NCBI GenBank assembly: GCA_028554795.2
Contig: CM068831.1
Location: 59,519,180 to 59,583,179 of the forward strand
Length of the DNA: 64,000 bases
Source: Sinohyriopsis cumingii
Lineage: Eukaryota > Mollusca > Bivalvia > Unionida > Unionidae
Reading direction: 5' to 3'
The notes beneath the pieces were generated by a model. The model was not told the DNA's origin and made no database searches. It was given only the letters and a program-made list of their open reading frames with translations. The position numbers were made by a program, and so were the translations under genes. This document shows, in pieces, positions 1 to 64,000 of the stretch; the first letter of the stretch is position 1; every line of letters starts with the position of its first letter.

Positions 1-640
1 AATTCATCCCTTTTAAGACTCATAGACAGACATTAGATTTCCATGCAGGCTTAGACATTTAATCTTAATCAACATGAACCTGGCGTTTGCAGTACAAACG
101 CAACAGAAAATTCTTAAATTTTCATCTATCTGTCTATCTTATATATTTATCCCTTCAACAGTAATAGTTACGAAGATGATGGCGTTATTAGGACCTTGTT
201 CATCGAGGTCCGATGAACCACAATATTAATCACGTTGCCCGTCCATCAACATCTTATATTTCATAAAATAATTTTACTGGGAATTATTGGATTTGAATCA
301 AATAGGGCATGTAGCTATTTGTTATAAGACTCGACAGATATTCAACATTATTCTCGGTCCCCATTCAACCCTCCACCCACACCTTCCTGTCTGATGTTTT
401 CACAACAAGACTTTAAAAAGAGAGATTGGATTTTAAGCGTCGTTGGTAAGCAGCATGATATTGATGGGACCTTGCGTTACCAAATTTCCAAAATCCCACA
501 GCATTATTTACTAGAGTAATGCCCTTTGATTTATTATCATCCTGAGTCTGGATTCTACAGCCTTAATTTACCAAAAACTTGTATCTGTTTAATTAAAATT
601 GACGTGCAGTTAGTAGTGAAGTGGGATACCGTAGGGACTA
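1..640. repeat. Host flank of element 1, part of a duplicated unit
   Basis: This non-coding stretch sits immediately outside element 1. It recurs nearly identically at 59036-59680, with a 4-bp CTGT difference in a TCTATC run, and as a diverged copy at 27560-28200 where no element follows. The diverged copy stops matching around 620-640, which places the left element boundary there. No gene is visible. The three copies show that the locus is built from duplicated host units. Confidence 0.85.
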
Positions 641-656
641 GGGGACTTTAATGTTA

Positions 657-880
657 AAAGAGGGGGGTTGTACCCTGGGGACTATGTAAATTTAACATAG
701 ACCACCCTGGACCATATAGGGACTATGTAAATTTAACATGGGGGAAAACCAGGGTTGTACCGTGGGGACTATGTAAATTTAACATGGGAATATATTTTGG
801 GACTATATAAGGACAATAGAAATTTAACATGGGATATAGATTTTGGGACTATATAGCGACAAAGGAAATTGAACATGGTG
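657..880. repeat. Terminal tandem repeats of element 1 (about 50-bp period)
   Basis: At least five imperfect copies of GGGACTATGTAAATTTAACA start near 677, 718, 764, 799 and 845, and the last two are more diverged. They lie outside the inverted repeat at 880-1002 and are also present in the second copy (about 59714-59940). They could be part of a longer original terminal repeat or of a replication terminus. No coding potential is seen. Confidence 0.75.
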
Positions 881-1002
881 GGTCTATGGAAATGGAACAT
901 GGGAAAATTGAAACAGGGAGGGTCTCTATTTTTTTTTTTTAAAAGGGTATGCAATGAAAGTCTATCTCTTTTCGAGACCTATGAGTGGCCCTGAAAAGGG
1001 CC
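880..1002. repeat. Left terminal inverted repeat of element 1
   Basis: This stretch matches the reverse complement of 21435-21560 over about 125 bp. Shared blocks are GGGTCTATGGAAATGGAACA, a T/A-rich run, ATGAAAGTC...TTTTCGAGA and the hairpin GGCCCTGAAAAGGGCC. The inner edge is the hairpin, which is the 3' end signal of the neighbouring minus-strand gene. The repeat is short for a Polinton, whose TIRs are usually hundreds of bp long. Confidence 0.8.
987..1002 (-). terminator. Histone-type 3' stem-loop in left TIR
   Basis: Read on the minus strand this is GGCCCTTTTCAGGGCC, a 6-bp stem with a TTTC loop. It is preceded by CCAAA and followed by ACTCA. This fits the metazoan histone mRNA stem-loop consensus (CCAAA, GGYYYU-UUYU-ARRRCC type stem-loop, ACCCA). 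Downstream, at about 961-975, lies GAAAAGAGATAG, like a histone downstream element that pairs with U7 snRNA. It begins 24 nt after the stop codon of the gene at 1026-1625. In the second copy (60016-60032) the loop has one extra A. Confidence 0.85.
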
Positions 1003-1025
1003 TTTGGTTTCATCATCATCTTCTT

Positions 1026-1625
1026 TTATTTCCTCCACTTCTTCCACCATCTTCTAACTTTTGCCGGTATTCCTGTCTTCTTCTTCTTTATTTCTGACTC
1101 AGGCATCCAGTCAGGATGACCTATAGCTCTGAATTTCTCCTGTATTATGATCCAATTGTTGTTGAGTTTTTCAAAGGCCTCTTTTTTCTTTAAGTTTTCC
1201 TTATCCTTTCGTTCTTTATTCTACTTGTCTCTGATCTTCTTTACTTCTTCCTCCATCACTTTTCTCATAAGTTCTTCCGATTTCTTAAGCTGATCCAGGC
1301 CTTTTTTGACAAAGGACCACTCTGTCCATTACATTACGTCTTCCAAAAAGCCCCTTACTTCTATCACATTATCCATGGTTTCCTTCAAGTGACCAATCTT
1401 TACATACTCTGGATCTATAAAGCCTCTTAGTCTTTTTACTTCTTCTCCTATCATCTCTTTCACCAGATCCATAGCTAATTTCAGGTTTGTCACTTGCCTT
1501 CTGACAAAATCCCGGGTAACTTCATGCTTCCATTCTCTTTCAATCCTTTCCAATACATAGGCTCCATTCACCATCCAATACCAAATGCCCTTCAACTGGT
1601 TAAACAATTCTGTTACAGCCACCAT
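1026..1625 (-). pseudogene. Terminal gene A: charged helical protein, two internal stops
   Basis: One reading frame runs from ATG at 1625 to TAA at 1026-1028 (199 codons), interrupted by in-frame TAA (1329-1331) and TAG (1221-1223). The first 98 residues begin MVAVTELFNQLKGIWYWM and are rich in Glu, Lys, Arg and Val, which suggests helices. The frame ends with Lys/Trp-rich sequence. I do not recognise the family. The second copy (60056-60658) keeps both stops and is one codon longer (three Glu codons where this copy has Gly-Glu). The stops therefore predate the duplication, unless they are tolerated. A histone-type stem-loop follows the stop by 24 nt, and a two-copy upstream motif lies at 1689-1778. 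Confidence 0.6.
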
Positions 1626-1688
1626 CTTCCTTGTCTTTATTCCTTAGAATGGCGCAAACGACGAATTTTGTGGGTACTTATACGAAAA

Positions 1689-1778
1689 GCGTGGACGTGA
1701 AGGAAAACATCCCCTAAAACCAAAAACTTATATTACCTAGACCATCACTTAAAACGCGCGGACGTAAAGGAAAACATC
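1689..1778 (-). promoter_or_regulatory. Paired upstream motif of gene A
   Basis: Two copies of the 23-nt motif GCG(T/C)GGACGT(G/A)AAGGAAAAC+ATC lie at 1689-1711 and 1756-1778, 67 bp apart, upstream of the minus-strand start at 1625. The same pair with the same spacing lies upstream of gene B (3761-3783, 3828-3850), and a single copy lies upstream of gene C (4566-4588). Position and conservation suggest a shared promoter or enhancer element. This is inference. Confidence 0.6.
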
Positions 1779-1779
1779 A

Positions 1780-2017
1780 CCTAATTTTCACTTCTCATAT
1801 TATCTACTATTCACACAGTAATGACTAGACAAATAACATAAGCATACTATCCACACACACACACGCAAAGCATCCAAATCAAACCCAAACTATACTATCG
1901 ACACACACGCCAAGCATCAAAAACATAACCATAATCTATTATCCACACAAACTTACGATAACACTTACAAAATCCAATAATCTACTATCCCCACATACGT
2001 ACGTGAGCTAATACAAT

Positions 2018-2051
<34 letters not shown>

Positions 2052-3190
2052 TACAACCACACCAGGAAAAGAGTCAGTGTTTATTTTCACACTGCTCCAC
2101 ATTCACACATTGGCAAATCTATTGCTATTTCTTTTGTCACGGAATGGTGTAAATGTTGTTAATTAAATACATGTACTCGGGTTTCGTTTCTTTTTCTCTG
2201 TACAACGATACCCGAGGGTGATTATAATATGGTCTATGTATTTCGAAATCGTGAGTACGATTCGTCCTGTGCCACACGTGCAAGGTGCCTTTGATAAAGA
2301 ATAACGAAAATTCTAAAGGTATAAATACGTTACTGCATGTAAAGGACCTTTACAATACTAATGGTTTTGTCAGCAAGCGGCCTGCTTAAAGGATTCGCAC
2401 AACTCCAGCTGTAGGGCTGAGTTTTTGATGGTAGGAATATCCGGGGTGTCCGGTGTTGTCAGAGGGTAAAAACGTCCGTGTGTCCGGAGCGTTTAAGGTG
2501 CCGGAGCGTCTAATGTCTAGCGTCCGGAATGTCAAGAGTGACTAAGGTGACCCAGCTGTAGAGCCGTCAAAGGACCAGGGGGTCCGGAGGGTCTAATATT
2601 TCAAGTGTCCGGAGGGTCTAATGTTTCAAGTGATCATAGTATTCCGAGGGTCCGGAGTCTATATTGGTTGTGAAATTGATTCAGAGGAGCTGTGGAGCGG
2701 ATATGGTGCACGGGTGACGGAGTGCATCTCCACACATGTATTTTTAGCTGTATGCTAATTTTGGGTTAGTAAGACCCAGTGTATTATTCAGGACTGGAAG
2801 GATAGATTGTATATCCGTTCTTATTTAGTGACATAATTTCGCTACCTGAGCGAATACATTTTTTTTACTATGTGTAAACACTTACATTGTTTACTATTTG
2901 AGTGAACTATATTCATCTTTCCATTATTGAATCATTTGTGAAATCATTTATCCTGTATTTTAGGGTTACATGAACTAAATTTGTTTGTATATTTTTTCCA
3001 TCTTTGAAACTGTGCGGTTTTTTTTGTTAAATAGATCCAATATTTGGATTATAAATACGCACACATCTTCATCATCCACTACTCATATAAATCGCCACAT
3101 TAAACCATATATCTGTGTCGTCAAAACGTGTTCTGTTGTTAATCCGAAATATCCCACCCGGTTATCTTGTTACATCTTTTCTAGAGTATT
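1780..3190. other. Non-coding spacer between terminal genes A and B
   Basis: This 1.4-kb stretch holds (CA)n microsatellites near 1853 and 2020-2044, repeated CACAC-flanked ATCTACTATCC segments, and an iterated TCCGGA region (2430-2660). The stretch 2070-2140 resembles 4000-4060 upstream of gene C's stem-loop, so it looks like the remains of another cassette that lost its hairpin. I see no credible gene. It is present nearly unchanged in the second copy. Confidence 0.6.
2430..2660. repeat. Iterated TCCGGA/GTCCGGAGGGTCTAAT cluster
   Basis: About ten occurrences of TCCGG-type hexamers fall within about 230 bp, including near-direct repeats of GTCCGGAGGGTCTAAT. The cluster is GC-richer than its surroundings and is conserved in the second copy (about 61487-61720). 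It could be a cluster of protein-binding sites, for example an enhancer or origin. Its function is unknown. Confidence 0.5.
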
Positions 3191-3194
3191 GGAT

Positions 3195-3210
3195 AGCACT
3201 GAAAAGGGCT
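3195..3210 (-). terminator. Histone-type 3' stem-loop of gene B (one mismatch)
   Basis: The minus strand reads AGCCCTTTTCAGTGCT. The TTTC loop and most of the stem are kept, but one stem pair is broken by a C-to-A change on the plus strand. The second copy (62252-62267) has the perfect form AGCCCTTTTCAGGGCT. The flank has CTAGAAAAGA about 12 nt downstream, like a U7-pairing box. The hairpin starts 31 nt after gene B's terminal stop. Confidence 0.75.
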
Positions 3211-3240
3211 GGGGTTTTTTTGAACTTCAGATGCACCTAT

Positions 3241-3694
3241 CTAATGCTGGCACCTTCCTGGTCTGGCACCGCACACACATCTCCGACTCCAGTCTCCTTG
3301 CCAATTCACCCTTGTCGCTGGAATCGCATAGGCGGGTCGGGTGGCTTAGCTATTCCAATCTTCTGTCTCTGGAATAGTGAATACTTCCCTTTCTCTTCTT
3401 CTATTTCTAATTCTAGGATGAATCGGCATCCTTACCTCCTGTTGTGGTTGTGACTGTGGTGCAGCTACAGGCTGGGGAGATGTCCTTGCCTCAGGTGTCA
3501 CCTTGCACACAGGGTTCATCATAGGGTGACACCTGATCTCTCTCTTTTTTTCCTCCTCTTCTTTCATTTTTCTCTCTTCCTCCTCCTGTTCTATCCTGGC
3601 TTCTTCCACAAGGGCCGTTCAGGAGGCATCTGGCATACTCCAGATGCATCTGAAGTTCCATGAATTTAGTCAGTCTGCTGCTCATTCTACTCAT
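3241..3694 (-). pseudogene. Terminal gene B: Glu/Arg-rich coiled-coil protein, frameshifted
   Basis: The reading starts at ATG 3694 (MSRMSSRLTKFMELQ), shifts frame near 3610, then continues through a Glu/Lys/Arg-rich coiled-coil stretch (MEEARIEQEEEERKMKEEEE) and a Pro/Gln segment to a terminal TAG at 3241-3243. This copy also has a TAA at 3346-3348. The second copy has GAA there, so that stop arose after the duplication. The family is not recognised. Low-complexity composition makes function hard to guess. It is followed by a histone-type stem-loop and preceded by the paired GCGCGGACGT motif. Confidence 0.55.
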
Positions 3695-3760
3695 TTTCTA
3701 GTGTTGATCAATCAACAGGGGTAGCTAGACTGCCGAGCGATTTTCAATTTTCGACGAAAA

Positions 3761-3850
3761 GCGCGGACGTGAAGGAAAACATCACCCAAGACCCAAAACT
3801 TATATTACCTAGATCATCACTTAAAACGTGCGGACATGAAAGAAAACATC
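3761..3850 (-). promoter_or_regulatory. Paired upstream motif of gene B
   Basis: Motif copies lie at 3761-3783 and 3828-3850, separated by the same CCAAAACTTATATTACCTAG spacer seen upstream of gene A. The whole 1685-1880 and 3755-3930 stretches are paralogous, so the cassettes were duplicated with their control regions. Confidence 0.6.
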
Positions 3851-3933
3851 CTCTACTTTTCTCATCTCATATTATCTACTATCCACACAGTAATGACTGG
3901 ACAAATAACATAACCAAACTATACTATCCACAA

Positions 3934-3972
3934 ACACACACACACACACACACGCACACGCACACACACACA
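3934..3972. repeat. (CA)n microsatellite
   Basis: A CA run interrupted by CG units lies in the spacer between the gene B motif and gene C. The second copy carries a shorter run at about 62992-63022. Confidence 0.9.
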
Positions 3973-4072
3973 TAAACATATACAATCACACCAGAAAAGA
4001 GTGAGTGTTTATATTCACACTACATACACACATTGGCAAATCGATTGTTATTTCTTTTCTAGAGATTGGGAT

Positions 4073-4088
4073 AGCCCTGAAAAGGGCT
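4073..4088 (-). terminator. Histone-type 3' stem-loop of gene C
   Basis: The minus strand reads AGCCCTTTTCAGGGCT, a perfect 6-bp stem with a TTTC loop, followed by ATCCCA (close to the ACCCA flank) and then CTAGAAAAGAAATAAC, a purine-rich U7-type box. It starts 28 nt after the stop of gene C. The second copy at 63124-63139 is identical. Confidence 0.85.
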
Positions 4089-4115
4089 GGGATTTTTGTG
4101 TGTGTGAAGTTGAAG

Positions 4116-4499
4116 CTATGGCGATCTTTTAGGTTCTAAGAATGCAACGTCCTCTGACGATAGGCTTTCTCCCAGGATAAGGTCTGCTTCTTCGGAAAGA
4201 GAAGAAGAACTCTTTGGTGTCGATACGACAGTCGACAAGGCCTCTGTCAGGTTCAGGTTGCTGCTGCTGCTGCTGCTGCTGTTGCTGTTGCTGCTCTCTC
4301 TGCTGTTTCTGAAGTCTGTCCTTCTCTGTCCATTCTTCTTTCTCCCTGTTAATTTCTTCTCTGAAGAGCTCTTCTATCAGGTCTTCATGACTTTTTACAT
4401 TCTCACATTCTCTATCTCTTCTGGCTTCGGTATCAGACTGTGTCTGACCCTATGCAAATTCACGTAGGCCTCGTTTAGCTTAGCTAGTCTGGAGCACAT
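4116..4499 (-). pseudogene. Terminal gene C: Gln-rich coiled-coil protein, frameshifted
   Basis: A reading from ATG 4499 (MCSRLAKLNEAYVNL) to TAG 4116-4118 needs two frame changes, near 4450 and near 4240. The middle part encodes an acidic/basic coiled coil followed by a poly-Gln run from a CAG/CAA repeat (about 4258-4290). The C-terminal part is Ser/Glu-rich and ends near EPKRSP. The CAG-type repeat may have driven one slip. The family is unknown. The gene has a single upstream GCGCGGACGT motif and a histone-type hairpin downstream. The second copy is at 63167-63550. Confidence 0.5.
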
Positions 4500-4565
4500 C
4501 TTCGTAGGAGGATGAGTCGACAATGAATGGTTAGACTGGAGACTGCCCCGGTTTTTAAAGTCAAA

Positions 4566-4588
4566 GCGCGGACGTGAAGGAAAACATC
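4566..4588 (-). promoter_or_regulatory. Upstream motif of gene C
   Basis: A single copy of the GCGCGGACGTGAAGGAAAAC motif lies 67 nt upstream of the gene C start. It is identical in its first 23 nt to the upstream copy of gene B. Confidence 0.55.
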
Positions 4589-4589
4589 C

Positions 4590-4832
4590 CTACACGGTTT
4601 TCGAGTCGGAACGTTTAATGAGTGTCATGGGAGGGATAGAGAGGTCAAAGAGAATGAATCAAGATTCCTATAGCAAAACAAACCACAAAGACATTTTTTC
4701 AAAACACAACATTTTTTTTATATTCAAAATCACTTAACACTAACAAACAAATATAACATTTTAACAATAATCAAACAATATAACATCAAACATTTTTATT
4801 TCAAATACCAAACATTTTTTTCAATTAACACA
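4590..4832. other. AT-rich spacer at the end of the core gene block
   Basis: There is no gene here. The stretch is A/T-rich and contains TTTATT (AATAAA on the minus strand) near 4797, a likely poly(A) signal for the minus-strand protease transcript. If so, the core genes use ordinary poly(A) ends, unlike the terminal genes. Confidence 0.5.
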
Positions 4833-5393
4833 TTATTTTGGACAGGGCTGACAACATTGTGAATGAAATTGTGATTTCCACTTTTGGAAGTCATTAGGCC
4901 ATTGATGGACACTACGTTTCCTAGCTTGAGACAAAAGATAAGCATAATGGTCACAGAACCATCGATCTACTTTCACATCGTTTCTAGAAGAAGAACGAGG
5001 ATTAAAATGAGTCACTAAATGTTCTAAAGAATAGCCCAGACTGCGATGACGCAGAAAATACATACAATATTGTCCACACACCAAGGAATCTGTGCCTTGT
5101 AATTTCACATTATTGAATCAGGTGGTCTGAGCATTTCTTCTCAAAAAGTCAATGATATCGTCTTCCAAAGGAGGCAATCCATACAAATCGAAATATTCCA
5201 CACATCCTTCTTGAGGAAAGTAGACGGCTACCCAGTGGGTTCCTTGGAGATGACTGTCGTCCGTGTTGATCATATAAGCTTGATGGTCTTGAGGTTTGCG
5301 ATGAGGGAGTTCATCTTTAGCACAGACGACAGGATTCCAAGAAGCCGTGTACGAACTGTGGTTCTAAAGATAATAAAGTTCCCAGGTATCCAT
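4833..5393 (-). pseudogene. Adenain-like cysteine protease (capsid maturation)
   Basis: The C-terminal part contains LVCGQYCMYFL, which carries the catalytic Cys region of adenovirus-type proteases. The upstream part has GTHWVAVYF (catalytic His) and YFDLYGLPP (acidic residue), in the usual His-Asp-Cys order. The likely start is ATG 5393 (MDTWELYYL), as in family members. The frame is broken by TAG at 5364-5366 and TGA at 5118-5120, otherwise length and order are normal (about 187 codons). Such proteases cleave capsid precursors during virion maturation. The gene lies downstream of the capsid block, as is common in adintoviruses. The second copy's 3' end is at 63884. Confidence 0.85.
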
Positions 5394-5903
5394 GGTTTGT
5401 CTTGCTTTTTTCTTCACAGGTAATGATAAGTGATCAATTCGATCCTGATTTTCTCTTGGAAAATGTCTGACAAGTAACCGTTTCTTCACTTCGTCTCCCC
5501 ACTCTGATTCAGGAGAGCTTCGATGCGATGGATCTCTTGAGTGGTTAATGGAGGACAAGCCTTTATACCACTGTTGCAACACGTCTTCTTCCGAGATGAG
5601 ACTCCAAGCTTCGTCCAGATATTCGTCCAATTTTTCTTCTTGACTCAGCATCAGACATTTGTCGTGTTGGATTTGACTGGAATGATCGTTGTGACATCCA
5701 TAGCACTCTTCCTTGATTAATTCTTTCATTTTATCTGCCAGGACTGTAGCAAAACAGGAGACTAAATGGGCTTCTTGTTCTGGCCATCTCGACTTCATCA
5801 TGATAACTTCTTCGTCTTTGTCGTGGGATTCTTCTTCCACGGTCTCCTCACATTCCATGTCTAGAGTTTCTCCACTAGGTAAAGAGGGATAACAGTCTTC
5901 CAT
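5364..5903 (-). CDS. Conserved virion-associated hypothetical protein
   Basis: This is an acidic protein of about 170 residues beginning MEDCYPSLPSGETLDMECEE. A central Cys-rich segment (CYGCHNDHSSQIQHDKCLM) resembles the C-x2-C...SQ..HD.CLM pattern I associate with a hypothetical protein found next to Polinton capsid genes. The frame runs on into the protease start at 5393, so the true end is uncertain: the native stop may have been lost, or the two are joined by decay. It sits 5 nt downstream of the capsid gene. Function unknown. Confidence 0.55.
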   Translation of the reverse strand: MEDCYPSLPSGETLDMECEETVEEESHDKDEEVIMMKSRWPEQEAHLVSCFATVLADKMKELIKEECYGCHNDHSSQIQHDKCLMLSQEEKLDEYLDEAWSLISEEDVLQQWYKGLSSINHSRDPSHRSSPESEWGDEVKKRLLVRHFPRENQDRIDHLSLPVKKKARQTMDTWELYYL

Positions 5904-5908
5904 GGTTT

Positions 5909-7112
5909 CTAATAATCTAGAATGACTTCTCTTAAACTGTTGATTTCTATCGTATTATCAAATTCTGCATACAGGAGGACGTTCACCGTCTCAGTTAGAG
6001 CTTCTGCAAACTGAAGATCCACACGAATGTGGCCGGATTTTATAGGGTGGAAATGTCCCTCGTCGCTACCTTGGTCTGGAGTGAAATCAAAAGCCCACAA
6101 AGCATAGCCTCCTGCATAATCTTCGTACGTAATGTCATGACTGGTGTTGGTCCCTAACTGTCCAGTGGCTTCGTACAGGGACAAGTACGACCTCAAGTAA
6201 TTCTGCTTGTCAAATTCAGGTTCGAAAGGTCGGGTACACAAGGTCTTGCCATTGCGACTGACTTCAATCTTGGACACTTTGTAATGTTTAAACTCAAAAG
6301 GATTTTGAATGTGGACTCCGTTGAAGGCTCTATTCTCGACCATGCCAAGAATTAAACGTTTGGGTAACTGCCCTTGGAATAGATGATCTTCGATCATGGA
6401 TCGCTGTTCAGCGGATATGGTGAAGGTTTTCACTTCCACGCGTCGTATGGGATACTTGGCGGTCGTTCTGCTTAACGTGTGACTGATGTCGTTTCCCACT
6501 TTAGGTAACACTTCCACACGTCGTACGTAGAGTCTGGCTTCTTGTATGATGGTTTTGTAATTGTCACTATCAGCCACTAAATGGAAAACGGCACTGCTAC
6601 GATTCAGTCTCAGACGAACATTCACCCCGTTCAGCAAATACTTTTCTTGCAACCACGTGTCCAAATGCAAACGATCCATCAGTTCTAAGCTCTGTCCATT
6701 TTTTATTTTGTCTCTTCGTTCTACAAATCCCTCGTTGTGTGTTTTGGTTGTATCAATTTCGGTTTCGTCAAACTGGCCTGCATCGTCAGCTTCCCAAGAG
6801 ATTTTCCAGGTACGCTTGATAAGGGTAAGTATCCATGCTGCTACTGACTAGTTTGTTATTCAAGTAGAAGTCCACTCCGCTAAACAAGGAATGCATGAAA
6901 TTGTTGACGGGAGCTACTTGCTCGTCATCTATATCACCTCCTGTTTTATCTAGAACTTTGATTTTCAGGTACAAGTAACTGCTGTTCAGATCGATGTAAT
7001 CTTCGGGCTGCTCTTTGATTTCAAACTCGATGGGAGCGGAATCCGTCAAAGAGGAGACAGGGTGAAATTCCACCCATTGGGATTCTTGCATGGTCATCAT
7101 GGTGGGTGGCAT
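5909..7112 (-). pseudogene. Major capsid protein, F54H12.2-like (one frameshift)
   Basis: The first 108 residues (MPPTMMTMQESQWVEFHPV, then YIDLNSSYLYLKIKV) match the N-terminus of the widespread metazoan F54H12.2-like family, which comes from Polinton-type double-jelly-roll capsid proteins. A single frameshift near 6790-6800 separates it from the remainder, which reads open to 5909. Total length is about 400 residues. In the virus this protein would form the hexon-like capsomers. It lies between the pX-like gene and the conserved hypothetical gene. The family call is strong. Its role as the major rather than a minor capsid protein is from family knowledge. Confidence 0.85.
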
Positions 7113-7186
7113 GGCAAACAGATCCAGTTCCTACTTGGAACAGACGCAAGACTCTCGGTGCATCATTTTTTCTGTTTCTCAATACT

Positions 7187-7627
7187 TTAATAATCGAAAA
7201 CGTCTAAGTCTCGAACGTTTTTTTTTGTTGTCTTTCTAGCTTTAGAAGTGTGAAGTCTGGTGAAAGGATGTTTTCTTCGTCGTCTTTTTCTGCCTTGTCC
7301 TTGCTGTGGCTTCAGGGAAGTAGGAATGCCTGACTCAGTAGCGTGCAGGGCATTTATAGGTGTTTCTCGTCGGCCTAAAAGGTCTTTGCCTGTTTTCAGC
7401 AAGACATTTTTGCCTGCCCTCAAGAAGGCTTCTTTAGGGTTTTGTTTGTCGATGATGACATTATGGAGAAATTCTTTGCCGTGTGTCAATGCCGCATCTT
7501 TCAAGGCGTGCAATCCGCGTGTCACCATCGGTTTCAACAGGGGGGCCACCGAACGAAAAGCCGATTTTAGCATATCTCCTAAACCGTGTCCACGCTGTCG
7601 AGCAACCCCTCGGTACACTGGATACAT
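7187..7627 (-). CDS. pX/protein VI-like basic virion protein
   Basis: This 146-residue protein starts MYPVYRGVARQRGHGLGDML. It has an amphipathic helical region (about residues 18-60) and a very basic tail (GRKRRRRKHPF). A Gly-rich start with an amphipathic helix and a basic C-terminus is typical of the adenovirus pX/pVI-like proteins placed next to capsid genes in adintoviruses. Such proteins condense DNA or disrupt membranes. A related short protein occurs in element 2 (47507-47764). The frame is intact. Confidence 0.65.
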   Translation of the reverse strand: MYPVYRGVARQRGHGLGDMLKSAFRSVAPLLKPMVTRGLHALKDAALTHGKEFLHNVIIDKQNPKEAFLRAGKNVLLKTGKDLLGRRETPINALHATESGIPTSLKPQQGQGRKRRRRKHPFTRLHTSKARKTTKKNVRDLDVFDY

Positions 7628-7630
7628 GAC

Positions 7631-8560
7631 TTATGGGTCGTGAGAGAACCGTTTTCGAAAATGGAGTTTCACGGTGACTTTTCCTTTGGTGAATGGAATA
7701 TTTTGTCCCAGATCTCCTTTTATAGTAATGTTGACCGTGTCCAAATACGACTTGCTGACAGGCAAATAATGAGGATGTACAAATTCGCGGTGGACGTGAT
7801 AAGTGTTTCCACCTTCCTCGTCAGCGAGGGTGACAGACTCCACTTTGAAAGGAATGACACGCAGTAACGGTACGGAGGTGTGTCCCACCACGTTGTACTC
7901 CACCACATCGGAGTACACAAAGATCAAATTCAGTCCTTGGTTCAGTTCTACCAGGGAATGAAATAACTTGGTAAAAGAATCGTTGTCGGAAATGACCGGT
8001 AATTCGTTTTTCTTGATCATGGCCATTCTTATGTCCATGTCCCCGCCCAACATGTCAAACAATTCAGGACAAAATAAAATGGACATGATTTTATCCCCGT
8101 CAAATTTCATCAGGAAGCGACAAACTACTTTGTGGTACTCCAGGGTGACAATTTTTCTGACATTTTCCAAAGCTTTCAGAAATACAACGTTAAATCTGGA
8201 GGTAATGGTGCTGACCAAATGTTGTCCACTAAAATAATAGCCTGGGGGAATAATCAAGCGACAGGTCGTTTTCTGAGTTTGTGAGTTATAGATTTTATTA
8301 TCATATTTGACGTTGGTATTCAAGTACTGTTGCATTTGCTCGTCATGAACTTCGATCGTAAAATAATTTTGATTGGGAAGGACATTGAGGACTTGGGTCG
8401 GGTGAATGATTTCTACCAAAGCCACTTCCCAATGGGTTTCGTGATCTAATTGGATGGGCTGAGGTAATTTGGCCGTGTAACAGCACAACGTTTTCTTGGG
8501 AAACACCTCCATGGAACTGTCACTAGGTAAGGTTAAGTAAAATTGGTTAGTGTGACTCAT
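7631..8560 (-). CDS. Minor capsid (penton) protein, single jelly roll
   Basis: An intact 309-residue frame starts MSHTNQFYLTLPSDSSMEVF, followed by TAKLPQPIQL and WEVALVEIIHP. This N-terminal pattern is characteristic of Polinton/adintovirus penton (minor capsid) proteins, in which the jelly roll starts by presenting a WEVALVEI strand. Length is normal for the family (about 300). The protein would occupy the capsid vertices. It overlaps the membrane protein gene by a few nt and ends 4 nt before the pX-like gene, as in a compact late block. Confidence 0.88.
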   Translation of the reverse strand: MSHTNQFYLTLPSDSSMEVFPKKTLCCYTAKLPQPIQLDHETHWEVALVEIIHPTQVLNVLPNQNYFTIEVHDEQMQQYLNTNVKYDNKIYNSQTQKTTCRLIIPPGYYFSGQHLVSTITSRFNVVFLKALENVRKIVTLEYHKVVCRFLMKFDGDKIMSILFCPELFDMLGGDMDIRMAMIKKNELPVISDNDSFTKLFHSLVELNQGLNLIFVYSDVVEYNVVGHTSVPLLRVIPFKVESVTLADEEGGNTYHVHREFVHPHYLPVSKSYLDTVNITIKGDLGQNIPFTKGKVTVKLHFRKRFSHDP

Positions 8561-8964
8561 AATTCCAGAGTTCTGTGGCTGTCCGAGGGGTTACTAGAAG
8601 TCAGAGGCGTGTCTCCGCTCAAAATGGGATTGTTGTTATTGGAGTGGTGACTGGCACTGACACTGGACACAAGGTTCCGGTTTTTCCCGTTCGAGGTCAA
8701 ATTCAGGGAGGGATTAGGAAGCAGGTAACCGATGCAACTGCTTAATAAAATGGTCCACAATTGTTTGTCTCCTTGTTGCAAACTCAAATTGGCGATGGCT
8801 GCACCGATGACACAATACACCACGAAGATTTGGCAGAAAAAGACGATTTGCGTTTTAGGCACACGTTCTCCACACCACACCCACAAGGGTTGTTTTTGTA
8901 AATCTTGCAGAGAAGAACTGGGTGAAGGAGTGGTCGACGTATCTGCGTCTGTGTGAAAGGGCAT
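8557..8964 (-). CDS. Small membrane protein with two hydrophobic segments
   Basis: ATG 8964 (MPFHTDADTSTTPSP) is preferred over an upstream GTG at 8973. A Ser/Thr/Pro-rich N-terminus is followed by two hydrophobic segments (IVFFCQIFVVYCVIGAAIA and WTILLSSCIGYLLPNPSL) and a Ser/Asn-rich tail. The start overlaps the end of the integrase and the stop overlaps the penton start. Small two-span proteins with a LLSS.IGYLLP-type second segment recur next to penton genes in adintovirus-like elements. Function unknown, possibly virion membrane or entry. Confidence 0.65.
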   Translation of the reverse strand: MPFHTDADTSTTPSPSSSLQDLQKQPLWVWCGERVPKTQIVFFCQIFVVYCVIGAAIANLSLQQGDKQLWTILLSSCIGYLLPNPSLNLTSNGKNRNLVSSVSASHHSNNNNPILSGDTPLTSSNPSDSHRTLEL

Positions 8965-8969
8965 GATGG

Positions 8970-10105
8970 TCACTTCTTTTTATAGTCGATGACTTGCGAA
9001 GCGTCGATCCAAAAATCAAAACTAGGTGGATATCCTTACCAACGTACTTTGACTTCTTTGACACGTCGTTTGCCTACTTTACGGGTTCTGCGTTCGAGAA
9101 TGCTCTCGATGTCGTACACGTCGTCTTCTTTTTTGGTGACACGTTGTAACTCGGGCAAATAAAACGTTCTTTTGAGCACTTCTCCGTTTATGTCTTCTAA
9201 TTTATAAACGGCAGGATCACGACCATGTACTCGTCCAGTGACACGAAACAATTCGGTAGTCCATTTAGGTAAGTAACCTTTGTCGAAAGTACGTTTGGTT
9301 TTGCCAATGCGTACCCAATCTCCGACGGTCAACACTCCACTTTTCTTGGGGACAGCTCTCGTCGGGACGTACCAAACAGGCGATCAGACACCAGCACTTC
9401 ATGCACGGGAGTCACCTCTTGCGGGGCACGTCTAATGCTTCGATGGTAAGATTGGTTGTACGCTTGCACCAGGTGCGGTAAGATGTCCATGTACTTCAGA
9501 GTGTGGTGATGCGTAAAATATTTCCACATGCATTCTTTCAAAGTGCGTTGAAAACGTTAAGCGATGCTGGTTTTGGTTTCAGGATTCTCGGTGGTAAAAA
9601 GTGAATGTCACGTTTCTTTAATTCTTTTTGGAAAGCTTGGTTCAGAAATTTGGTGCCTTTGTCAGTTTGTCATCGAAGAGGGGGACGACCGCTTTTTTCA
9701 ACACCCGTTGCAGGGCTCGCACTAACTCACTGCTTGATTTGGAAGTCAAGGGCACGACCAGGCAAATTTGGAAAAGACGTCGATGACACAAAACAAATAT
9801 TTGTAGCCGCGATTGTAGCTGGCCAAATGAGAGACATCGGCTAAATCGGCTTGCCATTGATGATCGATGCCTTCCACTCGGGTGCAACTTCTGGAAAACT
9901 TGCGTCGAATGGGTTTGTGTAAAGTGTAGGTAGCTTGTTCTTGTAACCATCGTTGCACTTGAGGTAAACGGAGACTTTTCAGTCGAGTTTTGGCAGCACG
10001 ATACAATTTTTGAACTCCTGCGTAACCTGCAGGATGGGAGGGATCGTAGTAAATGCTGGCTAACACTTTTTCCATTTTTTGTTTGTTTGCTAATAAGGCA
10101 CCCAC
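8970..10105 (-). pseudogene. Retroviral-type (rve) integrase with C-terminal chromodomain
   Basis: The N-terminal part (YYDPSHPAGYAGVQKLYRAAK) is the family's zinc-binding/HTH lead-in. HQWQADLADVSH carries the first catalytic Asp, and VIDVFSKFAW follows. The later core appears at 9329-9541 (YNQSYHRSIRRAPQEVTP). An SH3-like segment and a chromodomain (VYDIESILERR...VRW) end the gene. Frameshifts fall near 9750-9900, 9540-9640 and 9330, and TAA at 9036-9038 cuts the chromodomain just before GYPPSFDFWI. Integrases of this type insert Polintons and leave short target duplications. Inactive here. Confidence 0.85.
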
Positions 10106-10707
10106 TCTTGGAGGATGCTACTCTTTTTCTCTTGGGGTATTTTCTTGGATTGCAATGCTTTGCGTGTGCGACCAGCGATAGGTGTCGAGGAGGAGAATGT
10201 CTGAACAGGGGATATCTTTTCTTGTTTCACTTCTGTCTTCACCTTCTTTTTCCCTTCTGATGAAGAAGGGGTGGTCATCATCTTTTTAATCCATCCAATT
10301 CTGGAGGTAGGTGGTGTTGTTAACTTGCGTACTTTTTCTGGTGGAGTTTGAAACCCTTCCTCTTCTTCTTCTCCTTTTTCTGTCTTGGCCACTGGTAGTA
10401 GTAGTGGTGGGAGTGGTGATGGTGCTGGACTTTTCATCAAGGTCTTAAAATCTTTCAGAGTGGGAAGAGCTGTTTGGTCTGAGGCTTTCTGGTGAAAGAG
10501 TTGCAGTCGTTGCAAGAGTTGACCGTACTTTTGCAATTTTTCTGTTTCGGACAAATCTTGGCGATCCATCAAGGACTGCAATTCGTGTTGTAACTGGGAC
10601 ATCTCGCTCAAATTGGGATTGGGAGGTAAATGCGGGGTGCCTTGTTCTTGCCAACGATGGTATTGTAAGGCACTAAAGCTAGTTATCGTCCTTCCATGGG
10701 TTGTCAA
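10090..10707 (-). CDS. Hypothetical Gln/Lys-rich protein
   Basis: About 205 residues. An N-terminal half predicted helical (LQHELQSLMDRQDLSETEKLQKYGQLLQRLQLF) is followed by a Pro/Ser/Lys-rich disordered tail containing RIGWIKKMM and ending ILQEWVPY. Proteins with a similar Y.Q.LQR.L helical motif recur in bivalve Polinton-like elements. I cannot assign a function. The frame is intact and partly overlaps the integrase 5' end. Confidence 0.55.
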   Translation of the reverse strand: MTTHGRTITSFSALQYHRWQEQGTPHLPPNPNLSEMSQLQHELQSLMDRQDLSETEKLQKYGQLLQRLQLFHQKASDQTALPTLKDFKTLMKSPAPSPLPPLLLPVAKTEKGEEEEEGFQTPPEKVRKLTTPPTSRIGWIKKMMTTPSSSEGKKKVKTEVKQEKISPVQTFSSSTPIAGRTRKALQSKKIPQEKKSSILQEWVPY

Positions 10708-10745
10708 GGGTCAATTCTGAGATTTTGGGACTTCAGAGGTCCCTT

Positions 10746-11171
10746 TTATCTTGCTCCCACCAGTCCTTCCAACACGGATCCCAAAACTTTTTTCAGCAAT
10801 GGGCCTAATAAGAGGGGTAAAATTCCTCCACGTTGGACCAACATCTTCTTCTTTTGACGAAGGGTGATTTTCTTTTGAACCATTTGGCGAAGAACGTGAC
10901 GATGTTTGCCTAAGCATTGTTTCTGGTGTTTGGACAAAGGGATCGTGCCTTTCAAGACGTTCAAACAACATTCACACACGGTATCGATGACCTCTTTGGA
11001 CGCCGTTTGAATGAATTTTTTTCGCAGGGGTGGAGAAACTTTGGACAGGACAGATAACATGTCTCCATGTTTGACTAAACGTGGAGGCAGTCCTTTCTTT
11101 TTCTTTCCTTGGGGTTTAGAAGAGGGATGTTTTCTGGAGGTTGACATCTTTGCTTGTGGGTTCCGGGACAT
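10746..11171 (-). CDS. Conserved Polinton virion-associated protein (QRGG motif)
   Basis: An intact 141-residue basic protein from ATG 11171. After a Lys/Arg-rich start come VKHGDMLSVLSKVSPPLRKK, CECCLNVLKGTIPLSKHQK, RQKKKMLVQRGGILPLLLG and a hydrophobic C-terminus. The order (L.G.I.LS..QK..L, then LVQRGGxL) matches a small protein found again and again in adintovirus/Maverick genomes, probably a core or scaffold protein. Exact role is not established. It follows the small basic gene at 11231-11419. Confidence 0.65.
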   Translation of the reverse strand: MSRNPQAKMSTSRKHPSSKPQGKKKKGLPPRLVKHGDMLSVLSKVSPPLRKKFIQTASKEVIDTVCECCLNVLKGTIPLSKHQKQCLGKHRHVLRQMVQKKITLRQKKKMLVQRGGILPLLLGPLLKKVLGSVLEGLVGAR

Positions 11172-11230
11172 TCACCAAACATACACTAACGTCGATGACT
11201 TAACACACGCCCTTTTATCTTTTTTGGGGA

Positions 11231-11419
11231 CTATCGCTTTGTCATAAAGGTGACAATGTTTTTTCCAAAATCGCCAAGGAATCCTCCCCTTTGTTGACGC
11301 CTCTTTTTCTTGGAACGATTGTGTCTTTTCTTAGGCTAACGTCGATGCTTGGCTAAGCGCTTTGTCGGATGACGAGTCTGCCTTTGTCTCTTTCTTTTTT
11401 GACTTCTTCGAGGTGACAT
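11231..11419 (-). pseudogene. Small protamine-like basic protein, one internal TAG
   Basis: ATG 11419 to TAG 11231-11233, 62 codons, with an in-frame TAG at 11336-11338. The reading starts MSPRRSQKRKRQRQTRHP, is overwhelmingly Arg/Lys/Gln, and ends with a Gly/Phe segment (QQRGGFLGDFGKN). The composition suggests a DNA-condensing core protein like adenovirus pVII/mu. It shares the QRGG pattern with its neighbour at 10746-11171. Not recognised beyond that. Confidence 0.5.
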
Positions 11420-11499
11420 CTTTTGGAAGTTCACTGATACCCCTACTTAGTCACAGACCTTTTATATATTGGAACGAGTCGCCACTGATTGTCTTTACG

Positions 11500-12165
11500 T
11501 CATATCAACTTGAGGACAGGCATGACACGTCGTGCAGGAGTACACAACGGACTAAATCGAGCCAGTTCTTGCTTGGACAAATCCAGTAAACTTTGTAACA
11601 TACCGAATCTCTCTTGGACTTTGATTTTGGGAGCAGGTACTTTGTGAGCAGCGGCCACTCCTGCTAAATTGGAAGGTCCTGCCACTGGGGAAGTTCTTGG
11701 GGTCATCAACGGAGCAGTTCTTGGTGTGATCAACGTCTCCAAGTACTTTTCAGTTCTTGGTGTCATCAACGGAGAAGTGGATGAACCTGAGGCTACCGGA
11801 GGCGCGGTCACCGCCGTGGCAGGTCGTGGTTTGCGAGTGTAAGGTTGCGTCCTGGCCGAAGTGCCTCTCTTGCGACTAGTTTTCTGTGGGCTTGTCTTTT
11901 TCTGGGGACTTTTTCTCTGTTTCTTTTTCTGGGAGCTTTTCTTTTTCCGGGGTGGTGACCGGTAAGAGGAGGGTCCCGCCACTGGAGAAGTTCTTGGAGA
12001 CACGGGTCTCCTTGGGGACCTGGTCTTGACACCGTGGCTCTTTTTCTTCTTCTTGGAGCTTCGGTTGACTTTTTTCTTGGGGAGAACTTTGGGAGCATTA
12101 GGATCCCATCTTAAGAGAGAGCGAATGATGACGCCTCCTAGAGTACCGCTCCCTCCAGGTTTCAA
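11500..12165 (-). CDS. Basic Pro/Ser/Lys-rich hypothetical protein with TPRT repeats
   Basis: The open frame of about 221 codons has no ATG near its start (TTG at 12165), so the beginning is uncertain. It is very basic, with Lys runs and repeated TPRTSPVAGPS / LMTPRT-type units (at least four), then a helical tail (ERFGMLQSLLDLSKQEL). It looks disordered and may be a DNA-binding virion component. It overlaps the preceding gene's stop. No family recognised. Confidence 0.45.
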   Translation of the reverse strand: MKPGGSGTLGGVIIRSLLRWDPNAPKVLPKKKVNRSSKKKKKSHGVKTRSPRRPVSPRTSPVAGPSSYRSPPRKKKSSQKKKQRKSPQKKTSPQKTSRKRGTSARTQPYTRKPRPATAVTAPPVASGSSTSPLMTPRTEKYLETLITPRTAPLMTPRTSPVAGPSNLAGVAAAHKVPAPKIKVQERFGMLQSLLDLSKQELARFSPLCTPARRVMPVLKLI

Positions 12166-12431
12166 AATGATTTGTTTTTTGGTTTGAGTGTGGATGCGGG
12201 GATGGGCAGGTGGGTCAAAGCAACTTTGTTTCGATTAAAAAAGCGTTTGGTTTGATGAGGAATCTGAATGATCCCTATCAGTAATTGACGTGCTCTCACC
12301 GTGAACCATCGTAAGACTTCTTTGAGACTAGCTTCTAAGACATCAGCCCGTATTTGTGGATTTTTTTCTCGACTGATGCCATACAAGGTACGAATCAATT
12401 TGACGGGAAGATGCGACTGAAGGGACGTCAT
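12162..12431 (-). CDS. Small helical hypothetical protein
   Basis: ATG 12431 (MTSLQSHLPVKLIRTLYG). It encodes about 89 residues with a predicted helical centre (RADVLEASLKEVLRWFTVRARQLL) and a basic C-terminus. Its stop overlaps the next gene. No family recognised. It sits between the packaging ATPase and the basic TPRT protein, in the middle of the core block. Confidence 0.5.
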   Translation of the reverse strand: MTSLQSHLPVKLIRTLYGISREKNPQIRADVLEASLKEVLRWFTVRARQLLIGIIQIPHQTKRFFNRNKVALTHLPIPASTLKPKNKSF

Positions 12432-12497
12432 ATTCAAACTGTGTGAGACAGAAGAAAAGTGTCTGAGTTTTTATAGAGTCTTATTTTTTGAGTGAAG

Positions 12498-13226
12498 TTA
12501 AGTCGAGGACGGAGATTTGTACAGGACAGGCCCTCCGTCTTGGCACCAGTGGTGAAACAAGTGGGTACGAAATCGCAAATCATCGGGGGTTGTCGGTTTC
12601 AAATCGACGAGTAAATAGGCGTGTGGAGTTTGAATGGCATCGTCGTACGCCTAAGTCAGCCAAGGCGTTCCTAACTGTTTGTCTAAGACTTGCACTTGCG
12701 ATTTATCTCGAGGGTTTTTAAACAAGACCACGTAACGCGCATTGAGACTGATGGTGCGATGGGCTTTACTTTGTTGAAACAAATTTTGAGTGATGTAAAT
12801 GACACTGGCATTACGCTGATGCCCTTTGCGCGTGAACCACAGTTTAATTTCTTCTTCGTCTTCTCCTAACATGTCGTGGAAAATGACCAAATGGGTTTGA
12901 CGGGAGTCAGAGACGATTCCGTCGTCTTCTTTAGGAATGCCTTCCACAAACACGATGGAATCGCCTTGACTTTCTCGCAAGAGGCTGTACGCCGATTGCC
13001 ACTCTTTGTAACACCACACGGTGCGATGAGGTGGACGATCGATCAAATGATGTTTATGTTCGATCAAACGTTTGACGAATTCGGTTTTGCCTGAACCGCT
13101 AGGTCCAGCAATGAGCATGTTAAAGGGATGGCGAAGATACAAAGCCTCCCAACTGGCACGATCTAAGTGTTCGTCGATGACTTTGAGAGTAGAGGAAGAG
13201 GGAGCAGAGACAGCAGTAGTAGCCAT
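12498..13226 (-). pseudogene. A32-like DNA-packaging ATPase (single internal stop)
   Basis: ATG 13226 to TAA 12498-12500, 242 codons, with a single TAG at 12651-12653. Walker A is GPSGSGKTEF (about residue 40). Walker B is HLVIFHDML. A downstream SVIYITQNLF strand fits the FtsK/HerA (A32-like) packaging ATPases of Polintons and NCLDVs. It would pump genomic DNA into capsids. After the TAG the frame stays open to a normal end, so only one base change separates it from an intact frame. It is one of the least decayed core genes. Confidence 0.88.
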
Positions 13227-13310
13227 AGTGTCAGGAATGTCACTTGTGACACGAAAACAGACAAGACAAGAGTTTATATACTTTTTTCAGAACACGTTTA
13301 TTGAATGTTT

Positions 13311-13910
13311 CAAACATGAACACGAAAGACAAAAATATATAAAAGCCAAAGGCTTAAGTACAACGATAAAAGGCACATGAAAACCATCAACGTGGAATAG
13401 AAACAAGTTTCTGTACAACATGTTTTGGGTAATGTTCTGACCAGTTCTATAGGGGGTAAGGTCACACAAGTGTCCTCCCGAAAGGGTCTTTCAGGCATGT
13501 TCACGACAGTCTTGTCCTGGGTGACGGGTTCTTCTTCTTCTTCTTCTGGCACTCTCACTAACACAGGTTGAAAAGTAATTTTTTTCCTTGAACAACTCTC
13601 GTGCATACTGGGCCACTTCATGGGTCCAAGCCTCAAAATCCCATTCTTTCCAGGCACGGACAACTGTCCAATGGGGGTGTAAGTCACAAGCTACACACAC
13701 ATCGTCATACACATCTTCGGTAGCTAAAAGTTGACGAATCTTTTTTTCCCGTAGAGGTCGAGAAGTATCCAGAAGAAAACGCAAGGCTTTGAGCAAAAGG
13801 AGTCTTTCGTGACCATTTAAGGCCATTTGGGTGGTAAGTACTGATCGTAAAGAGTCCACAAAGAATCGGCTGGTAAACGAAATCCTAGAAAACAAGTCAC
13901 TAAGACACAC
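13311..13910 (-). pseudogene. Hypothetical protein with C-terminal membrane segment, frameshifted
   Basis: The N-terminal frame (inner ATG at 13826, MALNGHERLLLLKALRFLL) reads through a helical segment and WTVVRAWKEWDFEAW. Near 13580, at a poly-T/A tract, the sense continues in another frame with a Glu-rich stretch (VPEEEEEEPVTQDK) and a hydrophobic segment (FMCLLSLYLSLWLLYIFVF). The start is uncertain. No family recognised. A single-pass tail-anchored membrane protein is likely. It sits next to the ATPase. Confidence 0.4.
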
Positions 13911-14012
13911 ACCACTTGTCGACCGAAATTGATTGGATACAGTTCTTGTAATAATTGATGGTAATGATCCACGGTTTGAATATGGTCACTGAGTTCCTTT
14001 CAAGGAATCTGT
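13911..14012. other. Short gap with no clear gene
   Basis: About 100 nt between two minus-strand genes. It may hold the degraded 5' end of the gene at 13311-13910. I cannot see a convincing frame. Confidence 0.4.
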
Positions 14013-14504
14013 TCAATCACATGTGATAAAAGTTGTGGCATGGCAGCCTGTTTTTATACTCTCTTTGCTTCGGAAACAATACACGTACTTTCTAGCCAGA
14101 GATCTTCGTTCTCCAGTTGGGAATCTAAATGCTCCAAACTGTAACCTAAACTTCAAACTTCGATTAGAAGTTTCCTCTTCCTCTAAGTAGATTTCACTTA
14201 AAATATGTTGGTAATCCTTTAACTTGTCTTCCTCAATGCGTTGCACTAGGTGAATCTCGAAGTAACCAAAATTATGAACACGTGGATCATTGGTGGCCTG
14301 GAAGTATTGAACAAGGTCTGACCACTGAAACAATTTCTGACGAATCATTTCTCTTATGCCATTCAGGCACCAGTGGTTAAACATCTGATGACGTAACGGA
14401 TGCAACTGTTCTTTACGTTTGACTTGTATTTTGACCACTTCTCGATAAATGCGTTCTATCAACTCAACAGGCAAGCCACGAATGTTCTCTAGCAAAGTAT
14501 CCAT
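14013..14504 (-). CDS. F-box-like protein 1
   Basis: A 163-residue frame from ATG 14504. Near the N-terminus is LPVELIERIYREVV, which resembles the start of an F-box (LPxELxxxIxxxL), followed by Trp-containing helices and a Lys/Arg-rich tail. F-box proteins recruit substrates to SCF ubiquitin ligases, and large DNA viruses often carry them. The motif is short, so this is suggestive only. The next gene upstream has the same motif, so the two look like tandem duplicates. Confidence 0.45.
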   Translation of the reverse strand: MDTLLENIRGLPVELIERIYREVVKIQVKRKEQLHPLRHQMFNHWCLNGIREMIRQKLFQWSDLVQYFQATNDPRVHNFGYFEIHLVQRIEEDKLKDYQHILSEIYLEEEETSNRSLKFRLQFGAFRFPTGERRSLARKYVYCFRSKESIKTGCHATTFITCD

Positions 14505-14530
14505 GAATAGGTTAGTCCGTACAATTCACA

Positions 14531-14912
14531 ATCTCCTAGAGCAAAAGTAATCCACATAGTAAGTAATTTCTGACCACTGCCATTCAGGGTAATGTCCAAG
14601 AATCTCATTGAACTCTTTTGATGTAAACGGTCTAGAGTGATATAATAGGATGAATGCACACTTGACCCAAAGAAATCTAACACATTGATTGATTTTGTTC
14701 ACTTTCCTCTTGTGAATTTCTCTTCACAAAAGTTCTACAGTTACCCATTGAGATTTCACTCTGGCAAGTCGTTGCCAAACTTCCTTGTAAATCTTCTCTT
14801 GCAGTTCTTTAGGTAATGATTCAATATCGTTTTTGAAATGGAGTTTAAATACTGGTCTCGGTGATGTCCAACATTTGACTCCTAACCAATCTGGTTTCTT
14901 CTTCAACGACAT
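14531..14912 (-). pseudogene. F-box-like protein 2, one internal TGA
   Basis: ATG 14912 (MSLKKKPDWLGVKCW) leads to LPKELQEKIYKEVW, the same motif as in the neighbouring gene. The frame is broken by TGA at 14724-14726 and continues in the same frame to a TGA near 14531. It encodes about 126 codons, shorter than its neighbour. Likely a paralogue. An SCF adaptor-like role is inferred only. Confidence 0.42.
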
Positions 14913-14923
14913 GGTAAGTTACT

Positions 14924-15391
14924 TCAATGTCTCGGTCCCACTAAGGGTAAGTAATGACAATTCGGTGACCATCGAGCGTGTTCTAGGTAGGCCGAATCTT
15001 GCGGTTCACAGTGGTGGAGTGACACACCGCAACTGAAGCACTTGACTTTTTCCCCTTCACCCAAGTAGAAAAATCCGGCCCTGGCTAATTCTTCGGGGGT
15101 CGGTCCTCCCAGATACTTAGGCCATTTTCCTTTGAACGATTGAAGACGATTTTCAGAGTCGCAGTATTCAAAGAAACGCACAGGGAACGAATATTCGTCT
15201 TTCACAGGTTCGTTTCGATGAGAGTTGGGTGACATGGACAGGAGTTTGCTCAGGGTTGGATGACATCCGTAGGGGGGTAGACGTGAAGGTGGACATCCAC
15301 ATTTAAAACGAAACCCAGTAAAGTGTCCAAGAGGACGAGCGGCATCGCTTTCGCATCCCTCAGGTTTGACACGCACAGCATCACTTTCCAT
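14924..15391 (-). CDS. BIR-domain (IAP-like) protein
   Basis: A 155-residue intact frame. The C-terminal half carries a baculovirus IAP repeat: RLQSFKGKWP, then LARAGFFYLGEGEKVKCFSC (first Cys pair), then EHARWSPNCHYL (His and last Cys). This is the C-x2-C-x(n)-H-x(6)-C zinc pattern of BIR folds. No RING is visible. The N-terminal half has Cys/Pro-rich sequence but no complete second BIR. BIR proteins bind and block caspases or their activators, so in a virus it would delay apoptosis. It was probably captured from a host IAP gene, which are numerous in molluscs. It sits between PolB and the F-box-like genes. Confidence 0.85.
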   Translation of the reverse strand: MESDAVRVKPEGCESDAARPLGHFTGFRFKCGCPPSRLPPYGCHPTLSKLLSMSPNSHRNEPVKDEYSFPVRFFEYCDSENRLQSFKGKWPKYLGGPTPEELARAGFFYLGEGEKVKCFSCGVSLHHCEPQDSAYLEHARWSPNCHYLPLVGPRH

Positions 15392-15488
15392 GATAGGGGT
15401 AGTGAGAACAAAGTTCCGATGATGCTTTACGGCATCGCTAAGGTCATATTCATCTTGTTCGCTTCGTCTTGGTAGTCACAATGAACTA

Positions 15489-18400
15489 TCAATCTTGCCT
15501 AGGGTTCCTTTTTATATACAAGCCAATACCAACATGTCCATACGGCAAGGTGAAATGACTGGGAAGTCGCACTCGCTTCTGGTAAACGATTTGATAGACT
15601 TTTTCCAAGGGTCGACTGACGATGTGGTGAGTGGGTAAACGTACAATCTTGTTGGGCTGATAGGTGGTCACTTTAAAGTGTTCATCTTCTCTAGACTGCA
15701 AAGCTTCTTTCAATACGCCAAAGTTCACCACTCAGCTGGTACGATAATTCAGAGTCAATCCTTTCACTTTACACTTCGTGTACACTTCTCCTTGTTTGTC
15801 CCGGTATTCGTAGCCGTAATTTTTAGGACCGCCACTCGCGAAACTTAGAATCTTGTCGTTGGGGTGCTCGTCTGTCCAGGCTCCTAAACGGTCTCCTTCG
15901 ATGTCAGGGTGCTGTTCACTCGGGTGATCGATGTAAATGCAACTGTCCGTGTCAAAGTATCGGACACGTTCCCCTAACAGTTCTAAAGCTTCGTACAATT
16001 TTAAGCGAGCATGAACTGTCACGTAAGCCGCAATGATGACATTTCCAAAGGGATCGGTTTCTACAAAGTCCAGATCTTCTTCGTAATTCACTAAGATCAA
16101 ATCCTCGCGAACGACGTCCACGTGTTTCATGAATTTGGTTTTGTCGTGAATCATCTGAAAGTAGCGGGAAGGTTCTGTCAAATACTCCGTCTTGGGTAAA
16201 CACGGTCGTTGTGCCATTTTGCCACACAAGCAATTTAACATCACTTTGGCAAACGATCGCCTGCCTTCGTTTTTCTCGATGTGATCTAAAGAGACGCCTT
16301 CTTGTGTCCAGTATTTCTCTTTGAATGTATTTTGGTCTTCGGGAGTGTGACACCAAGAAGGATAGCCACTGGCTTCTTGCTTTAGTTTCAAAAAGGCATC
16401 CACGTAGTCGGCGAAAATGCCTTTCTGCGTGGGGTCACCGTTATGGTATTGCTGTGTCTTGGGAAAGTGGCAAATTTCGTACACTTCTAACAGTTGGTAT
16501 TCCATCTCCAGAGCTTTGAACAATTCTACGCTGACCCAGGTTCCCGTCAAAGCCCGTTCTTCCTGGGTGTGCTGACACTGTTGGTCTTGGTTGCACGTTT
16601 CGGCACAAGTACGGCGCAAAGGAAATATCAGTTTGTCTTGGCAATGGTGAGGTAACACGAGATGGTACAAGTCAGTTGGAGGCAAATCTTTACATTTGAT
16701 CAAGCCTTCGTATTGTCAAATGTTTTCGTGGGTCGATGTGTTCCGTCAACAATTGTGGGTGCCCTGCAGGAAAGTGACAATATTTGCACACGTAGGGATA
16801 CCACGAACACATGTCCAAGTATTTGATTTCTTCTCCTTTCTCTTCGTCGGCTGCATGCAGCAAACAGGTGGCATTGGTCCTTCCTCCGTATAAACTATCC
16901 CTCGGATTCAGGGGGTCCATGAACTGGTAACTTTCCACGAGGCGTTTAAACTCGGGATCGGTTTTCAAACGGTGATCGTATTCGTGTTCCCACATTTCCA
17001 CCACATGGTATCCTTGCTGTTCTAACTTTAGGCGTCGCTGACAAGTGTCCTGGTACAAGTTTTCCATGGTTCGTTGTAAAAACTGATTTTTAGTGTCACG
17101 GTCAGGGTAACAGACGGGGCATCCGTGAAATAAACAGCCGTTAAACTCGCACACGATCTTGGAGTTTTCTAAGTCTCAGCCATCTACCGAATGCGTTCCG
17201 ATGGTCTTTTCACCTCCTCCGTTGCGGGCATGTTCAATCCATTTGTCTTCCTTGTCGCACAAGTAATGTAACCAGCGTAGGGCTTTGACCGAGTATTGAC
17301 GTTTGACATAGTTGGTCGTTTGAGGACTGATGACAGCCAAGGTGTTTTCAGGCATGAATCGTTGCCGGTAGACTAAGGAACACGCTTTGGCAATGGTGCA
17401 AGCTTCTTTCAAAGGATCGACCCCTCCATGTTCCATGAACAGTTCTCGAAATTTTCCACAGCAACGCCGTAAAATGTCCACGTGGAACGACAATACTTTA
17501 GCATTTCTTCCTGAAAGTCGAAAGGGTCCGAGGCATGGGTCTGGTACCAAGCGTAGAAAGCTTCTCGTTGTTCGGTACGCATGTTGTCGGGGTCGTAGTC
17601 TTTAGCCTTAGGCAAATGGGGTAGAACGGTATGTTGATTGGCTTCGGTATTGAAAAAGTGAGGAAAGTACCCTTTAGCCATTTCTGTCATTCCAAACGTT
17701 TTAGGCATTCGACTCAAAGGCATGGCCAAGTAACTCATGGAATCTTTAAACTGCACTTGTCCCACTTGCATGAAAATGATTTTGGCTCCGTTCAAAGTGA
17801 CTTTAGGACGCTCGGTACCATGTTCCGTATAGTATCTGAAAAGAAACTGTCCATCGTATCCGGAGAAATTGTGAGCCATCACCGTGGCATGACGATGACA
17901 ATCTCCGTTACGTTCGATGTCCTCTTGGCTCCACGTCTTGTCGATGGGGTCTAAGACCCATCGGGCGAATTCGGCTAGCGTGTTCGGTCCTCGAAAGATT
18001 CTTTTCACGTCCTCCAGGAATCTTGCTGCAGTGAGGGCAATGACTAAAGATAGGTTCTTGAATACACTTCTCGCAGGCTCGATGAGCCACGCAGAAATTA
18101 GGAATGTGAATGCCAGTCTCTTGCATGCATTCGAAATCGAAAAAGAAGAAATTGCCTTTCTTCTTGTGACCATCCTCTTTGTCTGGTTGGGGTTGGTATT
18201 TTTGCACGTAGCATTGGTGTTCCATGTCCACGATGTGGTGACAAATGTGACATCTTTTCTTTCCTGAACATATGTGTGTCTTGGCATTATTGGTAAGTAT
18301 GCCTTGTCCACACGTAGGGCACAATCTCAGGTGTTGACAAGCACATTTCTGCTGTGAACCTTGCGTCTTCAGATGTTGTTAGTAACAGGCAGGGCTGACA

Positions 18401-19554
18401 AACGTGCGCAGACAAGCTGGACAATGCACTCGTTCTTGTCCTTCGTTCAGACAGGGTTGAGAGGCCAAACATCCTGAGCATTTCGATCCACAATGCTTGT
18501 GTTGCTCTCGATTGTTATAGCCATAGTCACATTTCTCACAGTATTAACCGTATCCGAGGAATGCGGTGATAGTGGTAATGGTATCGAAATGTTCATCGTG
18601 ATGATAGAGGTGAATATATTTTCCAGCCTTAAAGTCTCTCCCTCGAAACAACAGAGGCCCGCGCACTTCTTGAGGGTGGACTTTCAAGGTGTAGCGTGGA
18701 GCTAGGACATCTTGCAATTTTTGCATCTCAGGAATGCCACAGGGTGTGTCCTTGGACAGACCGGCTTGTTGTAACAGAAGTTCTGCTTCATTTCGTTGTT
18801 TGGTTCGGTTCAATTTTCGAATGTTCTTTCAGTCTCTTTTCCATTCTGTCGTGTCGTTTTTGTTGGCATATGTTCGTCCCACCACGATAGCCCTGGCCAA
18901 ACACATGTGGTCTTGAAAATTGTTAATTTGGGCGAGGCTACGCTTAATGCTGCGAAGACCGTTCACCGATAAGACCTTTTTGCGTCCAGTCCCTTGAGGA
19001 GGAGAGACGTGGGTCGTATCCAGTGTGGCTTTTCCATCGGTGATGTCAAACTGGTCATTGGATTGTTGCACGTGTTGAATCTTGTCCATGACTTTGGAAG
19101 CGGTCAATTCTGCAGGGCTGCTAAACTCGATCCAAACAGGGGATTTCAAGCCGTCGTTTTGTATGGAAAGTCTCAAGCGATCGTCTTCTTTGTGTTGACA
19201 TTGTCGCTTGAGTGTGGTGAGCAAAGAATCCCACATCTCGGTGATGAACCCTTCTGCTTTCTCTAACGGTACTTCGGACTTGAAATCTTTAAACTTCACC
19301 GTGTATTTGTAAGCCGTGGTTCTAAATTTTCTAGAGGGACGCTTTTCCGTCTCTTGAATGGAATAGTATTTTTCAGGGTTGACTAAGGGCGGTGAACTTG
19401 GTTTAGAGGGTTTGGATTCTGGTTCACTCATGTCATCTTCAAAATCACTGGCATGAATTTGTGCCAAGACTTCAGCCCTGGTACGAGGCGATAGATCACG
19501 TTTCTGCCTCTTACTTTCTTCTTCTTTCTTCTCATATGAATTGGATCGTTTCAT
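15489..19554 (-). pseudogene. Protein-primed-type DNA polymerase B, heavily broken
   Basis: About 4.07 kb from ATG 19554. The N-terminal extension ends in SIKRSLAQINN...LARAIVV. A Cys-rich zinc region lies at about 18540-18290. The exonuclease part has FFFFDFEC and AHNFSGYDGQF. The polymerase part has KYLDMCSWYP (motif A), KVMLNCLCGKM (motif B), RYFDTDSCIYI (motif C) and a KGLTLN thumb motif. Breaks are in-frame TGA at 18829, TAA at 18544 and near 18377, TGA near 17177, 16718 and 15732, and frameshifts near 18020, 17500 and 16730. Several TGA sites could come from CGA, consistent with CpG decay (inference). It would have replicated linear viral DNA from a protein primer. Confidence 0.9.
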
Positions 19555-19687
19555 CTTGATAGCAAAAAGTCAAATGACTAAAGTTTAAACACCATGGACT
19601 AATTTATAGTCATGGCAGACCAACGTATATAAAGGGTATGTGTCTTGTCCTTTCACTATTCATTTCACTCTCAAACCGAGTAGAACG
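19555..19687. promoter_or_regulatory. Divergent promoter between PolB and the zinc-knuckle gene
   Basis: This 133-bp intergenic stretch separates two genes facing away from each other. A clear plus-strand TATA box, TATATAAAG, lies at 19626-19634, 54 nt before the ATG at 19688. On the minus strand TTTATAG-like AT sequence occurs near 19600, but it is weaker. Confidence 0.6.
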
Positions 19688-20128
19688 ATGGAAGAGACTA
19701 CCCAGATCGAACGTTTCATCAGAGCTTTGCGAGGGGTCATTAGAAAATTTTCTTCAGATCAGCCGTGGGACTACTCTCCTTTCTTTCGAGATAAAAGTGA
19801 AGATACTTGCTATATCTGTCAGAAGAAAGGGCATTGGTCTTCAGAGCGTCCAGGCCGTCAAAAAAGCAAAACAGGGGTTAAAAGAGACAAAAGTCAAGAT
19901 ACCTGTTATCATTGTCAAGAAAAAGGATATTGGTCTCCAGATTGCCCTAAGAAACAAGAGGAGACAGAAGAAGAAGAAAGGGATTATGGAGAGGGAGAAG
20001 AAGAAGAAGAGAACGAAAGTAGACAGGTGAAGAAAAAGAAACAGGAGAAGAAAAGAAGAAGGGAAGAAAGTGAAGAGGAAGAAGAAGAAAAGACAGAAGA
20101 GAAAAAATTGAAAAAACAGAGAGAGTAA
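19688..20128 (+). CDS. CCHC zinc-knuckle protein with acidic/basic tail
   Basis: ATG 19688 (MEETTQIERFIRALRGV) is chosen over an upstream in-frame ATG at 19640, because the TATA box is at 19626. Two knuckle-like units follow: CYICQKKGHWSSERP and CYHCQEKGYWSPDCP. Each has lost one ligand of C-x2-C-x4-H-x4-C: the last Cys is Arg in the first, and the His is Tyr in the second. A long Glu/Lys tail with repeated EEEE and KKK follows. AATAAA lies at 20211. The protein probably bound nucleic acid. Whether it still can is doubtful. It is one of only two plus-strand genes in the element. Confidence 0.75.
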   Translation: MEETTQIERFIRALRGVIRKFSSDQPWDYSPFFRDKSEDTCYICQKKGHWSSERPGRQKSKTGVKRDKSQDTCYHCQEKGYWSPDCPKKQEETEEEERDYGEGEEEEENESRQVKKKKQEKKRRREESEEEEEEKTEEKKLKKQRE

Positions 20129-20369
20129 ACAAAGAGACAGAAGAAGTGTTATGAACTTTTTAAAGTGATTTGTTGTGAATTGTGAATTGGATTGTAAATA
20201 TTTATAAAAGAATAAATTAGGTATAAAATGGTAAGTGTCTTTGGGTTTTGATTTTAAAATAAGAACCTATACTCACGCACTCATGCACAGACACGTACTA
20301 TAGGGTAAAATGGGGTTTATTTTTAGTTATTGGCAACTGAAAGTCTATCTCTTTTCGAGAGACGTGGGT
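20129..20369. other. 3' UTR and convergent spacer
   Basis: AT-rich sequence with the AATAAA signal (20211) of the plus-strand zinc-knuckle gene. Then comes GCAACTGAAAGTC...CTTTTCGAGAG (20331-20362), the U7-type box downstream of the minus-strand stem-loop at 20370. No gene. Confidence 0.6.
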
Positions 20370-20385
20370 GGCCCTGAAAAGGGAT
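20370..20385 (-). terminator. Histone-type 3' stem-loop of gene D (outer pairs lost)
   Basis: The minus strand reads ATCCCTTTTCAGGGCC followed by ACCCA, the exact histone flank. The inner four base pairs and loop are intact; the two outer pairs are mismatched. CTCGAAAAGAGATAG follows, nearly identical to the box in the left TIR. The hairpin starts 22 nt after gene D's stop at 20407. Confidence 0.75.
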
Positions 20386-20406
20386 ATTTTTTGTTTAGGG
20401 GTGAGT

Positions 20407-20975
20407 TTAAGCAATCAACTTTAACTGCCTTAAGCCTTTGCCACGGCCGAGGCCTACTTCTGATGATGATGATTTGGTTGAAATCACTAAGGGTGGTACG
20501 GTAGGCTTAGTCACAGGGCTGGAGTGTTTAGCTCGGGAAGGTCGTATTCTCTTCGGTCGTGATAAAGAAGTCTGATACATTTGTTTCAGACTTCTTAACT
20601 CCACTAAAATGTCTAACAGTACCGTGACGGTTTGACTTTCACCCTCTTGTTTCTTTGCTGCTTCTTCTTCTTCTTGTTTTTTTTTCTTACCTCTTCTTCT
20701 TGCTGATGCTGCTGTAGGAGAAAAGCTTGTTCTGCTTCCTTTTGCTGCTGTATAAATTTCTCCAATTCTTCTTTCTGTCTTTGTCTAAAATTCTCCACGT
20801 GTGGTAATGAAGGTGACGAAGGTTCCGGAACAAATTCTTGCGAGGTAAGAAAATCCACATAATCCCAATTCACCTTTTCTGAAAGTAAGTCCGGGTTCCC
20901 TTGAGTAGTCTTTACGGCTGGTACACCCCAACTGATCGTTTTCTGAGTTTCCGTCATGTTGAAATACTGTCGCAT
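20407..20975 (-). pseudogene. Gene D: Gln/Glu-rich coiled-coil protein, frameshifted
   Basis: ATG 20975 (MRQYFNMTETQKTISWGV). Then come WDYVDFLTSQEF and a long coiled coil rich in Gln, Glu and Lys (about 20770-20660). A frame change near the poly-T/A tract at 20670-20690 leads into a Ser/Pro/Lys C-terminus ending at 20407 (LGRGKGLRQLKLIA). No family recognised. Composition and 3' end match the left-end genes B and C, so it may belong to the same family of terminal cassette genes. It is divergent from gene E at 21178. Confidence 0.5.
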
Positions 20976-21177
20976 AGACAGACTGCGCACAGGCGCTAGC
21001 GAATCTATATAGACTACGTGACGTCACAGACTGGTCTCTTCGGATTGGACGTGGGCTGACTGAATTTTGTAACGCGTGTTTGGATTGGTCAACGAACTCA
21101 ATCCGTTTCAATCCTTCCTCTCCCTATAAATAAGTGCAGTTCACTGCATTCCTTCACCTGTTACTCGGCGCCTCAAC
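20976..21177. promoter_or_regulatory. Divergent promoter of genes D and E with CRE-like site
   Basis: On the minus strand a TATATAG box (21004-21011) lies about 30 nt upstream of gene D's start. A palindromic TGACGTCA (CRE/ATF site) is at 21019-21026. On the plus strand CTATAAATA (21124-21132) lies 46 nt before gene E's ATG. Two facing TATA boxes around a CRE look like a compact bidirectional promoter. Confidence 0.65.
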
Positions 21178-21411
21178 ATGTGGACCGACGTGCAATCTTC
21201 CACGCTTGTATCATACATGATGTTCCGGACGGACATACCAATGTATGTCCGATCCAACTGGACAGTTGTCAATAGGACAGACACCAGCCTATGGATACGT
21301 AGGATCTATGTAGAACGTCAAGGATGCCTCAAAAGAGTGTTAATATATGGTCCTACAGTGAGGCGCAGCCTAAGGACAAGAAGAAGACCAATGCGGTGCC
21401 CTTTCTCTTAA
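21178..21411 (+). CDS. Gene E: small basic hypothetical protein
   Basis: ATG 21178 to TAA 21409-21411, 77 codons, intact. It begins MWTDVQSSTLVSYMMF and ends Arg-rich (RRSLRTRRRPMRC). No family recognised. Support for a real gene is positional: a TATA box 46 nt upstream, and a perfect histone-type stem-loop 24 nt after the stop. It is transcribed outward into the right TIR, mirroring gene A on the left. Confidence 0.6.
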   Translation: MWTDVQSSTLVSYMMFRTDIPMYVRSNWTVVNRTDTSLWIRRIYVERQGCLKRVLIYGPTVRRSLRTRRRPMRCPFS

Positions 21412-21434
21412 GGGTATATTAACATAAACCCAAA

Positions 21435-21450
21435 GGCCCTTTTCAGGGCC
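21435..21450 (+). terminator. Histone-type 3' stem-loop in right TIR
   Basis: GGCCCTTTTCAGGGCC on the plus strand, preceded by CCCAAA and followed by ACTCC, then CTCGAAAAGATCATGAC as the U7-type box. It is the inverted partner of the left-TIR hairpin at 987-1002, so both element ends terminate outward transcripts in the same way. Confidence 0.85.
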
Positions 21451-21560
21451 ACTCCAATCTCTCGAAAAGATCATGACTTTCAGTTGCCTACCCCTTTTTA
21501 TTTTTTGTTTGTGTGTGTGTGTGTTCTATCCCTCTCCCCTGTTCCATTTCCATAGACCCG
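21435..21560. repeat. Right terminal inverted repeat of element 1
   Basis: Reverse complement of 880-1002 with small indels and a (GT)n run at 21510-21524. Similarity stops at about 21560, while the left end continues outward with tandem repeats. The right end may therefore be truncated. Confidence 0.75.
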
Positions 21561-23105
21561 TAAGGTCGGGACCTTATCAAAATAAGGCCGAAATTTAATT
21601 ATGACAGGTCCGCGCCAGTTCACTCTATCCGGTACTCTGATATGAACTGAATTAAATTCCTTTCCTCTTCCGCTAATGTCTTGCCTGCACAACTGGCTGG
21701 CGAATATGTACGGGATGCATGTTTTATATGTGTCTAAATTTCTTAAATTACTTCTGTATCATTTTGTTGTTGGTATTTACCAAATGTGCACAGCCCCACA
21801 CCCACACAATTATACACTCATCAACTCAAGACAGCCGCATGATCTTTGTGATCTTAATTTGGTTTTCGCGACGAGTTTAGTTCACTTTAGCAGCATGCCA
21901 GTCTGGTTTGGCTTTTCAGGGCAATACAGTTTTCACCTGAAGAAGGTTTTCTTGAGTCAGAATGAATCATTCAAACTATCCATTGGAATGAATAAGTGCT
22001 CATTGATTGTTATGTACTAAAACACTACTTTCGGATTATTGTGAATTCATTTGAAGACAATCTGGATTATCTTAATGTGGTACATCAAGACTATTGGTAC
22101 ATCAGCACATTCAAGATTATTGGAATTAATTCGGAACATCCTATACTTTTGCACTTGTGATAGAACATTTAGGATTATTTGGGATTTAATTCACAATAAT
22201 GAAAGTCCCTCTTAAATATTTTTACTTTGCATTATAGGGAAAAATATTTTGTTTGTTGGATTTTACAACTTTTTGGTTTCGCTTCTTTCAGATAGTTATT
22301 TTAAGACCATAGACTCTACTTTTCTCTATGTTGGTGTTTGGGCTTTGGATTTGTTTTAATTCGTTGGGGGAAGTTTCTTTTCCTTTTAGTCCTAAAAAGG
22401 ACTTTTGGCTTTTCCTCTTTTATGGTGTTATTTCTTCTACTTTTGCTTTCTTCTTTTTTCTTCCTTTTGATCATCTTCTTCTTTCTTTCTTTTTCTTTCC
22501 TGTATCTTCTTTATGTTCTGCTCTTACGGTTTCTTGTCTTCTGCTGGTTCTTCTCTACTCATTTTCGTTATTACCGCTCTTGCGTCGTATCTGCTGTGCC
22601 CTTCGTGTCTGTCCCAAACGTACATACAGCCAATTCACAACATTGCAGATTGGACCATTCGGATGGGGTATACAAAATTAGACATTGCTTGCCTCATTAC
22701 AATGGATTTAAAATACTCAACAACATCTGATTACATACAAATTTGTAAGTAAAAGCTCTGATAACAATCATATTATTCAAATGTTAAATTCAAGACTCTT
22801 TCCCAATACAACGCCGACATCATCTTCATCCGTACTTTCCGTGCAGCGGAACCTACATATACGGATGCAAATAATACAGGATTATTGTGTTCCTCCTCTT
22901 GTGATGGTCCTCTCAATAGAAGTCACTTCGTCCTGTATCTTCGCCATTTAGCTCTCTCCCCTTGCCCCAGGAGATACCATTTCCATTCCTCTTAGGTCAT
23001 GTTTTCATCGCAAAGAGGATACCTTCTTCTACCCACCGCCTCAGAAAAAGGAATGGGACACTGTGTTGATCCCAAGTAATCCCCCACTACCACCAACCCT
23101 TATCG
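21561..23105. other. Host DNA upstream of the GIMAP pseudogene
   Basis: No supported gene. The T-rich stretch at 22330-22600 gives hydrophobic open frames but looks like low-complexity sequence. 22640-22990 matches, in direct orientation, 54925-56160 upstream of the intact GIMAP gene, apart from an insertion in the latter. 21990-22320 is a dispersed repeat. Confidence 0.6.
21990..22320 (+). repeat. Dispersed repeat, inverted relative to 55076-55450
   Basis: The sequence resembles the reverse complement of 55076-55450. Both contain AAGTGCTCATT, GGAATTAATTCGGAACA-like and TTTTTACTTTGCAT blocks and end near TAAGACCATAGACTC. It is moderately diverged and may be a non-autonomous transposon. I saw no clear termini. 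Confidence 0.6.
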
Positions 23106-23843
23106 CAAGTAAGAAACATCTTTGGAGATGAGTTCTACAAATATCTTACCGTTGTATTTACGCATAAGGACGAGCTGGACAAAAGCGAGAAATTCCTTCA
23201 GCTGTTCATTTCTGAAGCAACTTCTGACCTGCAAAATGTCCTTTGAAGAACTAGCAATATATGTATGGCCATCGAGAATGAAACGTTTTTGGACAAGGTC
23301 GAGGTACAGATGAAGGAGCTGTTCGATCTAATTATACATGTTGTCAGAATGAATGGGGGAGGGAGCACTTCACTATTACCACTTATGCAAATATCGAAGA
23401 AAGACTCTTGAACGAGGAGGACAAGGGAAGCAAGTCACCGATGGAGAAGTTGACACAAACTATACACGACAAGAAATTTGGGAAACTGATAAAGATGCTG
23501 GAGAAGAGAAGGAACGTCTGCAGGTGTTGGTTGGCAGTTTACAGATAATTACTGAAACATCTTCCACGGACGAAGCTCAAACAGTTGAAGCCAAGATTAA
23601 CCAACTTGATATAGTAAAGGTAAAGCTCGAATATGACATCATTATGATGAAAGAAGAGAGTATGTGCATAAAAAGGAGTCATGGGAACACCCACAGGATC
23701 CAGGGTGGTTTAGACTTACCATAGGAAAATGACTGAATCTGAGGAAGGGCAACTTCTTGTGAATTTCATCAAACAGTCCAGCTTTTACCATTCTTAAATT
23801 TGTGAATAACTTTTTAAATAGGTACCTGAAAAAAAATAATTGA
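23106..23843 (+). pseudogene. GIMAP (AIG1 GTPase) pseudogene, 5' part deleted
   Basis: The sequence parallels the intact gene's 3' two thirds, starting at its CTTTGGAGATGAG region (G4 part, CATAAGGACGAGCTGGAC). The P-loop and G3 motif are missing. The junction at about 23110 joins sequence equivalent to 56273 directly to that equivalent to 57560, so about 1.29 kb covering the 5' flank, the start and the nucleotide-binding site was lost. Further frameshifts occur (near 23240 and 23370). The coiled-coil C-terminal part is recognisable. It cannot encode a GTPase. Confidence 0.85.
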
Positions 23844-24255
23844 ACGCAATTCCAATGTAATGTTAAACTAATTCCAAACTAAAGTAGATTGTAAAGGCGG
23901 AGTTTGAGCAATAGAGGACTGTTTCATCGCTAATTGGCTTTAACTTTAATGGACAAAGATTTTCTTTCTGAAGGACATTCGTTTCGTTTAATTTTTTTCT
24001 CCTATGATCAAATTTGTTTAATAAAAGGTCTTCACATTTAACATTTAAGAGTTTTTTCTACGTCTACAAGATTCACACCTTTTGATCGAAAACTATTTTC
24101 TGACTTATAAAAAAAATGATCATTCTCGTGTATTCAAACATAACAAACACTTATATTTCCTCTGTAAAAAAAATCAAAGTTTTTTTTTTAGAACTTTGTT
24201 GAAGTTAATGAAAATACCAGCTGAATTGTGACAAACACTGTATTGTATTAAATTA
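23844..24255. other. 3' flank of the GIMAP pseudogene
   Basis: AT-rich sequence matching 58293-58750 downstream of the intact gene, including TTTAATAAAAG poly(A)-like signals (24017). No gene. Confidence 0.6.
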
Positions 24256-26655
24256 CACTGGACAACAAATTTTTACAAAAGTCATGTTACTGAAATAAAA
24301 TTAGTCAATTCTTATCAATTTTTATGTGCTGAACACGAATATGACAGTCAAATTGCAAAATTGGCTCTAGTTTTTTTGTAATCTGCAAGAAATTAATGTT
24401 TACATAACGAAATGCATTCCAATAGTAAAAGGTCAACTGTAATAGCCTACCTATAAAAAATCAAGTCATTGACTACATCTTAGATTTCTTCGCCTGTCTC
24501 TTGTACAGCTGTTCGGGAGCATCTCTGAGGAGTGTCCAGCAGTAGTCAGCCAGCATTGTAGTGGACCATTTTCCCTGGTATCTTTGTTCCATTGTTGCGA
24601 TATCTTGATGAAAACGTTCGCCGTGTTCATCACTAACAATACCACAGTTGCTAGGAAAGAAATCCAAATGGGAATGAAGGAAGTGAATCTTTAGAGACAT
24701 ATTGCAGCCAAGTTTCTTATACTTCATCAACATGTCTTCTACTAGTACCTTATAGTTTTCTGCCCTAACATTTCCGAGGAAGTTTGTAGAAACTAGGCGA
24801 AAAGCATTCCATGCTTGTTTCGCGTCACCTTCCAGCAAGTTGTTGAACCGGTCATCTTTGAAAAGCTCTCGAATCTGAGGACCCACAAAAACTCCCTCTT
24901 TAATCTTTGCTTCGCTGAGTCGAGGGAATTTTTCATGCAGGTATCGGAATGCTGGCAAAGTCCGGTCAATGGCTTTCACGAAGTACTTCATCAAACCTAG
25001 TTTGATGTGAAGGGGTGGTAGCAAGATTTTCTGAGCCTCAACCAGAGCTGGGTGTTGGATATTCTTCTCTCCAATGGCTACATTCTGCCTGTGAGTCCAT
25101 TCCTTCCTCATGTAGTGCATTTCCCTTGCTCGGCTATCCCACTCGCATAAGAAACACATGTATTTTGTATATCCTTGCTGCAGTCCCATTAAAAGGGCAA
25201 CTACCTTCAAATCACCACAGAGGTGCCAGCTGTACTTGTTATACTCAATGGAATTCAGTAGCTGCCTTAAGTTATCGTATGTCTCTTTCATGTGGACAGC
25301 ATACGCTACTGGAATAGATGGAAGAATGTTTCCATTGTGCAGAAGCACAGCCTTGAGACTCAGTTTCGAAGAGTCCACAAATAGTCTCCATTCTTGTGGG
25401 TCATGAGTGATTTTTAAAGCATTCATGAGGCCCTCAATATCGGAACAGAATATCAGATTACTTTCCTTTCTGAAGAAAGGCTCCAATTGCTGGTGGCGCT
25501 TTCGATATGCAGTAATTGTGACATCTTCTTCTAGAAGATTCCATTGTTGGAGTCTTGATCCTAGCAATTCTGCCTTGTTCTTTGATAAGTCCAAATCACG
25601 AATCAGGTCATTTAGTTCTTCCTGTGTTATTCTGTGTGGGGTTGATGATGCACCACAGTGAAAATCTGGATCACTGCATGCTGATGGACCAGGAGAAGAA
25701 CAGGTCGACTCACCTTTGTCTTCGTCAGATGAATCAAGAGAATATTCTGCTGGAGGTTCTGGAATAGGAAGTCCCTCACCATGTGGAACTGGTCTCAATG
25801 CAGACGGAATGTTTGGGTAGACTATTCTCGACTTCTTTCGCTTCGTTATTCCGCCGGAAAGAGGAGGAACCAAGCAGAAGTAACAGTCATTTAGGTGGTT
25901 GCTTGGCTCTCTCCACACCATTGGGACTGCAAACGGCATTGATGACCTTTTGCAATTCAACCACTGTGAAAGCTGTGTTGTACATGTAGCACAGCATATA
26001 TGCGGAGCCCAAGGCTTGTCTTGGTCACCAACCTTGCATCCGAAGTAAAGATGATATGCCTTCTTCACTTGAGAATTGATACTTTTCTTCTGGTTGGCAA
26101 ATGTCACTTCCCCACAAATATAGCAAAAATTGTCCGCGGTATTAACACACTTTCGAGGCATTACTGTTCTTTATTGTACGTAAATGGATAAAATAATAAG
26201 TTTTATGTAACAGTAGCTTGAACTGTCTCTCACAACGTCTAAAATATTTTAAATTCTGATCCTATCTGATTGGGCTTTATATAGTACACTGCTTACGTCA
26301 GCTTCAGCAGCCGCCTGGCATTAGTATAATAGGCCTACACATGTATAGTACACTGCTGACGTCAACTTACTTCAGCAGCCGCATGGCATTAGTATTGCAC
26401 TGCATCAGAAAATGATGCAATCAACTGTGGATGATGTGAGCATGATGGTATTATGCAATGTTACATCATTATTCCGGATGTTGCTGCAGTCCTACTGGAG
26501 AAATTTACACAGTGAAACATAGAAAATGAGGTATATGAATATCTTCAAAACGAGAGCCAATACAAATTTTTCACGGTTATATTCGTGTTCGGCACACCAA
26601 AATACTACAGATTAGGGCCTTTTCAAGTCAGTAATGATTTCACTGTTGACCAGTG
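24256..26655. mobile_element. DNA transposon with intact transposase-like gene
   Basis: The ends are CACTGGaCAAC (24256) and its inverted partner GTTGaCCAGTG (26655). TTA on each side (24253-24255, 26656-26658) is a possible target duplication. Longer subterminal inverted similarity includes GTGC(T/C)GAACACGAATAT (24327 and 26590) and TTGGCTCT. The paralogous locus near 58750 lacks the insert, giving a natural empty site. It holds one intact gene. I cannot assign the superfamily with confidence. Confidence 0.75.
24473..26161 (-). CDS. Transposon-encoded protein, probable transposase
   Basis: An intact 562-residue frame starts MPRKCVNTADNFCYICGEV. The N-terminal about 80 residues form a zinc-binding region (CYICGE, then FGCKVGD, then HICCATC) like ZAD/THAP-type fingers. 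Next come CYFCLVPPLSGG, IVYPNIPSALRPVPHG, LFVDSSKLSLKAVLLHNGN, GYTKYMCFLCEWDSRA and SDEHGERFHQDI. This protein family is multi-copy in many invertebrate genomes and is normally annotated only as uncharacterised. Candidate catalytic acids lie in FVDSS, CGDLK and DEHGE, but the catalytic set is not proven. Intactness suggests recent activity. Confidence 0.75.
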   Translation of the reverse strand: MPRKCVNTADNFCYICGEVTFANQKKSINSQVKKAYHLYFGCKVGDQDKPWAPHICCATCTTQLSQWLNCKRSSMPFAVPMVWREPSNHLNDCYFCLVPPLSGGITKRKKSRIVYPNIPSALRPVPHGEGLPIPEPPAEYSLDSSDEDKGESTCSSPGPSACSDPDFHCGASSTPHRITQEELNDLIRDLDLSKNKAELLGSRLQQWNLLEEDVTITAYRKRHQQLEPFFRKESNLIFCSDIEGLMNALKITHDPQEWRLFVDSSKLSLKAVLLHNGNILPSIPVAYAVHMKETYDNLRQLLNSIEYNKYSWHLCGDLKVVALLMGLQQGYTKYMCFLCEWDSRAREMHYMRKEWTHRQNVAIGEKNIQHPALVEAQKILLPPLHIKLGLMKYFVKAIDRTLPAFRYLHEKFPRLSEAKIKEGVFVGPQIRELFKDDRFNNLLEGDAKQAWNAFRLVSTNFLGNVRAENYKVLVEDMLMKYKKLGCNMSLKIHFLHSHLDFFPSNCGIVSDEHGERFHQDIATMEQRYQGKWSTTMLADYCWTLLRDAPEQLYKRQAKKSKM

Positions 26656-26879
26656 TTATTCGTACACTTGGTACCAGCTACTTTTCAGGTTATTGAATAT
26701 TATAGGCAAAGCAGATAGCTGGCATGGGCATATGTACTAAGATTTGACCGAAAATTTGCATGACGGAATCTTTGGTTACCGTGTATGATAAAAGTAAGGT
26801 CTGTGAAAATTACAGTCAATGCAATCGTAACACTTTCACGTCTTCTACAAAACCTTCGACATTGATCTTTACATAACCA

Positions 26880-27530
26880 ACTTGTCCACATTGCTCTTTA
26901 ATAACCTACTTGTCCATTTTGCTCTTTACATTACCCGGTTGCCGGCATTCATCTTTACATAACCTACTTGTCCACATTGCTCTTTACATAACCAACTTGT
27001 CCACATTGCTCTTTACATAACCTACTTGTCCACATTGCTCTTTACATAACCAACTTGTCCACATTGCTCTTTACATAACCAACTTGTCGACATTGCTCTT
27101 TACATAACCAGCTTATCCACATTGCTCTTTACATAACAAACTTGTCGACATTGCTCTTTACATAACCAACTTGTCGACATTGCTCTTTACATAACCTACT
27201 TGTCGACATTGCTCTTTACATAAACATCTTGCCGGCATTCATCTTTACATAACCAACTTGTCGACATCGCTCTTTACATAACCAACTTGTCGACATTGCT
27301 CTTTACATAACCAACTTGTCGACATTGCTCTTTACATAACCAGCATGTCGACATTGCTCTTTACATAACCAACTTGTCGACATTGCTCTTTACATAACCA
27401 ACTTGTCGACATTGCTCTTTACATAACCAACTTGTCGACATTGCTCTTTACATAACCATCTTGCCTGCATTCATCTTTACATAACCATCTTGTCGACATT
27501 GCTCTTTACATAACCAACTTGTCTGGTCAC
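26880..27530. repeat. 29-bp minisatellite (about 22 copies)
   Basis: The unit is CTTGTCGACATTGCTCTTTA+CATAACCAA, with variants (GTCCACATT, GCCGGCATTCATC). It is not present next to the intact GIMAP unit, where only a single CCTTCGACATTGTTCC trace (about 58970) remains. No coding role seen. Confidence 0.9.
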
Positions 27531-27559
27531 TTGTCTTCTAAGTACCCCATAGGCGAATC

Positions 27560-28200
27560 CATGCAGTCTTTGACTGCATATCATGGTCGATATAAACTTG
27601 ACTATTGCAATCGAATGCAGTAGGAAAAAATTATCGTGAATTTGTATCGACTGAAATCTTCATGTGTATTATCTGTCTCTTTAACAAAAGTAGTCACGAA
27701 CATGATAGCGCTATTTGGACTCTGCCCAAAGAAGTCGTACGAGCCGCTATAATAATCACGTTGTCCGTCCATCAGTTTGTCCTCTAACATTTGGTTTTAT
27801 GCAAAATAAGCTTTCAGATGATTACTGGATTTGAACTAAATATGACACTCAAATATTTTTAGGAAGATTCGAAAGATCTGAATATGCGGCATCATTCTAG
27901 GTCACCATTTAGCCCGTAAATACCCACCCTCACATCCACACCCACCCTATCTTCCTATCTTACATTTTCACAGAACACCTTTAAAAAGAATGATTGGATT
28001 TCAAGCATCGTTGGCATGCAGCATGATACTGATGACACATTACCAAATGTCCAAAATCCCACAACATCATTTAATGGAGTAATGCCCCTATGATGTTTCC
28101 TATCTTCATTAGTTTTGGATTCTACAGCCTTAATTTTCCAAAAACTTATTGCTTTTCAATTGAATTTGCTATGCAGTTTTATTGCAAGGGACCGCACTGA
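27560..28200. repeat. Diverged paralogue of the element-1 left flank (empty unit)
   Basis: It aligns with 1-640 through shared blocks such as ATAATCACGTTG(T/C)CCGTCCATCA and TTGGATTCTACAGCCTTAATTT. No element follows, so it is a pre-insertion version of the host unit and helps place the left boundary of element 1. Confidence 0.75.
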
Positions 28201-28787
28201 TATAGATATTTTGTTGTTGTGAAAACATCAATGTTTTGCCGCAAAGCTGCTATTGGATTTCTTGAAAGTGTTACTTTGGTGTATTGCAGTATGAATTAGA
28301 TTTACATTTTTTGAGAAAGAATCGAACAAGGCAAGACAAAGTAAATATAGTTCTGGAAATTTTCAGAACACTTGCATGTAAATCTGTTATTCTCTTATAT
28401 ACTCTCAATTTTATTGCTAAGTCTTAGTCGGTGGCTCCTGTCGGGTACATGGCTGATGTACGACAAATTTGATCCAAAAAATGACTGACCACGCCCTATA
28501 ATGAACGACATTTTACCGGAAATAACGTAATGGAACTGAAAATTAACTCAGGAATAAGTTAATTGTTTTCTTTGCTAAGGGTATGAATTTTAGTGCTTTT
28601 GTGAATGTTACTATAAGGTACTATGAAATATCAAAATTTGGAGCAAATTTAGTAAACATCACATTCAAGTAAGCTTATCACAACGGAATGTCACTTTTTA
28701 AGGCAGGAGGGGGTGAATTATTAATCTGTTTTCTTACATATAAATCGGCCGCCTCCAAAACAAACGACTGAGCAAGATGTTTAACCG

Positions 28788-28826
<39 letters not shown>

Positions 28827-29650
28827 CATCGGCAAATGTCATTCATTTACGTTTATAATGATAATTAAACAAATACAAACGAGATGTTTAACTGACAAGG
28901 AAACACATGTATTTTTTATGTCGTTCCCTGAAGCATAGATTGGAGGAAAAGACTGATTATGAATAAAACATTACCTTCTGTGATTCTTAACATATTTCCA
29001 TATAGCTACGAGATAGATCGTTTCTCTTCTTTTGTTTTGCTTTGTAAGAGTAGAGTCAATGAATGAAGCCAGGGCCGACAAGGGAGGAGGATATATCCCC
29101 GGACAAAACTTTTTAATTTTATAAAAGAAAAATATTTTTGAACAAGAAGTAGGAGAGGCTTAGGTGTTTCTTACCCCAGGACCCGTGATCGCTCTCTATG
29201 GCCCTGAATGCAGCCAGCGAACGTCCTTGTATCCAGCAACTGGCTCGTTAATTGTAAAGTAGAGAATGAAATGATGGCACTCTTTGATAAGTATCAAACT
29301 GCAGTCCAGATAAGTAAAGAATCAAATTTACTGACCATACATTTTTACATTCTGGCAGATAAGCTGTGATCTCCGTGCGCATGACTCTGGAAAGACGCTC
29401 TAGACAATATGCTGTAAATTTTCCAAATGGTTTGTAAATGACATGGATGACCGAGAAGAAAAGATACCCTCGTCCAGATTTTTCTTATTGCTATCGTTCA
29501 TAACAGTAACATAAAATTATACAATTTTTACTTCCAAAGTTGAAATTAATATAAATGATCGTTGCTTAGCAATTCCTTCCGTGCTCAGGGATAATAAAGT
29601 AGAACAAATATATTGCCGAAGAGGAAGAACAAATTATATGAGCGTCTCAT
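28201..29650. other. Host non-coding DNA with (CT)n run
   Basis: No gene supported. It contains a (CT)n microsatellite at 28793-28822. CCAGGGCCGACAAGG near 29070 resembles a hAT-type end, but I see no convincing partner. Confidence 0.5.
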
Positions 29651-29654
29651 AATG

Positions 29655-31005
29655 TCTAATACCGAGACATGTACAAAGTAAAAACTTCAGGATGAATAAT
29701 ACCGAGCCATGTATAAAGTAAAAACTTCAGGATGAATAATACCGAGACATGTATACAGTAAAAAACTTCAGGATGAATAATACCGAGACATGTACAAAGT
29801 AAAAACTTCAGGATGAATAATATCGAGACATGTACAAAGTAAAAACTTCAGGATGAATAATACCGAGACATGTATACAGTAAAAACTTCAGGATGAATAA
29901 TATCGAGACATGTACAAAGTAAAAACTTCAGGATGAATAACACAGAGACATGTACAAAGTAAAAACTTCAGGATGAATAATATCGAGACATGTACAAAGT
30001 AAAAACTTCAGGATGAATAACACAGAGACATGTACAAAGTAAAAACTTCAGGATGAATAATATCGAGACATGTACAAAGTAAAAACTTCAGGATGAATAA
30101 CACAGAGACATGTACAAAGTGAAAACTTCAGGATGAATAATACCGAGACATGTATACAGTAAAAACTTCAGGATGAATAATATCGAGACATGTACAAAGT
30201 AAAAAGTTCAGGATGAATAACACAGAGACATGTACAAAGTAAAAACTTCAGGATGAATAATATCGAGACATGTACAAAGTAAAAAGTTCAGGATGAATAA
30301 CACAGAGACATGTACAAAGTAAAAACTTCAGGATGAATAATATCGAGACATGTACAAAGTAAAAAGTTCAGGATGAATAACACAGAGACATGTACAAAGT
30401 AAAAAGTTCAGGATGAATAATATCGAGACATGTACAAAGTAAAAAGTTCAGGATGAATAACACAGAGACATGTACAAAGTAAAAACTTCAGGATGAATAA
30501 TACCGAGACATGTATACAGTAAAAACTTCAGGATGAATAATATCGAGACATGTACAAAGTAAAAACTTCAGGATGAATAACACAGAGACATGTACAAAGT
30601 AAAAACTTCAGGATGCCTAATACCGAGACATGTACAAAGTAAAAACTTCAGGATGAATAATATCGAGACATGTACAAAGTAAAAACTTCAGGATGAATAA
30701 TATCGAGACATGTACAAAGTAAAAACTTCAGGATGAATAATATCGAGACATGTACAAAGTAAAAACTTCAGGATGAATAATATCGAGACATGTACAAAGT
30801 AAAAACTTCAGGATGAATAATATCGAGACATGTACAAAGTAAAAACTTCAGGATGAACAATATCGAGACATGTACAAAGTAAAAACTTCAGGATGAATAA
30901 TACCGAGACATGTATACAGTAAAAACTTCAGGATGAATAATATCGAGACATGTACAAAGTAAAAACTTCAGGATGAATAATACAGAGACATGTACTAAGT
31001 ACCGC
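29655..31005. repeat. 40-bp satellite array (about 33 copies) with 80-bp higher order
   Basis: Unit: AATAATATCGAGACATGTAC+AAAGTAAAAACTTCAGGATG. Two variants (TATCGAGACA and CACAGAGACA) alternate over 29920-30600, giving an 80-bp dimer period. From 30620 the array becomes homogeneous TATCG. No open frame of interest. Confidence 0.92.
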
Positions 31006-31059
31006 AATAGTCACATGATATATAATAACGAGAAATGTAAAATGTCCCGCATATGCGCA

Positions 31060-31340
31060 TGATGTACAAAATACAGCATTGTCACATGATGTCTAATAAC
31101 GAGATATGTACAAAATACAGCAATTGTCACATGATGTCTAATGACGAGATATGTACAAAATACAGCAATTGTCACATGATGTCTAATAACGAGATATGTA
31201 CAAAATACAGCAATTGTCACATGATGTCTAATAACGAGATATGTACAAAATACAGCAATTGTCACATGATGTCTAATAACGAGATATGTCCAAATACAGC
31301 AGTAGTCACATGATGTCTAATAGAGATATGTACAAAAGTA
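31060..31340. repeat. 45-bp tandem array (about 6 copies)
   Basis: Unit: TGATGTCTAATAACGAGATA+TGTACAAAATACAGCAATTGTCACA. It directly follows the 40-bp satellite and shares the CGAGA-ATGTACAAA core, so it probably derives from the same ancestor. The open frames here are periodic artefacts. Confidence 0.9.
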
Positions 31341-32900
31341 GTCACCAGCGTCTGACTGTATCTAAAGTATATATTGAGATTATATGAGTTGCATTGCGTG
31401 GCGTTTTATTCAAGAATCACAATACAGATTATTTAAAGTTTTATTAGAAAATTGACCAATCCACGACTGTCAGTCAAAACTGACCAATCCACGACTGTCG
31501 GTCAAAATTGACCAATCCACGACTGTAAGTCAGTTACCACTTATCAGCAATTGCAGTAGATATAGTGCAGTCGTTACGTTATTACAGGCGGCTGGAGTGA
31601 GCCTGAAACAACCGGAGTGCTTCTTACAGTGGGTTTCCTTTACAGTTAGATAATTACAGTCTGAGAGCTTCGTACCCGGGACTCCAAAATGGGTTCCCTA
31701 GCACAGATTCCTCGCCTACCTGTTTACACCTTCCCTTAACAACATTTCTAGATCCGCCTCTTGCTTTCTACAGTAGCTTGACGTTATATAGTGTTTACAT
31801 CTTTCGTAACTTGTATAGAATAGGACAAAAACAGACTCCATCTTTGTTTTGTACGGTAGTTGTCATATCGGTAGATCATTCACCTTTAAGTGTTGCTAAT
31901 ACGATTTCCGTTAGTATCATTTGCTGAGTCATCAGCGTGAAAGAATACAAACATTCAAGGAAAAAATGACATGCACTCTCCGAAAGTTTTAAATGTACGA
32001 CAATGCACTGATTTTCTAACCGATAGTTTTCTAAAACATTCAAATGATCAATAAGATTGTTGACAGCTTTTCACCTTGCATTACACCGTCACGAGAGTAA
32101 AATAAAGCATATTGGTCTCCCGCAAAACTGACACAAGATCTGATATTATAACACATCCTATATATCTTATTCCAAAGAATTTCCCATCAACATTGTAATG
32201 TTATAATTTGATCGACAACCCTATCCTCCAAACATTGTCAAAATCACTTCTAAAATCAATAACGGCACAATGTAGTTTCATCGTGCAATTTTTTTATTTT
32301 GTTTTAAATTTCAGTAAGAGTTTGAGGACAGAATACATGGTATGTTGTTTAATTCATCCGGCTTGGTTTTCTTTAAACAACTAGTGAAGATATAACAAAA
32401 ATCATCTACAGTATGTTCTTTGATATAAGTTTGCAATTATTCGTTGAATTTATTCGTTTTAAATCCATACATACAATTTCCGTGAGTTCGGAAGTTAATG
32501 GCGTGAATGCATTGTTATCTATTGGTATATGACTTGTGTATTCTAAGGATTTCATCCATTACTTCTGCTACAAATTGTGGGAATATGTGAATTTATCTGT
32601 CTTAAATGATATGTATAATGTATCCAAAGATTGATGTTACTGTATTTGTAAATGTATGTCAATGAATTTTTAATTAGCAAGTAATGTAGCTAAGACAAGA
32701 CGCAAAGACCATTAATTACTTTGTATAATTAAATAGTACATTCTTTTTAACAAAGAGACGATTATGTTAGCATTAGGAGCACCTGTCGACAGATATCATT
32801 CAACTAGTGATTTATAGCCCCCAGTAGTACGTAATAGTTTATCAATGAGGTCTAGTTATGACATGGTTCCAGTTAGGAATGATGTTAACAGCTAGGGGAA
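31340..32900. other. Host non-coding DNA left of element 2
   Basis: Three copies of a 28-bp GACCAATCCACGACTGT-type repeat lie at 31455-31530. Otherwise AT-rich sequence without a supported gene. Confidence 0.6.
32896..32900. other. Left target-site duplication of element 2
   Basis: GGGAA immediately before the left TIR is repeated at 49182-49186 immediately after the right TIR. Depending on how the terminal A is assigned it may be 6 bp (GGGAAA). Polinton-type rve integrases leave 5-6 bp duplications. Confidence 0.75.
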
Positions 32901-33151
32901 AGCAGAAGAGAGAGCGAACAGACCAAGATCGAAAAGTGTCGAAAAATTAAAAATAACCCTTCTTACGAACAAAGAAAAAATAAAAAGCGTCGACAGATTT
33001 AACCAAAGCGTCGACACAAATTGAAGCAAAAATAAAATCTTCCAAAAGATTTCTCAAATTGGTGTTACTTTAACGTCGTTGTCTTTTTTTTATTCGTAGA
33101 ATGGTTTATTTTACCACGTGGACACTTTATTGAGGTCGCGCCCTCTCTGCT
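32901..33151. repeat. Left TIR of element 2
   Basis: It matches the reverse complement of 48928-49181 with few differences. Both the outer and the inner edge of the repeat carry an AGCAGAGAGGGCG-type sequence in inverted orientation, so each TIR looks like a small element with its own ends. It contains two GCGTCGACA direct repeats (about 32985-33025). Confidence 0.95.
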
Positions 33152-33155
33152 TCTT

Positions 33156-33535
33156 TTACCACCATACCAAGTTTGATGAATATTTCTCAACACGTTCTCG
33201 CTGTCGTTTCTCCTCATCTGTTTCATCTTTATTTGTTTCATCTTTATTTGTTTTGTTCTTCAAGTAATATTCAAGTTCTGATGGTGGTTTTTCTTTTTTG
33301 GATTTATGTTCTTTCTTCTTTTGTAATATATCATTACATTTCTGTATCGATCTCCACCGCAATTTTTGCAAATCTGGTATAATCCTCTAACGTCGTTGTT
33401 ACAACCAACACAACTTCGCGGACCAGCATGAGGGTTTTTCTTTATAAGATAATTATGTTTTTTACAATAGTCTCCACGGCATTTTTTATCACATTTGTTA
33501 GTGGTTCCTTGACGTAGCCACGCACAATTGTTCAT
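33156..33535 (-). pseudogene. Small zinc-binding protein, copy 1 (frameshifted tail)
   Basis: ATG 33535 (MNNCAWLRQGTTNKCDKKCR). Cys pairs follow: CRGDYCKKH, then SCVGCN and ICKNCGGDRYR, giving two putative zinc sites within 60 residues. A frame change near 33330 leads to a Lys/Glu/Thr-rich tail that reaches the TIR. It is clearly related to the plus-strand gene at 38653-38952 (CRGEFCWMH, PCLRCG, LCGKCG). Family not recognised. The frequent Arg/Lys/Tyr suggests nucleic-acid binding. Confidence 0.6.
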
Positions 33536-33572
33536 TATATTAATGATATCTTTTTAATTCAATTTAATTTTA

Positions 33573-34237
33573 TCATCCAAATATTTTATCAAGACCTACA
33601 CGATATCTTGTTCTAGGATCATGTAAATTTATTGTTATAAATCCATGCGGAGTAGCTTGCGCTCGTGAAAAGAAATTTCTGAATTTAATTATATCCATGT
33701 CACCGCTGCACCAAGTTTGATGAATATTTCTAAGTGTGTGTGTGTCTACGCCATTAAACACAACTAAATATTACAATTGTCCCTGATTACTTTTGGTATT
33801 TGTGTATATTGTTGAGCAACATAGATCACATCTGTATTTTTAGGTCTACCGCGAGAAAATATTCTGGCTGGATTTGATTGTTTATCTAGCATCACATCAT
33901 CATACACAACTAAATTATTAATAAATCCGTCTAAAACATCAACGGACGGTGCTTCATCAATATCGGTTATAAACTCTATAACATCATTATCTTCGTCCAG
34001 TAATCTTGCGTTTTCATTGAAATCTTTAAGTACATCATAACATCGTTGATCATCAACGGATGGTGCTACTAAATATAATTTATCCCATTTCAACCATCTC
34101 ATTATCAGATTAAGTAATAACTGCGTCTTACCCGATCCAGATGGTCCTATGATAATCATTCTGATGGAATTCGGTAGCGCAGGATGGTGTTTAACTGGCT
34201 CTCGTTGCCGAGTTGCTGAGAAATCAATTATATCCAT
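33573..34237 (-). pseudogene. A32-like DNA-packaging ATPase (one frameshift)
   Basis: ATG 34237 (MDIIDFSATRQREPVKHHP). Walker A is GPSGSGKTQLLLNL. Walker B is LVVYDDVMLD. A DVIYVAQQY strand follows, and then IPKVIRDNCN. A one-base deletion near 33766 shifts the frame, after which the C-terminal part (FNGVDTHTLRNIHQTW) reads to 33573. Same function as the element-1 ATPase, but from a different lineage by sequence. It faces the integrase across a short divergent gap (34238-34249). Confidence 0.88.
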
Positions 34238-34249
34238 ATATATTATAAC

Positions 34250-35150
34250 ATGAATTTATATTGCTTACGCTGTAGATCTAAAAGTCCAACTACTGATTTA
34301 GCTACGGTTATAACAAAAAATAAAAAATAGCGTATGGTGGAAAATGTTCTGTGTGCGGTAGAAAGAAATTTTCGTTTTTACCTAATAAGCGCGGTGGTGA
34401 TATTGCTAATTTGATGTCAAAGTTTCCAGGTACTCCATGGGCTAAATACCATGGGCTAACCGTTGTTGATGTTGCAAGTAAGTATAAAGATGCAGAACCG
34501 CTATCATCGAAAACATCATCTGAAGTAGCCGATGCGTTTGAACGAATTTATCAACGAGGTGGTCTGCGATGGCCACAGCTGCTACAGGTTGATCCTGGTA
34601 AGGAATTTCTTGGTCCAGTATCATCGTTGATGAAACAACATAATACCAAAATACGACGAGGACATACTGCGATTCACCGTGATCAGGCAATTGTTGAGCG
34701 ATTTAATCGAACACTTGCCGAGCGGTTATTTGGATATCAATACGCTAAGGAATTTATTCAAGATAAAAGATCTCGCGAATGGGTTGCAAGATTACCAAGC
34801 GTGATAGCTGTATTAAATAATGAGATTACACGAACAACCAACATGAAACCCATTAATGCAATTACAAAAAATATATACCAACACAACGAAAAGATATTGA
34901 AAAACAAAAAATCTTGGGTGATGTTACAGTTAGATATTTATATGAACCGGGTGAACTTGAAGGTGGTAAAGCGAGAGCAAATGATCCTATTTGGAGTGTT
35001 ACCACACACAAAATATCCACCGTGACAAGATCCTCAGGTAGACCTGCAATCTACAGATTAGATTCGACTGCTCCTCAACGTAGATTTACACGTGAACAAC
35101 TACAAATAATTCCAGAGGATACACAATTACCACCGCGATCACTAAACTAG
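34250..35150 (+). pseudogene. Truncated rve integrase (F54H12.3-like) behind a zinc-ribbon start
   Basis: The 5' part from ATG 34250 (MNLYCLRCRSKSPTTDLAT) with CSVCGRKKFSF looks like the N-terminus of a separate zinc-ribbon protein. It has TAG at 34328-34330 and a frame change before 34351. Integrase sequence then begins abruptly at YHGLTVVDVASKYKDAEP, continues with LLQVDPGKEF (second Asp) and HRDQAIVERFNRTLAE (Glu), and ends with an SH3-like domain after another frameshift near 34910. The HHCC domain and the first catalytic Asp region are absent. A deletion probably fused two neighbouring genes. Not functional. Confidence 0.8.
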
Positions 35151-38100
35151 CGCCAAGGGTGTCAGTACCCCGACGTCGATTACACTCGAGACAGGTCAGC
35201 ATCACATTTTCTCGTGTATGACCGCGACTATTATCTTTTCTGTCGACGGTAAATTGTCTTGAATCATTACTGGAATACCTCCACAACATTACACAATTAC
35301 AACTTGCGCAATGATTATTCTGCTGCTGTTTTAACTCAATAATAAATTCAACATCAAGATCAAAGTCGCGTTGATTTTTTTATCAGATTGTTTGTATCCG
35401 ATTATTTTTTTTCTTATTATATCATCATCGGTGATGTTAAATTTATTAACGATTTCAGGAATTATAATTCTCCGTAATTGAGATATTTTTCTCACCCTTG
35501 ATACCGCTAAATAAACTAAATTTGACCACTCAATGCGATCGTCTACAATCCAGACTCGTGTATCAGAAATAGTTAATCCTTGAGATGAGTGGATCGTCAT
35601 AGCGTATCCCAACACCCATGGAGATTTGTCAGCGCGTAATGCATCTTCGACCACACTGATATCAACGGCGACAATATCATTTAATACGAGATTTTGATTC
35701 TCAGTCTGCCCTGGAATATCAACATTAATATTCTGTTTTCGTGTATCTGATGGTCTATAACACAACGGTACGGGTAATTCTGAGTATTTTTCTTTATGCA
35801 GCTGAAATAACTGCTGTTGTAAAGCGTCTCTGATTACTTTTCTGCTTGCTACGATCAAATCGTTGGGTCTCCATACATTTAAAAAATCGTTCATTGAGGT
35901 CTCTGAGATCACTCCACGTATCATTTCACACTGAATTTTGTTTGATTGTAATCTGATTAATTTTTTAAACTCCTTTAAATTTGCATCGAGAGCTCTATGA
36001 TCATCATCTATTTCTTCGTAATAATCAACGAAATTTTTTAACCAATCATGTTGAGATGGTCCAACAAAAGACTGCGGCTGACCATGATCGCCATGCATTA
36101 TTATAGCGGTATTTTTCGTCAACAATCAATCAAGAAACGTTTTTAATGTATTCAATGACACCGTACATATCTCGTCCCAAATAATTATTTTAGGTATATA
36201 TTTTTCTCCCATTCGTTCAGGAGTCCATGTATTCCCGCGCCACCGAAAGAAACTATGATACGTGCACGATTGTACTTGCCGTTGTTTCATCTCCCATGCA
36301 AGTCTGTGTGTGGGTGTCAGCACGATCATATCTGAATTTCTAAAAACATTAATTGCTCGAGTCGTCTTGCCGCATCCACCAGGTCCATTGAGATATACTG
36401 TCTTATATCTAGTTATTGGATCACTCAACGATGGTGCTTTCGACATTTCTGATATTTTATTACCCTTACGATAAAAATCTCTCATTGGAACATCTGCTGA
36501 TTCTGTATAATTGTGTAATATTTCCTTTTTTATTCTCCACGAACTCCATCGTTCATCATTACTTGTAAATTTCATAACAGACTCTAAATATTTACTCGAA
36601 ATATAAAACGAATCTGTTGCGACTCTGACTGCGGTCTCAGGAAATCTATTAATCATCGATAATAAATTTATAGAAACATAAGCCAACATGGAAGATCTTA
36701 GATAAGTATACTGTGGGGAGACATCGTTTATGTAACTAACGATCGTACCCAATTTCGTTCTGTCGGATAAATAAACACTTTCTCGATTTACAAATATTGT
36801 TCTCGCTGTTGTATCAGCAATTATAAAATCGTACTCGGCATCATCTAGAATTAATCGTGCGTGATGTCTTTTATGATCATATGCACCACCTTGAGTAAAT
36901 TTACCTATAATTTTTCTACGGGGATCTTTTGCGGTTTTGAGTTTAATCTCGAGAATTTTAGGAGCTTCTCTGATAATATCATCTTCGGAAACACCAGGAC
37001 ATTTTTCCTTAAATTCCTTAATAACTTCATCAAAACTGATGGAATCTGACATGGCAACCAAACTTCGGTCTGCGCGTGATATGATATAATCGCCTCACTG
37101 ACAACCAACGATGTCAGTACAGCACAATCTAGCATATATCGTAATAAAACTATAGGTGCCCAACGTTTTTCATAAAAATGTCTGCCAAACCAAACATAAC
37201 AAATCTTGTGAAGATTTTCGTTAAGTTCGAATGATTCAACACAAGCGAATCCAGTCAGATCAAAATCAGGTAATGGTCCATTAATTGCCACTCGCGTCAT
37301 CTCGTTTGTGGGGTGACCAAATCTTTTAAAGTACACAGAACAATCTCCGTATCCTAGAAAACTTCCCGGATAACATGCAACCATATCAACCGAAATAACA
37401 TCATTGTAATTATATTTGGTATTCCATAATCCACCGTGTCCGTATTCGACACAACTTGCGCGTACGTCCTCGAGTAAATCAATTCGTGTCGGTTTCCATG
37501 AATTTTTTTCTCTAGCGAAATGAGCCGCAACAGATGGAACGGTAAAGCAATTAGTTAGTAATTTGTTAGTATTTTCCGCGTGCTTGCACTCTAAAAACTT
37601 CTCCGCGAGATTTTTCATCTCGTCATGGAGAGATTCTGTTCGATATATTTCACCGTTTGGTCTAACAAACTGATCAAATTCACCTTCCTCATTACTTTTA
37701 AATAACCATACGATACAGGATCGTTTTTACTTATTTCGTTGATAAAATCAAACATATCTGAGGGGTAAAATCTAACAGTTCGATCACGCGGAAATATTGT
37801 TACTGCGCTGGTCCATGCGTGCGCGTTATGATCAATGATATTTATTGAAGCTCCTTTCGATTTATATTTCGATTCATACAGTACTTCTCCCGTTATTGTT
37901 GATACTTTTATTGGAAATTTTAATATTTTTCCTAACTCAGCAACATCTTTTATTGTAGCGCCGGTATCCTTAAGTGAATCAGCCCACGAGTTTATTTTTT
38001 CACGTCTTAAATCAGTTAATCCATTTCCACGCATCGCGTTTGTAAAGTGTTCTATTGCTCGTTTGGCTACACAATTTAACCTTGAAAATTTCATGGGTGT

Positions 38101-38610
38101 CAGTTTATCAACGTTGGGTTTTTTATTTATCTCATAGATTCCATAAATAACTGCTGTTACAGGGTACGCTCGCTCATAATACGGTTTGTCAATACCCGTC
38201 AACAGACCCGGTCTGGAATTTTTACTTAATATGGCAATTTTATTATTACCAAGGACAGGATCATATTTGTCACGGATAATCCAACTACCTGTTTCTGTTA
38301 GTACAATAAATTTTACTCTGAAGAAATATTTTTGATTGCCCTCGTATCCAGTGATGTAGTTAATGATAGTTGCCGCTCGCTTGTCATTCATTGTGGCGTC
38401 CTTGACAGTGTTGCGAATAATCTTGAACGTTGACTATGTATGAGATGCACCATCCGTGTAAAATTCTTTCTTGGCGTCGTGAATTTTATTGATCAAACTT
38501 TTATTTTTCGGATCAACCAAATCTCGTACTGGTAAGTCGGGGGATAGTCTGTCGAGGTTGAATTTATATTTAACAGGCCTAGTTTGGGATAATCTCTCGA
38601 ATTCATTCAT
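35086..38610 (-). pseudogene. DNA polymerase B / SF1 helicase / HNH fusion, broken
   Basis: ATG 38610 (MNEFERLSQTRPVKYKF). Polymerase motifs: SVDMVACYPGSF (A), KIIGKFTQGG (B) and VRVATDSFYIS (C). In the same frame, about 120 codons after motif C, comes a helicase Walker A (NGPGGCGKTTRAI), KIIIWDEI (Walker B), and SSQGLTI...YLAVSRVRK (motifs V/VI). The C-terminus has CASCNC and FTVDRKDN...H...LTCLECN, an HNH/zinc endonuclease-like domain. Breaks are TAG 38434-38436, frameshifts near 37.65k and 37.07k, TGA 36126-36128, and a frameshift near 35.37k. The 3' end overlaps the integrase end, so the exact stop is uncertain. It would replicate the element's DNA. Confidence 0.82.
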
Positions 38611-38652
38611 ATAATTAAAACAAATATTTAAATAAAGAATATTATATATACA

Positions 38653-38952
38653 ATGAATCAGTGCATTTGGCTCATGATCGGTTCAGTAAATCGATGTAAT
38701 AAATCCTGTAGAGGTGAATTTTGTTGGATGCACTTACAAAATATACGGCGAGGAAGCTTAGGAGCAATACCATGTCTGCGATGTGGTATTGGGGTGCGAG
38801 GAAAAACAGAATTATGTGGAAAGTGCGGTGCAAAACGATTCAGAGAACTTAAAAGATATTATGATAAAAAAAATAATAATAGTGAAAACGCTATAAAATC
38901 CGTGGAGGAGTATATATCAAGATTTCAGACAAACAATGATTTAAACAAATAA
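38653..38952 (+). CDS. Small zinc-binding protein, copy 2
   Basis: Intact 99-residue frame. CRGEFCWMH, PCLRCGIGVRG and LCGKCGAKRFR repeat the Cys pattern of 33156-33535. It has a basic centre and an acidic tail. It starts 43 nt upstream of the PolB start on the opposite strand, so the two may share a promoter. TATATATA just before the start (38640-38652) is a candidate TATA box for both. Function unknown. Confidence 0.65.
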   Translation: MNQCIWLMIGSVNRCNKSCRGEFCWMHLQNIRRGSLGAIPCLRCGIGVRGKTELCGKCGAKRFRELKRYYDKKNNNSENAIKSVEEYISRFQTNNDLNK

Positions 38953-38962
38953 TATTATTATA

Positions 38963-39457
38963 ATGGAGCAAAATATATTTGTCCTACATCCCACAATAAC
39001 AAACTATGAATCAGATCGTTATGGTGTCATCAGACACTGCAGGTTGAAGAGACCGGTTGGTGTTGTTTCTACTACTGGCTATCTTAGATTTACAGTTGGG
39101 AAGAAAAGATATCTGTGTCATCGATTTACGTATGAGTGTTCCTTCGGAGTGATCAAAGATGATCTTGTTATTGATCATGTTGACGGGGATCCTCAGAACA
39201 ACTCCTTATCCAATTTACAAGCTATCTCACGGAGTGAGAATAGTATGCGTGGTAATACTGGTAAATACTCAAAAATTGCAAGATCAGTTAAGTCTACAAA
39301 CACAGAAACTGACGAAGAAATTATATTTAAATCAATGAACGCGGCTGCGATATACTTTGATATTGACTCGCGTGTGGTAAAATACGTCGCAGAAAATATG
39401 ACTAGATCTACTTTCTCAAAAAAATATAAGCAGAAAATCACCTTTCAGTATTGTTAA
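38963..39457 (+). CDS. HNH endonuclease with NUMOD-like domains
   Basis: Intact 164-residue frame, 10 nt after the previous gene. The N-terminal YESDRYGVIRHC resembles NUMOD4. The HNH core is LCHRFTYECSFG...LVIDHVDGDPQNNSLSNLQA...SEN. The C-terminal SMNAAAIYFDIDSRVVKYV resembles the NUMOD1 DNA-binding helix. Such proteins are free-standing homing-type nucleases common in phages and large viruses. It is one of the few intact genes of this element. It may be a passenger or help displace competitors. Confidence 0.8.
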   Translation: MEQNIFVLHPTITNYESDRYGVIRHCRLKRPVGVVSTTGYLRFTVGKKRYLCHRFTYECSFGVIKDDLVIDHVDGDPQNNSLSNLQAISRSENSMRGNTGKYSKIARSVKSTNTETDEEIIFKSMNAAAIYFDIDSRVVKYVAENMTRSTFSKKYKQKITFQYC

Positions 39458-40910
39458 CTATCATCACCACCTCGAATTATATTATTTTTTTGGGTCAGAA
39501 ATTATCATTATTATACTACTTATTTTTTGACTCGCAAAAGGGCGGTAATTTTATGATCCTCGGTATATGGTCATAATCATATACAACATCCAAGGTTTGT
39601 GATGCCTGGTGGAGCAAGTTGAACAGTATGCATTACAGAAAGGATTTATGATTTCTAACTTACAAAAATATGCAGTTCGTGTATTTTTCTGCCCTATTCG
39701 TGAAACATTTAGAACAGCGCAACACATAGAATACATGTATATTTCATCTAACCTACAGAAAACCGAGCGCAGTATGACATGTATATTCCAGCTTACTGAG
39801 TGCAGAATCCAGCGTCTAGTCTGTATCGATCGTGGCGGGTTAATTTTAGATCCAATGTACAGCACATGGATCCTGCATGTACTGACTCGATTACAGAAAT
39901 ACGTCCATAATAGTGTTTGGAATTAAAAATCAGTTGCATTTTCCTTGTTCAGTGCAGAAATATAATGCAAGATTGTGTATGTATGTGTGATTATTTATTT
40001 ATCGAGTAAACTCCCTTTGACCAGTCATAGATAGGATGGAAAAATCTAGCAGTTAGATGATCTGGACCAGATGTTCTATCATAGATGGCGTGGTATAGTA
40101 AATATGAAATTCCTTAATTCAGCTTTGTTTGGTGAGAATATATTGTATAAACGTATTTCTTGAATTCAGAATCGTATTTTGAGCAAATATATTTGAAATT
40201 AGTTCCTTTTCAATGATTATTAGCTATATATTAACTTCCGAAACATATGTTTGTAATAAGATTTGATAGCTCAATCGGTATTGGACTGTGACGCTCGCGG
40301 TCCAGGATCGAATCCCCATGGCTGACAACTGGTCGGTGGTGTACGCATAATTGCGATTTTTATAATAATGGGGGGGGGGGCGGCAGCAAAAAGCCCCTCC
40401 GCTCAGCAAAACTCAGCCACCATATCAACCGGTGGTTGATACATATTTTCGCATCACCCACGGGCTCGATTATTGTGGGTGGGGTTTTGCTGAGCGTATA
40501 TGTTTGTACTGTCCTTCATTCATTATATATTTGTACTGTCCTTCATTCATTCATTTCATCTCACTCATTCAGTTATTTCATCTCATTCAGTCATTGCATA
40601 TATTTCATTTCATACTTAATGAGCTTGCTAAAAAAGTCGAATAGAAGTTCATTTCATAATATATGTTTGTGCCGTCATTCATTCATTGTATATACCCATT
40701 TCATTGTATATATCCATTTCATTGTATATCTTCACCAAACAAACCCTCTTGGGCCTCTAGACCGCTGTTTGACGGGTTAGAGCCTCTCATAGGGGGTAGT
40801 GTTTCGTGTACCTGTGCCGTCCTTGAAACATCCTGACGAACTCGCTAAAGACTCGATAGGGGTTCTATAGGGATAATTTTTTTTTATTTTAAAGATTTAT
40901 ATATTATATA
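39458..40910. other. Non-coding centre of element 2, possible later insertion
   Basis: No supported gene. An open frame at 39609-39926 has no recognisable features, and its repeated CAGAAA/ACATGTATATT words suggest chance. The stretch contains a tRNA-like fragment (40262-40330), an 11-G run (40371), inverted GTTTTGCTGAG/CTCAGCAAAAC copies, and CATTCATT/TCATTTCAT repeats (40510-40740). Composition differs from the coding parts. Confidence 0.5.
40262..40330 (+). other. tRNA-like fragment (tRNA pseudogene or SINE head)
   Basis: TAGCTCAATCGGT (about 40267-40279) fits a pol III A box and GGATCGAATCC (40305-40315) a B box, with correct spacing for a tRNA. The cloverleaf is not convincing and no clean acceptor stem is seen. 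More likely a SINE head or dead tRNA than a working tRNA. Confidence 0.45.
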
Positions 40911-41234
40911 ATGAACCATCAAAATATCAAAGACATTATTTCTGCTATTAAAAAACTAGAAGAAAACGGAATTAATATATCTGATGAACTAAATCCTGAA
41001 AAAATAATATCTGATTTTGAAACGTTAGAAGAACTTAAAAATGAAAATAAGTATGTTCTATCATCTCAATATAAGTTCATAAAGCGGATTCAGGCAGCTA
41101 TGTTTCAGTCACTGGCTATGGTGAACGATGATCAAGTAAATGAATTTATTCCTCTTTCTGTTGCAGTAGAGAAGATCAGGTTGGGATTATCCAGCGAATA
41201 CGAAACAAAAAAAAAACAATCAGTACCCGCATAA
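40911..41234 (+). CDS. Small acidic hypothetical protein
   Basis: Intact 107-residue frame, MNHQNIKDIISAIKKLEENG, predicted mostly helical, with TTATATATTATATA directly upstream (TATA-like). No family recognised. It is convergent with the minus-strand structural block. Confidence 0.5.
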   Translation: MNHQNIKDIISAIKKLEENGINISDELNPEKIISDFETLEELKNENKYVLSSQYKFIKRIQAAMFQSLAMVNDDQVNEFIPLSVAVEKIRLGLSSEYETKKKQSVPA

Positions 41235-41369
41235 AATACTTAAGAAAAATTATGTCAGCGGGTAACGACCAAAGCAACCCTGAGTAGTAATATAATTTCC
41301 CTCACTGTATATCACATCAGAATTAATTTACATAAAAAATAAAATATTTCAGAATAATAATAAAATATT

Positions 41370-41845
41370 TTTTGGAAAACTGATTGATTTGTATACTTTT
41401 AAGTGGCAATCACCCCATCAGAATTAATAAACTGATTGATGTGTATACTTTTGAGTAGCAACCACCCCATCAGATTGATTCATAAAAAAATAAAATATTT
41501 CAGAATAATAATACAAATATTTCAGAATAATAATACAATATTTTTTTGTAGTATTTTTTGGAAAACTGATTGATTTCTATACTTTTAAGTACCAACCACC
41601 CCATCAGAATTAGCAAACTGATTAATTTGTATAATTTTCAGTACCAATTACCCCATCAGAATTAATAAACTGATTGATTTGTATACTTTTGAGTAGCAAC
41701 CACCCCATCAGAATTATCAAACTGATTGATTTGTATAATTTTCAGTACCAATTATCCCATCAGATTGATTCATAAAAAACAAAATATTTCAGAATAATAA
41801 TAAATTATTTCAGATTGTACAAAATTGATTAATTTGTGTAATTTA
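41370..41845. repeat. Degenerate tandem repeat in element 2
   Basis: At least six imperfect copies of AACTGATTGATTTGTATA+CTTTTGAGTAGCAACCACCCCATCAGAATT, mixed with TTTCAGAATAATAATA runs. It separates the plus-strand small gene from the minus-strand block. It could be a regulatory or terminator region. No coding seen. Confidence 0.8.
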
Positions 41846-41853
41846 TTATTTAT

Positions 41854-42126
41854 TTATTTATTCTGAAATATAATTTTTTTAAGTTGATCAAGTTTAATAC
41901 AGGAATGTGTATAATTTAGAATCTGATCTCTGTTACAGATGATCTCGATAATATGTTCTCGACGGAGCTCATCTAACTGTTCTTGTGTTAATAAGAAATC
42001 TTCGCTTCCGTATTCATCAATAACTAAATTAACGTTAAATTGCTCTGTGTTTTGTGAAAACGCTGTTCTGATGGAGTTTTCAAGTGCTTCTTTGTCATGT
42101 ATAAAAACAATCACGTGCTCGTACAT
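41854..42126 (-). CDS. Small hypothetical protein
   Basis: Intact 90-residue frame, MYEHVIVFIHDKEALENSIR. The alternating hydrophobic start (VIVFIHD) and acidic middle suggest a small alpha/beta fold. It lies downstream of the penton gene at the end of the structural block. No family recognised. Confidence 0.5.
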   Translation of the reverse strand: MYEHVIVFIHDKEALENSIRTAFSQNTEQFNVNLVIDEYGSEDFLLTQEQLDELRREHIIEIICNRDQILNYTHSCIKLDQLKKIIFQNK

Positions 42127-42148
42127 TATATAATATTTACCGGATTAA

Positions 42149-43519
42149 TTAAGATTTCACATACAGATTTATTACAAGCTCTTCTCCACGTATGTCAATT
42201 AAGCGATTAAGGTGGTCTGTGAGCTTAAAATTTATTCGTGTTAACATATTATTGTGACACCGTAGATACACAGGATTAGTTGGTTCTTGCACGATTAAAT
42301 TTCCAGGGGAAACATGTGGTGTAAATGTATATAAAATATATCCTTGTTGAGCCTGGTTTGATTTTCCGAGATCTATTTGATAGCTACCATCGACTACGTC
42401 ACAAACCAGATTGACCACGATCGTGCTGGTTATATTAACGATTCCCCGAGATACGTGCCTGCCACCGCCGTGTGGATCATTATCATGTCTGAGAACAGAT
42501 GGAGGTGGGGCTAGTTTTTTCCACGCATCGAGTATTTTAGGAAAATATTCATCAATGACATCATTGACAGATTTTCTCCGAGCGTCCGGGTCATAATCGG
42601 AAAATTTGAACGTCGGTATATCAGATTCCTTGATTTTATATTTATCAATTAAAAACGTTTTTTTCAGCGGGAGATGATTTTAAAATTAGATCTATAATTT
42701 TGTTGTGATTGCGTTCTATTTGTTTGATAATTTCCTCTCTTGTCTCGTGGGATGTTATATCGAAAAGATACTCAGTGAGGCGTTCACGTAGTTTATTTAG
42801 TTGATCTTTATGATCAAGCTTGGAACTGTCAATAGTTCTTTTAATTTCGTGTAAATATAGCCACGGAGTTTATCTTCTGGTAAAGCTGAAAATATGTCAC
42901 CACCATAACCAATTAAATCATCCAAACTAATATCCCAAGTTCGAGGTCCACGCCACCACCACCAAAGATCTGTCATTGTAACTTCGTGACGAGAGCTACT
43001 TGTTGACGTAAAATCAGATTTTTTTGGTTCAGGTGGTCCTTTATACACTGGAGGAACATCCGGCCAACCTAGTACGGATCTTATCGTGGATTGATAAATA
43101 TCAACGGCATAATCAGGAGAATGTATTTCAACCGTCGAGGACAACGTCGGCTCATAAACATTAATTTATATTTTTGCTTCTTTTCCTGTTATTGATTTTA
43201 TTCTACGTTGAAATTCCTCATTGAGATCTTCAATCTCATAACTACCAGTGGGTATTCCAACATCTATTCAGTCAGGAGTACCATCTGGTTTGTTCTTATT
43301 AGCAAATACAAGAAAATTATTTGCTGGTGTACCATTAAGTGATTTTGATCTAATATTTGGCCAGCTGTAATATACCCGTAATTGCGCTAGTGCTATTTCC
43401 TTTACTGGAATTGCAGTAGGAAAGTTAATACTAAATTCAGGATTAGTTGAACTTACCGAGATCATCATTATCTTTGGCGGAGTTGTATTAGTCACGATCT
43501 GTTGGAGTAATTCTGTCAT
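42149..43519 (-). pseudogene. Penton-like minor capsid protein with large insertion, broken
   Basis: The N-terminal part (PPKIMMISVSSTNPEFSINF, then EIALAQLRVYYSWPNI) and C-terminal part (VCDVVDGSYQI, VYLRCHNNMLTRINFKLTD and IDIRGEELVINL) match invertebrate Polinton-like minor capsid proteins. Between them, after a STVEIHSPDYAVDIY segment, lie about 180-200 extra codons (about 42430-43000) with a WWWW run and coiled-coil-like charged sequence. Frameshifts or stops occur near 43267, 43145, 42850 and 42655. The insertion is unusual for the family and may be a spike-like domain. Otherwise the role is capsid vertex. Confidence 0.75.
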
Positions 43520-43697
43520 TATTAATACTTGTATCTTTAATACCGATGCCTTCGTCGTATATTTTAGTCATCATTGAAAACTCGAAATCAGATATAATTC
43601 CATCACTGAGACTCGCTGATAACAACGAGGATAACTTCGAGTATGCTACCGTCGCTGTATGCAATCTTATCATGTAATCGGATAATTTTTCATTCAT
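43488..43697 (-). CDS. Small conserved virion-linked protein
   Basis: A 69-residue frame from ATG 43697, MNEKLSDYMIRLHTATVAYS. It contains LSDGIISDFEFSMMTKIYDE, an EF-hand-like DG-ISD.E pattern I associate with a small gene next to membrane proteins in Polinton-like viruses. It overlaps the penton start by 32 nt and the gene upstream by 4 nt. Function unknown. Confidence 0.6.
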   Translation of the reverse strand: MNEKLSDYMIRLHTATVAYSKLSSLLSASLSDGIISDFEFSMMTKIYDEGIGIKDTSINNDRITPTDRD

Positions 43698-43972
43698 GCA
43701 GGTGGATATTTTTTTGTGATGATATTAAGCACACCTGCAATAGTTGTTGCTGCTGAAATACAAATAGTTACAGCTGCTGGTGCCATCATTGTCATCGCTG
43801 ATAATATAACACCGGTTCCAGCAACAATAGCGGATACTGAATAAACGATCACATCAACGATAACTAATCGTCGTCGATATTTTTGTACTTTTACTGTATA
43901 TTGTTCGACTCGATCTTTTAATGCTGCCTGCCATTCACGCGCTTGATTGTACCTGTATTGTGCACCATCCAT
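43694..43972 (-). CDS. Small two-span membrane protein
   Basis: Intact 92 residues. A charged N-terminal helix (YNQAREWQAALKDRVEQY) is followed by two hydrophobic segments (VDVIVYSVSAIVAGTGVILS and AAVTICISAATTIAGVL). The ATG/stop overlap with the next gene suggests translational coupling. It may be a virion or host-membrane protein. Confidence 0.65.
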   Translation of the reverse strand: MDGAQYRYNQAREWQAALKDRVEQYTVKVQKYRRRLVIVDVIVYSVSAIVAGTGVILSAMTMMAPAAVTICISAATTIAGVLNIITKKYPPA

Positions 43973-43978
43973 ATATTT

Positions 43979-45001
43979 TTATGCAGTAAATAATTGAGGT
44001 TTTTTAGCTACAAATTCCAAACACCACCAGTAAACTGTTACGTTTAATGTCTGATCAGCTGCTTCCAAAATAAATTCCTCTTCGGTTCCGCTATTTAATA
44101 GAACAGATACAACCCCGGAAAACTTATCAGCTGAATGGCGCCATGGAAACGTTGTAAATATTTCAAATTTTGTAGCACTGAACACAGACAGCCTGTACAC
44201 GCCAGTGACTGTTGCGGTATATTTGATAGTTTTATTTTGCTGCGACCATGTTGAAAATCCAGATGATACCGTGTATACGATGTTTGTGATATCAGCGGGT
44301 GTAACCCCGCCGGGAATTTTAATCAGACTGGTTTTGTTAACGATATCAGGAATCCCCGCTGCGATGTTTTGCTGCGTTTGTTTGATCGTGTCAATGTTGG
44401 TTTTGATATCAGAAAGATTTATGTTAACGGTGACCGGATTACCGAAGAATTCTTCTACGATTTTTGGATGAGTTCTAAAATTTCTACGAATATTTGAAAT
44501 CGCGTTTACGTGAACGTCGTATTCAGCCCGTAACGTGGATAATTTATTATCTACGGTACCATAGCTAATGCCAACATAATTTTTCGTTGTAGCATCTTCA
44601 CCGGAGGTTGGGTCTCTTAAAACTACTATTTTATTTCCGTTCATGTTGAGTTCACCCGTCATTGTGTCGCCGGTGTTTTTCAAGCGATTATCAACACTTT
44701 TTGCAATTTCATCTCTGATGGTTATGAACGATATACTTGAATCCCTGATTTTGCCGTTGTCAGTAAACACAGGAATATTATCCGTGACCGCACCGAGTAC
44801 TCGCCGAACTATATCATTCCATTTTATATTGCTCGTTTTTAGTTTTCCGTATCGATCCTGAAAAATAACAACCTCATCTGAGTCAACTCCAGCCAGGCTC
44901 ATGATATCAGCGAGTTCATCTTTAGTTGCGTACTTCGACAGATCAACGTCGGATTTTTTTTTCTTACTGGTAGATGAAGATCTTCCGTAAATATCAACCA
45001 T
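43979..45001 (-). CDS. Fibre-like receptor-binding protein
   Basis: Intact 340-residue frame. A Ser/Lys-rich start with DVDLSKYATKDELADI is followed by GDTMTGELNMNGNKIVVL and DPTSGEDATTKNYV, the repeat of trimeric phage tail fibres. A coiled-coil stretch (SDIKTNIDTIKQTQQN) follows, and then a beta-rich C-terminal domain (YTATVTGVYRLSVFS) like a TNF/C1q-type head. This layout (attachment, shaft, head) suggests a vertex fibre that binds host cells. It lies between the protease and the membrane-protein genes. Intact although its neighbours are broken. Confidence 0.8.
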   Translation of the reverse strand: MVDIYGRSSSTSKKKKSDVDLSKYATKDELADIMSLAGVDSDEVVIFQDRYGKLKTSNIKWNDIVRRVLGAVTDNIPVFTDNGKIRDSSISFITIRDEIAKSVDNRLKNTGDTMTGELNMNGNKIVVLRDPTSGEDATTKNYVGISYGTVDNKLSTLRAEYDVHVNAISNIRRNFRTHPKIVEEFFGNPVTVNINLSDIKTNIDTIKQTQQNIAAGIPDIVNKTSLIKIPGGVTPADITNIVYTVSSGFSTWSQQNKTIKYTATVTGVYRLSVFSATKFEIFTTFPWRHSADKFSGVVSVLLNSGTEEEFILEAADQTLNVTVYWWCLEFVAKKPQLFTA

Positions 45002-45446
45002 TATAATAAGACCTGTTGTTTAAAACGAATCGGTTACTTGTATAATCATGCACGACTTTATGTGGCGGTTTGGATGATTTTGATATAGCGTCAAATACAT
45101 TAATTACTTCACGGCCACATATTGGCGGATCTGTCATTGTTTGTGTGGGTAGCGTTGAATAACAAACTTTACAACCAGAGGTTCTTGCGTGATGTGGTGC
45201 GACGTACTTGATAAATTCAACGGGTGGAGCTAACCCGTATGAATCAAAATAAACAATTCCACATGGATCAACCGTGCATGATACCCAATGAGTACCGGGT
45301 CCTGAATTCGAGTCGAGATTAATAATACCTGTTTCGAGTTTGTTTGGTTGTTTTGGTAATTTGTCTCGCATGAAAACACCTCTGAAATTTTTTTATTTTT
45401 AATCGTTTAGCAGCATCAAGTAAATCAAAATTTGATGCTGGAGCAT
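44994..45446 (-). pseudogene. Adenain-like cysteine protease
   Basis: The main frame starts MRDKLPKQPNKLETGIINLD and contains GPGTHWVSC (catalytic His), YFDSYGLAPP (acidic residue), STLPTQ (oxyanion Gln) and PICGREV (Cys). All catalytic residues are present. The family's N-terminal FRGVF lead-in is in the same frame just upstream, but the first about 20 codons are in another frame across an A7 run near 45394, so the start appears frameshifted. Length is otherwise normal. Same role as the element-1 protease. Confidence 0.8.
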
Positions 45447-45887
45447 CTAACGTGGAAGCCTCAGACCTCTTCCCCAGCGAGATCCCGGTAATCGTAGGCC
45501 GCGTCCCTTTTTGTATCCATTTCCTGTTGCTTTCTTTAGAGCCATTCCAGCAGCTGTTCCAACAGCACCTAACGCGGCTGCTTTTGCTACAGCTGGAGCA
45601 GCAGCAGCTATTAACGCTGGAATAGCCGCAAGAAGTGGAAATATACCACCCGTTTTAACCATGTATTTGATGGCGCTCGGAGAAAGATGTAATTGAACTC
45701 CGGTTTTTGATTCTAGGGCTTTATTGAAATGTTTAATCTGATTATTTGTCAACGATAATTTGTTTGGACCACCACCCATCTAATCTCGTTTTAGTGATAT
45801 TTTAGTTCCGCATTTGCTGGTGGCTTTTGATTGAAGCTTTTTGACCTGACCGGGAGTCAGAATAACATTAACATGACTATACGACAT
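45447..45887 (-). pseudogene. pVI/pX-like structural protein, one internal TAG
   Basis: ATG 45887 (MSYSHVNVILTPGQVKKLQS) runs 35 codons to TAG 45780-45782, then continues in frame with LSLTNNQIKHFNKALESKTG, an Ala-rich hydrophobic helix (PLLAAIPALIAAAAPAVAKA) and a Gly/Arg/Leu tail with GRGLRLPGSRWGRG. Polinton-like viruses carry one protein with two such LT..Q motifs followed by a hydrophobic helix. The TAG therefore probably splits a single gene. Possible role in internal capsid or membrane disruption. Confidence 0.65.
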
Positions 45888-45916
45888 TTTTATATAAATA
45901 ATATTTTTTTGAATAA

Positions 45917-47340
45917 TTAAAGATTTTCCACTGGTGCATCAACAACTCTCATTCGACCACTACCGCCTTCAAGTAACATGGCTTTATCGCTGAGTATGAC
46001 CGCGATTGCTCTATAATCAACACCGCCTGTATTTAATGTTGCTTTAAGATGTATATCAACGACAGATTGTTTTGATAGATCAAGATGCTCCAGTGAAAAA
46101 TAATAAATCGGATACAAAGTTCTGAAATCATATTGTGATATTTGCAATCCAGTATCAACATTTTGATCACGTCCCATGAATGACATTAAACGATGATATG
46201 CACGTCCTATATGATTTTGTTCATAATTTAATTGTATATTCTCTGTTGGTTCTTGTTGTCCGTTTATCCGTAAAGAAATATCTGTGATACCTAGTTTGTC
46301 AAATATCATATGAGAGTGAACTTGTGAACCTAATCGATCAGTTTCCTGAAACGCAATAAAAATATGTCGCGGTGCAGAAACACCCTGTTGTGATGCTATA
46401 TGCCATGTGAACTACCGTTAACTTTAGTTTGCATACTGTCTGTGCTTGTTGTTAACCATGACAACAGGGATTTACCACCAGTGTTCATGAAAAAAATTAA
46501 TTTTTGTTCTACTGCGATCGTTGGAGTCATTACCGGCATCCATAGTGAAAGTTTCGATAATATTACTTTACCAGCATCACCAATAGGTCTCCACAGAGCA
46601 TCGTTATCATCACCCTTTCTTACAAGAACAACCGTGTGTCTAGCTCCAAAAATAACCTTTCTAAAATTTCTACAAAATCCAAAAATATGCGATAGTGGAA
46701 TTGCACATGAGAACCTTCTATTGTCTCCTAGCAACATATTTCTGCGTGCTGCAAATCCCAAGTTGAAATTTTCACTAGAACCATGAACCACTGGCCACAC
46801 ATCAGCATCCGCGTTATTAGCAAAATTTGTTGGTCGTCTTATATTATACGGATCGCTTTTAGGGCGATTGGAATTATCTTTCACAAACATCATTGTAGGA
46901 CCTGCTGATCTTGTATAATCATGAGAATATCTTGCTAATCCTATTATTGTTGTAGCAACGTCGACATCTTTCTGAATCGATTCAATATTTTTTCCATCGA
47001 TCATATAAGTGGCGCTATCAAACAGTGCCATGATCCCATTGTTGACAAAACCAACTTTTACTGCACCTTTGTAATTAGTATCATCCATTTTTATAATTGT
47101 ACCTTCTACCTCAAGAAAAGGCTCAGCGGGTAAAAAGTATCTACTTGTGTCATGAACTTGTAGTTCAATTCTTCCACGTTGATTTGGTATTCGTGCTTCA
47201 TAAGAATAAAACTGATAATCACGCACAAATTCATCTTTAAGGACAGGTGCCTCCATATCAAATGCTTCATCGGATTCACGTTTAAACATTTTATTATAAT
47301 TATTTTCGTCTAACACGAAAACCGGGTTTAGAAACTCCAC
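45917..47340 (-). pseudogene. Major capsid protein (double jelly roll), frameshifted
   Basis: ATG 47340 (MEFLNPVFVLDENNYNKMF). It contains QFYSYEARIPNQRGRIELQV and RYFLPAEPFLEVEGTI, a first jelly-roll pattern typical of invertebrate Polinton-like capsids, then ATYMIDGKNIESI. A frameshift near 46396 separates the C-terminal part (QNVDTGLQISQYDFRTLYPI, ending at 45917). Total is about 450 residues. Sequence is clearly different from the element-1 capsid, so the two elements belong to separate lineages. Confidence 0.82.
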
Positions 47341-47503
47341 TCCCTGATATCATGCTTGAAATATTATTCCCTGATTCACCGGGTCCTTGATCTGCTAATG
47401 CCGCTAGTTTTTGATTTGCAGCCTGATTTATTATTTTACTAACGTCTGCCGGCATCACCTCAGTACTTGCCAGTTTCACTGGTGGTTGTCGTTTTCGTCG
47501 CAA
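47300..47503 (-). CDS. Small basic hypothetical protein overlapping capsid start
   Basis: The 67-codon frame has a TTG instead of ATG at 47503, so the start is uncertain; MPADVSKIINQAANQK is an internal option. It contains Ser/Gly-rich SSMISGSGVSKPG and ends with Arg/Lys. It overlaps the capsid start by 41 nt. Function unknown. Confidence 0.4.
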   Translation of the reverse strand: MRRKRQPPVKLASTEVMPADVSKIINQAANQKLAALADQGPGESGNNISSMISGSGVSKPGFRVRRK

Positions 47504-47506
47504 TAA

Positions 47507-47764
47507 TCATGCTAGTCTATGTTTGATCGCCGAGAACGCCTTACCAGCAACATTGACAATTGCTCCAGGAGCTTTATCACGAACAATATCAATAGCTTTC
47601 ATCGATAATTGTTTTGCAATAGGTGCTGCTTTTGGAGCTATCCTTGTGAATAATCCCCGTACAACATCATCAAGTCCATCTCCGTAAGTAGCTCTGTAGA
47701 TTGGTAATCGTGAGTTTACCGCTCTGACCTGCACGGGTTTACGATGATTATTATGTATGATCAT
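47507..47764 (-). CDS. pX-like protein
   Basis: Intact 85 residues: MIIHNNHRKPVQVRAV, then LPIYRATYGDGLDDVVRGLF and IAPKAAPIAKQLSMKA. The Y.....GDGL.D..RG.F..IAP pattern parallels the element-1 protein at 7187-7627 (HGLGDML..AFRSVAP), so it is the shared pX-like gene. Short, basic and amphipathic. Probably a DNA-core or membrane-active virion protein. Confidence 0.65.
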   Translation of the reverse strand: MIIHNNHRKPVQVRAVNSRLPIYRATYGDGLDDVVRGLFTRIAPKAAPIAKQLSMKAIDIVRDKAPGAIVNVAGKAFSAIKHRLA

Positions 47765-47792
47765 CTTATTTTATTTGTTATTTATCTAACAA

Positions 47793-48134
47793 TTAGTCAC
47801 TATAATCATCAACAAGTTCATCGATAAGTTCTCGGTAAACTCCGATATCCATAATACCACCTTGAAATAATCGCCGACAAATATCAGCTGCTTCATTAAT
47901 TATTTCTGGTGAATTATTTCCGGCACGTTTTCCTCCTATGAGAACTTCTGACCGTGACACATCATTAATGATATTATCAGGACATAAACCAGATCCTGTT
48001 TTAGGTTCATCTTGAGGTGTTTTAAATACTGGTGGTTGCATCACCGGATAAAGTACTTCAGTGGTGACCGGGGGTATGTCAGGTGAGTCACTTACTCGAA
48101 ATCCATGTAGTGAATCTACCGGTGAATATGTCAT
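47793..48134 (-). CDS. Hypothetical structural-block protein
   Basis: Intact 113-residue frame, MTYSPVDSLHGFRVSDSPD, with a Pro-rich first half and an acidic C-terminus (IDELVDDYSD). GSGLCPDNII sits mid-protein. It overlaps the upstream gene by 47 nt in another frame. No family recognised. Confidence 0.5.
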   Translation of the reverse strand: MTYSPVDSLHGFRVSDSPDIPPVTTEVLYPVMQPPVFKTPQDEPKTGSGLCPDNIINDVSRSEVLIGGKRAGNNSPEIINEAADICRRLFQGGIMDIGVYRELIDELVDDYSD

Positions 48135-48891
48135 TGTCGGCGCAGAATTTTTTTTTACGTTGTAAAGGTGGAGGAAGCTGATACTGGGAGAGTTGTTCTT
48201 GTTCTTGTTCTAGTCTCTCTCTATGAAGTATTTCTACTTCTTTATAAAGATCTTTGTATTTCGAATCATTACCTTCAACCCGTCTTTTGTTTGCATGTAT
48301 GCGATATATCCATTTAATAAGATCTTCATTTTTTACTTCTTCATGACGGGGTTTTAAAATACCAGATTTGTCAGATATATAATCTAATATTTTTTCGGGT
48401 AATTTTTCTATTTCAGTATTCCTAATTTCTTCAACAACCCCTTCCTTAAATTTTGCAATTAATTTTATATTTTCTTTTACTGGCTTGAATTTAGGTGCAT
48501 GTTCTTTATGCACGTCGGTGACTTCAGCACGAAGTTTTCCAATACCTTCAAGTATTTCTTCGCCGACAAGTGGAGGTTGAGCCGCAGCTATATCAGTTGG
48601 AAGATCTCGTAAAATCTTCTTCGTTTGTTTAGTTCTTCTTGCTATTTTTTCGGTTTGTTCTGCTGTTTGTTTTGATATCGGAAGAAGATCTTCTTTGATT
48701 ACTGTTGTAACTTTCTCAGTAGCTGCAGTGACGGGCTTAAACAGTTTTTTAGTGTCTTCTTCGTACTCAGCTTGTGCTTCTTGCTGCGCTTGTAGATTTT
48801 TTCTAAATGAATCTCGCACGGGAAGAAATTTTTTGATTGCTTCTAGTCTCTCTCATGCTATTCTTGCAGTATGAGATTCTGGATGTACCAT
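48088..48891 (-). pseudogene. Coiled-coil protein at the element-2 right end, one TGA
   Basis: ATG 48891 (MVHPESHTARIA) then TGA at 48853-48855, after which the same frame is open for about 255 codons. The protein is rich in Glu, Lys and Gln (QAQQEAQAEYEEDTKKLF; ERLEQEQEQLSQYQ) with heptad-like spacing. It resembles the long charged protein found upstream of capsid genes in Polinton-like viruses. It is the first gene inside the right TIR. Role unknown. Confidence 0.55.
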
Positions 48892-48927
48892 TATGTTTTA
48901 ATATAACAATTTTTTTATTAATATAGC

Positions 48928-49181
48928 AGCAGAGAGGGCGCGACCTCAATAAAGTGTCCACGTGGTAAAATAAACCATTCTACGAATAAAAAAAAAAAGA
49001 CAACGACGTTAAAGTAACACCAATTTGAGAAATCTTTTAGAAGATTTTATTTTTGCTTCAATTTGTGTCGACGCTTTGGTTAAATCTGTCGACGCTTTTT
49101 ATTTTTTCTTTGTTCGTAGGAAGGGTTATTTTTAATTTTTCGACACTTTTCGATCTTGGTCTGTTCGCCCTCTCTGCTGCT
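48928..49181. repeat. Right TIR of element 2
   Basis: Inverted match of 32901-33151. Its inner edge (GCAGAGAGGGCGCGACC) and outer edge (rc GCAGAGAGGGCGAACAG) are near-identical, which gives the nested-terminus appearance noted for the left copy. Confidence 0.95.
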
Positions 49182-49186
49182 GGGAA
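49182..49186. other. Right target-site duplication of element 2
   Basis: GGGAA, matching 32896-32900. Confidence 0.75.
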
Positions 49187-51572
49187 AGATATTAAATTTA
49201 CGATGATAGGGTTGTGTGTATATCAGGTTGCGAACTGATTATACTAGCCTTAGTCTGTTGAATTTCGATAAGACGATATCTGACATAACAAGAATGGGAA
49301 TATTGTTCAACGCCAGAAAAGAAAAAAATGACAAATATGTTTATGTTGCGTTTTATTGATTTGAAGGAAATCTAGCTCCATATGTGCGACACATAGTGGG
49401 AAAAACAGCAGACAGCAAAGTTACGGTTGATCATAGTTGAAGCTGTTGAGATCAAGAGAAGAGGAGAAGAAATAACGACGGGTATGCCATCCTTAACAAC
49501 TGCACTGCAATTATTAGGGGCTTAATGTTTGATTGTCCATTTAATTTTCGGCAGAGTGATGGGAAGGGGACTGAGAATTTAAAAAAAATCACGGCTGTCA
49601 TTAGCTTGAAAGAAATATTCTTGCTAAAATGTATAGCCACAAAAAAGAACATCTCATATTCATTATATTAGCTGAAAAACATAAAACTGTCTTGCGGTAA
49701 AAGAAAGAAATGTCCAGTAGCGATAACAACGTAACTAGGGGGCGCTTCAACCTGGCCGAGTGCTACCATCTAACTATTTTTGTACAGAGAGGGTACCTCT
49801 TTACGGGACTCCCAATCGTTTAACTTTGATTGGATAATTTCATGAATAGCGGGAAAATTTTGGATTGGACATGCACTCATAATTGTAAATTCTGATTAAT
49901 TAAAGATGCAAATTCTGGATTGGCCAAGGTGCATTTCCCCCAAATTTTCTTTTATATACCACATACATTTGTAAATTATACCTCAAGAACAGTCTGGTTA
50001 TAGTCTCTAGTATCTGTTTTATGAATTAACCTAAAAAAAAATTACATTAATGGATTTGTGTTCAATATATACACTGTACATAAAATTATCACTTTTTGAA
50101 GAATTTTTCTTTTGCAGGCAATAAAATAAGTCTACACTTGCTATGAGCAAAAACCATGAAAAGGAGTATAATTTTTGCAAATCTACTATTTCTGATGCTT
50201 TGACATTCTCAGAAATACCATATTTATTAACCTGAGATGAAGTTTTAAATTTGGCCTGTTATCCCTATATCCAGACTTAAAAGAAAGTCCCACGCCCATG
50301 CCACCGAGACAATTAAATAGTCGGTCTCCTACTAATAGTCTCTCTCTCTCTCTCTCTCTGCGTGCGTGTGTCGTAATATTTGCACACCGTTATCGAACTG
50401 GGTCACAACATAAACACTTGCCGATGTTAGGGACCAATCATGTTATTTTTTTATTTAGAGTTGAGTGTATATGTAATTTTTTCCCGACGAATGTTTTCTT
50501 TTTGTCTAACAATATGCCTTTCATCTATGATGATCTTAAGAATCAAATTAGACCATGATAGGTTTTGAAGCTATTCGGTATCGTAATTTTATCAAAGAAA
50601 TTCCAGACCTCTATAAAAGAAATAAGTTGTCGATCCCTCATGTTCGGAAACTACACAGGTAAATGGGCTATCGTTTTTGGTTGGGGACGTCCCATTAAAG
50701 TTCAATTATTTGTCCTAATATGATTGATTATATTTGGGGTTTTCCAAAGTCACTCAATTCTGTGTGTGTGTGCACGTTACCATGACTGGATTAAATGCTA
50801 TAATTTACACGGATTCGTATGACAACTACCACTCTTTGAAAAGGTTGTTCAAATATTATACGCCTTCTCATATAAAGGTCACCTAAATATTTGAAAAAGT
50901 AAACTTTTCCATATTCAGCTGTTTTCGTTTGCTTTTTTTTTACTAGTATGAATCATCTACCTTGTGGAATTTACAATTGTATGAATATCCAAAACTAAGA
51001 TATTTTATTCCCATTTAGTTTGTTTTTAAAATATCACAAATTCATGCATAATATCAAATTTACTTATTAATTTCTATGTATTTTTTGTTTTACATTACTG
51101 AAGATAACTTACAGTAACACAGACCTCTCTCTCTCCGATCCTTTTCTACCTAGTCATTGTAAGTTTCAAAGGTCGGCTCAATACACTTCATCGTATTTTG
51201 TCAATTTTGGTCATGTCCTTCAGATAATAAAGTCAATAAAACTGTTGCACATTTTATCCAAGTTTTCTTTGTTCCTTTATATGTCATACGAGTTGCATTG
51301 CGTTTCTTTGCATTTTGCAGCCATAAAATATACAGTCTATTCAAAATAGTTTTAGTAATTAGTCAATCCAAGATTGTCGATAAGTTATTGCTGTATTGTT
51401 AAGCCGAGTATAATCATTTAGTATTGAAATTTGTAAGTAACCCGTCTTTGTCTGGCTATTGGATGAACTCAGACATTGTTGTCTATATAACACTGGCACA
51501 GTCATATTCATGCCTATCTTCAGCAAGTTGTTTAGCAGTGCTATTGCACTATGTAAACTCCCGTAGAGCCAC

Positions 51573-51636
<64 letters not shown>

Positions 51637-54600
51637 GACCAATGAAAATAAATGTTGCTTTTGCTTACTATCTGTAATACTAGTATTATGGGGTTATCAT
51701 TTATAATTTTTGTTTGCATAGTTATGGTTCGTTTCCTTAAAAACGTTCAAAGTAGTGAAATTTGGTTGGACATATTTTAATCTGACACTTTTGTTTTAAA
51801 TTCACCGCAAATGCATTGACAATAATTTTGGTTTATTTTAAAATTATTTTATACCATTTGTTGATCGTATGGTTCCTAGAATATCGTCAAGATCGGTTCA
51901 TCAACAATCTGCATTGGTAATTTCCAGTTTTTCAGCTTTCTTGTTTTGTATCCCTCGTTTTTCTGTTCATGAATTTCTCTTTTACTGTCTATATTTTACT
52001 ATTTGAGGTCCTGAAAATGTATTTCTGAGGCATTTGAAGGTTTTGGAAAAGTCCTTGAATTTCACTTGAGTGGAAGCATACGAGTCCTGGAATAGTAGAC
52101 GTCTGCTTTTCACTACCACGCAGGGACGGTGCAGGAGTGTTTGGCGCCACCTTGTGCCACTCCATCCCGACCCCCTCGGGACGTCGCTTATTATAAACTG
52201 TTCATTAGTATTAATACTCGTTCCGCTTGATAATTTATTCATTTCATTGTTTAATCTTCATATTTATTGATAATAAATGAATAAACTGACAGTGTACTTC
52301 GTTTTTGGCTCCCTCCAAATCTTGGCGCCCATGGCGGCCGCCTAGTTGCCTATTAGATTAAATCGGCCCTGCTACCACGAGTAGGGGAATAAAGTGAAAA
52401 CAAAATTGCTGTTCACAATCTTACGGATTGAACTTGCCCCAAATTTATTTTCTTCCTTACGGTTTGTACGAAAGTGTTGGGAATACCCTAAGAAGTAAAG
52501 TGAAAATAGACTTTGTGATCAACAGCTAGTATTGCAGCTGTTAATAACAAGGATGCATTCGTGGCTTAATCTCATTGGTTTGTTGTTAGGTCACATTTTA
52601 TTTATATCATAGCCGTTATCATTCAATAACATATCTTTATGTGTGACTTCCAACATCTGTTCTTCGTTACTCTGAACGGTTCAACAAATGTGAGGCGAAG
52701 GGCTTTTGATTTGAGTAAGTACAATTTATTTTTCAGATCACATGGATTAACGTTGTTTTAACGCCATAAAATGAAAATATCGCGCTAGCTTATACCTGCT
52801 GGTGCGTAATCATTATCGAATGAAGTTAACATGCCCATAAAAGACCGACTGATTTTGAAGAAAGAGCCATTGTTGATATTACTGGAGCAAGAATTGTCTC
52901 ATATTTAAAAAATTTTAACTTGCTTATATTCATCATTCTAAGCGAATAATAATAATAATAATAATTATAGTAGTAGTAGTAGTAGTAGTAGTATAATCAC
53001 TGACGTGAATCACTAGTCAAATGGTAGCAGTAGGAATTTTGTGTTGCTAATTGCCGACACGCATATGAAGCAACGACGACAACAACAACACAGGATACCA
53101 ATCTGTCAAAGGGGCATAATAATAATAATAATAATAATAATGCTGTGGACTTAGCACAGCGCCTAATCTTTATTAGATAACACATAGAAACGCTATACAA
53201 CGACAAGATTACAAAAACAAACACCGTGAAATTACAAAACAAAAGCATGCTGACAATAATTAAGGAAGTAAAGCATTATTAAATCTTTAAGTCTGTTCTT
53301 GTAGTCGAAATAGGTGTTTTAGATGTACTCTTGAATGAGATCAGTGTCCTTGTATCTAAGATCAGTGGGCAACTCGTTCCACACAGCCGGACCATCGTAC
53401 GCAAAAGAAGCATTGTCTCTATAGTGGGAACAATGAGAGTGCGAATGTCAGAAGTGGAGCGTAAGTTTCTAGATGGGGTCTAAACAAGGGTGATGTTAGA
53501 GACGTTTATAGGACTGGATCCTGTCAACGAAATGTAGCATAGTGAAAAGAGTTTGCGTTTAATTCTGGATCGAACCGGTAGCCAGTGAAGGTTACAGAGC
53601 AGAAGGCGTGCTCAGTTCTTCATAATCTAAGGATGATCCGAGCAGCCATGTTTGGAACTTTTGAAGTTTCTCTAGTAGCAACTGACATGAACCAGATAGC
53701 AGTGAATTACAATAGTTCAGTCTTGAAAGTACTAAGGAACAGGCAAATGTGTTTTTGTGGCATCAACCGAAAGAAAATCGCGAATAGATCTGACGCGTCT
53801 CAGTTCCAGATATGCAGTCTTACATTCGTTCAGTCCATATTGGTGTATTGAAAGCGTACTATCGAGAGTGACAACTAGGTTTCGTACTGTCCGTGTAAAT
53901 TTTATTGTTGGTACTTATTGTTTTTATGGTAATGTATGTGAATGAAAAGTCTTTGGGTAGTGATCAGGATGGCTTTAATTTTATCTTCATTCATCTGCAG
54001 CATGTCACATGTCATCAATGATTTCACATACGAAAATACACTTCGCTACGCCTTGGATGGCATACAAATTTGTCAAGTTTTCATCAGCTTACAATTGTTG
54101 AGACGTCGGATGTCGATCTATGACACTTGAGAGCGGCTGAGTGTATGGAATGAAAAGAAACGTATTGTATGTGTAACACTACATCTAAATTGAACTTAAT
54201 ACTTGTTTTAATACTTTGAAAGTACATCCCTACAAATTTGTCTTTAAATATCCTTGAAAACATGTCAAGTCTTCTTTCGAGAAAGGGAACAAAGAGTACC
54301 TTGAAGGTACATTTGACACCCGAACAATGCTTGATGTTTGAGCACTAACCTTTTTATCTCAAAAGGAATGTGTATCTCTCGTCTCTAGTACAAGCTTTAC
54401 GCCATCTTAGACCAAGGCAGCTGTTGTAGAACTTAAGTTAATGTAAGGAATCCATGTCTCTTTCTTCAGTCCATATGACCTTGACACTTTCCCCCACCTG
54501 GGTTTAAAATCAATACATGTCTATCCTGACCCAGCTACATGCAAAGTTTGGTCTAGTATGCGGTGTATAATTCTAATTTATGAAAACTGTTATGTCTGTA

Positions 54601-55070
54601 ATTGTGACCTTGACCAACCATGATCTACGAATTATTGACATCAATGATCTATTGGTGACTCCTTTCCTGTAAGTACAAGCATTATGTGAAGTTTGGTTAG
54701 GATATGTGGTGTAGAACTTGAGATACTATGCCGTAACACGTTTCGAATTCTGATCTTGGCTTTTTTGAACTAATGAACCAAACTATCCAACGGTTTCTTT
54801 CTTGCCTCTTGTACAAGCCATCTAGAAAGTTTAATGAAGCTAGCGGTTTAAAGCTAACGTTTTGATCGGTGGGGGAACGGTAGAAGGTAACAAATGGACG
54901 GAAGGACATACATTAAATTTCATAACATTATAGATGGGACCTTTCGGCTGGGATATACAAAAATCTCAGATTGCTTGTATCATCACGTTGAATTTCAAGA
55001 AAACCAGCTGATGTACACATTTTGCAAGGAAAATACTCTGAACACTATCATATCAATTAATCCTTAAACT
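49187..55070. other. Host non-coding DNA with microsatellites and TE remnants
   Basis: No supported gene. It holds (TC)n at 50338-50359, (GT)n(GA)n at 51573-51633, (ATA)n/(TAG)n at 52946-52992 and (ATA)n at 53117-53141. GGCGCCCATGGCGGCCGCC followed by a CGGCCCTG end near 52370 resembles a hAT-type terminus. 53300-53960 reads like a degenerate dispersed repeat (for example AACTCGTTCCACACAGCCGG) of the non-LTR 3' type. These are low-confidence assignments. Confidence 0.45.
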
Positions 55071-55075
55071 CAGGA

Positions 55076-55450
55076 CTTTTTACATCTTACGAGTCTATGG
55101 TCTTAAAAAAAGTAACGAAAAGTGCGAAGACCAACACGTTTTGTAAAATTCAACAAATAATTTATTTCCCTAAGATGCAAAGTAAAAATTTACAAATAAC
55201 TTATAGTATTTTCAATTAAATTCCAAATAGTCCTAAAAGTCATATCCCAAGTCCAAATGTATTGAGTTCCTAATGTATTCATGTGGTGTTCCGAATTCAT
55301 TCCAATACTGAACGTGTTGATGTGACAAAAGCCTCGAATGTGCTGATATGCTAACAGTCTCGATGTATCACATTTATATAATCCACTATGTCTTTGGAAG
55401 ACTTCACAATGATCTCAAAATAGTGATTTAGCCCAAGAAGTAATAATGAG
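55076..55450 (-). repeat. Dispersed repeat, inverted partner of 21990-22320
   Basis: Reverse-complement similarity to 21990-22320. The stretch 55080-55950 interrupts sequence that is continuous in the other GIMAP unit (near 22810), so it marks an insertion here. Confidence 0.6.
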
Positions 55451-55782
55451 CACTTTGTAATTCAAGTGAATAATTTAAATAAATCCTTTAAAATTAAAAC
55501 TGAAAACAATGATAAGACTGAGTCCACGTCGGATGTTCAGGTAGGAAAACGAGTAATTCTAATACAATCAACCTTTTTATAAAAGTCTCAGACACAATTT
55601 GACAACCAGGATGAGGATCAACTTTACTAAAAATCTCCATCAAACAGTAAATAAAATTTGTTTCTAGAAAATTCTAAGGTCAGAATTAAAGCTGTATGCA
55701 GAATTCAAACCTAATAAACATGTTTATCCTACACGATTTAGACATGTAGGTCCAACTCGTACTCTCGATTATGGATAAAGGT

Positions 55783-55942
<160 letters not shown>

Positions 55943-56332
55943 CCAAATACAACGACGACATCATTATTTACTTTCCGTGCAGCGGAAAATGACATAGAAA
56001 CCTGCACAAAAATGCACTTTGATTATATTGTGTTCCTGCTTTTGTGATGCGTCTCTCAACAGAAATCGCTTAGTTCGGTATCTTCAACATTCAGTCCCCC
56101 CAGAACAGGCCACCCCACCCCCACCTCAGCAGAGGCCATTTCCATTTTTCTTAGGTCATCTTTTCATCGTAATGGGCATGACTTTCCCTTCATCTCCCTG
56201 GATAAAGAGAGAAGGGACAATGTATTCACTCCAAATCATCTGCTCTACACACACACACTCTAGTATCGCAAGTGCAGAGAACATGCTGTATAGATGTGGT
56301 GGAAACTTAGTTCCTGCTGGAAAGCAAATTAT

Positions 56333-56337
56333 TATTA

Positions 56338-56384
<47 letters not shown>
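56333..56384. repeat. (ATT)n microsatellite
   Basis: A pure TTA trinucleotide run upstream of the GIMAP gene. Confidence 0.95.
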
Positions 56385-57223
56385 TCACAGGATAAGATCC
56401 TACATAACAGGATATGACGTGAAATGGCAGAGGGTGGTAGCAACGAAGAATTCCCCAGATTAAGTAAATATCCTTGAAGAAACATTTCAGAGTTTGTAAC
56501 CATTGTGTTTGTATAAAATTTTACAGGCTTTCTTTGATTTCCTTTACAAGCATCTATTAAAACAATTAAACTAGTTAACGCTAGGCCTTGAGCTTTCCAT
56601 GTTATTATAATATACAGTGAATGATTCGAAGAGGTACTTAGTACTCTGTGAAAGTTATTCAAAAAGCTACAGACGTTGTACGCAGAAAAGATGTTTGTAA
56701 AATTGCCACTGTTATATTTCACAAATCAAGCAGTGACCCGATATGCAGCTCAGATAATTTTATTTTATTTGATAAATCTTTGGTAGTCGTCCTAACTGAA
56801 CTTTGCTTTTAAAAAAACTGTCTTGTGTCACATTACAAACAAGTGATTAACGAATTTCAAAACGTATTACGAGGGTATACAGGCAATCAACGTAAGACCA
56901 CAATGATCAATTTTACAGTACGTACATATTATGAGCATGGGCTAGAGACGAAAGGGTCTTGATACATTTTCAACTTGAACATCTTCTTTTGATTTATTCT
57001 CTTACTAGAATTTTCACCAGCAGGAATTCCAATAGTCATCATGTTTATGATAACAATGTTTGGGTCGAAATAGGAAAGCACTCACATTTCTGTCAAACAG
57101 ACTATTTGTGGTAGATAAACGCCAGTTCATGCACTCTCTGAGTAGGATAAGAGTCATAAAAAATCGTCTGACTTCTGTACAGTTTTGTGGTAAGTTTAGA
57201 ACAAGAATGTTCCGTCTCATTTT
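56385..57223. other. 5' region of the GIMAP gene
   Basis: No recognised domain. An in-frame extension from ATG 57060 gives 55 residues unlike GIMAP proteins. TCTCATTTTAG/GTGACC at 57213-57223 is a plausible 3' splice site, so this stretch is more likely intron and 5' UTR. Confidence 0.5.
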
Positions 57224-58292
57224 AGGTGACCTTGAAGAGTGTAGAGTCGTTGCTTTGGGAAAGAACGGAAGTGGAAAAAGTGCAACAGGAAATAGTATTC
57301 TGGGAAATAAGACATTTAGTTCGTGTTGTTCTGCTAAATCCGTTACAGAAAATTGCCATTGTGATTCAGCTTCACGATTTGGAAAGAAGCTTGTTTATGT
57401 TGATACTCCAGGCTTTTTCGACATTGAAAAGCCGAACGAAATCATCCAGAAGGAGATAATCAAATGCATCGCACTAAGTTCCCCGGGGCCTCATGTATTT
57501 CTTTTGATAATTAAGGTCGACAGATTTACCCCTGAGGAGAAAGAGACTATTGACCTATACAGAAAGCTCTTTGGAGATGAGTTTTACAGACATCTTATCG
57601 TTGTCTTTACTCATAAGGACAAGCTGGACAAAAGCGGGAAATCCCTTCAACAGTTCATTTCTGAAGCACCTTCTGACCTGCAAAATGTTTTGAGAAGAAA
57701 CAACAATACCTGCATCGCCATAGAGAATGAAGCGTCTCCAGATGAGGTCGAGGTACAGGTGAAGGAGCTGTTCGATCTAATTATACGTGTTGTCGGAATG
57801 AATGGTGGGAAGCACTTTACTAATACCACTTATGCAAATATCGAGGAAAGACTCTTGAAGGAGGAGGACAAGGAAAGGAAGTCACACCTGGAGAAGTTGA
57901 ACACAACTATACACGACAAGGAAAAGAGTATGTGGAAAATTAAGAAAGATGTTAAAGAAGAAAAGGAACTTCTGCATGGGTTGGTTGGCAGTTTGCAAAC
58001 AAATACTGAAACATCTTCCACGGAGGAGGCCCAGTCAGTTGAAGCCAAGATTAACCAACTTGATAAAGAAAACGAGAAGCTCAAATATGAAATCATTCTT
58101 ATGAAAGAAGAGATTAGGCGCATTGAAAATGAGTCAAAAGAACGCCCACAGAAACCAGGAAGTCATAGACAAAAACTTAGGAAAATTATTGAATCCGATG
58201 AAGGGCAATTTTTTCTGAGTCTCCTCAAGGAGCACGGACTTACTATCCTTAAATTTGTGATCGAGTGTTTTAAAATCCTCCGGAAAAAGTAA
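57224..58292 (+). CDS. GIMAP/AIG1-type GTPase (last exon)
   Basis: The GTPase domain begins EECRVVALGKNGSGKSATGN (P-loop GKNGSGKS with the family's SATGNSILG). Next come VYVDTPGFFD (G3), the AIG1 box-like HVFLLIIKVDRFTPEE and FTHKDKLD (G4). After about residue 240 comes a long coiled coil (KLNTTIHDKEKSMWKIKKDV; AKINQLDKENEKLKYEI) and a hydrophobic C-terminus (GLTILKFVIECFKILRKK) that may anchor to membranes. The exon probably starts at the splice site 57223/57224; the frame is open from ATG 57060. TTTAATAAAAG at 58553 is a poly(A) signal. GIMAPs act in immunity and apoptosis control and are expanded in molluscs. Confidence 0.9.
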
Positions 58293-58304
58293 TTGTACGT
58301 AATC

Positions 58305-58400
58305 TACAATATAATGTGAATCCAATGATAAATGTAATGCGAATCGAATGATAAATTTAATGTGAATCCAGTTATAAATATATAATGTGAATCCAATGAT
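58305..58400. repeat. AATGTGAATCCAATGATAAA tandem repeat (4 copies)
   Basis: Four imperfect copies of about 24 bp directly after the GIMAP stop codon. The pseudogene unit has no expansion here. Confidence 0.8.
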
Positions 58401-59035
58401 AGCAAATCTAAATTTTGAGGCAACTATTTTGTAATGAAGGACTATTTAATTTTTCATCGCTAATTGGCTTTTACATTGGTTTAAATTACTTGATAAAGAA
58501 TAGACATTCTTTCTGAAGGACATTGTTTTCTCTTCCTATTATCTAATTTGTTTAATAAAAGACCTTAACATGTATCCAACTGAGTTTTTTTTACAACTGT
58601 TTCATTTACACCTTTTGATCAAAACTTATTTATATATTTTAATAAAACGTACATGATCATTCTCATATAATGAGTGAAAAACAACAAGCACTCATATGTT
58701 CTCCACCACAAAATGCTTCTTGAAGTTAATGAAAATACCAACTGTATTAGGCCGAATACCATTATCCCTTGAATTTTTTTGTACGCTTTGTATCAATTAC
58801 TTTTCAGGTGTATCAACTATTGTAGGTAAAATAGATAACTAGTATTGTGAACTGTGCCTATAATTTGAACGGAAACTTAGATGACGAATTTTTTTACGGT
58901 GTATGAAAAATTAGGGTCGGAAAAAATTATATAAAATACAGTTGAAACATTGACATTTATAATAAACCTTCGACATTGTTCCAATAGAATCACTTGTCTC
59001 CTTACCAGTCACCTGGCTATATACATTATTTATGC
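58401..59035. other. Host spacer, empty site of the 24256 transposon
   Basis: It aligns with 23880-24255 and then with 26656-26800, skipping the transposon. The join falls near 58760-58790 (GAAAATACCA ... CTACTTTTCAGG-like). No gene. Confidence 0.6.
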
Positions 59036-60015
59036 AATTCATCCCTTTTAAGACTCATAGACAGACATTAGATTTCCATGCAGGCTTAGACATTTAATCT
59101 TAATCAACATGAACCTGGCGTTTGCAGTACAAACGCAACAGAAAATTCTTAAATTTTCATCTATCTATCTTATATATTTATCCCTTCAACAGTAATAGTT
59201 ACGAAGATGATGGCGTTATTAGGACCTTGTTCATCGAGGTCCGATGAACCACAATATTAATCACGTTGCCCGTCCATCAACATCTTATATTTCATAAAAT
59301 AATTTTACTGGGAATTATTGGATTTGAATCAAATAGGGCATGTAGCTATTTGTTATAAGACTCGACAGATATTCAACATCATTCTCGGTCCCCATTCAAC
59401 CCTCCACCCACACCTTCCTGTCTGATGTTTTCACAACAAGACTTTAAAAAGAGAGATTGGATTTTAAGCGTCGTTGGCAAGCAGCATAATATTGATGGGA
59501 CCTTGCGTTACCAAATTTCCAAAATCCCACAGCATTATTTACTGGAGTAATGCCCTTTGATTTATTATCATCCTGAGTCTGGATTCTACAGCCTTAATTT
59601 ACCAAAAACTTGTATCTGTTTAATTAAAATTGACATGCAGTTAGTAGTGAAGTGGGATACCGTAGGGACTAGGGGACTTTAATGTTAAAAGAGGGGGGTT
59701 GTACCCTGGGGACTATGTAAATTTAACATAGACCACCCTGGACCATATAGGGACTATGTAAATTGAACATGGGGGAAAACCAGGTCTGTACCGTGGGGAC
59801 TATGTAAATTTAACATGGGAATATATTTTGGGACTATATAAGGACAATGGAAATTTAACATGGGATATAGATTTTGGGACTATATAGCGACAAGGGAAAT
59901 TGAACATGGTGGATCTATGGAAATGGAACATGGGAAAATTGAAACAGGGAGGGTCTCTATATTTTTTTTAAAAGGGTATGCAATGAAAGTCTATCTCTTT
60001 TCGAGACCTATGAGT

Positions 60016-60032
60016 GGCCCTGAAAAAGGGCC
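60016..60032 (-). terminator. Histone-type stem-loop, copy 2 of gene A (5-A loop)
   Basis: Equivalent of 987-1002, with one extra A on the plus strand. The loop is therefore enlarged by one T on the transcript, and the stem is intact. Confidence 0.7.
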
Positions 60033-60055
60033 TTTGGTTTCATCATCATCTTCTT

Positions 60056-60658
60056 TTATTTCCTCCACTTCTTCCACCATCTTCTAGCTTTTGCCGGTAT
60101 TCCTGTCTTCTTCTTCTTTATTTCTGACTCAGGCATCCAGTCAGGATGACCTATAGCTCTGAATTTCTCCTGTATTATGATCCAATTGTTGTTGAGTTTT
60201 TCAAAGGCCTCTTTTTTCTTTAAGTTTTCCTTATCCTTTCGTTCTTTATTCTACTTGTCTCTGATCTTCTTTACTTCTTCCTCCATCACTTTTCTCATAA
60301 GTTCTTCCGATTTCTTAAGCTGATCCAGGCCTTTTTTGACAAAGGACCACTCTGTCCATTACATTACGTCTTCCAAAAAGCCCCTTACTTCTATCACATT
60401 ATCCATGGTTTCCTTCAAGTGACCAATCTTTACATACTCTGGATCTATAAAGCCTCTTAGTCTTTTTACTTCTTCTTCTTCTATCATCTCTTTCACCAGA
60501 TCCATAGCTAATTTCAGGTTTGTCACTTGCCTTCTGACAAAATCCCGGGTAACTTCATGCTTCCATTCTCTTTCAATCCTTTCCACTACATAGGCTCCAT
60601 TCACCATCCAATACCAAATGCCCTTCAACTGGTTAAACAATTCTGTTACAGCCACCAT
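60056..60658 (-). pseudogene. Terminal gene A, second copy
   Basis: Same frame as 1026-1625 and one codon longer from a 3-bp insertion that keeps the frame (three Glu codons in KEMIEEEEVKR). Both in-frame stops (60359-60361 and the downstream TAG) are shared with copy 1. One substitution changes Leu to Val near residue 25. Confidence 0.6.
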
Positions 60659-61049
60659 CTTCCTTGTCTTTATTCCTTAGAATGGCGCAAACGACGAATT
60701 TTGTGGGTACTTATACGAAAAGCGTGGACGTGAAGGAAAACATCCCCTAAAACCAAAAACTTATATTACCTAGATCATCACTTAAAACGCGCGGACGTGA
60801 AGGAAAACATCACCTACTTTTCTCTTCTCATATTATCTACTATTCACACAATAATGACTAGACAAATAACATAAGCATACTATCCACACACACACACGCA
60901 AAGCATCCAAATCAAACCCAAACTATACTATCCACACACACGCCAAGCATCAAAAACATAACCATAATCTATTATCCACCCAAACTTACGATAACACTTA
61001 CAAAATCCAATAATCTACTATCCCCACATACGTACGTGAGCTAATACAA

Positions 61050-61093
<44 letters not shown>

Positions 61094-62251
61094 ACACACA
61101 TAAACACATACAACCACACCAGGAAAAGAGTCAGTGTTTATTTTCACACTGCTCCACATTCACACATTGGCAAATCTATTGCTATTTCTTTTGTCACGGA
61201 ATGGTGTAAATGTTGTTAATTAAATACATGTACTCGGGTTTCGTTTCTTTTTCTCTGTACAACGATACCCGAGGGTGATTATAATATGGTCTATGTATTT
61301 CGAAATCGTGAGTACGATTCGTCCTGTGCCACACGTGCAAGGTGCCTTTGATAAAGAATAACGAAAATTCTAAAGGTATAAATACGTTACTGCATGTAAA
61401 GGACCTTTACAATACTAATGGTTTTGTCAGCAAGCGGCCTGCTTAAAGGATTCGCACAACTCCAGCTGTAGGGCTGAGTTTTTGATGGTAGGAATATCCG
61501 GGGTGTCCGGTGTTGTCAGAGGGTAAAAACGTCCGTGTGTCCGGAGCGTTTAAGGTGCCGGAGCGTCTAATGTCTAGCGTCCGGAATGTCAAGAGTGACT
61601 AAGGTGACCCAGCTGTAGAGCCGTCAAAGGACCAGGGGGTCCGGAGGGTCTAATATTTCAAGTGTCCGGAGAGTCTAATGTTTCAAGTGATCATAGTATT
61701 CCGAGGGTCCGGAGTCTATATTGGTTGTGAAATTGATTCAGAGGAGCTGTGGAGCGGATATGGTGCACGGGTGACGGAGTGCATCTCCACACATGTATTT
61801 TTAGCTGTATGCTAATTTTGGGTTAGTAAGACCCAGTGTATTATTCAGGACTGGAAGGATAGATTGTATATCCGTTCTTATTTAGTGACATAATTTCGCT
61901 ACCTGAGCGAATACATTTTTTTTACTATGTGTAAACACTTACATTGTTTACTATTTGAGTGAACTATATTCATCTTTCCATTATTGAATCATTTGTGAAA
62001 TCATTTATCCTGTATTTTAGGGTTACATGAACTAAATTTGTTTGTATATTTTTTCCATCTTTGAAACTGTGCGGTTTTTTTTGTTAAATAGATCCAATAT
62101 TTGGATTATAAATACGCACACATCTTCATCATCCACTACTCATATAAATCGCCACATTAAACCATATATCTGTGTCGTCAAAACGTGTTCTGTTGTTAAT
62201 CCGAAATATCCCACCCGGTTATCTTGTTACATCTTTTCTAGAGTATTGGAT

Positions 62252-62267
62252 AGCCCTGAAAAGGGCT
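62252..62267 (-). terminator. Histone-type stem-loop, copy 2 of gene B (perfect)
   Basis: AGCCCTTTTCAGGGCT on the minus strand. Copy 1 has a broken pair at this position, so the ancestor most likely had the perfect hairpin. Confidence 0.85.
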
Positions 62268-62297
62268 GGGGTTTTTTTGAACTTCAGATGCACCTAT

Positions 62298-62751
62298 CTA
62301 ATGCTGGCACCTTCCTGGTCTGGCACCGCACACACATCTCCGACTCCAGTCTCCTTGCCAATTCACCCTTGTCGCTGGAATCGCATAGGCGGGTCGGGTG
62401 GCTTCGCTATTCCAATCTTCTGTCTCTGGAATAGTGAATACTTCCCTTTCTCTTCTTCTATTTCTAATTCTAGGATGAATCGGCATCCTTACCTCCTGTT
62501 GTGGTTGTGACTGTGGTGCAGCTACAGGCTGGGGAGATGTCCTTGCCTCAGGTGTCACCTTGCACACAGGGTTCATCATAGGGTGACACCTGATCTCTCT
62601 CTTTTTTTCCTCCTCTTCTTTCATTTTTCTCTCTTCCTCCTCCTGTTCTATCCTGGCTTCTTCCACAAGGGCCGTTCAGGAGGCATCTGGCATACTCCAG
62701 ATGCATCTGAAGTTCCATGAATTTAGTCAGTCTGCTGCTCATTCTACTCAT
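62298..62751 (-). pseudogene. Terminal gene B, second copy (less broken)
   Basis: As 3241-3694, but the TAA of copy 1 is a GAA here, so the second segment reads open for 122 codons to the terminal stop. The frameshift near 62667 is shared. Confidence 0.55.
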
Positions 62752-63123
62752 TTTCTAGTGTTGATCAATCAACAGGGGTAGCTAGACTGCCGAGCGATTT
62801 TCAATTTTCGACGAAAAGCGCGGACGTGAAGGAAAACATCACCCAAGACCCAAAACTTATATTACCTAGATCATCACTTAAAACGTGCGGACATGAAAGA
62901 AAACATCCTCTACTTTTCTCATCTCATATTATCTACTATCCACACAGTAATGACTGGACAAATAACATAACCAAACTATACTATCCACAAACACACACAC
63001 ACACGCACACGCACACACACACATAAACATATACAATCACACCAGAAAAGAGTGAGTGTTTATATTCACACTACATACACACATTGGCAAATCGATTGTT
63101 ATTTCTTTTCTAGAGATTGGGAT

Positions 63124-63139
63124 AGCCCTGAAAAGGGCT
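63124..63139 (-). terminator. Histone-type stem-loop, copy 2 of gene C
   Basis: Identical to 4073-4088, with the same flanks and purine box. Confidence 0.85.
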
Positions 63140-63166
63140 GGGATTTTTGTGTGTGTGAAGTTGAAG

Positions 63167-63550
63167 CTATGGCGATCTTTTAGGTTCTAAGAATGCAACG
63201 TCCTCTGACGATAGGCTTTCTCCCAGGATAAGGTCTGCTTCTTCGGAAAGAGAAGAAGAACTCTTTGGTGTCGATACGACAGTCGACAAGGCCTCTGTCA
63301 GGTTCAGGTTGCTGCTGCTGCTGCTGCTGCTGTTGCTGTTGCTGCTCTCTCTGCTGTTTCTGAAGTCTGTCCTTCTCTGTCCATTCTTCTTTCTCCCTGT
63401 TAATTTCTTCTCTGAAGAGCTCTTCTATCAGGTCTTCATGACTTTTTACATTCTCACATTCTCTATCTCTTCTGGCTTCGGTATCAGACTGTGTCTGACC
63501 CTATGCAAATTCACGTAGGCCTCGTTTAGCTTAGCTAGTCTGGAGCACAT
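63167..63550 (-). pseudogene. Terminal gene C, second copy
   Basis: As 4116-4499, including the CAG-type repeat and the same frame changes. Confidence 0.5.
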
Positions 63551-63883
63551 CTTCGTAGGAGGATGAGTCGACAATGAATGGTTAGACTGGAGACTGCCCC
63601 GGTTTTTAAAGTCAAAGCGCGGACGTGAAGGAAAACATCCCTACACGGTTTTCGAGTCGGAACGTTTAATGAGTGTCATGGGAGGGATAGAGAGGTCAAA
63701 GAGAATGAATCAAGATTCCTATAGCAAAACAAACCACAAAGACATTTTTTCAAAACACAACATTTTTTTTATATTCAAAATCACTTAACACTAACAAACG
63801 AATATAACATTTTAACAATAATCAAACAATATAACATCAAACATTTTTATTTCAAATACCAAACATTTTTTTCAATTAACACA

Positions 63884-64000
63884 TTATTTTGGACAGGGCT
63901 GACAACATTGTGAATGAAATTGTGATTTCCACTGTTGGAAGTCATTAGGCCATTGATGGACACTACGTTTCCTAGCTTGAGACAAAAGATAAGCATAATG
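63884..64000 (-). pseudogene. Protease 3' end, second element-1 copy (cut by window)
   Basis: Equivalent of 4833-4949 with one substitution (CACTGTTGGAAG for CACTTTTGGAAG). It shows that the second copy continues into the core gene block beyond the window. Confidence 0.8.

Follow-up and report, generated by a model that had tools for sequence, protein, structure and literature searches.

Histone-type signals on the terminal genes of a Polinton-like provirus family suggest a link to host DNA replication

Results

A Polinton-like element carries small terminal genes that end in histone-type hairpins

We analysed a 64-kb stretch of Sinohyriopsis cumingii DNA, hereafter called the window, which contains a Polinton-like element whose features are collected in Table 1. 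Besides a packaging-type ATPase and a piece of DNA polymerase B, the element holds a second DNA polymerase B piece that scored below the cut-off (PF03175, 20.8 bits, cut-off 25.8) and a candidate integrase, with a weak rve match of 17.1 bits on an N-terminal piece (cut-off 32.6). Candidate capsid-type ORFs, identified by eye, had no Pfam match above cut-off, and the minor-capsid-like protein had no relative in IMG/VR, whether searched singly or as an alignment. One IMG/VR contig matched the hairpin-plus-box pattern described below; its ORFs looked phage-like by eye and the match was taken as chance. Hairpins A and E both lie inside the arms at 955-1028 and 21409-21482.

In the window, A, B and D are present as broken genes, and open frames of all three exist elsewhere in the genome. 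No Pfam match above the curated cut-off and no strong PHROG match was found for the A, B, D and E proteins, and no histone family appeared when Pfam matches up to E ≤ 0.1 were considered. For E, the mean pLDDT of the AlphaFold model was 43.8. An earlier note on this DNA had placed each hairpin 22-31 nt after a stop codon, which holds for E (23 nt), for the second copy of B (30 nt) and for A (23 nt, counted from a 26-aa open piece only), but not for D (21 nt); for C the script gave no stop-to-hairpin distance in either window copy. The note had further proposed that core genes use AATAAA instead. This received weak support, as the signal was found within 250 nt of four scanned core ORFs (33 nt past the protease-like piece, 83 nt past the CCHC ORF, and after two further core ORFs), but it also follows D and the A piece.

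All eight hairpins that had been reported from the window were recovered at the correct coordinates and strands, and GAAAAGA lies 13 nt from the stem at every one of them. A perfect 6-bp stem with a 4-nt loop is present at five sites (987-1002, 4073-4088, 21435-21450, 62252-62267 and 63124-63139) but not at the other three: a single mismatch leaves 5 bp at 3195-3210, two mismatches leave 4 bp at 20370-20385, and the loop of 60016-60032 is one base longer. In the suggested covariance check with Rfam RF00032 (gathering score 34 bits), two of the eight sites passed, namely those of gene A (962-1007, minus strand, 38.2 bits) and gene E (21430-21475, plus strand, 36.2 bits), and six were below the threshold or unlisted. 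In this window search, four further sites scored 22.0-29.3 bits and the two mismatched hairpins had no match at E ≤ 1. Allowing up to 2 mismatches, the CCCTTTTCAGGG core occurs 12 times in the window, whereas 100 shuffles gave 3.7 matches on average and never more than 9, and eight of these 12 matches are the hairpin sites themselves. Another Polinton-like element in the window (33-48 kb) showed neither an RF00032 match at E ≤ 1 nor the promoter motif described below.

Table 1. Features of the Polinton-like element and of the second copies of genes A, B and C in the window.
Feature	Position	Strand	Details
Left inverted-repeat arm outside hairpin A	880..904	.	partner 21535-21559; 25 nt, 96% complementary
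Left inverted-repeat arm holding hairpin A	955..1028	.	partner 21409-21482; 74 nt, 77% complementary
GAAAAGA purine box (HDE-like) after A	967..973	-	13 nt past stem; sequence
Histone-type stem-loop after A	987..1002	-	6 bp, TTTC loop; RF00032 38.2 bits
Gene A, N-terminal open piece, broken in window	1329..1625	-	open 204-aa relative in locus L017
Promoter motif upstream of A	1689..1711	-	1 mismatch; best alignment: host H1 promoter
Second promoter motif upstream of A	1756..1778	-	1 mismatch
GAAAAGA purine box after B	3175..3181	-	sequence
Stem-loop after B, decayed	3195..3210	-	one mismatch; second copy 62252-62267 has 6 bp
Gene B, N-terminal open piece, broken in window	3491..3694	-	ORF
Promoter motif upstream of B	3761..3783	-	0 mismatches; 24/25 aligned nt identical to host H2B promoter
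Second promoter motif upstream of B, diverged	3828..3850	-	3 mismatches
GAAAAGA purine box after C	4053..4059	-	sequence
Stem-loop after C (AGCCCT/AGGGCT)	4073..4088	-	6 bp; RF00032 22.0 bits, below cut-off
Promoter motif upstream of C	4566..4588	-	0 mismatches; best alignment: host H1 promoter
Packaging-type ATPase	12651..13226	-	Pox_A32 25.3 bits, cut-off 22.8
DNA polymerase B piece	17409..18287	-	PF03175 6.3e-10, 39 bits, cut-off 25.8
GAAAAGA purine box after D	20350..20356	-	sequence
Stem-loop after D, decayed	20370..20385	-	two mismatches; 6 bp in 20/20 D copies elsewhere
Gene D, C-terminal open piece	20407..20580	-	21 nt to stem-loop
Gene D, N-terminal open piece	20613..20975	-	ORF
Gene E, 77 aa, open	21178..21411	+	ORF
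Histone-type stem-loop after E	21435..21450	+	RF00032 36.2 bits
GAAAAGA purine box after E	21464..21470	+	13 nt past stem; sequence
Stem-loop after A, second copy	60016..60032	-	5-nt loop; RF00032 29.3 bits, below cut-off
Promoter motif, A second copy	60722..60744	-	1 mismatch
Promoter motif, A second copy	60789..60811	-	0 mismatches
Stem-loop after B, second copy	62252..62267	-	RF00032 25.8 bits, below cut-off
Gene B ORF, second copy, open to stop	62298..62624	-	30 nt to stem-loop
Promoter motif, B second copy	62818..62840	-	0 mismatches
Diverged promoter motif, B second copy	62885..62907	-	3 mismatches
Stem-loop after C, second copy	63124..63139	-	RF00032 22.0 bits, below cut-off
Promoter motif, C second copy	63617..63639	-	0 mismatches

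Hairpin and purine box accompany the terminal genes across the genome

For the genome-wide comparison we used 80 copies of A, B, D and E (20 each) that were chosen by protein similarity only. The 6-bp stem, with G-U pairs allowed, is intact in 76 of the 80 copies and the purine box is present in 78, at a spacing of 13 nt in 75 and of 12 nt in three; decayed copies are under-counted in these figures because all 80 have high protein scores. In mononucleotide-shuffled flanks the signal was never obtained (0/16,000), and no hairpin was found in the flanks of one core gene (0/20). The element genes are open in most scored copies, and the distance from stop to stem is 12-36 nt in the copies elsewhere (in-frame stop found in 76/80). 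The first stem pair is A-T in all 20 B copies and G-C in 59 of the 60 copies of A, D and E. When the 74 distinct flanks were pooled, entropy was lowest in loop, stem and box and higher in the spacer, the length of which is nevertheless nearly fixed. The per-gene profiles are less clean, with box entropies of 0.27 for A and 0.24 for B against 0.11 and 0.20, respectively, in the 8 nt preceding the stem. Copies that are one base out of register contribute to the A and B box values.

When the genome was searched with RF00032, all 75 scored places were above the curated cut-off, and the 30 that were inspected looked element-like from their flanks. At least one locus selected by its hairpin (L002) has the stem and lacks the GAAAAGA box. 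AATAAA occurs within 150 nt in 16/20 D and 3/20 E flanks, and in none of the 20 A or 20 B flanks; polyadenylated transcripts are therefore a possible alternative for D and E. Two database proteins related to D and E continue beyond the usual stop, and their extensions fit the hairpin, the 13 nt and the box with 1 mismatch each, which none of 4,150 shuffled proteins equalled.

Genes A, B and C share a promoter element with host histone genes

3' signals of the kind described here direct SLBP/U7 processing of replication-dependent histone mRNAs. The host genes for H3, H4, H2B, H2A and H1 scored 35.0-39.4 bits with RF00032, and their stems are of the same hairpin type, followed 13-14 nt on (counted by eye) by GAAAAG(A/G). 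The agreement in stem, loop, spacing and purine box supports the histone-type reading of the element's gene ends given in the earlier note.

In addition, a 23-nt element common to the host H2B, H1 and reversed H2A promoters is found upstream of genes A, B and C. With up to 3 mismatches the window contains 10 sites, every one of them upstream of A-C, compared to a mean of 0.00 in 100 shuffles. Alignment of the A, B and C promoters to host histone promoters gave scores of 39, 45 and 44, whereas the maxima in 60 shuffles each were 28, 29 and 32, respectively; the promoters of seven core genes stayed inside the shuffle range. We also considered the D and E promoters, in which CCAAT- and TATA-like boxes can be recognised by eye, but rejected them as histone promoters, their alignment being inside the shuffle range. 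Among hairpin-selected loci with at least 200 nt of upstream sequence available, the motif lies within 250 nt of 7/9 A and 2/2 B ORFs, and in hairpin-selected loci it is missing from copies of D (0/11) and E (0/15). This motif upstream of A-C, which the earlier note had not foreseen, strengthens the histone-signal reading.

Searches for U7 snRNA and SLBP in the host

A genome search with RF00066 yielded no U7 snRNA at E ≤ 0.001. The best of three matches at E ≤ 10 (29.3 bits) was rejected since by eye it resembles the 3' splice site of an intron; it has no stretch complementary to the purine box. Pattern scans returned 105 and 299 places, compared to 154 and 205 in the reversed control. Tails of 40 places from the 105-place scan were folded and were mostly weak, none being U7-like. 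Two of the folded candidates reached -10.4 and -13.6 kcal/mol, the latter being tRNA-like by eye. In the 299-place scan, one candidate with a perfect antisense match turned out to be a gene-B type hairpin on the opposite strand. The SLBP domain (PF15247) had no match in 14 candidates, nor in the controls.

Discussion

Our data make it very probable that the terminal genes of a Polinton-like provirus family employ the signals of host replication-dependent histone genes. From these sequence signals we infer that the element mRNAs are coupled to S phase and processed at their 3' ends, and the hairpin ends together with the promoter motif suggest that the element times those genes to DNA replication. 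According to this model, the terminal genes of a high-copy provirus family, with A, B and C at one end and D and E at the opposite end, would be organised like histone genes, and host SLBP and U7 snRNP would recognise their stem-loops and purine boxes. Transcripts would be cut just past the hairpin, giving mRNAs without poly(A) that would be produced and retained chiefly during S phase, when replication of the element DNA could draw on cellular replication supplies. Most likely, the element acquired these signals from host histone genes, and selection then maintained them. With less assurance, we lean towards the view that the provirus took over the whole host histone expression module, i.e. 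promoter element and 3' processing signal. The terminal genes might then be read and processed alongside histone genes, possibly within histone locus bodies, and their S-phase-only, poly(A)-free mRNAs would act as a viral switch that senses, rather than forces, host DNA replication.

The earlier note had named an origin as mere fragments of host histone genes as the outcome that would speak against its reading. The hairpins are not such fragments, because the A, B, D and E proteins lack Pfam matches above cut-off and the same element genes carry the hairpins in copies genome-wide, as the intact stems demonstrate. A related view is that promoter and 3' end were captured from the host by chance and persist as functionless relics. 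The likeness to H2B, H1 and H2A units is indeed short and local at both promoter and 3' end, but relics would hardly recur behind four genes across 80 copies at near-fixed spacing, with a compensated first pair in B, with pooled conservation above that of spacer and flanks, with a fit in database relatives and with genes that are mostly open, and we consider this explanation highly unlikely.

Equally small is the chance we give to the hairpins being DNA-level signals of the terminal repeats, serving replication, packaging or integration, with the histone likeness as a secondary matter. While the location of hairpins A and E within inverted-repeat arms near both ends would suit such a role, hairpins B, C and D are internal and follow an ORF on the sense strand, the box is one-sided and spaced as in host histone genes, and the promoter motif on A-C would have no place. 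Nor do we find it at all probable that the hairpin is a general terminator or mRNA-stability structure that acts without SLBP/U7 and without cell-cycle control. Giant viruses end transcripts at hairpins, and AATAAA is frequent in D flanks, both of which would agree with a general terminator; however, the resemblance to the host histone signal goes beyond a bare stem and extends to the sequence of the hairpin, its TTTC loop, the ACCCA-like flank and the purine box.

If this reading is true, the family would represent a natural case of cell-cycle hijacking via gene ends, on non-histone genes of a mobile virus-like family, and would permit a direct test of the roles of hairpin, box and promoter motif outside the context of histone coding sequence. 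This reading would also explain how an integrated element could achieve S-phase timing of its genes, and would mean that element transcripts are missed by poly(A)-selected RNA libraries. To our knowledge, histone mRNAs are the only metazoan nuclear mRNAs in which this hairpin routinely replaces the poly(A) end. A search of open-licence PMC papers, judged by titles and abstract starts, gave no report of histone-type 3' ends in a virus or transposon.

The element resembles Polintons/Mavericks and adintoviruses in its DNA polymerase B and its packaging ATPase of the A32/FtsK kind, and may do so in its weak integrase match and its inverted-repeat arms, which are here ~20.6 kb apart. It differs from them in the histone-type gene ends, for which our literature search found no report in these groups. 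With metazoan replication-dependent histone genes it shares the 6-bp stem, the TTTC loop, the A-rich 5' flank and ACCCA-like 3' flank, the purine box about 13 nt on, the short 3' UTR and, for A-C, the promoter motif of host H2B, H1 and H2A. Unlike those genes, the element genes are not recognisable histones and reside within a mobile virus-like element, the hairpins of B and C begin with A-U rather than G-C, and D and E are devoid of the promoter motif. Histone-encoding viruses offer a further parallel, in that they too draw on the histone system of their host; a term search of a review on these viruses (PMC9145170) gave 0 occurrences each of 'stem-loop', 'SLBP' and 'polyadenyl'. Histone-encoding viruses borrow the protein, whereas the element described here appears to borrow the expression signals.

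Histone-type 3' ends of the terminal genes

The earlier note had described eight histone-type hairpins of uniform form, five behind the small terminal genes A to E of the provirus and three in the second copy. Their places and strands proved correct, but only five of the eight combine a fully paired 6-bp stem with a loop of 4 nt: the hairpin of B carries one mismatch, that of D two and that of the second-copy A one extra loop base. The purine box (GAAAAGA), which had also been claimed, follows every hairpin, 13 nt from the stem in 8/8 when counted from the printed contexts. With RF00032, the Rfam histone 3' UTR model, the curated cut-off of 34 bits was exceeded in the window at 962-1007 on the minus strand (38.2 bits) and at 21430-21475 on the plus strand (36.2 bits); four further hairpin sites scored 29.3, 25.8, 22.0 and 22.0 bits, and the two mismatched sites were absent from the matches at E<=1. 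We conclude that the hairpin and box are a real feature and that some copies are decayed.

Searched over the whole genome, RF00032 gave 589,472 first-look places; 75 of these were scored, every one above the cut-off, and the flanks of the 30 inspected looked by eye element-like, belonging to genes A, D or E; at one locus, L002, the stem is present and the GAAAAGA box is missing. Because choosing copies by their hairpin is biased to good hairpins, we also searched the genome by protein for E, D, B and A, which gave at least 150 scored matches each from 14,716-35,710 first-look candidates, most of those listed being without internal stop. We then took the 150 nt 3' of 20 matches per gene, spread down each list (80 of 600). 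These lists hold high-scoring copies, and the rates do not describe decayed ones: a 6-bp stem, with G-U allowed, was found in 20/20 copies of E, 20/20 of D, 18/20 of B and 18/20 of A, and an AAAAGA box in 20/20, 20/20, 18/20 and 20/20, respectively, spaced 13 nt from the stem in 75 copies and 12 nt in 3. The corresponding count for mononucleotide-shuffled flanks was 0/16,000, and among 300-nt control flanks 3' of relatives of the core gene at 7631-8560 such a hairpin occurred in 0/20.

Entropy pooled over the 74 distinct flanks had its lowest values in the loop (0.03), the stem (0.17 and 0.22) and the box (0.18); it was 0.92 in the spacer, the length of which is nearly fixed. Single genes were less clean: conservation of the A and B boxes did not exceed that of the 8 nt 5' of the stem. 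All 20 B copies open the stem with an A-T pair, against G-C in 59 of the 60 other copies, both sides having changed.

Likeness to host histone genes and a common promoter motif

The 2.9-Gb host genome carries its histone genes in tandem units of ~8.27-8.29 kb. In three stretches (L061-L063), H3, H4, H2B and H2A end in a GGCCC...GGGCC stem and H1 in GGTCC...GGACC; these 3' ends score 35.0-39.4 bits with RF00032, and GAAAAG(A/G) follows the stems 13-14 nt on by eye. The signal of the element thus closely resembles that of this host, spacing and box included.

Low-stringency BLAST of element loci against a histone unit recovered not only the 3' ends but also, unexpectedly, a 24-nt exact match upstream of H2B. 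The motif, GATGTTTTCC(A/T)TCACGTCCGCGC, lies ~84 nt before the host H2B start. For H1 the distance is 82 nt, with one difference in the motif; for H2A it is 167 nt, the motif being reversed. At L061, the promoters of H2B, H1 and H2A have a common motif of 21-23 nt, reversed in H2A; by eye, the H4 promoter retains only GTCCGCGC and the H3 promoter none of it.

The window contains ten motif sites (<=3 mismatches), all of them 5' of A, B or C in the two copies, compared with an average of 0.00 over 100 shuffles. When 260-nt promoters were aligned to host histone promoters, A, B and C scored 39, 45 and 44 (shuffle maxima 28, 29 and 32, 60 shuffles each), and D, E and seven core promoters scored within their own shuffles. 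Each of the 34 motif sites (<=4 mismatches) at the 30 hairpin-chosen loci is followed, 421-1502 nt further along its own strand, by a hairpin core. For ORFs of 60 aa or more at these loci whose end precedes a hairpin and for which 200 nt of upstream sequence is available, the motif lies within 250 nt in 7/9 for A, 2/2 for B, 0/11 for D and 0/15 for E.

Neighbouring features

Window positions 1-4949 and 59036-64000 are copies of one stretch (98.7% identity), and gene E copies recur on this contig at three places with a spacing of ~60 kb, which suggests tandem segmental duplication. At G000:C2:61617416-61868390, fourteen D copies among the matches listed share one orientation and follow one another in steps of ~16.7 kb, or twice that in some cases, suggesting that elements are arrayed there head to tail.

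Further features of the window
Feature	Position	Strand	Basis	Remark
Second Polinton-like element	33260-48134		By eye; Pox_A32-type ATPase at 33764-34237	Without histone-type signals
BIR (inhibitor-of-apoptosis) domain ORF	14924-15391		3.4e-21	Inside first element
Zinc-knuckle ORF	19688-20128	plus	Match in two stretches	Adjoins gene D; AATAAA 83 nt downstream
AIG1/GIMAP-type GTPase-like ORFs	57129-58292, 23353-23724		By-eye likeness	Flank the elements

Alternative readings and proposed mode of action

The feature is not a recognisable histone gene fragment, as no histone family appears among the Pfam matches (E<=0.1) of the proteins of A, B, D and E, and the internal position of the B, C and D hairpins shows it to be more than a terminal-repeat palindrome. 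Nor is it a trait general to Polinton-like elements: the other element of this kind in the window (33-48 kb) gave no RF00032 match at E<=1 and no motif site. Protein searches of public sequences returned 61 relatives of the minor-capsid-like protein, 20 of D and 2 of E. Two of these, P0072 (related to D) and P0083 (related to E), extend past the usual C-terminal end in alignments, which for D included 13 of the 20 relatives. Among all 83, the codons of these two would permit a hairpin, a spacing of 13 nt and a box with a single mismatch apiece; the next-best relative has two, which is also the best reached by shuffled proteins (11/4,150). This suggests, indirectly and at the level of protein, that related elements keep the signal.

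In histone processing, SLBP binds the hairpin, U7 snRNA base-pairs with the downstream element and cleavage of the pre-mRNA takes place between them; the resulting mRNA lacks poly(A) and is tied to S phase (see PMC9756948). The provirus terminal genes would take this SLBP/U7 route, and A-C may also answer to a factor reading the histone promoter element that they share with the host. Several genome searches did not find host U7, and one search for SLBP, itself uninformative, gave no match; both are expected in the host because its own histone genes carry the signals. AATAAA is present in the flanks of 16/20 copies of D, 3/20 of E, 0/20 of A and 0/20 of B, which might give at least D an additional way of ending its transcripts; human histone genes bearing both kinds of end signal are described in PMC9756948. 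Within the open-licence PMC literature, we found no report of a mobile virus-like element that combines this signal on its non-histone genes with a histone promoter motif; the histone 3' signal itself is of a known kind.
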